NCBI GenBank assembly: GCA_947623455.1
Contig: OX392527.1
Span: forward strand, 11,280,001-11,344,000
From: Mimachlamys varia
Lineage: Eukaryota; Mollusca; Bivalvia; Pectinida; Pectinidae
DNA length: 64,000 nt
Direction of reading: 5' to 3'
This document shows, piece after piece, positions 1 through 64,000 of the stretch. The notes under the pieces were generated by a model. That model saw nothing but the letters and a program-made list of their open reading frames with translations. It did no database searches and was not told the DNA's origin. Each line of letters opens with the position of its first letter. Within the stretch, counting starts at the first letter, position 1. Position numbers and translations under genes: made by a program.

Positions 1-1157
1 AGTATTCAGCAAAGCTCAGGCTGCCACACCTAGATTCCCTTCTCGTGCTAGCAGCAAGTTATACCTACACCTGACTATGTTGCATCATAAGGCTCCTTAA
101 AAACCTGCTGCAAAAATGAATTGTAAAATATGTCCACACTTACACACTCAATGGGTACATTTCAATGTTTGAACACTGACAATGCACATCAGCCAGCGAA
201 GTGTTATGTATTACGGTATCTGCAAAGGTGCAATATTTGACTTGTACTAGTAAAGCTCAATATCAGCTTCAACGATTTACAGTTGCTCCATGAAGCAGAA
301 TAAATTAGATTTCCGTGTGACAAGGTTGTTTAACCTGCCTAGTCGTAGTTGAAAAACATGACGGTGGTTGGCCTTGATCATTGCTCGAACTGGAATGAAT
401 CGTGCACCAAACTAAATATCCGCTATACTCGAGGTATGAACGAACGATCGGCTTTTATTCTCTATATGTATACTAGTATATATAGTAAATATATGAATGT
501 GCGTATTATTAATGGTATCATTTAGAGATTCATGTGTAGGATATTGCCAAATTAGTCTATTGGCAGCCACGCCACTGGTTAGACTTACAGATAGCAGATA
601 CTGGCTGCAACTACTGTTCTGGAACAGGCGATTTTATACCGTTGTAGCTGATTTAGCTGCAATATGCAAACATCAAAGGTAGGGAAAACAGAGAAGAATA
701 AATATGATCGACCTGGTCAGCAACCTTCACAAAACCCAATGTCAGTAAACCAGCTTTCTTGTGTTTCTTGATTATTTATCGTGTTTCCCCAAAACACATC
801 CCAAAAAAGTTGACATAATTATGTATTGTGTATATTTTAATTGTCTTTCCTTTTCTTTGGAAAGGATAGAATGGAGAATTTTCATTACAACAATATTTTG
901 CCATTTTCAAATCGACAGTCTGTTACAGAGTTCTTGCTTTACAGTGCTACTATATGATCATACCTGTGGCCTACACTTCCCTATGAATCTGGTAACTAGT
1001 TAGGATATAATTTAAGTGTCTTGCCGAGTTCCGAAGTCTTAGACAACCGAAGCAGTCTAGTTTTCTTGGTTAACTGTGTACGGGACATGCACATTCTGAG
1101 ATCGTAATACATGCCACGTTTGTTCTGATCAGAAGATATTGGTGATTGAAGAAAATA
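1..1157. other. AT-rich sequence with no recognisable gene
   Basis: I see no convincing exon, RNA gene or repeat here. The short open frames (497-682, 761-1003) have no protein-like features, no splice-site support and low-complexity AT-rich composition, so I treat them as chance. Confidence 0.5.
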
Positions 1158-1524
1158 TTCAGCTTGGTGCTTGTAACCAGACAAACTTCAGCTTGATGTT
1201 TGTAACCAGACAAACTTTAGCTTGGTGCTTGTAACCAGACAAACTTCAGATTGGTGTTTGTAACCAGACAAACTTCAGCTTGGTGTTTGAAACCATACAA
1301 ACTTTAGCTTGGTGCATGTAACCAGACAAACTTTAGCTTGGTGCTTGTAACCAGACAAACTTCAGATTGGTGTTTGTAACCAGACAAACTTCAGCTTGGT
1401 GCATGTAACCAGACAAACTTCAGATTGGTGTTTGTAACCAGACAAACTTCAGATTGGTGTTTATAACCAGACAAACTTCAGCTTGGTGCTTGTAGCCAGA
1501 CAAACTTCAGCTTGATGCTTGTAG
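1158..1524. repeat. 29-bp minisatellite, about 12 copies
   Basis: The core TTGTAACCAGACAAACTT recurs every 29 bp (for example at 1172, 1201, 1230 and 1259). Copies differ mainly at cagCTTGGTG versus cagATTGGTG and at GTGCTTG, GTGTTTG or GTGCATG. The unit is not a multiple of three and carries no persistent reading frame. Confidence 0.93.
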
Positions 1525-3324
1525 ATATGGATCAGCTGATTGATGCGTTGTCCTCCAATATATTAGAGATCGCTGCAAGTGGTTTTTGTATTGAGGCCCA
1601 ACAATAACCATCTCATGCTCAAACATGGATTCTGTGCTCTAACTCTCTTAGTGTAGATGACTTAAAGTATGTCATACAATCAAAACGTCAATATAAATAG
1701 TCATAAATTAAGAATTTTCAGTGAATTTCTCAAATCATTGACCGACTAGGGATTTTTTTGTTACATTTTGTATCAATCTTAACTGGAAAAAGAAATGTGG
1801 CTCACACACAAAGTGTTTGTTTGAGAATAAGTTCATGAACACGGGCCCAGTGTCTGGTTTATGCATACAATGTTAGTTTAGGCTGCTCTCGTCTGTGACG
1901 GGAGCAGCCTACTCCTGGCGTTACCGTTTAATAATACAATGCTGCTATATACACGGTACACCCGGGTACGCCAGGTTTCCGTGTGCGATAACAGTGGGTT
2001 GTAATTTAAATGTTACTATGGCAGCAACAAACATCAGCTGGTTTCGCTTGAGTTGTGTGTTGCAATACATAATTACGTCATTGCCTTTACGAATATGGCT
2101 TGTACATGTGGAATGATTCAGGAATAAACACCAGCAATTATCGACACCAAGTTATCATCATAGAAAAAACGTTTGGATCTGAATATTGATAAATAGCTGA
2201 GTGTATAGATTGATTGGCTTACTGACTGTTCTTTGTGACACTGCAAACAACAATAAGGCGAGCTACATTTTGTATAAACTAGAATATTTTATAATTACAG
2301 TTGATTGTAGGCTGTATATGATAGCCGTTGTTACGGGGATGATATCGATCCTGTTACGTAGACACCGTGTTAGAGGGAAAATATAGCATATTTAGTATAT
2401 TCCAATCAAAAATCGAATACTGTAACCTAATATCAAGCTTTCAGGTATGTTTCCATTTCTCTCGGTGTATTAGCATATTGACGTGAAAAGCATTCAACAA
2501 TAGATTATCGAAAGGTTAGTGTTTCTACGATTTCAATTATGTTCCTAGAAACACAACAGAGTAGGCCTAATAGGTTTTATATTCCAGGGTTCTAGCATTT
2601 TTGGGATTCCCTTGGTTTAAACATTATTCCGCAATAACACCCTCTCGCTCTAACATCCGGGCCAACAACAGTGATATAAATCAGTTATATGACTTGTTTC
2701 ATAGTTGTTGTAAACTAAACAAAGTTGATATACAAGTATGTATATACATTATTTTCTCCAAATTTGGATTACAATGATATAAACATTTCACATTATATAA
2801 AATAGAAAAACCAACTGTCATGACACATATGTGGATATATTACCTTCTTCACAATCAACTTTTTCCACCTAACTTCAGGAATGCAGTTATTTTGACAACC
2901 CCTGGTTTAATCGATTATCAGTTCTGGTTATGGTTTTGTTGTTGCTTTGATATGCTTTGATTTTTTTAAACTTAAAAAAGCACGGGCAGCTTACTACAAA
3001 GTTATGCTATAAACGTGACGATTTCGATTTTTTCTGGTCGTTATTTTTTTTCACAGCTATATCCCTACTCCTCCAACCTATGATGTTTACATGTTGCAGT
3101 TGATACGTTGTTAAAGAACTTGCACTGAATATCGTGAATTTCGTGAGATATGTCGGCTGCTTAACAAAATTGCGGCACAGGGTTCTAGAGATGAAGGTTG
3201 CTAAGACTATGAGCAAGTATTAAGGTTGCCATCTTAGTATCAATGGGAAATATCAATTTATGCCTGTCGAGTTTAATTTTTAGAACTACAATCTAGACGT
3301 TTTGTTTGAGACGTTCAACACGAC
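1525..3324. other. Unique AT-rich intergenic sequence with one short hairpin
   Basis: No gene recognised. At 1879-1911 there is a 13-bp stem (TAGGCTGCTCTCG pairing with CGGGAGCAGCCTA, one mismatch) around a 7-nt loop. It could be part of a dispersed element or an RNA hairpin, but nothing nearby supports a specific function. The rest is A/T-rich with short chance open frames. Confidence 0.4.
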
Positions 3325-4082
3325 TACGAGGGCTGATTGATAAGTTGTGAGCCTTGTATTGAAGAAGTTAAGCAGGAATGCCTCGCTATTCCCTGACTAT
3401 TTAATTAAGGCTGTGTACCCAAAAATTGTTGTCATGTGGTCAGTTTATCTGAGCCTCTTAGAGGCAGATCCTGCAAACTTTCTGCAAAATTTTGTGACTA
3501 TGGGTGAAACGTGGGTCCATCATTTCACCGCAGAGGCAAACAAAAACCAGTCCTAAAAATTGAAGCAACCTGGTTCACCCCCACCAAAGAAGGCAAAGAT
3601 TCTTTCATCAGCTGGAAAGGTTATGGCCTCGGTTTTCTGGGATGCTGATGATATTCTGATGGTAGATTATCTGCTTAAAGGGAAAACAATTATTGGCGCA
3701 TAATATGGATAATTTCTTCAGCGATTAGGAGAAAATATTAAACTTAAGCGCCGCGGAAAACTCAGAAAAATGGTGTGTTGTTCCACCAGGACTGTTGTTC
3801 ACAAGTCTGCCATTGCCGTGGCTGTAATAAAGTTTGTGGCTTTGGATTGATTGAGCATCCGCCTTATTTGCCTGACCTCGCTCCATCAGACTTTCATCTA
3901 TTTCCAAAATTAAAAAAAGACCATTTCCGGTACCCGCTTTCGGACAGATGAGTACGTCATACATGCTGTGGTGGACTTTCTGAATGGTCAAGAAAAGAGT
4001 TTTTTTTAAAAGAGGCATTGGGGCCCTTAAACATCGCTGGCAAAAGCGTAAAAATACTGGAGGTGATTATTTTGAAAACAAA
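3325..4082 (+). pseudogene. Decayed mariner-type transposase (mobile-element relic)
   Basis: Translation in shifting frames gives a clear mariner (IS630/Tc1/mariner superfamily) transposase fragment. In order: ADPANFLQNFVT then MGETWVHHFT at 3457-3530, PGSPPPKKAK near 3570-3598, GKVMASVFWDADDILMVDYL near 3616-3672, FHQD at 3782-3792, PYLPDLAPSDFHLFPKLKK near 3862-3915, FRTDEYVIHAVVDFLNGQEK near 3940-3990, and ALKHRWQK just before the 36-bp array. The motif that normally reads DETW is GETW here, so the first catalytic Asp is lost. The HQD and PSD aspartates are 99 nt apart, close to the usual D34D spacing once small deletions are allowed. In-frame stops and frameshifts break the frame repeatedly. 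TACGAGGGCTGATTGATAAG at 3325 looks like a left terminal repeat; the N-terminal DNA-binding half is missing and no right terminus was found. It is a dead element. Confidence 0.85.
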
Positions 4083-4434
4083 TAAGACACCTGTACCGGT
4101 CACTCTATAACATAGTGATAAGACACTCGTACCGGTCATTCCATAACATAGTGATAAGACACCTGTACCGGTCACTCTATAACATGGTGATAAGACACAT
4201 GTACCGGTCACTCTATAACATAGTGATGAGACACCTGTACCGGTCATTCTATAACATAGTGATAAGACACCTGTACCGGTCACTCTATAACATAGTGATA
4301 AGACACCTGTACCGGTCATTCTATAACATAGTGATAAGACACCTGTACCGGTCATTCTATAACATAGTGATAAGACACCCGTACCAGTCACCCTATTACA
4401 TACAAATGTGTAGTAATAAGACCGGTCACCCCTT
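4082..4434. repeat. 36-bp minisatellite, first array (about 9 copies)
   Basis: The unit contains ACCGGTCACTCTATAACATA followed by GTGATAAGACACCTGT. It starts right where mariner homology stops. The last unit is a distinctive variant (accagtcaccctatta, then tgtgtagtaataagaccggtcacccc) that also ends the second 36-bp array at about 8033, so both arrays derive from one source with the same edge. 36 is a multiple of three, which explains the open frames on both strands. Confidence 0.93.
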
Positions 4435-4516
4435 TGTCCGCCAAAATCAAACCCTTAAATATGAGGCTCACAACTTATCAATAGGACTTCGTACAACTGT
4501 TTGCTTAAGTTTTTTT

Positions 4517-5238
4517 TTGTCACTGTGTGTTGACAATAGTGTTTTGTCATTGTGTGTTGACAATAGTGTTTCGTCATTGTGTGTTGACAATAGTGTTTTG
4601 TCACTATGTGTTGACGAAAGTGTTTTGTTACTGTGTGTTGACAATAGTGTTTTGTCACTGTGTGTTGACAAAAGTGTTTTTTCATTGGGTGTTGACACTA
4701 ATGTTTTGTCATTGTGTGTTGACACTAGTGTTTTGTGACTGTGTGTTGACGATAGTGTTTTGTCATTGTGTGTTGACGATAGTGTTTTGTCAATGTGTGT
4801 TGACGATAATGTTTTGTGACTGGGTGTTGCAATAGTGTTTTGTCACTGTGTGTTGACAATAGTGTTTTGTGACTGTTTGTTGACGATAGTGTATTGTAAC
4901 TGTGTGTTGACACTAGTGTTTTGTGACTGTTTGTTGACGATAGTGTATTGTAACTGTGTGTTGACACTAGTGTTTTGTCATTGTGTGTTGCAATAGTGTT
5001 TTTTGTCGCTGGGTTGTGACAATAGTGTGTTGTCATTGTGTGTTGACAGTAGTGTTTTGTGTCATTGTGTGTTGACGATAGTGTTTTTTCACTGTGTGTT
5101 GACAATAGTGTTTTGTGACTGTTTGTTGACGGTAGTGTATTGTAATTGTGTGTTGACACTAGTGTTTTGTCATTGTGTGTTGACGATAGTGTTTTGCTAT
5201 TGTGTTGACGATAGTGTTTTGTTGCGATATTGACGATG
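4517..5238. repeat. 27-bp minisatellite, about 26 copies
   Basis: The unit centres on GTGTGTTGACAATAGTGTTT followed by TGTCATT or TGTCACT. Copies vary at GACAATAG, GACGATAG and GACACTAG, and some have 1-2 bp deletions. Stop-free frames on both strands (Val/Leu/Cys-rich on +, His/Thr/Lys-rich on -) follow from the 27-bp period and are not evidence of a gene. Confidence 0.93.
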
Positions 5239-5258
5239 TCATTTTTTGTTTCAATATT

Positions 5259-6187
5259 GTGTCGCCTGAAAAGGCGACATATAGGGATCACTAAGTCGGC
5301 GGCGTCGGCGGCGTCTGCACCAACACTTTCCGTGCGATAACTTGAGTTTCAAGGTTTCAAGGTCAAGGTCACTGTTGCTATAAATAGAAATTATGTTTCC
5401 GTGCGATAACTTGAGTTTCCTTGTGCCAATAAAACTCAAACTTCATACAGTGCTTCCTACCAAAAGTGCTCGCTTGGGATTGCTTTTCATGGTCGAAGGT
5501 CAAAGGTCAAGGTCACTGTTGCTATCAATAGAAATTCTGTTTCCATGCGATAACTTGAGTTTCCTTGTGCCAATCAAACTCAAACTTCATAGAGTACTTC
5601 CTTACCAAAAGTGCTCGCTTGGGATTGCTTTTCAGAGTCGAACGTTAAAGGTCAAGTTCATTGTTGCTATAAATAGAAAATCGGTTTCCGTGCGATAACT
5701 TGAGTTTCCTTGGGCCAATCAAACTCAAACTTCATAGAGTACTTCCTTACCAAAGGTCCTCGCTTGGGATTGCTTTTCAGGGTCGAACGTTAAAGGTCAA
5801 GTTCATTGTTGCTATAAATAGAAAATCGGTTTCCGTGCGATAACTTGAGTTTCCTTGGGCCAATCAAACTCAAACTTCATAGATTACTTCCTTACCAAAG
5901 GTCCTCGCTTGGGATTGCTTTTCAGGGTCTAAGGTCAAAGGTCAAGGTCATTGTTACTATAAATTGAAAATAACTTTTCCTGTGCCAATCAAACTCAAAC
6001 TTCATACAGTGCTTCCTTACCAAAAGTGCTCGCTTGGGATTGCTTTTCAGGGTCAAAGGTCAAAGGTCAAGGTCAATGTTTCTATTCCACTTGGAACTGA
6101 TACAATGCATATCCATAGATAGCTCCTAAAAACTTATCTCCCAACTTGCTGCGCAGGCGACACATCCACTTCCGTGGAATTCTTGTA
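5259..6187. mobile_element. Molluscan-type non-autonomous element with internal 145-bp tandem units
   Basis: The ends are GTGTCGCCTG at 5259-5268 and its exact inverse complement CAGGCGACAC at 6154-6163, followed by ccacttccgtggaattcttg. Next to the left end is a hairpin, GTCGCCtgaaaaGGCGAC (5261-5278), then a GGCGGCGTC tract. Inside, about five units of 144-145 bp start with GTGCGATAACTTGAGTTTCC (5401, 5545, 5690, 5835) and end in AAGGTCAAAGGTCAAGGTCA or a close variant. No transposase is encoded. I recognise this family as widespread in molluscan genomes from general knowledge, not from a search. Confidence 0.7.
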
Positions 6188-6887
6188 TTTTGTGCCTTTA
6201 CATTTACACTCGTGGCAAAAATAAAGAGTTGTTGTTACTCAGAAACCACAATTGTTTAGCTGTAAAACCTGTTTCTATGCCGTATATAGATACGTGCAGA
6301 CATGCTACTCCTGTTTATATCCTGATCAACAGCCTGCAGAAAGGGTCTTTATACTAATTTGTTCATGTGCAGCATGAAATAGAAGTAACACAAGTGCGAT
6401 GTAATACAATCTCCTAAACCATAAAACTTTGTCGGAACGTTCGGGTCGAATTTCCGTTCAAAGTTTGCTATAAAAATGTCTCCAGCTTGAATCAAGCTCA
6501 TTCACGTTTACATAACTATGGTTACTAAAGAGAAAGAACGCATTGCTCGTGTCAGTACCGTCTTCAATACTACATACGGGTACCGAATTATAATAATATT
6601 AGAGATCAAAGTAATGATATTCAAATAGTGTGAGTAAAGATGCCAAAAACGAGCTGTCCTAATATATTTAGTTTTTGAATATTTGTACTATAGGTAAAAG
6701 TTTAAGATGATCATGGCTCTAGACGGTATTCATAGGGAAGGTAACCTTAGAAGGTCGGCTGTATCGGCTACCTTGTACTTCCTTATTCCTTGTCACGATT
6801 TGAACATTAAATTATAATTCATGTAGTAACATACTGACAACAGTTCCCAGATATGTGACATCGAAAAAACTAACTGTTGGTAGTACA
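6188..6887. other. Unique intergenic sequence, nothing recognised
   Basis: AT-rich sequence between the 5.3-6.2 kb element and the second 36-bp array. I found no exon, RNA gene or repeat structure that I can support. Confidence 0.4.
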
Positions 6888-8034
6888 TTCTAAGACACTC
6901 GTGCCGGTCACCCTATAACAAAGTGAAAAGATACCTGTACCGGTCACTCTACAACATAGTGATACGACACCTGTACCGGTCACTCTATAACAAAGTGAAA
7001 AGATACCTGTACCGGTCACTCTATAACATAGTGATAAGACACCTGAACCGGTCACCCTATAACATAGTGATAAGACACCTGAACCGGTCACCCTATAACA
7101 TAGTGATACGACACCTGTACCGGTCACTCTATAACATAGTGATAAGACACATGTACCGGTCACCCTATAACAAAGTGAAAAGATACCTGTACCGGTCACT
7201 CTATAACATAGTGATACGACACCTGTACCGGTCACTCTATAAAATTGTGATAAGACACCTGTACCGGTCACTATATAACAAAGTGAAAAGATACCTGTAC
7301 CGGTCACTCTATAACAAAGTGAAAAGATACCTGTACCGGTCACTCTATAACATAGTGATACGACACCTGTACCGGTCACCCTATAACATAGTGACACGAC
7401 ACCTGTACCGGTCACTCTATAATATAGTGATAAGATACCTGTACTGGTCACTCTATAACATAGTGATACGACACCTGTACCGGTCACTCTATAACATAGT
7501 GATAAGACACCTGTAACGGTCACCCTATAACATAGTGATAAGACACCTGAACCGGTCATTCTATAACATAGTGATAAGACACCTGTACCGGTCCTCTATA
7601 ACATAGCGATAAGACACCTGAACCGGTCATTTTATAACATAGTGATAAGACACCTGTACCGGTCATTTTATAACATAATGATAAGACACCTGTACCGGTC
7701 CTCTATAATATAGTGATAAGACATATGTACCAGTCACCCTATGAGATAGTGATAAGACATCTGTACCGGTCACTCTGTAACATAGTGATAAGACACCTGT
7801 ACCGGTCACTCTAACATAGTGATAAGACACCTATACCGGTCATTATATAACATAGTGATAAGACATCTGAACCGGTCATTCTATAACATAGTGATAAGAC
7901 ACCTGTACCGGTCATTCTATAACATAGTGATAAGACACCTGTACCGGTCATTCTATAACATAGTGATAAGACACTTGTACCAGTCACCCTATTACGTACA
8001 CATGTGTAGTAATAAGACCGGTCACCCCTTTGAA
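6888..8034. repeat. 36-bp minisatellite, second array (about 31 copies)
   Basis: Same unit as the array at 4082-4434, with more copies and more variants (for example caaagtgaaaagatacctgt units mixed with catagtgatacgacacctgt units). It ends with the same terminal variant as the first array. It stops about 330 bp before the start codon of the LU gene, so it lies in the presumed 5' flank. The long frames on both strands are period artefacts. Confidence 0.93.
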
Positions 8035-8101
8035 TAGTGATATAACCACCTGTAGCGGTTATATTTTTTGAGGTCAATTTTGTTCGCCACGAAAATCAAA
8101 C

Positions 8102-8140
8102 GATAAAAAGAAGTTAAAATTGAGAGTTGTGCCATTACAA
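8102..8140 (+). promoter_or_regulatory. Possible core promoter of the LU-domain gene (weak)
   Basis: GATAAAAAG at about 8102-8110 resembles a TATA box and would place transcription start near 8130-8140, giving a 5' UTR of about 230 nt. An upstream non-coding exon is equally possible. This is a weak inference from position and one A/T-rich motif. Confidence 0.2.
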
Positions 8141-8365
8141 CGGACATGTATATGCGCTGTCTCGATGCAGGTTTTCCCGGGTGTTAGTTAGCTGGTTAGC
8201 AACACGCGGTATCTGCGGTCACACCTCTGTACACGTAAGAGGAAGTTGGAGCAAATTTACATACAGTTCTCATTTGTTGGCAGGTGCGAGTGATAACGTA
8301 GAATCAATAACAAAGCTACCTACACATAGACAACTCTGTCTACATCGTCGTCCAACTCTCCCAAG

Positions 8366-8396
8366 ATGGTGCGAATCAACCTCTCCTTGTCGGCAG
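8366..8396 (+). CDS. LU gene coding exon 1 (signal-peptide start)
   Basis: The exon encodes MVRINLSLSA plus one base, followed by the strong donor GGCAG|GTAAGT. The start has purine at -3 and G at +4 (AAGATGG) and an in-frame stop upstream at 8327. Its phase 1 end is exactly completed by the two bases TT that precede the next ATG in exon 2, turning a weak N-terminus into a typical signal peptide with a basic n-region. A protein starting at the exon 2 ATG (32554) is the alternative. The link to exon 2 crosses 24 kb and rests on phase and protein logic, without transcript evidence. Confidence 0.7.
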
Positions 8397-11300
8397 GTAA
8401 GTTACTCTCTTTGCCTTTTACCAGTAATTAACGTTTAATAAGAACTGGGTGTCCGTGTATTTCAATGAATAAATACTAACAGGTTTCATTTTAAAAATTT
8501 TTTTACTTATTTTCCTATCACGTTTGAAATAGACTGGCTCTTGGTGTAATGATACAGAAAAATGATTGACTTTGACTTAGTTTGAGTAACATGATTTTTT
8601 GTTTGCTTGCATTTGTCGCCTTTTTATTATTTATGTCATGAAGAGGTACACGGACATCAGTTATTCTGTTCGTTTATGTTGATTTTTGTTTTATATCACC
8701 AAATTCTGACATTTTGCTCACAATTTTGACATGCATGTTCCAATATTGCCATAAGTGTCGTGTTGGTTGCTGTACGTCCGTTTATACGGGAGCTATGAGG
8801 CGACATAAATGCCTAAATGACCCCTAATATACACCATCTATATAGCACTCTAATATGTATAGGATATCCTCTGACCTTATTACACATAAACATTAGGAGG
8901 GTAACCGACTTGTGATCATTTTTAAAAACATTCATCAATATTTTTCAAATTGTCAAAACCTAGTTCCTCCCCGAAACCATATTTTGTAATGTAAGTACGT
9001 CCGCCATTGTTTAACTGATGTTACGGAAGTCGTGACATGCTAAACCAACTACGTCACGATAGCGCCGTGTGTAAAAGTACTAGTGATAAAAGGTGTTGTA
9101 GTTAACATGCAATTGTATTGCTTCTGAAATTTCTGTTGTTATACCCCCGCAACGAAGTTAGCGGGGTATACTGGAATCTAGTTGTCCGTCCGTCCGTCCG
9201 TCCGTCCGTCTGTAGACACAATTTTGTCCGGCTATGCTTAAACGGATCTTTTTAAAATTTTGTGGGAATAGACAGTGCAATATGTAAATGTGCTCCCTGA
9301 AGTAAATTAGCATTTTCGACCAATTGCATTTTTTACCCTTTTTAGAGAGTTATTTCCCTTTTATGTAAATGAACACAATTAAAAAAAAGTGGGAATAGAC
9401 AGTACTGTTTGTTGTACAAGAACTTTAAGGGGCGGGGTATGAGTTGGCCCCGGACGACGATTCTAGTTTAGTTTTATAACAAGACTTTACCTTATGAAAA
9501 TAAAATAAAAATAGTGTTAAGTGTTTTATTAAGAAGCAGCTCTTTTCTAAATGTGTCCACGCTTACAAGCTGTTGGTTATTTTTCTTATTTTAAACGTCA
9601 CAGGTTCGTGACTGCACACACTTACGTCTTAATATGTAGACAAATATCAGCAAGAATGTATTTTTTGTCAGAATCTATTAAAATTGAAACGCCTTTGGAG
9701 TATCGAGTTCATACGATCATGAAATACCATTGATGCAACATAGAATTAGACTACACATATAGGAACAGTTACCCTGTACGTTCGGTATAACAGCAGTACC
9801 CTCAGTATCAATCAGCCTTTGTGATCATATATACAACGGCATCTGTCGGGACTCACTTTCGTATATTCACGTGTTTTGAGGTGGATATTGTAGGAAGAAA
9901 CATGCCCAGTTTTGGACTTGTACTTTTTGGTTTGTCACTGATGCCTCTTAATGGTGTTATGGGGATGTTAAACTACCGACTTTAAATGGTCAGATGCGGC
10001 ACAACCAGATATATTTAGGAAATAGTCTCTCAGTGTGTGGTCGAATCACGCACAATACACGACTGTTAACGGCTAGGTTCAACCACGGAAGGGGCGTTTA
10101 CATTATTCATAGTTTGGGAAATATACTCCGGCGAAACGAACATATTATTAAAATAGCTTCAACTCCACTACGCATGTCTCTCCAGCAACGAACAAGATTA
10201 TGTCATCGTTGAAAAAAGTTTATATTTGACATGCCATGTGATACAGGATGTAATCCGATCGCCAAACAGAAACACTTTACTACACTGTACAATCGACGTC
10301 ACAGATTTTTGTGTGCCGGTGGTACCCAGGAAGGTTAACTCTGCTATAATGGACGTCACCGATTTTTGTGTTCGGCGGAACCCAGGAAGAGAAACGCTTT
10401 CGCTACAATGGACGTCATCGATTAAGTTGTGCCGGCGGCACCAAGGAAGGTTAACACTTCAAAAGAATAGACGTCACTGATTGGTGTGTGCCGGTGGCAC
10501 CGAAGAAGCGAAACACTTCGCTACAGAGAACTTCATCGATTGGTGTGTACCGGCAGCACCCAGAAAGAGAAACACTTTCTCTACAATGGACGTCATCGAT
10601 TAAGTTGTGCCGGCGGCACCAAGGAAGGTTAACACTTCACAAGAATAGACGTCACTGATTGGTGTGTGCCGGTGGCACCGAAGAAGCGAAACACTTTGCT
10701 ACAGAGAACTTCATCGATTGGTGTGTACCGGCAGCACCCAGAAAGAGAAACACTTTCGCTTCAATGGACGTCACCGAAACGTGTGTGCCGGCGATACCAA
10801 GGAAGAAAAACACTTCGCTACAATGGACGTCATCGATTGAGGTGTGCCGGTAGCACCCAGGAATGTTAACACTTCACAAGAATAGACGTCACCGATTTGT
10901 GTGTGCCGGTGGCACCAAGGAAGTGAAACAATTCGCTACAATGAACTTCACAGATTTGTGTGTGCTGGCTGGAACCCAGGAAAACAATTCGCTACATGGA
11001 CGTCGACGATTGTTATGTGCTTGTTTGAACCCAGGAAGAGAAACATTTTGCTACACGGCGATACCCAAAAAGAGAAGACCTTGCTACAATGGACGTCTCC
11101 GATCACGAGGATTTGTATAACAATATACAGAGTTGTAACTCTTTGTTTGAAGAGCAGTTCTTTTTCGGAACTTACTCTACCTTGTACAGTGTTGACTTTT
11201 CTGTATACAATTTATAAAAAAAAAAATACTGGGCGTGCGGTAAAATATATACAGATTTACTTTGTTTCTTTTGTTGTTCTAGTTTGTCCGACGGAATAAG

Positions 11301-14300
11301 TTTGATATCAGATGAGACGTCAGAGAATGTTCAGACTTCCTGTACTTCGTTAAAATTGTTCGATAACATGCACTTTAAAAGCTACAAATAAAACAAAATG
11401 GCCGTCATAACTGCATGATTGGCTAATAAAAAACACCTTGAATATTGTTTGATACAACGACTTGTGATCAAAGCCTGCCGGGAACATCTGTGGCCGAGCG
11501 GCAGACGGGTGTCTCACTGATAAAGCTGTTTGTTTTAAAATGTTCCTCAGATGTAGAATCAATACCGACAAACAAGGATCCAGACTGTGGCGTACCTGTA
11601 TTCGTTGCTGGGTGACGATGATGGTAATTTCCATCGACGGGCATGTTGTACTTAGTTTTTTATTTGCGATCACAGTTAACATGTTGTTCGATTACGTGTA
11701 GATTGATTGTAGGATGTCACCCTGATCGTTCAGGAGCCGTCTGTCATCAATGGGTAGTGATACATGACAGATCCTAACTGATCGGAGATAAAATCACATT
11801 TAAAATCATGGTGGGAAGATTCTTGAATGAATGTGAGAACATTGTTTTCTTTATGACACAAAATTTGGACAAATGTTAACCTCTTCCTTACTGACAGTCT
11901 AACAGATTCTCAAGGGAATCCCTGACGACTTACTCTACTGACAGCGGAACAAAGTCTCAAAGGAACCACTGACGACAAACTGTATTGAAAGTGTAACAGA
12001 TTACCTAAGAAACCACTGACGACTTACTCTACTGACAGTGTAACAGGTTACCTAGGAAACCACTGACGACAAACTCTATTGACAGTGTAACAGGTTACCA
12101 AGGAAACCGCTGACGACTTACTCTACTGACAGTGTAACAGATTACCTAGGAAACAACTGACGACTTACTCTATTGACAATGTAACAGGTTACCAAGGAAA
12201 CCGCTGACGACTTACTCTACTGACAGTGTAACAGGTTACCTAGGAAACCACTGACGACTTACTCTACTGACAGTGTAACAGGTTACCTAGGAAACCACTG
12301 ACGACTTGCTCTACTGACAGTGTAACAGGTTACCTAGGAAACCACTGACGACTTGCTCTACTGACAGTGTAACAGGTTACCTAGGAAACCACTGACGACA
12401 AACTATATTGACAGTGTAACAGGTTACCTAGGAAACCACTGACGACTTGCTCTACTGACAGTGTAACAGGTTACCCAGGAAACCAGTGACGACTTACTCT
12501 ACTGACAGTGTAACAGGTTACCCAGGAAACCAGTGACGACTTACTCTACTGACAGTGTAACAGGTTACCCAGGAAACCAGTGACGACTTACTCTACTGAC
12601 AGTGTAACAGGTTACCAAGGAAACCAGTGACGACTTACTCTACTGACAGTGTAACAGGTTACCCAGGAAACCAGTGACGACTTACTCTACTGACAGTGTA
12701 ACAGGTTACCCAGGAAACCAGTGACGACTTGCTCTACTGACAGTGTAACAGGTTACCCAGGAAACCAGTGACGACTTACTCTACTGACAGTATAACAGGT
12801 TACCAAGGAAACCAGTGACGACTAACTCTACTGACAGTGTAACAGGTTACCCAGGAAACCACTGACGACCTGCTCTACCTACAGTGTAACAGGTTACCCA
12901 GGAAACCACTGACGACTAAATTAACTGACAGTGTAACAGATTACCCAGGAAACCACTGACGGCTTAATCTACTGACAGTGTAACAGGTTACCCAGGAAAC
13001 CAGTGACGACAAACTCTATTGACAGTGTAACAGATTACCCAGGAAACCACTGACAACTAAATCAAATGAGAGTGTAACAGGTTACCCAGGGAATCACTGA
13101 CGACTAAATCTATTGACAGTGTAACTGGTTACCCAGAAACCACTGACGACTAAATCTACTGACAGTGTAATAGGTTACCCAGGAAACCACTGACGACAAA
13201 CTCTATTGACAGTGTAATAGGTTACCCAGGAAAATACTGACGACAAACTCTACTTACAGTGTAACAGATTACCTAAGAAACCACTGACGACATTCTCTAC
13301 CGACAGTGTAACAGGTTATCCAGGAAACCACTGACGACTACCTCTACCGACAGTGTAACAGGTTACCAAGGAAACCGCTTACGACTTACTCTACCGACAG
13401 TGTAACAGGTTATCCAGGAAACCACTGACGACAACCTTTCCCGACAGTGTAACAGGTTACCCAGGAAACCACTGACGACAACCTTTACCGTCAGTGTAAC
13501 AGGCTACCCAGGAAACCAGTGACGACTAACTCTACCGACAGTGTAACAAGTTCTCTAGGGAACCGCTGACAGATATATGTAATCCTATGTGTACCAACCG
13601 TGTCATACAATGCCTGATAATTCTGGCATAATGATATACGCGGTACAGTAATTTGTTTCACTTCACGTTTATAATGAAGTTAATTATTTAACGGTTACCA
13701 TAGTTCCGATCAATTTTAATTTGAAACGTGACACAAAATATTGCGCATTTACCGAGTGTTCAGATGATGTAAGCGACATCATACATATTAATAGGACTCA
13801 CAATTGTGGACTTTCCGTATTCAGTAATCAATAACATACGAACCGCGTGTTTTTTATTAACGTTATGGCACGGAAATGATCAAATATAATCAACAAAGGA
13901 CAACATTCATATCAAGTAAGTCTACTTCGAAAGGACAGTATCAGTGTAATGTAGCGTAAACAAAGGGCAGCATCCCCACAACACAAGGACATTATCAGTG
14001 TAATGTAGTGTCAACAATGGACAACATCCTCACAAGGACATTATCAGTGTAGTGTAGTGTCAACAATGGACAACATCCTCACAAGGACATTATCAGTGTA
14101 ATGTAGTGTCAACAATGGACAACATCCTCACAAGGACATTATCAGTATAATGTGACGTCAACAATGGACAAGATCTTCACAACACAAGGACATTATCAGT
14201 ATAATGTTGTGTCAACAAAGGGCAACATCCGCACAACACAAGAACATTATCAGTTTAATGTAGCGTAAAAAATGGACAACATCCTCAAAACACAAGGGCA

Positions 14301-17300
14301 GTATCAGTATAATGTGGCGTCATTAATGGACAACATCCTCACAACACAAGGACAGTATCAGTATAATGTGGCGTCATTAATGAACAACATCCTTACAACA
14401 CAAGGACAGTATCAGTATAATGGAACGTCAACAATGGACAACATCCCCACAACACAAGGACAGTATCAGTATAATGTAGTGTCATTAATGGACAACATCC
14501 TCACAACACAAGGACAGTATCAATATAATGGAACGTCAACAATGGACAACATCCCCACAACACAAGGACAATATCAGTATAATGTGGCGTCATTAATGGA
14601 CAACATCCTCACAACACAAGGACAGTATCAGTATAATGGAACGTCAACAATGGACAACATCCCCACAACACAAGGACAATATCAGTATAATGTGGCGTCA
14701 TTAATGGACAACATCCTCACAACACAAGGACAGTATCAATATAATGGAACGTCAATCATGGACAACATCCTCACAACACAAGGACAGTTTCAGTATAATG
14801 TGGCGTCAACAAAGGGCAACATCCCGAAAACACAAAGACATTATCAGTATAATGTAGTGTCAACAATGTACAACATCCTCACAACACAAGGACAGTATCA
14901 GTATAATGTGGCGTCAACAATGGACAACATCCCCGACAACACAAGGACATTATCAGAATAATGGAACGTCAACAATGGACAACATCCTCACAACACAAGG
15001 ACAGTATCAGTATAATGTGGCATCAACAAAGGACAACATCCTCACAACACAAGGACAGTATCAGTATAATGTGGCGTCAACAAAGGGCAACTTCCCCCCA
15101 AAACAAGGACATTATCGGTATAATGTGGCATCAACAAAGGACAACATCCTCACAACACAAGGACAATATCAGTATAATGTGGCGTCATTAATGGACAACA
15201 TCCTCACAACACAAGGACAGTGTCAGTATAATGGAACGTCAACAATGGACAGCATCCTCACAGCACAAAGATACTACCAGTATAATGTAATGGCAACATG
15301 GACAACATCCCCACAAAACAAGGACAGTATCAGAATAATGGAACGTCAACAATGTACAGCATCCTCACAGCACAAGGACATTATCAGTATGATGTGGCGT
15401 CAACAAAGGGCAACATCCCGACAACACAAGGACAGTATCAGAATAATGGAACGTCAACAATGGACAACATCCTCACAACACAAGGACAGTATCAATATAA
15501 TGGAACGTCAATCATGGACAACATCCTCACAACACAAGGACAGTTTTAGTATAATGTGGCGTCAACAAAGGGCAACATCCCGACAACACAAGGACAGTAT
15601 CAGAATAATGGAACGTCAACAATGGACAACATCCTCACAACACAAGGACAGTATCAATATAATGGAACGTCAATCATGGACAACATCCTCACAACACAAG
15701 GACAGTTTTAGTATAATGTGGCGTCAACAAAGGACAACATCCTCACAACACAAGGACAGTATCAGTATAATGTAGTGTCAACAATGTACAACATCCCAAC
15801 AACACAAGGACATTATCAGTATAATGTAATGTCAACAATGTACAACATCCTCACAACACAAGGACAGTATCAGTATAATGTGGCGTCAACAAAGGGCAAC
15901 ATCCCGACAACACAAGGACATTATCAGTATAATGTGGCGTCAACAAAGGACAACATCCTCACAACACAAGGACAGTATCAGTATAATGTAGAATCAATAA
16001 TGGACAACATCCCGACAACACAAGGACAGTGTCAGTATAATGGAACGTAAACAATGGACAACATCCTCATAACACAAGGAAATTATCAGTATAATGTAGT
16101 GTCAACAATGTACAACATCCCCACAACACAAAGATACTACCAGTATAATGTAATGTCAACAATGGACAACATCCCCACAACATAAAGATACTACCAGTAT
16201 AATGTAATGTCAACAATGGACAACATCCCCACAACACAAAGCTACTACCAGTATAATGTAGCGTCAACAAAGGGTAACTTCCCCCCAAAACAAGGACAGT
16301 ACCAGTATATGTGGCGTCAACAATGGACAACATCCCAACAACACAAAGACATTATCAGTATAATGTAGTGTCAACAATGGACAACATTCCCACAACACAA
16401 AGATACTACAAGTATAATGTAATGTCAACAATGGACAACATCCTCACAACACAAGGACATTATCAGTATAATGTGGCGTCAACAATAGAAAAGATCTTCA
16501 CAACACAAGGACATTATCAGTATAATGTTGTGTCAACAAAGGGCAACATCCCCACAACACAAGAACATAATCAGTTTAATGTAGCGTCAAAAATGGACAA
16601 CATCCTCACAACACAAGGACAACATAAGTATAATATTGCGTCAACAAAGGGCAACATCCCGACAACACAAAGACATTATCAGTATAATGTGGCGATAACA
16701 ATGGACAACATCCTCACAACACAAGGACAGTACCAGTATAATGTGGCGTCAACAATAGAAAAGATCTTCACAACACAAGGACAGTATCAGTATAATGTGT
16801 CGTCAACAAAGGGCAAAATCCTCATAAAAGAAGGACAGTATCAGTATAATGGAACGTCAACAATGAATAAACTCCCCCCAACACAAGGACAGTATCAGTG
16901 TAATGTAGCGTCAACAATGGACAATATCCTTACAACACAAAGACAGTATCAGTATAATGTGTCGTCAACAAAGGGCAAAATCCTCATAAAAGAAGGACAG
17001 TATCAGTATAATGGAACGTCAACAATGGATAACATCCCTACAACACAAGGACATTATCAGTATAATGTGGCGTCAACAATGGAGAACATCCCCACAACAC
17101 AAAGACATTATAAGTATAATGTGGCGTCAACAAAGGGCAACATCCCCACAACACAAGAACATTATCAGCATAACGTAATGTCAACAATGTACAACATCCT
17201 CACAACACAAGGACATTATCAATATAATGTAGCGTCATCAAAGGACAACATCCCCACAACACAAAGACATTATCAGTATAATGTAGTGTCAACAATGGAC

Positions 17301-20300
17301 AACATCCCCACAACACAAAGATACTACCGGTATAATGTAATGTCAACAATGGACAACATCCTCACAACACAAATATACTACCAGTATAATGTAGCGTCAA
17401 CAAAGGGCAACTTCCCCCCAAAACAAGGACAGTACCAGTATATGTGGCGTCAACAATGGACAACATCCCCACAACACAAAGACATTATCAGTATAATGTA
17501 GTGTCAACAATGTACAACATCCCCACAACACAAAGATACTACAAGTATAATGTAATGTCAACAATGGACAACATCCTCACAACACAAGGACATTATCAGT
17601 ATAATGTGGCGTCAACAATAGAAAAGATCTTCACAACACAAGGACATTATCAGTATAATGTTGTGTCAACAAAGGGCAACATCCCCACAACACAAGAACA
17701 TAATCAGTTTAATGTAGCGTCAAAAATGGACAACATCCTCACAACACAAGGACAACATAAGTATAATGGGGCGTCAACAATGGACAATATCCTCACAACA
17801 CAAGGACATTACCAGTATAATATTGCGTCAACAAAGGGCAATATCCCCACAACACAAGAACATTATCAGCATAACGTAATGTCAACAATGTACAACATCC
17901 TCACAACACAAGGACATTATCAATATAATGTAGCGTCATCAAAGGACAACATCCCCACAACACAAAGACATTATCAGTATAATGTAGTGTCAACAATGGA
18001 CAACATCCCCACAACACAAAGATACTACCGGTATAATGTAATGTCAACAATGGACAACATCCTCACAACACAAATATACTACCAGTATAATGTAGCGTCA
18101 ACAAAGGGCAACTTCCCCCCAAAACAAGGACAGTACCAGTATATGTGGCGTCAACAAAGGACAACATCCCCACTACACAAAGACATTATCAGTATAATGT
18201 AGTGTCAACAATGTACAACATCCCCACAACACAAAGATACTACTAGTATAATGTAATGTCAACAATGGACAACATCCTCACAACACAAGGACATTATCAG
18301 TATAATGTGGCGTCAACAATAGAAAAGATCTTCACAACACAAGGACATTATCAGTATAATGTTGTGTCAACAAAGGGCAACATCCCCACAACACAAGAAC
18401 ATAATCAGTTTAATGTAGCGTCAAAAATGGACAACATCCTCACAACACAAGGACAACATAAGTATAATGGGGCGTCAACAATGGACAATATCCCCACAAC
18501 ACAAGGACATTACCAGTATAATATTGCGTCAACAAAGGGCAATATCCCCACAACACAGGACAGTATCAATATAATGGAACGCCAATCATGGACAACATCC
18601 CCACAACACAAAGACATTATCAGTATAATGTAGTGTCAACAATGTACAACATCCCCACAACACAAAGATACTACCAGTATAATGTAATGTCAACAATGGA
18701 CAACATCCTCACAACACAAGGACATTATCAGTATAATGTGGCGTCAACAATAGAAAAGATCTTCACAACACAAGGACATTATCAGTATAATGTGGCGTCA
18801 ACAAAGGGCAACATCCCGACAACACAAGGACAGTATCAGTATAATGTGGCGTCAACAAAGGGCAAAATCCTCATAAAACAAGGACAGTATCAGTATAATG
18901 TAACGTCAACAATGGACAACATCCTCACCACACAAGGACAGTATCAGTGTAATGTAACGTCAACAATGGACAACATCCTCACAACACAAGGACATTATCA
19001 GTATAATGTAGTGTCAACAATCGACAACATCCCAACAACACAAAGACATTATCAGTATAATGTAATGTCAACAATGTACAACATCCTCACAACACAAGGA
19101 CAGTATCAGTATAATGTGGCGTCAACAAAGGGCAACATCCCGACAACACAAGGACATTATCAGTATAATGTGGCGTCAACAAAGGACAACATCCTCACAA
19201 CACAAGGACAGTATCAGTATAATGTAGTGTCAATAATGGACAACATCCCGACAACACAAGGACAGTGTCAGTATAATGGAACGTAAACAATGGACGACAT
19301 CCTCATAACACAAGGAAATTATCAGTATAATGAAGTGTCAACAATGTACAACATCCCCACAACATAAAGATACTATCAGTATAATGTAGCGTCAACAATG
19401 GACAACATCCCCCCAAAACAAGGACAGTACCAGTATATGTGGCGTCAACAATGGACAACATCCCAACAACACAAAGACATTATCAGTATAATGTAGTGTC
19501 AACAATGGACAACATTCCCACAACACAAAGATACTACAAGTATAATGTGGCGTCAACAATAGAAAAGATCTTCACAACACAAGGACAGTATCAGTATAAT
19601 GTGTCGTCAACAAAGGGCAAAATCCTCATAAAAGAAGGACAGTATCAGTATAATGGAACGTGAACAATGAATAACATCCCCCCAACACAAGGACAGTATC
19701 AGTGTAATGTAGCGTCAACAATGGACAATATCCTCACAACACAAGGACAGTATCAGTATAATGTGTCGTCAACAAAGGGCAAAATCCTCATAAAAGAAGG
19801 ACAGTATCAGTATAATGGAACGTCAACAATGGATAACATCCCCCCAACACAAGGACATTATCAGTATAATGTGGCGTCAACAATGGAGAACATCCCCACA
19901 ACACAAAGACATAATAAGTATAATGTGGCGTCAACAAAGGGCAACATCCCCACAACACAAGAACATTATCAGCATAACGTAATGTCAACAATGTACAACA
20001 TCCTCACAACACAAGGACATTATCAATATAATGTAGCGTCATCAAAGGACAACATCCCCACAACACAAAGACATTATCAGTATAATGTAGTGTCAACAAT
20101 GGACAACATCCCCACAACACAAAAATACTACCAGTATAATGTAATGTCAACAATGGACAACATCCTCACAACACAAATATACTACCAGTATAATGTAGCG
20201 TCAACAAAGGGCAACTTCCCCCCAAAACAAGGACAGTACCAGTATATGTGGCGTCAACAATGGACAACATCCCCACAACACAAAGACATTATCAGTATAA

Positions 20301-23300
20301 TGTAGTGTCAACAATGTACAACATCCCCACAACACAAAGATACTACTAGTATAATGTAATGTCAACAATGGACAACATCCTCACAACACAAGGACATTAT
20401 CAGTATAATGTGGCGTCAACAATAGAAAAGATCTTCACAACACAAGGACATTATCAGTATAATGTTGTGTCAACAAAGGGCAACATCCCCACAACACTAG
20501 AACATAATCAGTTTAATGTAGCGTCAAAAATGGACAACATCCTCACAACACAAGGACAACATAAGTATAATGGGGCGTCAACAATGGACAATATCCCCAC
20601 AACACAAGGACATTACCAGTATAATATTGCGTCAACAAAGGGCAATATCCCCACAACACAGGACAGTATCAATATAATGGAACGCCAATCATGGACAACA
20701 TCCCCACAACACAAAGACATTATCAGTATAATGTAGTGTCAACAATGTACAACATCCCCACAATACAAAGATACTACCAGTATAATGTAATGTCAACAAT
20801 GGACAACATCCTCACAACACAAGGACATTATCAGTATAATGTGGCGTCAACAAAGGGCAACATCCCGACAACACAAGGACAGTATCAGTATAATGTAACG
20901 TCAACAATGGACAACATCCTCACAACACAAGGACATTATCAGTATAATGTAGTGTCAACAATCGACAACATCCCAACAACACAAAGACATTATCAGTATA
21001 ATGTAATGTCAACAATGTACAACATCCTCACAACACAAGGACAGTATCAGTATAATGTGGCGTCAACAAAGGGCAACATCCCGACAACACAAGGACATTA
21101 TCAGTATAATGTGGCGTCAACAAAGGACAACATCCTCACAACACAAGGACAGTATCAGTATAATGTAGTGTCAATAATGGACAACATCCCGACAACACAA
21201 GGACAGTGTCAGTATAATGGAACGTAAACAATGGACGACATCCTCATAACACAAGGAAATTATCAGTATAATGAAGTGTCAACAATGTACAACATCCCCA
21301 CAACATAAAGATACTATCAGTATAATGTAGCGTCAACAATGGACAACATCCCCCCAAAACAAGGACAGTACCAGTATATGTGGCGTCAACAATGGACAAC
21401 ATCCCAACAACACAAAGACATTATCAGTATAATGTAGTGTCAACAATGGACAACATTCCCACAACACAAAGATACTACAAGTATAATGTGGCGTCAACAA
21501 TAGAAAAGATCTTCACAACACAAGGACAGTATCAGTATAATGTGTCGTCAACAAAGGGCAAAATACTCATAAAAGAAGGACAGTATCAGTATAATGGAAC
21601 GTGAACAATGAATAACATCCCCCCAACACAAGGACAGTATCAGTGTAATGTAGCGTCAACAATGGACAATATCCTCACAACACAAGGACAGTATCAGTAT
21701 AATGTGTCGTCAACAAAGGGCAACATCCCGACAACACAAGGACAGTATCAGTATAATGTGTCGTCAACAATGGACAACATCCCGACAACACAAGGACAGT
21801 ATCAGTATAATGTGTCGTCAACAAAGGGCAAAATCCTCATAAAAGAAGGACAGTATCAGTATAATGGAACGTCAACAATGGATAACATCCCCCCAACACA
21901 AGGACATTATCAGTATAATGTGGCGTCAACAATGGAGAACATCCCCACAACACAAAGACATAATAAGTATAATGTGGCGTCAACAAAGGGCAACATCCCC
22001 ACAACACAAGAACATTATCAGCATAACGTAATGTCAACAATGTACAACATCCTCACAACACAAGGACATTATCAATATAATGTAGCGTCATCAAAGGACA
22101 ACATCCCCACAACACAAAGACATTATCAGTATAATGTAGTGTCAACAATGGACAACATCCCCACAACACAAAGATACTACCAGTATAATGTAATGTCAAC
22201 AATGGACAACATCCTCACAACACAAATATACTACCAGTATAATGTAGCGTCAACAAAGGGCAACTTCCCCCCAAAACAAGGACAGTACCAGTATATGTGG
22301 CGTCAACAATGGACAACATCCCCACAACACAAAGACATTATCAGTATAATGTAGTGTCAACAATGTACAACATCCCCACAACACAAAGATACTACTAGTA
22401 TAATGTAATGTCAACAATGGACAACATCCTCACAACACAAGGACATTATCAGTATAATGTGGCGTCAACAATAGAAAAGATCTTCACAACACAAGGACAT
22501 TATCAGTATAATGTGGCGTCAACAAAGGGCAACATCCCGACAACACAAGGACATTATCAGTATAATGTAGCGTCAACAATGGACAACATCCTCACAACAC
22601 AAGGACATTATCAGTATAATGTAGTGTCAACAATCGACAACATCCGAACAACACAAAGACATTATCAGTATAATGTAATGTCAACAATGTACAACATCCT
22701 CACAACACAAGGACAGTATCAGTATAATTCGGCGTCAACAAAGGGCAACATCCCGACAACACAAGGACATTATCAGTATAATGTGGCGTCAACAAAGGGC
22801 AAAATCCTCATAAAACAAGGACATTATCAGTAAAATGGAACGTCAACAATGGACAACATCCCCACAACACAAGGACATTATCAGTATAATGGAACGTCAA
22901 CAATGGACAACATCCCCACAACACAAGAACATTATCAGCATAACGTAATGTCAACAATGTACAACATCCTCACAACACAAGGACAGTATCAGTATAATGT
23001 AGCGTCAACAAAGGGCAACATCACGACAACACAAGGACATTATCAGTATAACGTAGTGTCAACAATGTACAACATCCTCACAACACAAGGACAGTTTCAG
23101 GATAATGTGGCGTCAACAAAGGGCAAAATCCTCATAAAAGAAGGACAGTATCAGTAAAATGGAAAGTCAACAATGGACAACATCCCCCCAACACAAGGAC
23201 AGTATCAGTGTAATGTAGCGTCAACAATGGACAACATCCTCACAACACAAGGACATTATCAGTACAATGTAGTGTCATCAATCGACAACATCCCCACAAC

Positions 23301-26300
23301 ACAAAGACATTCTCAGTATAACGTAGTGTCAACAATAGAAAAGATCTTCACAACACAAGGACATTATCAGTATAATGTTGTGTCAACAAAGGGCAACATC
23401 CCCACAACACAAGAACATAATAAGTATAATGTAGCGTCAAAAATGGACAACATCCTCACAACACAAGGACAACATAAGTGTAATGGGGCGTCAACAATGG
23501 ACAATATCCCCACAACACAAGGACATTACAAGTATAATATTGCGTCAACAAAGGGCAATATCCCCACAACACAGGACAGTATCAATATAATGGAACGCCA
23601 ATCATGGACAACATCCCCACAACACAAAGACATTATCAGTATAATGTAGTGTCAACAATGTACAACATCCCCACAACACAAAGATACTACCAGTATAATG
23701 TAATGTCAACAATGGACAACATCCTCACAACACAAGGACATTATCAGTATAATGTGGCGTCAACAATAGAAAAGATCTTCACAACATAAGGACATTATCA
23801 GTATAGTGTGGCGTCAACAAAGGGCAACATCCCGACAACACAAGGACAGTATCAGTATAATGTAGCGTCAACAAAGGGCAAAATCCTCATAAAACAAGGA
23901 CAGTATCAGTAAAATGTAACGTCAACAATGGACAACATCCTCACAACACAAGGACATTATCAGTATAATGTAGTGTCAACAATCGACAACATCCCAACAA
24001 CACAAAGACATTATCAGTATAATGTAATGTCAACAATGTACAACAACCTCACAACACAAGGACAGTATCAGTATAATGTGGCGTCAACAAAGGGCAACAT
24101 CCCGACAACACAAGGACATTATCAGTATAATGTGGCGTCAACAAAGGGCAAAATCCTCGTAAAACAAGGACAATATCAGTATAATGTAGTGTCAACAATG
24201 GACAACATCCCCACAACACAAGGACAATATCAGTATAATGTAGCGTCAACAAAGGGCAACATCACGACAACACAAGGACATTATCAGTATAACGTAGTGT
24301 CAACAATCGACAACATCCCAACAACACAAAGACATTATCAGTATAATGTAATGTCAACAATGTACAACATCCTCACAACACAAGGACAGTATCAGTATAA
24401 TTCGGCGTCAACAAAGGGCAACATCCCGACAACACAAGGACATTATCAGTATAATGTGGCGTCAACAAAGGGCAAAATCCTCGTAAAACAAGGACAATAT
24501 CAGTATAATGTAGTGTCAACAATGGACAACATCCCCAAAACACAAGGACAATATCAGTATAATGTAGCGTCAACAAAGGGCAACATCACGACAACACAAG
24601 GACATTATCAGTATAACGTAGTGTCAACAATCGACAACATCCCAACAACACAAAGACATTATCAGTATAATGTAATGTCAACAATGTACAACATCCTCAC
24701 AACACAAGGACAGTATCAGTATAATTCGGCGTCAACAAAGGGCAACATCCCGACAACACAAGGACATTATCAGTATAACGTAGTGTCAACAAAGGACAAC
24801 ATCCCCACAACACAAAGACATTCTCAGTATAACGTAGTGTCAACAATGTACAACATCCTCACAACACAAGGACAGTTTCAGGATAATGTGGCGTCAACAA
24901 AGGGCAAAATCCTCATAAAAGAAGGACAGTATCAGTAAAATGGAAAGTCAACAATGGACAACATCCCCCCAACACAAGGACAGTATCAGTGTAATGTAGC
25001 GTCAACAATGGACAACATCTTCATAACACAAGGACATTATCAGTATAATGTTGTGTCAACAAAGGGCAACATCCCCACAACACAAGAACATAATCAGTTT
25101 AATGTAGCGTCAAAAATGGACAACATCCTCACAACACAAGGACAACATAAGTGTAATGGGGCGTCAACAATGGACAATATCCCCACAACACAAGGACATT
25201 ACAAGTATAATATTGCGTCAACAAAGGGCAATATCCCCACAATACAGGACAGTATCAATATAATGGAACGCCAATCATGGACAACATCCCCACAACACAA
25301 AGACATTATCAGTATAATGTAGTGTCAACAATGTACAACATCCCCACAACACAAAGATACTACCAGTATAATGTAATGTCAACAATGGACAACATCCTCA
25401 CAACACAAGGACATTATCAGTATAATGTGGCGTCAACAATAGAAAAGATCTTCACAACACAAGGACATTATCAGTATAATGTGGCGCCAACAAAGGGCAA
25501 CATCCCGACAACACAAGGACAGTATCAGTATAATGTGGCGTCAACAAAGGGCAAACTCCTCATAAAACAAGGACAGTATCAGTAAAATGGAACGTCAACA
25601 GTGGACAACATCCCCACAACACAAGGACAGTATCAGTGTAATGTAACGTCAACAATGGACAACATCCTCACAACACAAGGACATTATCAGTATAATGTAG
25701 TGTCAACAATCGACAACATCCCAACAACACAAAGACATTATCAGTATAATGTAATGTCAACAATGTACAACATCCTCACAACACAAGGACAGTATCAGTA
25801 TAATGTGGCGTCAACAAAGGGCAAAATCCTGGTAAAACAAGGACAATATCAGTATAATGTAGTGTCAACAATGGACAACATCCCCACAACACAAGGACAA
25901 TATCAGTATAATGTAGCGTCAACAAAGGGCAACATCACGACAACACAAGGACATTATCAGTATAACGTAGTGTCAACAAAGACAACATCCCCACAACACA
26001 AAGACATTCTCAGTATAACGTAGTGTCAACAATGTACAACATCCTCACAACACAAAGATACTACCAGTATAATGTAATGTCAACAATGTACAACATCCTC
26101 ACAACACAAGGACAGTTTCAGGATAATGTGGCGTCAACAAAGGGCAAAATCCTCATAAAAGAAGGACAGTATCAGTGTAATGTAGCGTCAACAATGGACA
26201 ACATCCTCACAACACAAGGACATTATCAGTATAATGTAGTGTCTACAATCGACAACATCCCCACAACACAAAGACATTCTCAGTATAATGGAAAGTCAAC

Positions 26301-29300
26301 AATGGACAACATCCCCCCAACAAAAGGACAGTATCAGTGTAATGTAGCGTCAACAATAGACAACATCCTCACAACACAATGACATTATCAGTATAATGTA
26401 GTGTCAACAATCGACAACATCCCCACAACACAAAGACATTCTCAGTATAACGTAGTGTCAACAATGTACAACATCCTCACAACACAAGGACAATATCAGT
26501 ATAATGGAACGTCAACAATGGACAACATCCCCACAACACAAGGACAGCATCAGTATAATGGAACGTCAACAATGGACAACATCCTCACAACACAATGACA
26601 GTATCAGTATAATGTGGCGTTAACAAAGGACAACATCCCCACAACACAAGGACAGTACCAGTATAATGTGGCGTCAACAATGGACAACATCCCCACAACA
26701 CAAGGACATTATCGGTATAATGAAGCGTCAATGATGTACAACATCCCCACAACACAAAGACATTATCAGTATAATGTGGCGTTAACAAAGGACAACTTCC
26801 CCACAACACAAGGACAGTATCAGTATAATGGAACGTCAACGATGTACAACATCCCCACAACACAAAGATACTACCTGTATAATGTAATGTCAACAATGGA
26901 CAACATCCTCACAACACAAGGACAGTACCAGTATAATGTGGCGTCATTAATGGACAATATCCCCACAACACAAGGACAGTACCAGTATAATGTGGCGTCA
27001 TTAATGGACAACATCCCCACAACACAAGGACATTATCAGTATAATGTGGCATCAACAAAGTGCAACATCCCCAAAACACAGGGACAGTATCGGTATAATG
27101 TGACGTCAACAATGGACAATATCTTCACAACACAAGGACATTATCAGTATAATGTGACGTCAACAATGGACAACATCCCCACACCACAAGGACAGTATCA
27201 GTATAATGGTGGCGTCATTAATGGACAACATCCCCACACCACAAGGACAGTATCAGTATAATGTGGCGTCAACAAAGGGCAACTTCCCCCCAAAACAAGG
27301 ACAGTATCAGTATAATGGTGGCGTCATTAATGTACAACATCCCCACAACACAAAGACATTATCAGTATAATGTGGCGTTAACAAAGGAAAACTTCCCCAC
27401 AACACAAGGACAGTATCAGTATAATGGAACGTCAACGATGTACAACATCCCCACAACACAAAGATACTACCTGTATAATGTAATGTCAACAATGGACAAC
27501 ATCCTCACAACACAAGGACAGTACCAGTATAATGTGGCGTCATTAATGGACAACATCCCCACAACACAAGGACAGTACCAGTATAATGTGGCGTCATTAA
27601 TGGACAACATCCCCACAACACAAGGACATTATCAGTATAATGTGGCATCAACAAAGTGCAACATCCCCAAAACACAGGGACAGTATCGGTATAATGTGAC
27701 GTCAACAATGGACAATATCTTCACAACACAAGGACATTATCAGTATAATGTGACGTCAACAATGGACAACATCCCCACACCACAAGGACAGTATCAGTAT
27801 AATGTGGCGTAAAGAATGGACAACATCCTCACAACACAAGGACATTATCAGTATAATGTGGCATCAACAAAGGGCAACATCTGCACAACACAATGACATT
27901 ATCAGTATAATGTGACGTCAACAATGGACAACATCCCCACACCAAAAGGACAGTATCAATATAATGTAGTGTCAACAATGTACAACATCCCCACAATACA
28001 AGGACAGTATCAGTATAATGTAGTGTCAACAATGGACAACATCCTCACAACACAAGGACAGTATCAGTATAATGTAGTGTCAACAACGTACAACATCCCC
28101 ACAACACAAGGACATTATCAGTATAATGTGGCATCAACAAAGGGCAACATCTGCACAACACAATGACATTATCAGTATAATGTGACGTCAACAATGGACA
28201 ACATCCCCACACCACAAGGACAGTATCAATATAATGTAGTGTCAACAATGTACAACATCCCCACAATACAAGGACAGTATCAGTATAATGTAGTGTCAAC
28301 AATGGACAACATCCTCACAACACAAGGACAGTATCAGTATAATGTAGTGTCAACAACGTACAACATGCCCACAACACAAGGACAGTATCAGTATAATGTG
28401 GCGTCAACAAAGGACAACATCCCAACAACACAAAGACATTATCAGTATAATGTAATGTCAACAATGTACAACATGCCCACAACACAAGGACAGTATCAGT
28501 ATAATGTAGTGTCAACAATGTACAACATCCCAACAACACAAAGACATTATCAGTATAATGTAATGTCAACAATGTACAACATCCCGACAACACAAGGACA
28601 GTATCAGTATAATGTGGCGTAAAAAAATGGACAACATCCTCACACCACAAGGACAGTATCAGTATAATGTGGCGTAAAAAAATGGACAACATCCTCACAA
28701 CACAAAGACATTATCAGTATAATGTGACGTCAACAATGGACAACATCCTCACAACACAAGGACATTATCAGTATAATGTAGTGTCAACAATCGACAACAT
28801 CCCCACAACACAAAGACATTCTCAGTATAACGTAGTGTCAACAATGTACAACATCCTCACAACACAAGGACAATATCAGTATAATGGAACGTCAACAATG
28901 GACAACATCCCCACAACACAAGGACAGCATCAGTATAATGGAAAGTCAACAATGGACAACATCCCCCCAACACAAGGACAGTATCAGTGTAATGTAGCGT
29001 CAACAATGGACAACATCCTCACAACACAAGGACATTATCAGTATAATGTAGTGTCAACAATCGACAACATCCCCACAACACAAAGACATTCTCAGTATAA
29101 CGTAGTGTCAACAATGTACAACATCCTCACAACACAAGGACAATATCAGTATAATGGAACGTCAACAATGGACAACATCCCCACAACACAAGGACAGCAT
29201 CAGTATAATGGAACGTCAACAATGGACAACATCCTCACAACACAATGACAGTATCAGTATAATGTGGCGTTAACAAAGGACAACATCCCCACAACACAAG

Positions 29301-32300
29301 GACAGTACCAGTATATGTGGCGTCAACAATAGACAACATCCCCACAACACAAGGACATTATCGGTATAATGAAGCGTCAATGATGTACAACATCCCCACA
29401 ACACAAAGACATTATCAGTATAATGTGGCGTCATTAATGGACAACATCCCCACAACACAAGGACATTATCAGTATAATGTGGCATCAATAAAGGGCAACA
29501 TCCCCAAAACACAGGGACAGTATCGGTATAATGTGGCATCAACAAAGGGCAACATCTGCACAACACAATGACATTATCAGTATAATGTGACGTCAACAAT
29601 GGACAACATCCCCACACCACAAGGACAGTATCAATATAATGTAGTGTCAACAATGTACAACATCCCCACAATACAAGGACAGTATCAGTATAATGTAGTG
29701 TCAACAATGGACAACATCCTCACAACACAAGGACAGTATCAGTATAATGTAGTGTCAACAACGTACAACATCCTCACAACACAAGGATAGTATCAGTATA
29801 ATGTGGCGTAAAAAAATGGACAACATCCTCACACCACAAGGACAGTATCAGTATAATGTGGCGTAAAAAAATGGACAACATCCTCACAACACAAAGACAA
29901 TATCAGTATAATGTGGCATCAACAAAGGGCAACATCCCCACAACACAAAGACATTATCAGTATAATGCAGTGTAAAAAATGGACAAGATCCCCCAAACAC
30001 AAGGAAATTATCAGTATAATGTGGCGTCAACAATGGACAGCATCCCCACAACACAAGGACAGTATCAGTATAATGGAACGTCAACAATGGACAACATCCC
30101 CACAACACAAGGACAGTATCAGTGTAATGTGGCGTCAACAAAGGGCAACATCCCCACTACACAAGGACAGTATCAGTATAATGTGGCGTCAACAAAGGGC
30201 AACATCCCCACTACACAAGGACATTATCAGTATAATGGAACGTCAACAATGGACAACATCCCCACAACACAAGGACAGTATCAATATAATGGAACGTCAA
30301 CAATGAACAACATCCTCACAACACAAGGACAGTATCAGTATAATGTGGCGTCAACAATGGACAACATCTCCACAACACAAGGACAGTATCAGTATAATGT
30401 GGCGTCATTAATGGACAACATGATCACAACACAAGGACAGTATCAATATAATGGAACGTCAACAATGGACAACATCCCCACAACACAAGGACAATATCAG
30501 TATAATGTGGCGTCATTAATGGACAACATCCTCACAACACAAAGACATTATCAGTATAATGTGGCGTCAACAAAGGGCAACATCCCGACAACACAAAGAC
30601 ATTATCAGTATAATGTAGTGTCAACAATGTACAACATCCCCACAACACAAGGACAGTATCAGTATAATGGTAGCATCATTAATGGACAACATCCTCAGAG
30701 CACAAGGACATTATCAGTATAATGTGGCGTCAACAATGGACAACATCCCCACAACACAAGGACATTATCAGTATAATGTGGCGTCAACAATGGACAACAT
30801 CCTCACAGCACAATGACATTATCAGTATAATGGAACGTAAACAATGTACAACATCCCCACAACACAAGGACAGTATCAGTATAATGGTGGCGTCATTAAT
30901 GGACAACATCCTCACAGCACAAGGACATTATCAATATAATGTGGCGTCAACAATGGACAACATCTCCACAACACAAGGACATTATCAGTATAATGTGGCG
31001 TCAACAATGGACAACATCCTCACAGCACAAGGACATTATCAGTATAATGGAACGTCAACAATGGACAACATCCTCACAACACAAGGACAGTTTCAGTATA
31101 ATGGTGGCGTCATTAATGGACAACATCCTCACAGCACAAGGACAGTATCAGTATAATGTGGCGTCAACAATAGACAACATCCCCACAACACAAGGACATT
31201 ATCAGTATAATGTGGCGTCAACAATGGACAACATCCTCACAGCACAAGGACATTATCAGTATAATGGAACGTAAACAATGGACAACATCCCCACAACACA
31301 AGGACATTATCAGTATAATGGAACGTCAACAATGGACAACATCCTCACAACACAAGGACAGTATCAATATAATGGAACGTCAACAATGGACAACATCCCC
31401 ACAACACAAGGACATTATCAGTATAATGGAACGTCAACAATGGACAACATCCCCACAACACAAGGACAGTATCAGTATAATGGTGGCGTCATTAATGGAC
31501 AACATCCTCACAGCACAAGGACATTATCAGTATAATGGAACGTCAACAATGGACAACATCCCCACAACACAAGGACATTATCAATATAATGGTGGCGTCA
31601 TTAATGGACAACATCCTCCCAGCACAAGGACATTATCAGTATAATGTGGCGTCAACAAAGGGCAACATCCCCACAACACAAGGACATTATCAGTGTAATG
31701 GAACGTCAACAATGTACAACATCCTCACAACACAAAGACATTATCAGTATAATGGAACGTCAACAAAGGGCAACATCCCCACAACACAAGGACATTATCA
31801 GTATAATGGAACGTCAACAATGGACAACATCTGCACAACACAAGGACATTATCAGTATAATGTAGCGTCAACAAAGGACAACATCCTCACAACACAAAGA
31901 TACTATTAGTGTATTGAAGCGTCAATAATGGACAACATCCCCACAACACAAGAAAAGCAAAGAGAAACATTCATACATAGCCCAACAACATTATATACAT
32001 GTATTTAGTCTACACTGATATTCACTAGATAATCATTGTTCCACAGACTATCATTATCACCCCATAACTGATTTCGACAACGATACATGTGGGCGGAGCT
32101 ATGCAAATCCTTCAGTTTGAAACACAATTGTGTGACGTCACCAACAATATACGTCGGCGGAGCTAACAACGATTTATGCGAATATTTTATGCACATTTAC
32201 ATTTATTGAACCATTCTTAAGTTTATTAATTTTGTAATGAAATCTAGGCCCGAAGATGGGACTATAATGAACAAAATAGTTACAAACATTTCACAGAAAT

Positions 32301-35300
32301 ATACTGTAAATATAAGGATAAGCTGTCTATTTTGTTTAGTTTATCGGGGGATAACTACAATGGAAAACGGGTAAATTATACATAACCGGCTTACCCGTGT
32401 TCCATTGTACATGTAGTTATCCCCCGATAACATAAACAAAATAGAAAGTTAATCCTTAAATACATAGTAACACATAGTAAGCAAAAATGATGAAGGACGA
32501 CAGTAAACGACTGTCCTGATAATTAATGTTCATTATTTACTGTGTTTTCAGTTATGACAGCTGTTGCCGTTGCACTGATGTTTGTGAGCCTTTCGTCTGC
32601 CACCAGCTCAAGCACAGAAGCGTGTAAGTATGTCCATTGGCGCAGTGTTAAATCTTACATGTGTTGTATTCAGTAGCGTCGCAAAAGTGCTGTAGGTGTG
32701 ATGAACTATTTTAATGAAGACGACTGCGTCATTTCTCTGATTTCGATTAGCTGTGATTTTGGCTGATAGCCATTGTAGGTACCAGTTCAGTATTTTCCAA
32801 TTACATATTACCGGTGAGGTAAGTTCAGATTCTAATTAAAGTTTTTGATTACGGCTCATCGGAGTTCAACTTTGGGATGACTGTTTGCATTTATTAGGAG
32901 GTGAATTGAAAATCAAACCCTCTGTTAGGGGGTTATTGAATACCAAGTCCCTCTAGAAGGTGGTGAATTGAACATCAAGCCCCTCTAGCAGGAGGTGTAA
33001 TGAACACCAAGCCCCTCTAGCAGGAGGTGTATTGAACACCAAACCCCTCTAGCAGGAGGTGTAATGAACACCAAGCCCCTCTAGCAGGAGGTGAATTGAA
33101 CACCAAGCCCCTCTAGCAGGAGGTGAATTGAACACCAAGCCCCTCTAGCAGGAGGTGTATTGAACATCAAACCCCTCTAGCAGGAGGTGTATTGAACATC
33201 AAACCCCTCTAGCAGGAGGTGTATTGAACAACAAACCCCTCTAGCAGGAGGTGTAATGAACACCAAGCCCCTCTAGCAGGCGGTGTATTGAACATCAAAC
33301 CCCTCTAGCAGGAGGTGTATTGAACATCAAGCCCCTCTAGCAGGAGGTGTAATGAACACCAAGCCCCTCTAGCAGGAGGTGTATTGAACATCAAACCCCT
33401 CTAGCAGGAGGTGTATTGAACATCAAACACCTCTAGCAGGAGGTGTAATGAACACCAAGCCCCTCTAGCAGGAGGTGTAATGAACACCAAGCCCCTCTAG
33501 CAGGTGGTGTATTGAACATCAAGCCCCTCTAGCAGGTGGTGAATTGAACATCAAACCCCTCTAGCAGGAGGTGTAATGAACGCCAAGCCCCTCTAGAAGG
33601 TGGTGAATTGAACATCAAACCCCTCTAGCAGGAGGTGTAATGAACGCCAAGCCCCTCTAGCAGGAGGTGTATTGAACATCAAGCCCCGCTAGCAGGTGGT
33701 GAATTGAACATTAAACCCCTCTAGCAGGTGGTGAATTGAACATCAAGCCCCTCTAGCAGGAGATGTATTGAACATCAAGCCCCACTAGCAGGAGGTGTAT
33801 TGAACATCAAGCCCCTCTACCAGGAGGTGTATTGAACATCAAGCCCCTTTACCAGGGGGTGTATTGAACATCAAGCCCCTCTACCAGGAGGTGTATTGAA
33901 CATCAAGCCCCTCTAGCAGGAGGTGTATTGAACATCAAGCCCCTCTAGCAGGAGGTGTATTGAACATCAAGCCCCTCTAGCAGGAGGTGAATTGAACATC
34001 AAACCCCTCTAGTAGGAGATGTATTGTGTTAATATACCGTGGTAATCGTATTCTCATTGGTTTAATATACCGTGGTAATCGTGTTCTCATTGGTTAGATG
34101 TACCGTGGTAATCGTGTTCTCATTGGTTAATGTACTGTGGTAATCGTATTCTCATTGGTTAGATGTACCGTGGTAATTGTGTCCTCATTGGTTAATGTAC
34201 CGTGGTAATCGTGTTCTCATTGGTTAGATGTACCGTGGTAATTGTGTTCTCATTGGTTAATGTACTGTGGTAATCGTATTCTCATTGGTTAGATGTACCG
34301 TGGTAATCGTGTTCTCATTGGTTAATGTACCGTGGTAATCGTGTTCTCAATAAATTGGGTTGATGTACCGTGCTAATCGTATTCTCTTTGGTTAGATGTA
34401 CCATGGTAATCGTGTTCTCATTGGTTAACGTACCGTGGTAATCGTGTTCTCATTGGTTAGATGTACCGTGGTAATTGTGTCCTCATTGGTTAATGTACCA
34501 TGGTAATTGTGTCCTTATTGGTTAGATGTACCGTGGTAATCGTGTTCTCATTGGTTAATGTACTGTGGTAATCGTATTCTCATTGGTTAGATGTACCGTG
34601 GTAATCGTGTTCTCATTGGTTAATGTACCGTGGTAATTGTGTCCTCATTGGTTAATGTACCGTGGTAATTGTGTCCTCATTGGTTAATGTACCGTGGTAA
34701 TTGTGTCCTCATTGGTTAATGTACCGTTGTAATCGAGTTCTCATTTATTAATGTACCGTGGTAATTGTGTCCTCATTGGTTAATGTACCGTGGTAATTGT
34801 GTCCTCATTGGTTAATGTACCGTGGTAATTGTGTCCTCATTGGTTATATGTACCGTGGTAATTTTGTTCTCATTGGTTAATGTACCGTGGTAATTGTGTC
34901 CTCATTGGTTAATGTACCGTGGTAATCGTGTTCTCATTGGTTAATGTACCGTGGTAATGGTGTCCTCATTGGTTAATGTACAGTGGTAATTGTGTCCTCA
35001 TTGGTTAATGTACCGTGGTAATTGTGTCCTCATTGGTTAATGTACCGTGGTAATTGTGTCCTCATTGGTTAATGTACCGTGGTAATCGAGTTCTCATTGG
35101 TTAATGTACCGTGGAAATTGTGTCCTCATTGGTTAATGTACCGTGGTAATTGTGTCCTCATTGGTTAATGTACCGTGGTAATAGTGTTCTCATTGGTTAG
35201 ATGTACCGTGGTAATTGTGTTCTCATTGGTTAATGTACTGTGGTAATCGTATTCTCATTGGTTAGATGTACCGTGGTAATCGTGTTCTCATTGGTTAATG

Positions 35301-38300
35301 TACCGAGGTAATCGTGTTCTCAATAAATTGGGTTGATGTACCGTGCTAATCGTATTCTCTTTGGTTAGATGTACCATGGTAATCGTGTTCTCATTGGTTA
35401 ACGTACCGTTGAAATTGTGTCCTCATTGGTTAATGTACCGTGGTAATTGTGTCCTCATTGGTTAACGTACCGTGGTAATCGTGTTCTCATTGGTTAGATG
35501 TACCGTGGTAATTGTGTCCTCATTGGTTAATGTACCATGGTAATTGTGTCCTTATTGGTTAGATGTACCGTGGTAATCGTGTTCTCATTGGTTAATGTAC
35601 TGTGGTAATCGTACTCTCATTGGTTAGATGTTCCGTGGTAATCGTGTTCTCATTGGTTAAATGTACCGTGGTAATCGTGTTCTCATTGGTTAGATGTACC
35701 GTGGTAATCGTGTTCTCATTGGTTAATGTACTGTGGTAATCGTATTCTCATTGGTTAGATGTACCGTGGTAATCGTGTCCTCATTGGTTAATGTACCGTG
35801 GTAATTGTGTCCTCATTGGTTAATGTACCGTGGTAATTGTGTCCTCATTGGTTAATGTACCGTGGCAATTTTGTCCTCATTGGTTAATGTACCGTGGTAA
35901 TTGTGTCCTAATTGGTTAATGTACCGTGGTAATTGTGTCCTCATTGGTTATATGTACCGTCGTAATTTTGTTCTCATTGGTTAATGTACCGTGGTAATTG
36001 TGTCCTCATTGGTTAATGTACCGTGGCAATTTTGTCCTCATTGGTTAATGTACCGTGGTAATGGTGTCCTCATTGGTTAATGTACAGTGGTAATTGTGTC
36101 CTCATTGGTTATTGTACCGTGGTAATTGTGTCCTCATTGGTTAATGTACCGTGGTAATTGTGTCCTCATTGGTTAATGTACCGTGGTAATCGAGTTCTCA
36201 TTGGTTAATGTACCGTGGAAATTGTGTCCTCATTGGTTAATGTACCGTGGTAATTGTGTCCTCATTGGTTAATGTACCGTGGTAATTGTGTCCTCATTGG
36301 TTAATGTACCGTGGCAATTTTGTCCTCATTGGTTAATGTACGGTGGTAATTGTGTCCTCATTGGTTATATGTACCGTGGTAATTTTGTTCTCATTGGTTA
36401 ATGTACCGTGGTAATTGTGTCCTCATTGGTTAATGTACCGTGGTAATTGTGTCCTCATTGGTTAATGTACCGTGGTAATTGTGTCCTCATTGGTTAATGG
36501 ACCGTTGTAATCGAGTTCTCATTGGTTAATGTACCGTGGAAATTGTGTCCTCATTGGTTAATGTACCGTGGTAATTGTGTCCTCATTGGTTAATGTACCG
36601 TGGTAATTGTGTCCTCATTGGTTAATGTACCGTGGTAATTGTGTCCTCATTGGTTAATGTACGGTGGTAATTGTGTCCTCATTGGTTAATGTACCGTTGT
36701 AATCGAGTTCTCATTGGTTAATGTACCGTGGAAATTGTGTCCTCATTGGTTAATGTACCGTGGTAATTGTGTCCTCATTGGTTAATGTACCGTGGCAATT
36801 TTGTCCTCATTGGTTAATGTACCGTGGTAATAATGTCCTCATTGGTTAATGTACCGTGGTAATTGTGTCCTCATTGGTTATATGTACCGTGGTAATTTTG
36901 TTCTCATTCTTTAATGTACCGTGGTAGTTGTGTCCTAATTGGTTAATGTACCGTGGTAATCGTGTTCTCATTGGTTAATGTACCGTGGTAATTGTGTCCT
37001 CATTGGTTAATGTACCGTGGTAATCGAGTTCTCATTGGTTAATGTACCGTGGAAATTGTGTCCTCATTGGTTAATGTACCGTGGTAATTGTGTCCTCATT
37101 GGTTAATGTACCGTGGTAATTGTGTCCTCATTGGTTAATGTACCGTGGCAATTTTGTCCTCATTGGTTAATGTACGGTGGTAATTGTGTCCTCATTGGTT
37201 ATATGTACCGTGGTAATTTTGTTCTCATTGGTTAATGTACCGTGGTAATTGTGTCCTCATTGGTTAATGTACCGTGGTAATCGTGTTCTCATTGGTTAAT
37301 GTACCGTGGTAATGGTGTCCTCATTGGTTAATGTACCGTGGTAATTGTGTCCTCATTGGTTAATGTACCGTGGTAATTGTGTCCTCATTGGTTAATGTAC
37401 CGTGGTAATTGTGTCCTCATTGGTTAATAGTCAAGTTCAATACAGTCAGTCATAACCTCCTGTATTTCTAGACATTAAGGTTAACGAGCAGAATTAAGCA
37501 ATAATAATAGTTAACTCCTGTGTACTGTGGAAACTATAATGTTATTATTACACTTGTCAGATGAGGTAGCTTGCTAAACAAATATCGATGGCTGATTCAA
37601 TTGAAAATTATAAATCATTTGTTGCTTTACAAAAATATTATATGTTATGCATTTTTCTTTGCAGCGACTTCGGAGGCCAGCAGTACTGGTAAGTCATCTG
37701 TTTCGTTAATCCTACCATTCTATCTTACCATTTAAGTCTTGAAATATTGCTGTCTTAATAACCACAGAATTGCTAGTATGGTTGGGATCATCAGGGGTAG
37801 GACTGTATAAAACAACGAGGATATGATCAAAGAAAGTTATGGTTTAATCGAAATACATATAAAATCTGAGTTATTATGTTTGTGATTTACGTCGTATAAA
37901 CAGCCAAGGTCAGTCGAGGACGAATACCTGTGACATACATTTACCATACAACTGACCCACTTTACTTTGACATACGGCCATGTCATAGATATGGTATGAC
38001 GTGTGTAATAGCACTAATATGACGTCATAAAAATGACGTCTTTATGACGTCACATGATTGTCTCTGTAGTGAAAATCGTACCGCCAGAGAAAAATATTCC
38101 CAATTAGAGCTTTGGCGTATTTTCTCAGGAATATATAAAGTCAAGTGATCAATAGTATCTTACATAGACGTGTCGATGTAATAAGGGATTTATCAAACTC
38201 TCTAAATTATTCAATATGTCATACGCGGTTAACATCTCAACTTCGTCAGCTTAGCAGAGTACGTGATTAAAGAGACTGTGGACTGATAAAAATGTGTCTG

Positions 38301-41300
38301 TTTTAAAAATGGCGCTATTAACGTTTCAGTACAATAACTAATCGATGCCAATCATTCAACCAAGTACCATATTTAGGACCTATTACATGTGTGTATAAGT
38401 ATAGATAAACAGTACTGGCAAACCTCTTATTTCTGTTGATGTACATTCTAAATTTGTTGACGGTAAAAATCACATAATGGCGGCTTCCTGTTGCTACGTT
38501 CGACCACGTCGGTACCAGAGCAGTATGTCAATGCGTGTTCATAACACCTTTATACATGATTAAATATGTTTGAGTGCTAGTAATATTATTTAATAAAAAA
38601 ATCAATGATGTAAAGAAAAAAAATGTGTTATTCACTGTGTATTTTCTTAATTTACCGATATATGGACGTAGATTCATTGGGACTATTTTTTCTTAGCTAC
38701 CACGACTACTAGGTATCTTAGTTGCCATCGTAGCACCTCCCTTCAAATGTCTGTTTTATCTTCGTATATCATTATGTATTGTAAATGATGTAAGCACCTC
38801 CTTTCAAATGTCTGTTTTATCTTCGTACATCATTATGCATTGTAAATGATGTAGCTATAAGGAGTGTACCCCATTTTACTGCGTATACGTTAGTAAGTCC
38901 CCAGCTGGCAGCGGGCCTATAGTCACTACGGAGGGCTAACACACACACCAAACATCTGGCCCTCGCCAACTGCGGACATATATCATGCACTACTACTGTA
39001 TACGTAGTAAAATGAGGTACAATCCAATCTTAATTATTGAACTCGTTTAATAAATTCCATATTGCATTGACACTCAAGTAAGATCATTTATGGTATGTTT
39101 TACACACATACCATACATGTCTATGTTTTAAACTATTCTAATTATGCTATGTAGTATAAACCTTTTTGCTTTTCAGTGACCGTTGAGAGTACCAGTAAGT
39201 TATTACAAACTTCACAGCTTTTCTTCTGATTCTTCATTTGATGAGTTTCGTACACGTATGTGCATAAACTGCATTAACATTTTGCAGAAATGATCTAGCG
39301 AAAAACTCATGCAGTTACTGGTGTGTTGCAACGCAATTTGTAAAAACGACGGAATTTGTAATAACGACGCAATTTGTAATAACGCCGCTATTTGTAATAT
39401 TACAATTCGCGTTGATCGAATAACGCAATTTATATTACTAACGCAATTTGTAATACGGCCGCAAAATGTAATACTTCCAAAATGCAATGTTCTATTGCCA
39501 AAAAGAAAACGATCTTTATGTTGGGTATTTAAAACATCACTTATGTAACCTTTGGCAGTTGAAATGAAAATGTAATAACTGAACCACGGGTATTCACATT
39601 CCAAAACGTATACGGTTAAAGTATTACAATTCGCGTTGATTGAATAACGCATTTTGTAATACAGCCGTAATTTGTAATATTACATTTCGTGTTGATCGAA
39701 TAACGCAATTTGTAATACTAACGCAAATTGTAATAATACATTTTGTGGCGGCATGACAACTTGCGTTGCAACACTGGTGTAAGGACGATAACCCACGTCC
39801 TTCTGTTGTGTAATTTCTTTGTCAAATTGTTTTTCTGTTTTGATAACTGAAGTCATTCTTCACTTGACTACGTTTGTCCTCATTACTTTATAATTAGCAG
39901 CAATACGCGAATTTTAAAAAAACAATTGAATTACATACACGGACCTACATGTATATTTACCCGATATATATAAAACTAAAAAAATAACTTGAACTAGATC
40001 ATATCTTTATTTCCATCAAATAACTTTTATTTTTACCATCGAATTCGATATAATGCAAAAATGCCCTTCAATTGAATGTTCTTGATTAATTTTTTTACTA
40101 TATTGCGTTTTGATGCGGATTTTTTTTTTTCGTTTCAATTAACCAGGAAGTATAATGCATAAATATCATGCATTGATGTATTTGTCCAATTTCTGTGTAT
40201 ATTGCCGTATTCTTTGTTTATGTTTTGTGCTATGTACATGGTGATCCACACTTTCTCCTTTGTAACCGTTATCCTTAATGTCTAACGTTACACGTGTTTT
40301 CCCTGCAAACACGATAGCAAGCGTATCAAGTAGCACAGACCCCGGCTCGACCCAGTCATCTGTGTCCGCCAGCAGTTCCTCGGAGTCCCGTAAGTCGCAG
40401 GCCCGTCCCAGCCTACTTTATAGTACCCTTACACCTCAATATGGGCTGTTTTTCTATCTGTTGTACCGAACCCTTTACTCTTTCATTTCTCTAGTAGTCT
40501 ACGAGTGTACACTTCTTCCTGTTAAGACATGATTGTACCTCTTGAACCTTTGGTTGTTTGCTTTTGTTGTCACTTTTCAATTTCGTTTATTATGAAAGGT
40601 GAAGGACCACATTTTCACAATTGTTGTTTTAATACTTTCCTGAAAAGCTGTCGCAATTATTATCAATATTTTTGTTACTACACTGCTGTATTGAACGTTT
40701 CCATCCTGCATGTTTGTATATGAGCATTTTCTACCTGGCTAGTACACATGTAAACATGTATCCAGTAGTTTAAGGTCGCACTTTTATACCATCCATTATG
40801 AATATACTGCTTCTCTGTCTAAGTGGTCAGTATTCTCAAACTGACCAACTCTATATCCTCCAGTAGGAACCCTAAAACTGACCATCTCCCAGCTCGGACC
40901 ATACATCCATGTAAGTCATACAGCTGATGTACACTGAATTTAGTCCCAGCTCGGACCATACATCCATGTAAGTCATACAGCTGATGTACACTGAATTTAG
41001 TTCCAGCTTGGACCATACATCCATGTAAGTCATACACCTGCTGTACACTGAATTTAGTCCCAGCTCGGACCATATATCCATGTAAGTCATACACCTGCTG
41101 TACACTGAATTTAGTCCCAGCTCGGACCATACATCCATGCAAGTCATACACCTGCTGTACACTGAATTTAGTCCCAGCTCGGACCATACATCCATGTAAG
41201 TCATACAGTTGATGTACACTGAATTTAGTCCCAGCTCGGACCATACATCCATGTAAGTCATACAGTTGATGTACACTGAATTTAGTCCCAGCTCGGACCA

Positions 41301-44300
41301 TACATCCATGTAAGTCATACAGTTGATGTACACTGAATTTAGTCCCAGCTCGGACCATACATCCATGTAAGTCATACACCTGCTGTACACTGAATTTAGT
41401 CCCAGCTCGGACCATACATCCATGTAAGTCATACAGTTGATGTACACTGAAGTTAGTCCCAGCTCGGACCATACATCCATGTAAGTCATACAGTTGATGT
41501 ACACTGAATTGATTCCCAGCTCGGACCATACATCCATGTAAGTCATACACCTGCTGTACACTGAAGTAAGTCCCAGCTCGGACCATACATCCATGTAAGT
41601 CATACAGTTGATGTACATTGAAGTTAGTCCCAGCTTGGACCATACATCCATGTATGTCATACAGTTGATGTACACTGAATTTAGTCCCAGCCCGGACCAT
41701 ACATCCATGTAAGTCATACACCTGATGTACACTGAATTTAGTCCCAGCTCGGACCATACATCCATGTTAGTCATACAGCTGCTGTACACTGAATTTAGTC
41801 CCAGCCCGGACCATACATCCGTGTAAGTCATACAGCTGATGTACACTGAATTTAGTCCCAGCTCGGACCATACATCCATGTAAGTCATACAGCTGCTGTA
41901 CACTGAATTTAGTCCCAGCCCGGACCATACATCCATGTAAGTCATACAGTTGATGTACACTGAATTTAGTCCCAGCTTGGACCATACATCCATGTAAGTC
42001 ATACAGTTGATGTACACTGAATTTAGTCCCAGCTCGGACCATACATCCATGTAAGTCATACAGTTGATGTACACTGAATTTAGTCCCAGCCCGGACCATA
42101 CATCCATGTAAGTCATACAGTTGATGTACACTGAAGTAAGTCCCAATTCGGACCATACATCCATGTAAGTCATACAGTTGATGTACACTGAAGTAAGTCC
42201 CAATTCGGACCATACATCCATGTAAGTCATACAGTTGATGTACACTGAATTTAGTCCCAGCCCGGACCATACATCCATGTAAGTCATACAGTTGATGTAC
42301 ACTGAAGTAAGTCCCAATTCGGACCATACATCCATGTAAGTCATACAGTTGATGTACACTGAATTTAGTCCCAGCTCGGACCATACATCCATGTAAGTCA
42401 TACACCTGCTGTACACTGAATTTAGTCCCAGCTCGGACCATACATCCATGTAAGTCATACAGCTGATGTACACTGAATTTAGTCCCAGCTCGGACCATAC
42501 ATCCATGTAAGTCATACAGCTGCTGTACACTGAAGTAAGTCCCAGCTCGGACCATACATCCATGTAAGTCATACAGTTGATGTACACTGAAGTTAGTCCC
42601 AGCTTGGACCATACATCCATGTAAGTCATACAGTTGATGTACACTGAATTTAGTCCCAGCCCGGACCATACATCCATGTAAGTCATACACCTGCTGTACA
42701 CTGAATTTAGTCCCAGCTCGGACCATACATCCATGTTAGTCATACAGCTGCTGTACACTGAATTTAGTCCCAGCCCGGACCATACATCCATGTAAGTCAT
42801 ACAGCTGCTGTACACTGAATTTAGTCCCAGCTCGGACCATACATCCATGTAAGTCATACAGCTGCTGTACACTGAATTTAGTCCCAGCCCGGACCATACA
42901 TTCATGTAAGTCATACAGTTGATGTACACTGAATTTAGTCCCAGCTTGGACCATACATCCATGTAAGTCATACAGTTGATGTACACTGAATTTAGTCCCA
43001 GCTCGGACCATACATCCATGTAAGTCATACAGTTGATGTACACTGAATTTAGTCCCAGCCCGGACCATACATCCATGTAAGTCATACAGTTGATGTACAC
43101 TGAAGTAAGTCCCAATTCGGACCATACATCCATGTAAGTCATACAGTTGATGTACACTGAAGTAAGTCCCAATTCGGACCATACATCCATGTAAGTCATA
43201 CAGTTGATGTACACTGAATTTAGTCCCAGCCCGGACCATACATCCATGTAAGTCATACAGTTGATGTACACTGAAGTAAGTCCCAATTCGGACCATACAT
43301 CCATGTAAGTCATACAGTTGATGTACACTGAATTTAGTCCCAGCCCGGACCATACATCCATGTAAGTCATACACCTGCTGTACACTGAATTTAGTCCCAG
43401 CTCGGACCATACATCCATGTAAGTCATACAGCTGATGTACACTGAATTTAGTCCCAGCTCGGACCATACATCCATGTAAGTCATACACCTGCTGTACACT
43501 GAAGTTAGTCCCAGCTCGGACCATACATCCATGTAAGTCATACACCTGCTGTACACTGAATTTAGTCCCAGCCCGGACCATACATCCATGTAAGTCATAC
43601 AGCTGCTGTACACTGAATTTAGTCCCAGCTCGGACCATACATCCATGTAAGTCATACAGTTGATGTACACTGAATTTAGTCCCAGCCCGGACCATACATC
43701 CATGTAAGTCATACAGTTGATGTACACTGAATTTAGTCCCTGCTCGGACCATACATCCATGTAAGTCATACAGTTGATGTACACTGAATTTAGTCCCAGC
43801 TCGGACCATACATCCATGTAAGTCATACAGCTGTTGTACACTGAAGTAAGTCCCAGCTCAGACCATACATCCATATAAGTCACACATCTGATGTACACTG
43901 AAGTTAGATGAATTCTTCCATAAACTTACTCCAAATTGATTCCATGTTGATGGTGACAAATATATCGGAGTGAAATGAATTAGCCATGTAAAGTCCCTCT
44001 CCTTTGTGAGAAGATGTTTATAGGCCAGATATAAGGCAGTGTACAGAAGGATGGGTTTATGCTGACTGAGATATCGCTTTTTATGTTTGTTTTATCACGT
44101 TTGTAATCCCGTAAAAAATGTGTGAATTCCCTATGCTTTTATTCGGTTTATATATATAGTGAATATTACTGTCATCCTTATAAGGTAATTATATATATAA
44201 TGTGCATGTGATTTTGATGTCCCTAGACTAATACGTCGCTTCAGTTAACTTATCGTTGGGTTCAGGGTGGTGTTAACGATGGGTTCAGGGTGGTGTTAAC

Positions 44301-47300
44301 GATGGGTTCAGGGTGGTGTTAACGTTGGGTTCAGGGTGGTGTTAACGTTGGGTTCAGGGTGGTGTTAACGTTGGGTTCAGGGTGGTGTTAACGTTGGGTT
44401 CAGGGTGGTGTTAACGATGGGTTCAGGGTGGTGTTAACGATGTGCCATACTATATGTGATAATAACGTCAATGGTTATACAGTTGGGTAATTATAATAGA
44501 AATTAATCTGAATCTTGGACAATCACACTCCATATTGATCTTTATATAAAAGTGTATAGAGAAATCTTTATATAAAAGTGTATAGAGAAATCTTTATATA
44601 AAAGTGTATAGAGAAATCTTTATATAAAAGTGTATAGAGAAATCTTTTGATAAAGGGTTTATGGAATAATGTGCATGTTTAAATATCGATTATTTCCTAT
44701 ATGACTTGTTTTGTTTTTTTGTATCGGGCGTCACTCGCATGGAAAGTCATTGTTCTACGTTTACCACCAATAAATATAGCAACCTATGCTCTTTAGAACC
44801 TTCATAAATTGTACATAAGGTGGCATTGGAAACTTAAACATTCATAATAAGTTTGTGTATAGTATGTTTATTAGAGTTTTATATTCATAACGGGTTTTTG
44901 TGTATAGTATGTTTATTAGAGTTTTATATTCATAACGGGTTTTTGTGCATAGTATGTTTAATTTATAATTAGTTTTTGTATGATATGTTTATTGGAATTG
45001 TATATTTATAATTAGTTGCTGCATTGTATGCTTATTAGAATCGTATATTGGGGAGAATTATGCTGGAAACAATATCAAAGTTATGATATTTAATATCAAA
45101 TTGTCATGAAAGTGATAACAAGAACATACATTGACATCTGAACACACTTTTATTTGTATTTGGATCACCTACACCACAGTCATATAAAAATAAAATATAG
45201 AGATTGATACAAATATATCAATCAATATAATTTCACTTGATTATTTAACAATTGAAGATGGCTGCAATGCCCCATGACTTAATAGATTTAACAATTAATA
45301 GAGTAAACACAATTAACACAGTTTAACCATTTATTTTGTTTATTTACGAAATCATAAATCCAAAGGTAAACGAGGTAAATAGCGTAAATGCGAAGCGTGT
45401 GTGTTACGTTCATTAATTAACGCAATGCGTGTTACGTTCACTATTTAACAGTGTGCATGTGTGTGATATGTTCATTAATTACAGTAACACAGTATATGTG
45501 GACGTTCATTAATAAACAGTGTGTATGTTACGTTCTTTAAAAAACACAGCGTGTATGTTACATTCATTAATAAACCCAGTGTGTGTGTAACGTTCATTAA
45601 TAAACCCAGTGTGTGTGTAACGTTCATTAATAAACCCAGTGTGTGCGTGAAACGTTCATTAAGAAACAGCGTGTGTGTAACGTTCATTAATAAACAGTGT
45701 GTGTGTAACGTTCATAAATAAAAAATGCATGTGTTACGTTCATTAATTAACAGTGTGTGTGTTACGTTCATTAATAAACAGTGTGTGTGTAACGTTCATT
45801 AATAAATAGTGTGTGTGTAACGTTCATTAATAAACAGTGTGTGTGTAACGTTCATTAATAAACCCAGTGTGTGTGTTACGTTCATTAATAATCCCAGTGT
45901 GTGTGTAACGTTCATTAATAAACAGTGTGTGTGTTACGTTCATTAATAAACAGTGTGTGTGTAACGTTCATTAATTAACAGTGTGTGTGTAACGTTCATT
46001 AATTAACACAGTGTGTGTGTAACGTTCATTAATAAACCGTGTGTGTGTAATGTTCATTAATAAACAGTGTGTGTGTAACGTTCATTAATTAACAGTGTGT
46101 GTGTTACGTTCATTAATTAACACAGTGTGTGTGTAACGTTCATTAATAAACCGTGTGTGTGTGTCGTTCATTAATAAACGGTGTGTATGTTACGTTCATT
46201 AATTAACACATTGTGTATGTTACGTGTACGTTCATAAACGTACGAAACAATCCTTGAAACTGGATTAATTTTTTTTTAGAGATGCAAAACATTTTTTTCT
46301 TGACTTCAAATTTGAGATTACAGAAGAACAATTTTATGAAATTGGTATGGCGTTAATGTATCGGTAACTACACGCTGGAGTTGTTGCATAAACAGGTTGA
46401 TCTTGATTTCGCTGCACGCTGAGATTCTTTACAATAATCGATCACTTTTCGAATAGATACATGTCAGAAAAACGCAGTAGATCGTTGGAAAACAAACCAA
46501 ATGTAAAAGAACTATAATCAAATTTTTCAATATGGTTTTTCTTTTTTTTTGTTATCAGCAACTACGACAGAACAAACTACAACCATGGCTTCGTACATTG
46601 TAAGTATCATTGTTGTGTGATCATTACATACTGATGACTAACATATAATACAAGTGACGTTTACATTACAGCTTTTAATACACTAACAGTAAATATCAGT
46701 GACGTTTCCATTACAGTGTATAATACACTAACAGTAAAAACCAGTGACGTGTACATAACAGTGTATAATACACTAACAGTAAATATCAGTGACGTTTCCA
46801 TTACAGTGTATAATACACTAACAGTGTATACCAGTGACGTTTACATTACAGTGTATAACACACTAACAGTGAATACCAGTGCCGTTTACATTACCGTGTA
46901 TAATACACTAACAGTAAATACCAGTGACGTTTACATTACAGTGTATAACACACTAACATTAGATACCAGAGATGTGTACATTACAGAGTAAAATACACTA
47001 ACAGTGTATACCAGTGACGTTTTCATTACATTGTATAATACACTAACAGTAAATACCAGTGACACTAACATTAGATACCAGAGATGTGTACATAACAGTG
47101 TATACTACACTAACAGTGAATACCAGTGCCGTTTACATTACCGTGTATAATACACTAACAGTGTATACCAGTGACGTTTACATTACAGTGTATAACACAC
47201 TTACAGTGAATACAAGTGACGTTTACATTACAGTGTATAACACACTAACAGTGTATACCAGTGACGTTTACATTACAGTATAATAACACACTAACAGTGT

Positions 47301-50300
47301 ATACCAGTGACGTTTACATTACAGTGTATAACACATTAGCAGTGTATACCAGTGACGTTTACATTACAGTGTATAACACACTAGCAGTGAATACCAGTGA
47401 CGTTTACATTACAGTGTATAACACACTTACAGTGTATACCAGTGACGTTTACATTACAATGTATAACACACTAACAGTGTATACCAGTGACGTTTACATT
47501 ACAGTGTATAACACATTAGCAGTGTATACCAGTGACGTTTACATTACCGTGTATAACACACTAACAGTGAATACCAGTGACGTTTACATTACAGTGTATA
47601 ACACACTAACAGTAAATACCAGTGACGTTTACATTACAGTGTGTAACACACTAACAGTGAATATCAGTGATGTGTACATTGCAGAGTATAATACACTAAC
47701 AGTAAATACCAGTGACGTTTACATTACATTGTGTAACACACTAACAGTGAATATCAGTGATGTGTACATTGCAGAGTTTAATACACTAACATTGTATACC
47801 AGTGACGTTTACATTACAGTGTATAATACACTAACAGTGAATACCAGTGACGTTTACATTACATTGTATAATACACTAACATTAGATACCAGAGATGTGT
47901 ACATTACAGTGTATTATACACTAACAGTGAATACCAGTGACGTTAACATTACAGTGTATAACACACTAACAGTGTATACCAGAGACGTTTACATTACAGT
48001 GTATACTACACTAACAGTGTATACCAGAGACGTTTACATTACAGTGTATAACACACTAACAGTGTATACCAGTGACGTTTACATTACAGTGTATAAAACA
48101 CTAACAGTGAATACCAGTGACGTGTACATTACAGTTTATAATACACTAACAGTGAATACCAGTGACGTTTACATTACAGTGTATAACACACTAACAGTGT
48201 ATACCAGTGACGTTTACATTACAGTGTATAATACACTAACAGTGAATACCAGTGACGTTTACATTACAGTGTATAACACATTAACAGTGAATACCAGTGA
48301 GGTTTACATTACAGTGTATAACACATTAACAGTGAATACCAGTGAGGTTTACATTACAGTGTATAACACACTAACATTAGATACCAATGACGTTTACATT
48401 ACAGTGTATAATACACTAACAGTAAATACCAGTGACGTGTACATTTTGGTGTATAGCACACCTACAACATATAATACGTATGTTAGTTTGCTATATGATG
48501 TGTTTAGGTCTGTTATATGATGTATTTGTTAGCCTACTATTTGATGTGTTTTGAGTCTGCTTTATAATGTGGTGTAGGCCTGCTACAGTATATGATTAGT
48601 TTGTTAGGCTGTTATATGTTGTGTTTGTAGGCCTGCTATATGTTGTGTTTGTAGGCCTGCTATATGATGTGTTTGTAAGTCTGCTATATGTTGTGTTTGT
48701 AAGCCTGCTATATGTTGTGTTTGTAAGTCTGCTATATGTTGTGTTTGTAGGCCTGCTATATGTTGTGTTTGTTAGTCTGCTATATGTTGTGTTTGTAAGT
48801 CTGCTATATGTTGTGTTTGTAGGCCTGCTATATGTTGTGTTTGTAAGTCTGCTATATGTTGTGTTTGTAGGCCTGCTATATGGTGTGTTTGTAAGTCTGC
48901 TATATGTTGTGTTTGCAGGCCTGCTATATGGTGTGTTTGTAAGTCTGCTATATGGTGTGTTTGTAAGTCTGCTATATGATGTGTTTGTAAGTCTGCTATA
49001 TGGTGTGTTTGTAAGTCTGCTATATGTTGTGTTTGCAGGCCTGCTATATGGTGTGTTTGTAAGTCTGCTATATGGTGTGTTTGTAAGTCTGCTATATGAT
49101 GTGTTTGTAAGTCTGCTATATGGTGTGTTTGTAAGTCTGCTATATGTTGTGTTTGTAAGCCTGCTATATGATGTGTTTGTTATCCTGCTATATGATGTGG
49201 CTGTTATCCTGCTATATGATGTGGTTGTTATCCTGCTATATGCTGTGGTTGTTATTCTGCTATATGATGTTGTTGTTATCCTGCTATATGGTTTGGTTGT
49301 TATCCTGCTATATGGTGTGGTTGTTATCCTGCTATATGATGTGGCTGTTATCCTGCTATATGGTGTGGTTGTTAGCCTGCTATATGTTGTGGTTGTTATC
49401 CTGCTATATGGTGTGGTTGTTATCCTGCTATATGGTGTGGCTGTTATCCTGCTATATGATGAGGCTGTTATCCTGCTATATGATGTGGCTGTTATCCTGC
49501 TATATGGTGTGGTTGTTATCCTGCTATATGGTGTGGTTGTTATCCTGCTATATGGTGTGGTTGTTATCCGGCTATATGGTGTGGTTGTTATCCTGCTATA
49601 TGGTGTGGTTGTTATCCTGCTATATGGTGTGGTTGTTATCCGGCTATATGATGTGGTTGTTATCCTGCTATATGATGTGCTTGTAATCCTGTTTCATTGT
49701 ATATGATGCGTTTGACGAATAGTTATTTAGTACAATACCTTCGTTTTCGAAAGCTCGCAAGTTAACTTTTTCAATTCCTGTTTGTGTACAAAACAAACTT
49801 AGAATATATCATTCATACAAAGCTGGTGAATCTTATTCCTAATACGTTACTTGATATGTTGTAGACCTGTTACTCTGGATCCTGTATGAATGAGAGCTGC
49901 CTTACCAACATCAACGACAAGTGCAACAGCAGCATGTATTGCAAGGTGAGTTAATACATTGACATTTAGAAAATGGAGGGTGGGGGGGGGGTAGTTAGCT
50001 CGTCCGAACTGACGTCCGTAGACGAACTTGGACCGGCTATGTATTCGCTCAGTTTTCAACGGATCTTTTTATCAATTTGCGGGACTAGCCAGTGGAGTAT
50101 GGAGATGTGCCCCTGAAGTACATGTAACTTTACGTTTTCGACCCGTTTCATAAAGTTTTTCGCCTTTGATATAAAACAATGAACACACTTTTTGTTCAGC
50201 GATGCATTCGGCCAGTTTACAACAATTCACATAAACATTTTGTGGAAATAGCTAGTATACTATATATGGAGATGTGCTCCCTGAAATAACATTGCATTTT

Positions 50301-51198
50301 TACCCTTTACTTACTTAACAGACATTCATTTCCCTTGTATATATATAAAAATATAAAAAAAAAAAAAAACCATTTTGTCTGGCTCTGCAACATCTCAGTT
50401 TGTAGCATTTTCTTTTAGTGGAAAGGGTTATGTCCCCTGAAGTAGTCCTTTTGAAAGAGTTGTGCACATTTTATTAATGTTCCATCTACTTGGGGGGGGG
50501 ATTAATTGGATATAACTATACAAGAATTGAGTTATGTTTAGAAACCGAAATAAGTTGCAGCAATATTACAATGTAGCATTGATGTCAGGGTTTGGCAATA
50601 TCCCTAGGGACTTAATTTTCAATTGATCTTAAAAACAGTTGAGATACCCACCAATTAACCAAAGTTTTAATTATACCGATATGCTTCAATGACCATGATT
50701 TCCTTGATATCAATGTACTCTGGTGAGCGATAAGGCTCTCTGGGCATCTTGTTTAATATAACACAAACCCTTACACGGGATCAAAACGAGACTTGAAAGT
50801 GACTGACAGAGGTGTACAGCCTTAACTTCAGATAGTGTACAACAGTTTGCTTTAAGCTTTATATAGATGGTACAAGGAGTTAAAAAGTTAATATTTGCTC
50901 ATTCAAAGATCGACGTGGAAGGTTCTCAGATTAGTTATAGAAATTTGTTTTTGTTTATCTACAGATTGAAAAAATGTCAAACAGCACAAGCACGTCGTAC
51001 TATCTGAGCTGCGCTGATACCTCCTGCACCAGCGTGAGTAACAGTGTATACTGTTGTAAGACAGCTGATTGTAACCGCGATGAAAGCATGCTCAAGTCGA
51101 ATGGATGTGGTCACCCCGCCAGCTTCGGAATGATGAACATCATCGCTATCATCTCCACGATCCTCGTCACTCGTCTTGGAGTCTGTGTAGGGGAGTAG
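8366..51198 (+). CDS. Ly6/uPAR (LU, three-finger) domain protein with Ser/Thr-rich stalk, 190 aa, eight coding exons
   Basis: Joined exons: 8366-8396, 32552-32623, 37665-37688, 39177-39194, 40318-40389, 46559-46599, 49865-49945, 50965-51198. The reading frame stays open across all seven GT-AG junctions. Residues 1-27 form a signal peptide (Arg3, then an Ala/Val/Leu/Met core; likely cleavage at SSA|T). Residues 28-86 are a Ser/Thr/Glu-rich, mucin-like stalk. Residues 88-150 hold exactly ten cysteines (88, 93, 98, 106, 112, 129, 134, 143, 144, 149), ending CC-KTAD-CN as in LU domains. N95, N107 and N119 lie in N-glycosylation sequons. After C149 comes a short linker with small residues near 158-160, then a hydrophobic run at about 167-182, consistent with a GPI-attachment signal or a membrane segment; Arg183 and the polar last residues are not ideal for GPI. 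Start choice: AAGATGG context with an in-frame TAG at 8327. LU proteins act at the cell surface or as secreted ligands and modulators; the partner here is unknown. Confidence 0.85.
8397..9137. other. Start of LU gene intron 1, unique sequence
   Basis: AT-rich unique intronic sequence after the exon 1 donor. No further exon or repeat recognised before the dispersed element at 9138. Confidence 0.45.
9138..9480. mobile_element. Molluscan-type MITE-like element in intron 1
   Basis: It starts with CCCCGCAACGAAGTTAGCGG, has a GTCCGTCCGTCCGTCC tract, and then ACGGATCTTTTTAAAATTTT and GTGCTCCCTGAAGTAAATTAGC. It ends near GGGCGGGGTATGAGTTGGCC. The internal motifs recur in diverged form at 49995-50330. 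No protein is encoded. Exact termini and target duplication were not established; family recognition is from memory. Confidence 0.6.
9481..10284. other. Intron 1 unique sequence
   Basis: No exon, RNA gene or repeat that I can support. Open frames at 9551-9733 and 9994-10212 show no family features and lack flanking splice sites in a compatible phase. Confidence 0.4.
10285..11110. repeat. Degenerate 59-bp minisatellite with 177-bp higher-order period
   Basis: About 14 units share GGACGTCACCGATT, TGTGTGCCGG and AGAAACACTTCGCTACAATG; GGACGTC occurs at 10351 and 10410. A nearly identical block starting GGACGTCATCGATTAAGTTG recurs at 10410 and 10587, that is 3 x 59 = 177 bp, so the array also grows in trimers. 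The unit is not a multiple of three. Confidence 0.88.
11111..11883. other. Intron 1 unique sequence, possible tRNA-derived remnant
   Basis: Mostly unique. TGGCCGAGCGG near 11493 fits a Pol III A-box of a tRNA-Leu/Ser type, but no convincing B-box follows at the right distance, so at most it is a SINE remnant. The minus-strand frame at 11350-11682 has no recognisable domain. Confidence 0.3.
11884..13572. repeat. 47-bp minisatellite, about 36 copies
   Basis: The unit includes CTACTGACAGTGTAACAGGT, TACCCAGGAAACCACTGACG and ACTTACT. Central copies (12200-12850) are nearly identical, while both edges are diverged, a pattern typical of internal expansion. Not a multiple of three, and no open frame persists. 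Confidence 0.94.
13573..13933. other. Short unique spacer between the 47-bp and 54-bp arrays
   Basis: Unique AT-rich intron 1 sequence of about 360 bp. Nothing gene-like was recognised. Confidence 0.4.
13934..31955. repeat. 18-kb array of a 54-bp minisatellite with higher-order structure
   Basis: The unit includes CAACATCCTCACAACACAAG, GACAGTATCAGTATAATG and TGGCGTCAACAATGG, present in roughly 330 copies inside intron 1. Variant units (for example atagaaaagatcttcacaac, agggcaacttccccccaaaa, caaagatactaccagtataa) recur in fixed order. Blocks repeat at offsets of 216 and 324 bp (4 and 6 units), 1133 bp (16311 versus 17444), and about 1941-2103 bp (18256, 20359, 22408; 18588, 20691; 19439, 21380). 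Because 54 = 3 x 18, frames rich in Gln, Asn, Tyr and Thr stay open for up to about 400 codons, but stops (GCGTAAA, GGAACGTAAAC) and frameshifts interrupt them throughout and the antisense frame is also often open, so I read it as non-coding. Confidence 0.96.
31956..32305. other. Intron 1 unique sequence before the foldback
   Basis: Unique AT-rich sequence between the end of the 54-bp array and the large inverted repeat. No exon recognised. Confidence 0.4.
32327..32444. repeat. Long inverted repeat (foldback) about 110 bp upstream of exon 2
   Basis: The left arm (32327-32374, with GTTTATCGGGGGATAACTAC) pairs with the right arm (32391-32444, with GTAGTTATCCCCCGATAAC). The right arm carries a 6-bp insertion (ATGTAC). 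The loop is 16 nt. Weaker complementarity extends outward to about 32306 and 32460. It may be a foldback or MITE-type element; in a transcript it would form a long hairpin just before the exon 2 acceptor. Confidence 0.85.
32552..32623 (+). CDS. LU gene coding exon 2 (signal-peptide core and start of stalk)
   Basis: Acceptor TTTACTGTGTTTTCAG and donor GCGT|GTAAGT flank 72 nt (phase 1 in, phase 1 out). After a split Val codon it encodes MTAVAVALMFVSLSSATSSS then TEA: the hydrophobic signal core, the likely cleavage point after SSA, and the first Ser/Thr residues. It contains its own ATG, so translation from an alternative first exon is possible. Confidence 0.85.
32624..32895. other. Start of intron 2, unique
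   Basis: About 270 bp of unique sequence between the exon 2 donor and the first 32-bp array. Nothing recognised. Confidence 0.4.
32896..34022. repeat. 32-bp minisatellite A in intron 2, about 35 copies
   Basis: The unit is AGGAGGTGTATTGAACATCA followed by AGCCCCTCTAGC, repeating every 32 bp. Variants alternate gtgTATTGAACATC, gtgTAATGAACACC and gtgAATTGAACATC. It stops abruptly next to an unrelated array with the same 32-bp period. Confidence 0.94.
34028..37427. repeat. 32/33-bp minisatellite B in intron 2, about 105 copies, one CCAAT-type motif per unit
   Basis: The unit is TAATGTACCGTGGTAATTGT followed by GTCCTCATTGGT; a 33-bp form has TAGATGTACC. Nearly every unit has TCATTGGTTA, the inverse of a CCAAT box. 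Early copies carry ATCGTGTTCTCATTGG, later ones mostly ATTGTGTCCTCATTGG. A block with caataaattgggttgatgtaccgtgc recurs at about 34348 and 35321, showing segmental duplication within the array. Confidence 0.94.
37428..37664. other. End of intron 2, unique
   Basis: Unique sequence running into the exon 3 acceptor, including a T-rich stretch GCATTTTTCTTTGCAG immediately before the exon. Confidence 0.5.
37665..37688 (+). CDS. LU gene coding microexon 3 (24 nt, stalk)
   Basis: Flanked by ATTTTTCTTTGCAG and CTG|GTAAGT. With the incoming T it encodes S-TSEASST and leaves one base, so it is phase 1 to phase 1 and can be skipped without a frame change. The Ser/Thr/Glu composition matches its neighbours. 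The exact match of phase, splice signals and composition is the evidence; a transcript would settle it. Confidence 0.75.
37997..38052. promoter_or_regulatory. Cluster of four TGACGT (CRE/ATF-like) motifs
   Basis: TGACGTGT (37997), TGACGTCA (38020-38027), TGACGTCT (38034-38041) and TGACGTCA (38045-38052) lie within 56 bp. Two are perfect palindromic cAMP-response elements as known for CREB/ATF factors. Intronic enhancer function is inference only; the cluster may instead be a small degenerate tandem repeat. Confidence 0.35.
38730..38850. repeat. 60-bp tandem duplication
   Basis: Two copies of a 60/61-bp unit carrying CTTCAAATGTCTGTTTTATC and TTGTAAATGAT, followed by a third partial start (gtagc). 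Copies differ at a few positions. Confidence 0.85.
38866..39020. mobile_element. Small MITE-like element, 155 bp
   Basis: The left end GTACCCCATTTTACTGCGTA and right end TACGTAGTAAAATGAGGTAC are inverse complements with two mismatches over about 22 bp. The interior is G/C-richer than its surroundings (ccagctggcagcgggcc). No coding capacity; no clear target duplication was seen. Confidence 0.6.
39177..39194 (+). CDS. LU gene coding microexon 4 (18 nt, stalk)
   Basis: Flanked by TTTTTGCTTTTCAG and CCA|GTAAGT. With the incoming G it encodes V-TVEST and leaves one base: phase 1 to phase 1, six residues. It is among the shortest exons one would accept without RNA data; support comes from an excellent polypyrimidine tract, a consensus donor and exact frame continuity to exon 5. 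Confidence 0.7.
39195..40317. other. Intron 4: hosts an 8-bp-TSD transposon, otherwise unique
   Basis: Apart from the element at 39325-39772 this is AT-rich unique sequence. Short frames over 39212-39652 lie within the element and have no protein features. Confidence 0.6.
39317..39780. mobile_element. Non-autonomous DNA transposon with 8-bp target-site duplication
   Basis: ACTGGTGT occurs at 39317-39324 and 39773-39780, directly flanking perfect 12-bp inverted repeats GTTGCAACGCAA (39325-39336) and TTGCGTTGCAAC (39761-39772). The 448-bp interior is made of CGCAATTTGTAATA-like sub-repeats and encodes no transposase. An 8-bp duplication points to hAT or another 8-bp-TSD superfamily; the terminal sequence does not decide which. 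The perfect duplication suggests fairly recent insertion. Confidence 0.85.
40318..40389 (+). CDS. LU gene coding exon 5 (main Ser-rich stalk)
   Basis: Acceptor TTTTCCCTGCAAACACGATAG and donor CCC|GTAAGT enclose 72 nt, phase 1 to phase 1. It encodes SVSSSTDPGSTQSSVSASSS then ES, about 60% Ser/Thr, typical of an O-glycosylated stalk. The acceptor's pyrimidine tract is interrupted, so use of the next AG (three bases into the exon) was considered, but it shifts the frame out of the Ser/Thr-rich reading. Confidence 0.78.
40390..40885. other. Start of intron 5, unique
   Basis: Unique sequence after the exon 5 donor. The open frame at 40529-40723 shows no recognisable domain. Confidence 0.45.
40886..43905. 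repeat. 57-bp minisatellite in intron 5, about 53 copies, 17-unit higher-order repeat
   Basis: The unit includes CCATACATCCATGTAAGTCA, TACAGTTGATGTACACTGAA and TTTAGTCCCAGCTCGGA. Nearly every copy holds CATGTAAGTCAT on the gene's sense strand, close to a 5' splice site. A variant copy with CATGTTAGTCAT recurs at 41766 and 42735, a 969-bp offset equal to 17 x 57, so a 17-unit block was duplicated. Because 57 = 3 x 19, two minus-strand frames stay open: one for about 1008 codons (40872-43898, 19-residue period with TYMDVWSELGLNSVY) and another with only two breaks. Both being open argues that this reflects the unit and not selection on a protein. Confidence 0.95.
43906..44253. other. Intron 5 unique spacer
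   Basis: Unique sequence between the 57-bp and 23-bp arrays. Nothing recognised. Confidence 0.4.
44254..44441. repeat. 23-bp minisatellite, about 8 copies
   Basis: The unit is GGGTTCAGGGTGGTGTTAAC plus GAT or GTT, almost perfectly conserved. G-rich on the + strand. Confidence 0.93.
44538..44655. repeat. 26-bp minisatellite, about 4.5 copies
   Basis: Unit CTTTATATAAAAGTGTATAG plus AGAAAT, nearly identical copies. AT-rich. Confidence 0.92.
44838..45060. repeat. Degenerate repeat of about 50 bp, about 4 copies
   Basis: Copies share TATTCATAACGGGTTTTTGT and ATAGTATGTTTATTAGA; the first two complete copies are close and later ones diverged. Confidence 0.75.
45061..45374. other. Intron 5 unique AT-rich spacer
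   Basis: AT-rich unique sequence with no exon or repeat recognised. Confidence 0.4.
45375..46245. repeat. 26-30-bp minisatellite, about 30 copies
   Basis: The unit is GTAACGTTCATTAATAAACA plus a GTGTGTGT tail of variable length; alternative forms have AATTAACA, AAACCCAG and GTTACG. Length variation lies mainly in the GT run. AACGTT is present in most units. Confidence 0.92.
46246..46558. other. End of intron 5, unique
   Basis: Unique sequence ending in a strong polypyrimidine tract (TTTTTCTTTTTTTTTGTTATCAG) immediately before exon 6. Confidence 0.5.
46559..46599 (+). CDS. LU gene coding exon 6 (Thr-rich end of stalk)
   Basis: A strong acceptor (T-run then TTATCAG) and donor CATT|GTAAGT enclose 41 nt. 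It completes a Pro codon and encodes TTTEQTTTMASYI, ending in phase 0. It is the only exon that changes phase (1 to 0) and joins the stalk to the cysteine-rich domain. Confidence 0.82.
46650..48465. repeat. 45-bp minisatellite in intron 6, about 40 copies
   Basis: The unit includes CAGTGTATAACACACTAACA, GTGAATACCAGTGACGTTTA and CATTA. Each copy has CTAAC and a TTTACATTACAG segment, resembling a branch point and an acceptor. The 15-residue translated period gives a 419-codon open frame at 47261-48520, an artefact of the 45-bp unit. Some early copies are truncated or rearranged (47055-47090). Confidence 0.94.
48555..49705. repeat. 24-bp minisatellite in intron 6, two subfamilies, about 47 copies
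   Basis: The first half (to about 49185) repeats GTTTGTAAGTCTGCTATATG plus TTGT or GTGT; the second half repeats GTTGTTATCCTGCTATATGG plus TGTG. The switch is sharp, near 49190. The 8-residue translated period is hydrophobic (FVSLLYVV, VVILLYGV) and looks like a membrane protein, but is a simple by-product of a 24-bp unit. Confidence 0.94.
49865..49945 (+). CDS. LU gene coding exon 7 (first half of LU domain, Cys 1-5)
   Basis: Acceptor TTGATATGTTGTAG and donor GCAAG|GTGAGT enclose 81 nt in phase 0. It encodes TCYSGSCMNESCLTNINDKC then NSSMYCK, with five of the ten domain cysteines and two N-glycosylation sequons (NES, NSS). It is the only exon here with a GTGAGT donor. A two-exon split of an LU domain is common in animal Ly6 genes. 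Confidence 0.85.
49946..50964. other. Intron 7 with a diverged molluscan element
   Basis: The segment 49995-50330 contains ACGGATCTTTTTATCAATTT, GAGATGTGCCCCTGAAGTAC and then a second run GAGATGTGCTCCCTGAAATAA, matching the interior of the element at 9138-9480 in two tandem diverged pieces. The rest is unique, with short G-runs at about 49980 and 50491. Confidence 0.6.
50965..51198 (+). CDS. LU gene terminal coding exon 8 (second half of LU domain and C-terminal anchor)
   Basis: The acceptor TTTGTTTATCTACAG starts a 77-codon exon ending in TAG. It holds cysteines 6-10 with the LU signature CCKTADCN, an NST sequon, then a linker (KSNGCGHPAS) and a hydrophobic segment with FGMMNIIAIISTILVT. 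Two further cysteines (161 and 187) lie outside the domain. The tail fits a GPI signal with omega around residues 158-160, or a single membrane span. Confidence 0.9.
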   Translation: MEKMSNSTSTSYYLSCADTSCTSVSNSVYCCKTADCNRDESMLKSNGCGHPASFGMMNIIAIISTILVTRLGVCVGE

Positions 51199-51990
51199 AG
51201 AGGTGGATAGTTTGTCCAGTCCCATCGGAGTGAATCGAAGGGAGACTGCGTAGTTCTATCGATCGATCGAGAGCGGGAGAGAGAGGGGGGAGCTAAAAGA
51301 AAGGGGGGGGGGAGCTAAAAGAAAGAGAGAGGGGACGAAGGGGGGGGGAGAGAAAAGGGAGGGAGTTAAATAGAGAGAGGGAGTTTAGAGAGAGAGAGAG
51401 GGGGGATAGAGAGGGAGAGAGGGGGTGGGGGGAGATAGAGAGAGAGAGGTGGGGGTGGGGGGGGGGGGGGGGGGAGAGATAGAGAGAGAGAGAGAGAAAG
51501 AGAGGTGGGGTTGGGGTAGGAATGGGATGGGGACAGGCAGATATTTATAGATAATAATACAATCTTAATCAAGAACAATGGCCCCTGAAGTGAACATTAC
51601 ATATTATCTTTTGTTCTTTTGAAATAAGTTTTAAAACTCATTCATACTATGCAAGTTCCTTGAGATGTTTTTAATGCAATTACAACGTTAACTAATGGTT
51701 AGAGTATACCATTTAAGAACTAAAACAGTTTAAATTCTGGAATGAAATTCAGTACGCACCACGTCTAGATAGATATACTGGCCTTTTGAATGCTTCTGAA
51801 AGGTTATTACTACTTAGTATACACTATTTTGTTTGAAAATGAAAAGAAACAATCTTTTTTCAAGGTGTATGACGCTAATGCCGAGGGTTGCCTTGCAAAT
51901 AAATTTACCATAGCATATGCAGTTTTAAGAGATGTGTTTTCTAATTTTTATTTTATCAAATCAAATAAAATTATTTACTTTTTTACAAGG
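51199..51990 (+). other. Presumed 3' UTR of the LU gene with purine tract and polyadenylation signals
   Basis: AATAAA occurs at 51898-51903 and 51964-51969, either of which could end the transcript. Between the stop codon and these signals lies the purine-rich tract at 51265-51525. The weak open frame at 51790-52017 has no recognisable domain and is A/T-rich. Confidence 0.5.
51265..51525. repeat. G/A-rich polypurine tract with long G-runs
   Basis: Almost pure purine on the + strand: GAGAGAGAGG blocks, AGGGGGGGGG runs, and a run of more than 15 G after GGTGGGGGTGG near 51448-51473. Such tracts can form G-quadruplexes or triplex DNA. It is probably length-variable. Confidence 0.9.
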
Positions 51991-52744
51991 AAAGTATCTG
52001 TGATACCTTGCATCTAATACATAAGACAGTTTCATGAAATACAATTTATGGACGTAATCATGTCACATTATTAGAATACTTCACCCACAACCGCTGTGTT
52101 TCCTCTCTCATGAAGCATTGGATACTCCTGCTAAATGTTACCAGTTTTTTTATCCATAAGAGGGTGGTTCCCTGATTTCTTTGGTCAATCCTTGTTTATG
52201 ATGTCCTACAACAAAGCTTTCTACGCCATTTTTCCTAGTGACGCAGGCTCCACTGCCATCGTGTCTCCCATCCAAAACAAAATGATGTATTGAGAGACAA
52301 GTCCCAAACCCGTTAGTATTAGGTATCATGTTTAAACACGATCTAATTGTAAATGATACTCGGTAACTTGATAGCTTGATACAATTTTAGGATAAACTCG
52401 AGTTAGATAAACAAGACAACCATCAATCACTCGTTTAGGAGACTAGGACATACATAATTTTCGTGGAACCGTCATCACTCAATTTATGTTAACAATTAAA
52501 TTTTGTTTTAGAGTAATTATGATTCTGTGTTTGACATTTGAAACGGATAACGATATTGCAATGAATAACAGATAAATATATTCACATATGGAACAGATAC
52601 AAGTAGTTATATTGAAAGCGTGTATTTTAGGAGATGTTTGTTACTGCTGAAAATGTTCATGTGAAGTCTATGATGCATTGGTCAGATCTCAAAGTGCCCG
52701 TAAACCGCAAACAATGAATGACAGAACCAAGCAATAACGTGTGA
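51991..52744. other. Intergenic unique sequence
   Basis: Unique AT-rich sequence. Nothing gene-like recognised. Confidence 0.4.
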
Positions 52745-55700
52745 GTTGATGAGATACGTCGGGGATCAGATACTAGAGAGGTCGGAGATCAGATACTAGA
52801 TACGTCGGGGATCACATACTAGATACGTCGGAGATCAGATACTAGATACGTCGGAGATCAGATACTAGATACGTCGGGGATCAGATACTAGATATGACGG
52901 GGATCAGATACTAGATACGTCGGGGATCAGATACTACATATGACGGGGATCAGATACTAGATACGTCGGTGATCAGATACTAGATACTTCGGGAATCAGA
53001 TACTAGATACGTCGGAGATAAGATACTAGATAAGTCGGAGATCAGATACTAGATACGTCGGGGATCAGATACGAGATACGTCGGAGATCAGATACTAGAT
53101 ACGTCGGAGATCAGATACTAGATACGTCGGAGATCATATACTAGATACGTCGGAGATAAGATACTAGATATGTCGGAGATCAGATACTAGATACATCGGG
53201 GACCAGATACTAGATACGTCGGGGATCAGATACTAGATACGTCATAGATCAGATACTAGATACGTCGGGGATCACATACTAGATACGTCGGGGATCAGAT
53301 ACGAGATACGTCGGAGATCAGATACTAGATACGTCGGAGATCAGATACTAGATACGTCGGAGATCATATACTAGATACGTCGGAGATCACATACTAGATA
53401 CGTCAGAGATCAGATACTAGATACGTCATAGATCAGATACTAGATACGTCATAGATCAGATACTAGATACGTCGGGGATCAGATACTAGATACGTCATAG
53501 ATCAGATATTAGATACGTCGGAGATCACATACTAGATACGTCAGAGATCAGATACTAGATACGTCATAGATCAGATACTAGATACGTCGGGGATCAGATA
53601 CTAGATATGTCGGAGATCAGATACTAGATACGTCGGAGATCAGATACTAGATACGTCATAGATCAGATACTAGATACGTCGGGGATCAGATACTAGATAC
53701 GTCGGAGATCAGATACTAGATATGCCGGAGATCAGATACTAGATACGTCGGAGATCAGATACTAGATACGTCGGAGATCAGATACTAGATACGTCATAGA
53801 TCAGATACTAGATACGTCGGGGATCAGATACTAGATACGTCATAGATCAGATACTAGATACATCGGGGATCACATACTAGATACGTCGGAGATCAGATAC
53901 TAGATACGTCGGAGATCAGATACTAGATACGTCATAGATCAGATACTAGATACGTCGGAGATCAGATACTAGATACGTCGGAGATCAGATACTAGATACG
54001 TCATAGATCAGATACTAGATACGTCGGGGATCAGATACTAGATACGTCATAGATCAGATACTAGATACGTCGGAGATCAGATACTAGATACGTCGGGGAT
54101 CAGATACTAGATACGTCGGAGATCAGACACTAGATACGTCGGGGATCAGATACTAGATACGTCGGGGAACACATACTAGATACGTCGGGGATCACATACT
54201 AGATACGTCGGAGATCAGATACTAGATACGTCGGGGATCAGATACTAGATACGTCGGGGATCAGATACTAGATACGTCGGGGATCAGATACTAGATACGT
54301 CGGAGATCAGATACTAGATACGTCGGGGTTCAGATACTAGATACGTCGGGGATCAGATACTAAATACGTCAGAGATCAGATACTAGATACGTCGGGGTTC
54401 AGATACTAGATACGTCGGGGATCAGATACTAGATACGTCGGAGATCATATACTAGATACGTCGGATATCAGATACTAGATACGTCGGGGATCAGATACTA
54501 GATACGTCATAGATCAGATACTAGATACGTCGGGGATCAGATACTAGATACGTCGGAGATCAGATACTAGATACGTCGGAGATCAGATACTAGATACGTC
54601 ATAGATCAGATACTAGATACGTCGGGGATCAGATACTAGATACGTCGGAGATCAGATACTAGATATGTCGGAGATCAGATACTAGATACGTCGGAGATCA
54701 GATACTAGATACGTCGGAGATCAGATACTAGATACGTCATAGATCAGATACTAGATACGTCGGGGATCAGATACTAGATACGTCATAGATCAGATACTAG
54801 ATACATCGGGGATCAGATACTAGATACGTCGGAGATCAGATACTAGATACGTCGGAGATCAGATACTAGATACGTCATAGATCAGATACTAGATACGTCG
54901 GAGATCAGATACTAGATACGTCGGAGATCAGATACTAGATACGTCATAGATCAGATACTAGATACGTCGGGGATCAGATACTAGATACGTCATAGATCAG
55001 ATACTAGATACGTCGGAGATCAGATACTAGATACGTCGGGGATCAGATACTAGATACGTCGGAGATCAGATACTAGATACGTCGGGGATCAGATACTAGA
55101 TACGTCGGGGATCACATACTAGATACGTCGGGGATCACATACTAGATACGTCGGAGATCAGATACTAGATACGTCGGGGATCAGATACTAGATACGTCGG
55201 GGATCAGATACTAGATACGTCGGGGATCAGATACTAGATACGTCGGAGATCAGATACTAGATACGTCGGGGTTCAGGTACTAGATACGTCGGGGATCAGA
55301 TACTAAATACGTCAGAGATCAGATACTAGATACGTCGGGGTTCAGATACTAGATACGTCGGGGATCAGATACTAGATACGTCGGAGATCATATACTAGAT
55401 ACGTCGGATATCAGATACTAGATACGTCGGGGATCAGATACTAGATACGTCATAGATCAGATACTAGATACGTCGGGGATCAGATACTAGATACGTCGGG
55501 GTTCAGATACTAGAAACGTCGGAGATCAGATACTAGATACGTCGGAGATCAGATACTAGATACGTCGGAGATCAGATACTAGATACGTCGGATATCAGAT
55601 ACTAGATACGTCGGATATCAGATACTAGATACGTCGGGGATCAGATACTAGATACGTCGGAGATCAGAAACTAGATACGTCGGAGATCAGATACTAGATA

Positions 55701-56195
55701 CGTCATAGATCAGATACTAGATACGTCATAGATCAGATACTAGATACGTCGGGGATCAGATACTAGATACCTCGGGGACCAGATACTAGATACGTCGGAG
55801 ATCAGATACTAGATACGTCGGGGACCAGATACTAGATACGTCGGAGATCAGATACTAGATACGTCGGGGACCAGATACTAGATACGTCGGGGATCAGATA
55901 CTAGATACGTCGGGGATCAGATACTAGATACGTCGGAGATCAGATACTAGATACGTCGGGGATCAGATACTACATATGACGGGGACCAGATACTAGATAC
56001 GTCGGGGATCAGATACTAGATACGTCATAGATCAGGTACTAGATACGTCATAGATCAGGTACTAGATACGTCATAGATCAGGTACTAGATACGTCATAGA
56101 TCAGATACTAGATACGACGGGGATCAGATACTATATTAAAATAAGATTAAACTATTGATGAGATACGTTGGGGATCAGATACTAGATTAAATTAT
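52745..56195. repeat. 23-bp CpG-rich minisatellite, about 147 copies
   Basis: The unit is AGATACTAGATACGTCGGGG plus ATC; common variants have CGGAGATC and CATAGATC. Each standard unit has two CpG sites (ACG and TCG), in contrast to the AT-rich surroundings. The variant actaaatacgtcagagatc recurs at about 54361 and 55304, an offset of 943 bp = 41 x 23, marking a duplicated 41-unit block. Stops occur in most frames. Confidence 0.96.
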
Positions 56196-57179
56196 TGAAT
56201 GACTTAGATGCAGCTTTTAAAGGTATCATATTGAATAATTATACAAACTTCGTTTATGTTGTTAAAACAGCATCACTTTTGGTTTCTAGATGAAATACAA
56301 TGGATCAATGCTATTTGCTTGTTCTCGATAAAGACGTTGTTTGCAGAGTCAGTGGCATATATAGATCCAGTGCGGAGATGGATGAACATATCCGCGTTCT
56401 ACAGCTACAGAAGTACTGTATATTAAGGACGGGACTACCATCAGCGTGATTTAGTTATGTTTTGTTTTTCTGCGTATTAATTAACTTTAACATGACGTAC
56501 GATACTAATGAAAGATTTTCTTTCATTAGGACGCAAAATATAATGTGATTTGTATTTCACTTTAACCGTCTTGCGTTATTTCAACTAGCTTTCAATAACG
56601 ATAAACGTTTTGTGTTATTAAAGTTAGTTACCTTCATCTTTATAACGAAAACCATTTGATGTTATTTGAATTAACAATTTTAAGAAGAGTCAACGTTTAA
56701 CTTTAACGTTTTATAACGACTCCCGTTCTTTTGGGGATGTGAATTGATATGATCCAATGATAAGTTCAGCACTATTTTGTGAAGCTTATATGACATTGAT
56801 ATGATGTTTAGAAAAATAAATCGAAATATTTTGAAAACAATAACATTTATTTCATATCTGATGCCAGTGTCTTTTTTTTTATAACAGACATATTAATTGT
56901 AAAATGGTTTTAAACATACAAATTCTGTGATTCTCGTACACGTTTTGTCGTGTTGTTTTCCTCGTACACGTTTTGTCGTGTTGTTTTCCTCTTTGTTCTT
57001 TCATTGTTAAGTAAGATATATGTATTGGTCATGTCCGTCCTTTTTAATAAAAAACAAATCTCTAAATCACAATTGTTACTGATTTTATTAATAATATAAA
57101 ATACGAGGAAACATGACTTTATGTAGCCACATAACACGATGTACTTTGTAAAGACACCATCGGTAGTAAACTTTACATT
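56196..57179. other. Intergenic AT-rich sequence with minor repeats
   Basis: At 56937-56992 a 28-bp unit (CGTACACGTTTTGTCGTGTT plus GTTTTCCT) is duplicated in tandem. Around 56560-56730 there are diverged copies of a segment with AACGTTTTGTGTTATT. No gene was recognised; the minus-strand frame at 56910-57362 mostly crosses these repeats. Confidence 0.5.
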
Positions 57180-57785
57180 ATAACATTTGGAAACAACACT
57201 ACCTTGGGAAGAAACGAAACGCAACAACATTTGGAAACAACAATACATTGGGAAGAAACGAAACGCAATAACATTTGGAAACAACAATACATTGAGAAGA
57301 AACGAAACGCAACAATATTTGGAAACAATAATACATTGGGAAGAAACGAAACGGAACGACATTTTGAATCAGCAATTTATTGAGAATAAAATGAGACGCA
57401 ATGACATATGAAAACAGCAATACATTGGAAAGAAACACAACTCAATATTATATGGAAAAAGCAAAACCTTGGGAAGAAACTAAACTCAATGTTATATGGA
57501 AAAAGCAAAACCTTGGGAAGAAACTAAACTCAATGTTATAAGGAAAATGTAATACCTTGGGAAGAAACTAAACGCAACGACATGTATGGAAACAGCAATG
57601 CATTGAGAAAAAACGAATCTCAGTGGCATATTGAAACATTGAAACATTGGAAAGAAACGAAACGCAATCACATATGGAAACAGCAATACCTAGGGAGGAA
57701 AGGAACCCAACGACACATGGAAACAGAAATACCTCTGGAAGAAATTAAACGCCTTAGCATGGAAGCAACAATACATTGGAAGTCT
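57180..57785. repeat. About 44-bp degenerate minisatellite, about 14 copies
   Basis: The unit has ACATTTGGAAACAACAATAC and ATTGGGAAGAAACGAAACGC; the first copies are 44 bp apart (57184, 57228). Later copies diverge (gcaaaaccttgggaagaaac). Open frames in both directions reflect the repeat. Confidence 0.9.
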
Positions 57786-58194
57786 TGACATATTAAAAAA
57801 AAACATTAACACATTAAAAGGACTGACTCACAATTTTTTTATAACTTGTATTATTTATAAGAAGACAAGCCAAGCTTTCTAAAAACAATGTAATAAATGT
57901 ATAACAAGAACAATATTGCCATTTCGAAAATAAATATGTTTACTTTATTTCAAATCAGAAACGCTTGAAATAAAATCAAATCAGTATTTGCATCACTTTT
58001 TTTTTTATTTCATTCCAAACCATCAAGCTTCCCAACACACAGCATTTAAATGATCAAAAACAAAGATCAATTGTGAGAAAAAAATGACCTACATGAATAT
58101 ATAAAGCAATGTAAATAGTATAAAACGCTTTCCTAGGTTTGATTTTATGTAGACTGATTTGTGTTCCATGTTATGCTGCATAGAAATACTTCTT
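57786..58194. other. Intergenic AT-rich sequence
   Basis: AT-rich, with homopolymer T runs. Nothing recognised. Confidence 0.4.
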
Positions 58195-58895
58195 AGGAAT
58201 TGGGAACAGATCGGCTCCAGACTGTACAGACTGTATGTATCTTTGATAGGTATCTTATATAGACCGACATACGTAGAATGTGGCACAGATCGGCTCAAGA
58301 CTGTATGTATCTTTGATAGGTATCTTATATAGACCGACATACGTAGAATGTGGCACAGATCGGCTCAAGACTGTATGTATCTTTGATAGGTATCTTATAT
58401 AGACCGACATACGTAGAATCTAGCACAGACCGGCTACAGACTGTATGTATCTTTGATAGGTATCTTATATAGACCGACATACGTAGAATCGGGTACAGAT
58501 CGGCTTCAGACTGTATGTATCTTTGATAGGTATCTTATATAGACCAACATACGTAGAATCGGGTACAGATCGGCTTCAGACTGTATGTATCTTTGATAGG
58601 TATCTTATATAGACCAACATACGTATAATCGGGCACAGACCGGCTTCAGACTGTATGTATCTTTGATAGGTATCTTATATAGACCAACATACGTAGAATC
58701 GGGTACAGACCGGCTTCAGACTGTATGTATCTTTGATAGGTATCTTATATAGACCAACATATGTAGAATCTGGGACAGATAGGCTACAGACTGTATGTTT
58801 CTTTGATAGGTATCTTATATAGACCGATAACGTAGAATCTGGTACAGATCGGCTGCAGACTGTATGTATCTTTGATAGGTATCTTATACAAACTT
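58195..58895. repeat. 70-bp minisatellite, about 9 copies
   Basis: The unit includes CTGTATGTATCTTTGATAGG, TATCTTATATAGACCGACAT, ACGTAGAATC and CAGATCGGCT. Copies are highly similar, with gradual variants (gaccgac to gaccaac) along the array. Confidence 0.94.
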
Positions 58896-59661
58896 ATGAA
58901 ATTATACATTGTATGAAATGAAAAATCACGTTTTAAATTCACGAGGTCAATGGAAAAAACATCTATGAAGTTTGTAATGTTAAAACATGAAGTGGCTAAA
59001 TGACAAGCAACTGTCATCATTGAACGAAGTACACATGTATGTCATTGTTAAGACACAGAACATAGTATGCTGTACCTGTTATGGAGTGGCTGAATGACAG
59101 TCATTGGACCAAAACGCTTATCTAAATAGTACCTTTTATGAAAGGTGAAAGAAGCCTATCAAATGGTGACTATTAAGAATAATTGTCCTTGCCTACTAGT
59201 GTTGTCTGACACGGTTAGTGTTTTATATCAGAAAAAAGTTAATATTCTAAATCACAGGAAAATTAAAAATTATCAAATAATTTATGACAGGCATAACATT
59301 ACACTAGAACAAAAATATAAACTTGCTGAATCAATTTATGATACAATGACCAATGCCATTAGAGGGGAGAGCACCCTAAAACATTCTTGGTATAAAATGT
59401 AAAATGCACAGCATATATTTACCGTGCGTGTGAAATACATTTGTATTAATCAATGCTTATCGATTATCACAAATAAACTTTGCAGTACATGTGTATCCCG
59501 ATTCTAATCACAAATATTTATTGTTTTCTTTCAATCACAAGATGAGTACATGTGTCTAAATAGTTAGTTTGCTCGAATACAGAAATAGTATTACACACGT
59601 TATTACACACGGTATAAGGTATCTGATTATGCATTTTCACACTAGAAGATACTATTTATGA
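58896..59661. other. Intergenic sequence with one unexplained open frame
   Basis: A + strand frame runs 59163-59402 from its first ATG (79 codons; it opens upstream only with non-ATG starts). It has a Lys/Asn/Ile-rich, protein-like look (HRKIKNYQIIYDRHNITLEQ, then KYKLAESIYDTMTNAIRGES) and could be a fragment of a mobile element or old gene, but I do not recognise the family. TTTATT at 59517-59522 is a possible polyadenylation signal for the minus-strand gene ending at 59662. Confidence 0.3.
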
Positions 59662-59926
59662 TTAAACTTCGGTTGTTTCCAGTTGGAAGCCTACATTGTC
59701 AAAATCGTATTGAAAATCATCCTCTTCCATCTCTTCCGTAAGTCCATTTTGTTCTTTGCGTTCCATCTCATGCATTGATAGCACCATCTGGAGAGGGTCT
59801 GTGTCTCCGTCTGGTTGATAGAAGTCTTCCGTGTACATATCCATCACGGCCTCCTTCTCCTCCGTCCTCTGGTAATCAGGAGCCATGCCTTCTGTTCCGA
59901 CTTCGTTAGAGTCGAGCGAGTTTTGA
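59662..59926 (-). CDS. Terminal coding exon of an unidentified gene: acidic tail ending in a PDZ-ligand motif (partial)
   Basis: Read on the minus strand, an acceptor (TTTCAATTTCACTCGCAG) at 59927 is followed by 87 codons and TAA. The exon begins with the last base of a codon. The peptide is highly acidic (DMYTEDFYQPDGDTDP, then LTEEMEEDDFQYDFDNVGFQ) with scattered tyrosines and no cysteine or hydrophobic segment, and it ends LETTEV. A C-terminal T-x-V is the class I PDZ-binding pattern common in cytoplasmic tails of channels, transporters, receptors and adhesion proteins. A polyadenylation signal candidate lies about 140 nt downstream. Upstream exons would be at higher coordinates and were not found before 64000. 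The family was not recognised. The frame stays open past the acceptor towards an upstream Met, but the acceptor makes that part intronic. Confidence 0.7.
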
Positions 59927-60029
59927 CTGCGAGTGAAATTGAAAATTAAACAGCATGAAACGAATTGAAAATTTGAAATAGGTGACACAAATGTAGAATT
60001 CTCAAAGACGCTCAGCCATTTTTCTTAAG
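59927..60029. other. Start of intron upstream of the minus-strand tail exon
   Basis: Short unique sequence between the acceptor and the 21-bp array. Confidence 0.4.
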
Positions 60030-60860
60030 TCAGACAAATGTTATGTTTAGCCATACAGATGTTATGGTTAGTCATAAAGATATAAAGGTTAGACATGCAG
60101 ATGTTATAGTCAGTTACACAGATGTTGTGTTCAGATATGTAAGGTTTAGTCATACAGATGTTAGTTATACATATATAAGGGTTAGTCATACATGTTTTAG
60201 AGTTAGCCATACAGATGGTTTGGTTAGTCATATGGACGTTATACATGTAGATGGTCACATGGATGGTTTGGTAGTCATACATATGTTATACATGTACATG
60301 TTCATATTCATGGTTTGGTTAGTCATATTGATGTCAGGATAAGTCGTACAATGTACATCTGTTACAGTTAAGCAATCATATGCTATAGTGGGCATACACT
60401 TGTTAGTGTTAGTCATAAAGATGTTAGGATTAGTCATACAGTTGGTTAGTTATACAGATACTTAGACATGAAAATGTAGGTTTCAACGTTAGTCTTACAG
60501 ATATTAGAGTCAGTCATAAAAAAGTAGATGTAAGTCATAAAAATGATATGTTTAGTCTTACATATATTACTTTTTGTCATATGGTATAGTTAGTCATACA
60601 GGTGTTATAGTTAGTCATATAAGTGTTATTGTGAGTCATACAGGTGTTATAGTTAGTCATATAAGTGTTATAGTTAGTCATAAATGTGTTATTGTTAGTC
60701 ATACAGGTGTTATATTCAGTCATACATTTGTTATTGTTAGTCATACATGTGTTATAACGAGTCATACGTGTATTATAGTTAGTCATACACATGTAATAGT
60801 TAGCCATACAGGTGCTATAGTCAGTCGTATAGGTGTGAAGGTAAGTCAAACTTGATGTTA
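60030..60860. repeat. 21-bp degenerate minisatellite, about 35 copies
   Basis: The unit is GTTATAGTTAGTCATACAGG plus T, clearest at 60590-60830 and diverged towards the left. Its 7-residue period (VIVSHTG on +, MTNYNTC on -) leaves short frames open on both strands. It lies within the presumed intron of the minus-strand gene. Confidence 0.88.
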
Positions 60861-60917
60861 GGTTTAGGTGTACACATACTATTTTTAAGCAAAACGTTAT
60901 TATTATTTGTATTGCAA

Positions 60918-62007
60918 CAAGAGGCCCAGAGGGCCTGTATCGCTCACCTGGTTTCATGTGATATGAAACAAGAATGACTCATAAGTGTATATGTGGCCCT
61001 TCTTGTTATGTCAATATATCATAAGCATTTTTGATGGGTACATGTACATTGCTTTTGTTGTAATTCTAAACATGTTAGGTTTTTTTGGCAAATAGGGCAT
61101 TAATCCATGAAATGCGTTCAGTGCAGCAGGCTCTACTACCTATGTTTCAGCAATGATGACCAAGGTTCGGTTGGTCTAGCTGTTAATGTTGCAATCTGAT
61201 TTCTTCCAAGTCCAGGAATGTGAGGTTTTTACCCCAAAGATACAAAGAAATCTTTGAAATTCTAGTGAAGAATGCACAATGCATTCAACTATACATCTAA
61301 TGATACACCTTTGGGGGCCGAACCTTTAACAGGGTTCATTAAAGAAACTTTTAAGGGGTTTTCAAGACAACAAAATTCATGTGAAAACCACAATGATCCT
61401 AAAAAAAGTTCGAAGTGCTTTTATACCTGTAGTTTTATACAGGACTTCAAAATCATGTGATTGTCATGTACCGGTAAACCTCTGTCATGCTTTTTAACTT
61501 TCTGAGGAACGTTTTTCTTATATTTTTTTTTCAAAAGAGAAGAAATATGGAACAAATAATGAAACCTAGTTTAACATAATCAATAATTTTCACTGTTTTT
61601 TTTAAGTTTTTCATTAATTTTTAAGGGAGTTTGAATCTCTTATCATGTAGAAGGTATTTTCAAGACATCAAATTCAAAGGTTTTGCAAGACACGTGTGGA
61701 TGCTACCCCTGAAATATAAATGCCATACATTGCTTAGTTCCAGAGAAGAAGTCGTTAATATCAATATTGCCAAATGGACCCTTTTTGGCCCCTCCCCTCA
61801 GGCCCCTGGGGGGTCAGCCCCATCATTTGTATAAATTTGAATCCCAGCCACACAAGGATGCTTCCTACCAAATTTGGTTAAATTCTGATCATTGGTTATG
61901 AAGAAGAAGTCAATTGTTGACGGACGGACGGACGACGGACGACGGACGCCGGACGCCACGGTATGGCATAAGCTCACCTTGGTCCTTTGGACCAGGTGAG
62001 CTAAAAA
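60918..62007. mobile_element. Molluscan dispersed element with GCTCACCTGGT termini
   Basis: The left end has AGAGGCCCAGAGGGCCTGTA then CGCTCACCTGGT; the right end has TTGGTCCTTTGGACCAGGTG then AGCTAAAAA. GCTCACCTGGT and ACCAGGTGAGC are inverted repeats. The interior includes a GACGGACGG / GACGCCGGACGCC tract at 61918-61957 and CCCTGGGGGGTCAGCCCC near 61804. TGGTCTAGCTGTTAATGTTG (about 61173) may be a degenerate tRNA-like A-box region. Copies with these ends are familiar from molluscan genomes. Short frames inside it are not genes. Confidence 0.7.
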
Positions 62008-62225
62008 TAGTAAATGCAAAACATTATATGTAACATATGCAATTATGTACTGTATTCCTTGTATTAAATAATAATAAAACTTCCAAAAATGATAATACTA
62101 TATCACAGAATACACGAATAGATAATAAAACAAGTAGCTGCAAAGTATCCAAAGCGCAATTATGTGTTTTTACTGTTTGTTTCTATGGTAACAGATAAAT
62201 AGCAAAAAACAATAACAAGATGCAC
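62008..62225. other. Unique AT-rich segment, duplicated at 63747-63964
   Basis: The AT-rich spacer between the dispersed element and the 41-bp array is part of the 1739-bp duplicated block. Confidence 0.7.
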
Positions 62226-63237
62226 ATTAAGGGCACTACCCTCACATGTATAAAATGTTTGTCGATATTAAGGGCACCACCCTCACATGTATAAAATGTT
62301 TGTCGATATTAAGGGCACTACCCTCACATGTATAAAATGTTTGTCGATATTAAGGGCACCACCCTCACATGTATAAAATGTTTGTCGATATTAAGGGCAC
62401 CACCCTCACATGTATAAAATGTTTGTCGATATTAAGGGCACCACCCTCACATGTAAAATGTTTGTCGATATTAAGGGCACCACCCTCACATGTATAAAAT
62501 GTTTGTCGATATTAAGGGCACCACCCTCACATGTATAAAATGTTTGTCGATATTAAGGGCACCACCCTCACATGTATAAAATGTTTGTCGATATTAAGGG
62601 CACCACTCTCACATGTATAAAATGTTTGTCGATATTAAGGGCACCACCCTCACATGTAAAATGTATGTCGATATTAAGGGCACCACCCTCACATGTAAAA
62701 TGTTTGTCGATATTAAGGGCACCACCCTCACATGTAAAATGTTTGTCGATATTAAGGGCACCACCCTCACATGTATAAAATGTTTGTCGATATTAAGGGC
62801 ACCACCCTCACATGTAAAATGTTTGTCGATATTAAGGGCACCACCCTCACATGTATAAAATGTTTGTCGATATTAAGGGCACCACCCTCACATGTAAAAT
62901 GTTTGTCGATATTAAGGGCACCACTCTCACATGTATAAAATGTTTGTCGATATTAAGGGCACCACCCTCACATGTAAAATGTTTGTCGATATTAAGGGCA
63001 CCACCCTCACATGTATAAAATGTTTGTCGATATTAAGGGCACCACCCTCACATGTAAAATGTTTGTCGATATTAAGGGCACCACCCTCACATGTAAAATG
63101 TTTGTCGATATTAAGGGCACCACCCTCACATGTATAAAATGTTTGTCGATATTAAGGGCACCACCCTCACATGTATAAAATGTTTGTCGATATTAAGGGC
63201 ACTACCCTCACATGTATAAAATGTTTGTCGATATTTG
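62226..63237. repeat. 41/39-bp minisatellite, about 25 copies
   Basis: The unit is CGATATTAAGGGCACCACCC followed by TCACATGTATAAAATGTTTG and T. A 2-bp shorter form has CATGTAAAATG. The two lengths are mixed through the array. The 39-bp form keeps a 13-codon frame, which explains the short translated repeats. Confidence 0.94.
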
Positions 63238-64000
63238 TTGAACAGTTTTAGAGTAGTTGCTCGGTAAGCCAGTTTGCAATAATTTTGTATTTTAATTCGT
63301 TCCATGATAACAGAGACAATATCAAAAGGTAGCAAATAGTAATTCGTGGTTCTGAGTTTGTAAGGGAGTTTGAATCTCTTATCATGTAGAAGGTATTTTC
63401 AAGACATCAAATTCAAAGGTTTTGCAAGACACGTGTGGATGCTACCCCTGAAATATAAATGCCATACATTGCTTAGTTCCAGAGAAGAAGTCGTTAATAT
63501 CAATATTGCCAAATGGACCCTTTTTGGCCCCTCCCCTCAGGCCCCTGGGGGGTCAGCCCCATCATTTGTATAAATTTGAATCCCAGCCACACAAGGATGC
63601 TTCCTACCAAATTTGGTTAAATTCTGATCATTGGTTATGAAGAAGAAGTCAATTGTTGACGGACGGACGGACGACGGACGACGGACGCCGGACGCCACGG
63701 TATGGCATAAGCTCACCTTGGTCCTTTGGACCAGGTGAGCTAAAAATAGTAAATGCAAAACATTATATGTAACATATGCAATTATGTACTGTATTCCTTG
63801 TATTAAATAATAATAAAACTTCCAAAAATGATAATACTATATCACAGAATACACGAATAGATAATAAAACAAGTAGCTGCAAAGTATCCAAAGCGCAATT
63901 ATGTGTTTTTACTGTTTGTTTCTATGGTAACAGATAAATAGCAAAAAACAATAACAAGATGCACATTAAGGGCACTACCCTCACATGTATAAAATGTTTG

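What the first reader, a model, noticed from the sequence alone, without database searches (positions are those of the whole stretch)
8366..51198. A 190-residue LU-domain surface protein spread over 43 kb of minisatellite DNA
Eight small exons join in frame across seven GT-AG introns to give a signal peptide, Ser/Thr stalk, a ten-cysteine LU domain with CC-x4-CN, and a hydrophobic C-terminus. Coding sequence is 573 nt of 42,833. About three quarters of the gene is tandem repeat. Exon finders can miss it because most exons are under 85 nt and the arrays provide larger spurious open frames.
Basis: partly seen in the sequence, partly recalled or inferred. Interest (0 to 1): 0.75.

Follow-up and report, generated by a model that had tools for sequence, protein, structure and literature searches.

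The report
Scallop Ly6-type surface protein gene
A small, probably real gene for a cysteine-rich cell-surface protein of the Ly6 kind lies in eight small exons across 43 kb of a scallop chromosome whose introns are mostly tandem repeats; repeat-filled DNA is common in scallops, so this is a likely new member of a known kind rather than a new type of system.

Summary
The eight-exon chain is there as described: 573 nt, 190 residues, seven GT-AG introns, no exon inside an array, 76.3% of the span tandem repeat. It is probably a real gene: exon 1 has the best of 4,979 donor sites, Ser/Thr-rich symmetric exon candidates in 22 kb of unique DNA occur only in this chain, and a two-exon ten-cysteine LU pattern came up in 0 of 60 random 64-kb sequences. 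No RNA could be tested. The window is Mimachlamys varia chromosome 1. Best reading: a secreted, probably GPI-anchored LU-type protein. Two corrections: the Ser/Thr segment precedes the LU domain, so with a C-terminal anchor it is a distal extension, not a stalk; and repeat-filled DNA is ordinary here (mean 27% in 18 distant 10-kb samples; published scallops). Against: no Pfam LU match although CD59 matches, a C-x4-C start, a phase-0 upstream intron, and no homologue or paralogue found.

The parts
8366..8396 (+). Exon 1 (31 nt): start codon and first residues of the signal peptide, MVRINLSLSA; donor CAG|GTAAGT
   Evidence: best-scoring of 4,979 GT sites in the window and the only in-frame ATG-to-donor candidate with donor score 5 or more upstream of exon 2
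32552..32623 (+). Exon 2 (72 nt, phase 1-1): hydrophobic core of signal peptide and start of Ser/Thr region; holds a second in-frame ATG at 32554
   Evidence: hydropathy peak
37665..37688 (+). Exon 3 (24 nt microexon, phase 1-1): STSEASSTV, Ser/Thr region
   Evidence: highest combined splice score of the scan
39177..39194 (+). Exon 4 (18 nt microexon, phase 1-1): VTVESTT, Ser/Thr region
40318..40389 (+). Exon 5 (72 nt, phase 1-1): TSVSSSTDPGSTQSSVSASSSSESP, Ser/Thr region
   Evidence: weakest acceptor of the chain
46559..46599 (+). Exon 6 (41 nt, phase 1 in, 0 out): end of Ser/Thr region, PTTTEQTTTMASYI
49865..49945 (+). Exon 7 (81 nt, phase 0-0): first half of LU-type domain, cysteines 1-5
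50965..51198 (+). Exon 8 (234 nt with stop): second half of LU-type domain, cysteines 6-10, CCKTADCN, then SNGCGHP and hydrophobic C-terminus (possible GPI signal)
13931..31952 (.). 54-bp minisatellite array, about 334 copies, in intron 1
32896..37428 (.). Two adjoining 32-bp arrays in intron 2
40887..43907 (.). 57-bp array, 53 copies, in intron 5; leaves a 1,008-aa frame open on the minus strand
46637..49691 (.). 45-bp and 24-bp arrays filling most of intron 6

Best explanation
A real scallop gene (M. varia chromosome 1), with no close copy found in its genome, encodes a secreted precursor that is trimmed to a small surface protein: an N-terminal, weakly acidic Ser/Thr-rich segment (likely O-glycosylated and extended), then one ten-cysteine LU-type domain, then a C-terminal signal that is probably swapped for a GPI anchor. 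The LU domain would sit next to the membrane and bind a protein partner with its loops, while the Ser/Thr segment projects outward and tunes access, as the disordered extension of GPIHBP1 does by another chemistry. Exons 3, 4 and 5 are each a multiple of three with phase-1 introns on both sides, so skipping any of them would shorten the extension without breaking the frame. Shown: the exon chain, frame, splice signals, cysteine plan. Inferred: transcription, cleavage, O-glycans, GPI anchor, fold, binding, alternative splicing.
For: Exact eight-exon chain with GT-AG sites. Exon 1 donor ranks 1 and exon 7 donor 2 of 4,979 GT sites. In 21,947 nt of unique DNA per strand, symmetric phase-1 exon candidates number 8 on plus and 3 on minus; Ser/Thr at least 40% in 4 of 8 and 0 of 3, and the 4 are exons 3-5 and an alternative-acceptor form of exon 2; thresholds were set after seeing these exons' scores. 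8 of 8 exons are GC-richer than their flanks. Ten cysteines with Asn after the tenth, 63 residues from Cys88 to Asn150, within the 60-90 residues, ten cysteines and invariant Asn given in PMC6600238 (passages). The domain is split over two exons between cysteines 5 and 6. The two hydropathy peaks lie at the two ends. Residues 28-83: 36 of 56 Ser or Thr, 6 acidic, 0 basic.
Against: No RNA evidence was available. No Pfam LU match, with CD59 as a passing control. No protein homologue, no PDB relative, no paralogue better than E about 2 in the own genome. Similarity to CD59 rests on the cysteines: 37 of 5,000 full shuffles score as high, but 393 of 5,000 when cysteines are held in place, and the best alignment does not pair cysteines 6 and 7. 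The N-terminal LxCxxC motif is absent and the intron before the domain is phase 0. Exons 4, 5 and 6 fall below the stricter thresholds. The hydrophobic tail contains Arg and ends in Glu, not typical for a GPI signal (my reading).
Confidence: 0.7

Rival explanations
1. The gene is real but coding begins in exon 2: exon 1 is untranslated or belongs elsewhere, so the coding span is about 19 kb and not 43 kb.
For: Exon 2 has an in-frame ATG two bases after its acceptor, followed by the hydrophobic stretch. Intron 1 is 24 kb and mostly one array.
Against: Exon 1 has the best donor in the window and is the only in-frame candidate of its strength in the upstream 32.5 kb; its ATG has A at -3 and G at +4. 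Its residues add a positive charge ahead of the hydrophobic stretch.
Confidence: 0.2
2. Same gene, but the C-terminus is not a GPI signal: the product is secreted, or held by a membrane-spanning tail at about residues 167-186.
For: The tail contains Arg and ends VCVGE; two extra cysteines (161, 187) lie outside the LU set. 11 of 48 human LU genes encode secreted single-domain forms (PMC6600238, passage).
Against: SNGC, then GHPAS, then a hydrophobic stretch resembles omega site, spacer and tail; it is the second hydropathy peak of the protein. No predictor was run.
Confidence: 0.3
3. The chain is a chance assembly or a decayed gene: exons 7 and 8 are a relic, and the small upstream exons are coincidences.
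For: No homologue, paralogue or profile match in the searches made; exons 4-6 have middling splice scores.
Against: No stop or frame break in eight exons; LU pair in 0 of 60 random replicas; Ser/Thr-rich symmetric exon candidates only in this chain.
Confidence: 0.1

Closest known systems
GPIHBP1 (human LU protein with disordered N-terminal extension)
   Same: An extra exon ahead of the LU exon pair encodes a disordered N-terminal extension of a glycolipid-anchored LU protein (PMC6600238, passages)
   Different: GPIHBP1's extension is strongly acidic and comes from one extra exon; here it is Ser/Thr-rich, weakly acidic and spread over exons 2-6
SP-10 / ACRV1
   Same: N-terminal disordered extension before LU whose length varies by alternative splicing (figure legend in PMC6600238)
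   Different: SP-10 is listed as secreted; here a hydrophobic tail is present and splicing variation is only predicted
CD59 and typical single-LU GPI proteins
   Same: Ten cysteines, CC-x4-CN, LU split over two exons, tail after CN
   Different: Typical gene has three exons, a C-x2-C start and no Ser/Thr extension; CD59 matches Pfam LU models, this protein does not
CC-x-[S/T]-D-x-CN places elsewhere in the M. varia genome
   Same: CC-x4-CN ending; a phase-0 acceptor is the best-scoring one in 14 of the 20 places read
   Different: In 13 of 20 the best acceptor opens an exon whose second residue is a cysteine 13-30 residues ahead of CC, so the intron lies elsewhere than here; some frames continue into further cysteine modules
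Repeat-rich scallop genomes (Chlamys farreri; A. pleuronectes)
   Same: Tandem repeats are the largest repeat class: 11.3% and 21.7% (PMC5700196 and PMC10225492, passages)
   Different: My sample of M. varia gives a mean of about 27%, and this gene 76%

Membership tests
LU (Ly6/uPAR) domain | 60-90 residues with ten cysteines | tested here: met
   63 residues Cys88 to Asn150, ten cysteines, gaps 4,4,7,5,16,4,8,0,4; definition from a passage of PMC6600238
LU (Ly6/uPAR) domain | Asn directly after the tenth cysteine; CC-x4-CN | tested here: met
   CCKTADCN
LU (Ly6/uPAR) domain | N-terminal L-x-C-x-x-C motif (described as well conserved in human and mouse members, PMC4839075) | tested here: not met
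   I-T-C-Y-S-G-S-C: Ile in place of Leu, four residues in place of two between Cys1 and Cys2
LU (Ly6/uPAR) domain | Profile match (Pfam PF00021 or kin) | tested here: not met
   No LU family listed with max E 10; CD59 control 27.3 bits for PF00021, cut-off 24.8
LU (Ly6/uPAR) domain | Domain split over two exons | tested here: met
   Exons 7 and 8; inferred from sequence, no RNA
LU (Ly6/uPAR) domain | Inner intron at the tip of loop 2 | tested here: inconclusive
   Intron 7 lies one residue after Cys5, at the start of the 16-residue stretch between Cys5 and Cys6, not at its middle; the fold is unknown
LU (Ly6/uPAR) domain | Exon pair generally flanked by phase-1 introns | tested here: not met
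   Intron 6, just before the domain, is phase 0; phase-1 introns lie further upstream
LU (Ly6/uPAR) domain | Disulfides 1-5, 2-3, 4-6, 7-8, 9-10 and three-finger fold | not tested
   No structure job was sent: the folding tool takes proteins that the DNA gives letter for letter, and this one is spliced
GPI-anchored proteins | Omega site, spacer, hydrophobic tail replaced by GPI | tested here: inconclusive
   Hydropathy peak at residues 167-186 after SNGC; no predictor or assay
Secreted/surface proteins | N-terminal signal peptide | tested here: inconclusive
   Highest hydropathy windows at residues 8-24, then SLSSA-TSSS; no SignalP run

The most novel reading that the evidence does not exclude
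The gene is a length-adjustable LU surface protein: three frame-neutral exons (24, 18 and 72 nt) let the cell choose among eight lengths of a glycosylated outward extension (up to 38 residues' difference), with splicing choices influenced by the large, changeable minisatellite arrays in the introns.
Probability: 0.12. Interest if true: 0.55.

Novelty: new member of a known kind. Interest (0 to 1): 0.3.

Why it matters
It suggests that small surface-protein genes in repeat-rich bivalve genomes can escape profile-based and exon-length-based annotation: 573 coding nt in 43 kb, two exons under 25 nt, no profile match. LU proteins take part in complement regulation, fertilisation and signalling in other animals (PMC6600238, passage), so a scallop member without close kin is a reasonable candidate for study; nothing here shows its role.

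Tried and rejected
Looked for homologues and paralogues: none by protein database, PDB or own genome. The two weak genome hits are noise in my judgement: L002 (E 2.8) holds no CC-x3-6-CN and the match in L005 (E 1.95) contains a stop. The own-genome PF00021 search found nothing but rang in none of its 14 controls either, so it says nothing. Considered that a large array ORF is the real gene: rejected, the long frames listed are mostly repeats, and the 57-bp array is open in two registers. Checked for RNA families and tRNAs: none. Considered the arrays as the real novelty: weakened by background samples and published scallop figures. Genome pattern CC-x-[S/T]-D-x-CN: 48 matches against 35 for the reversed pattern, so the count alone is weak; 20 of 48, chosen by hand for spread over chromosomes, were read, the other 28 were not. 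Searches for the array units elsewhere in the genome did not complete.

Full report
Where it is. The window is G000:C1:11280001-11344000. C1 has 65,822,114 bases, the exact length of the longest scaffold of the Mimachlamys varia assembly in PMC11252643, whose chromosome 2 (64.71 Mb) also fits C2 (passages). So this is the variegated scallop, chromosome 1.

The observation. I rebuilt the chain from the splice contexts: eight exons, 573 nt, 190 residues, one terminal stop, seven GT-AG introns with phases 1,1,1,1,1,0,0, and no exon base inside an array. Tandem repeats cover 76.3% of the 42,833-nt span and 66% of the window.

Is it more than chance? The donor of exon 1 ranks first, and that of exon 7 second, of 4,979 GT sites; the other splice sites of the chain fall in the best 0.08% to 8.5% of their kind. 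Among ATG-to-donor stretches in frame with exon 2 and with donor score 5 or more, exon 1 is the only one in the first 32.5 kb. A first, stricter scan of the gene's unique DNA gave seven exon candidates: exons 2, 3 and 7, and four overlapping forms at 32751-32818 that are not in the chain; exons 4, 5 and 6 fell below its thresholds. In the unique DNA of the whole window I then counted open candidates flanked by AG and GT with phase 1 on both sides: 8 on the plus strand and 3 on the minus; Ser/Thr at 40% or more in 4 of 8 and 0 of 3; the four are exons 3, 4, 5 and a variant of exon 2. 8 of 8 exons are GC-richer than their flanks. I take the gene as real with about 0.85 probability; RNA was not available.

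What the protein is. Residues 1-27 look like a signal peptide; residues 28-83 hold 36 Ser/Thr of 56, 6 acidic and no basic residues; residues 88-150 hold ten cysteines in the order C-x4-C-x4-C-x7-C-x5-C-x16-C-x4-C-x8-CC-x4-CN; residues 151-190 end in a hydrophobic stretch. The review PMC6600238 (passages) defines the LU domain by 60-90 residues, ten cysteines and an Asn after the tenth, places the inner intron at the tip of loop 2, and describes the usual gene as a signal exon plus two LU exons generally flanked by phase-1 introns. Size, cysteine number, Asn and the two-exon split are met. The inner intron lies between cysteines 5 and 6 but only one residue after Cys5, so nearer the start of that stretch than its middle. 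The L-x-C-x-x-C start given in PMC4839075 (passages) is not met, nor is the phase-1 flank. Pfam lists no LU family with max E 10, whereas CD59 scores 27.3 bits for PF00021. Similarity to CD59 is carried by the cysteines. I therefore say LU-type by cysteine plan and gene anatomy, with the fold untested.

Not a stalk. Because the order is signal, Ser/Thr, LU, tail, a C-terminal anchor would put the LU domain at the membrane and the Ser/Thr segment outside. PMC6600238 says that GPIHBP1 and SP-10 are the only human proteins with an extra exon for a disordered N-terminal segment ahead of LU, that GPIHBP1's raises the association rate with its ligand more than 250-fold, and that SP-10's varies in length by alternative splicing (passages). 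The scallop protein has the same layout with different chemistry. Exons 3, 4 and 5 (24, 18, 72 nt) are frame-neutral cassettes, so length variation is possible; that it happens is a prediction.

Relatives. No candidate in the protein database shares three five-residue words with residues 84-190; I do not know how many bivalve proteins it holds. In the own genome the gene itself matches; the two other hits have E 2.8 and 1.95 and I take them as noise. A pattern for CC-x-[S/T]-D-x-CN, which this gene (CCKTADCN) does not fit, gave 48 places against 35 for the reversed pattern; some form clusters (six within 63 kb on C5, four within 53 kb on C6). I read 20 of the 48, chosen by hand: the best-scoring acceptor is phase 0 in 14, in another phase in 3, and absent in 3; in 13 it opens an exon whose second residue is a cysteine 13-30 residues ahead of CC. 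So other LU-like exons probably exist in this genome, but with another intron place, and they do not confirm the exon plan of this gene.

Repeats. TRF over 10-kb pieces: 18 pieces far from the locus average 26.8% (standard error 7, median 16%), 1 of 18 above 76.3% and another at 76.1%; eight pieces within about 1 Mb, four of them adjoining the window, range from 4% to 95%. Published: tandem repeats 11.3% in C. farreri (PMC5700196) and 21.7% in A. pleuronectes (PMC10225492), each the largest repeat class; in P. maximus simple repeats are 0.99% with 16.7% unclassified elements (PMC7191990). These papers were seen as passages. The gene sits in a repeat-rich stretch of a repeat-rich genome.

Verdict. 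The finding is accurate; the likely meaning is a new LU-type surface-protein gene, probably fast-evolving since no relative was found, with an outward Ser/Thr extension. In two listings (20 of 38 papers; 12 of 118) I saw no paper on LU proteins of bivalves, which is a thin search.

Noticed in passing
32751-32813 +: Another open, symmetric phase-1 exon candidate (63 nt) in intron 2 with good splice scores, in frame with exons 2 and 3 but not Ser/Thr-rich; could be a missed cassette exon or a decoy.
   Followed up: partly
3344-3948 +: Broken mariner-type transposase pieces in different frames; together they match SETMAR/Mos1 chains at E 7e-6 to 3e-4.
   Followed up: partly
61618-62261 and 63357-64000 +: Direct duplication of at least 644 bp at 99.8% identity, around a 41-bp array; the second copy runs to the window's edge.
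   Followed up: no
59665-60024 -: 120-residue acidic open frame ending ...NVGFQLETTEV, possibly the last exon of a gene that converges on this one; no Pfam match and no convincing PDB match.
   Followed up: partly
32302-32469: Inverted repeat (75% identity over 178 aligned positions) just upstream of exon 2, possibly a small mobile element.
   Followed up: no
40872-43898 -: 57-bp array leaves a 1,008-aa frame open and long open frames in a second register; likely a repeat effect but a trap for annotation.
   Followed up: partly
9238-9380 and 50055-50190 +: Dispersed repeat, 71% identical, in introns 1 and 7.
   Followed up: no
L035, L036 (G000 C5 about 27.98-27.99 Mb): CC-x4-CN exons followed in the same frame by a further cysteine module (CDD...C...C...C), suggesting multi-domain proteins with LU-like and ShK-like parts (the ShK label is from memory).
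   Followed up: no
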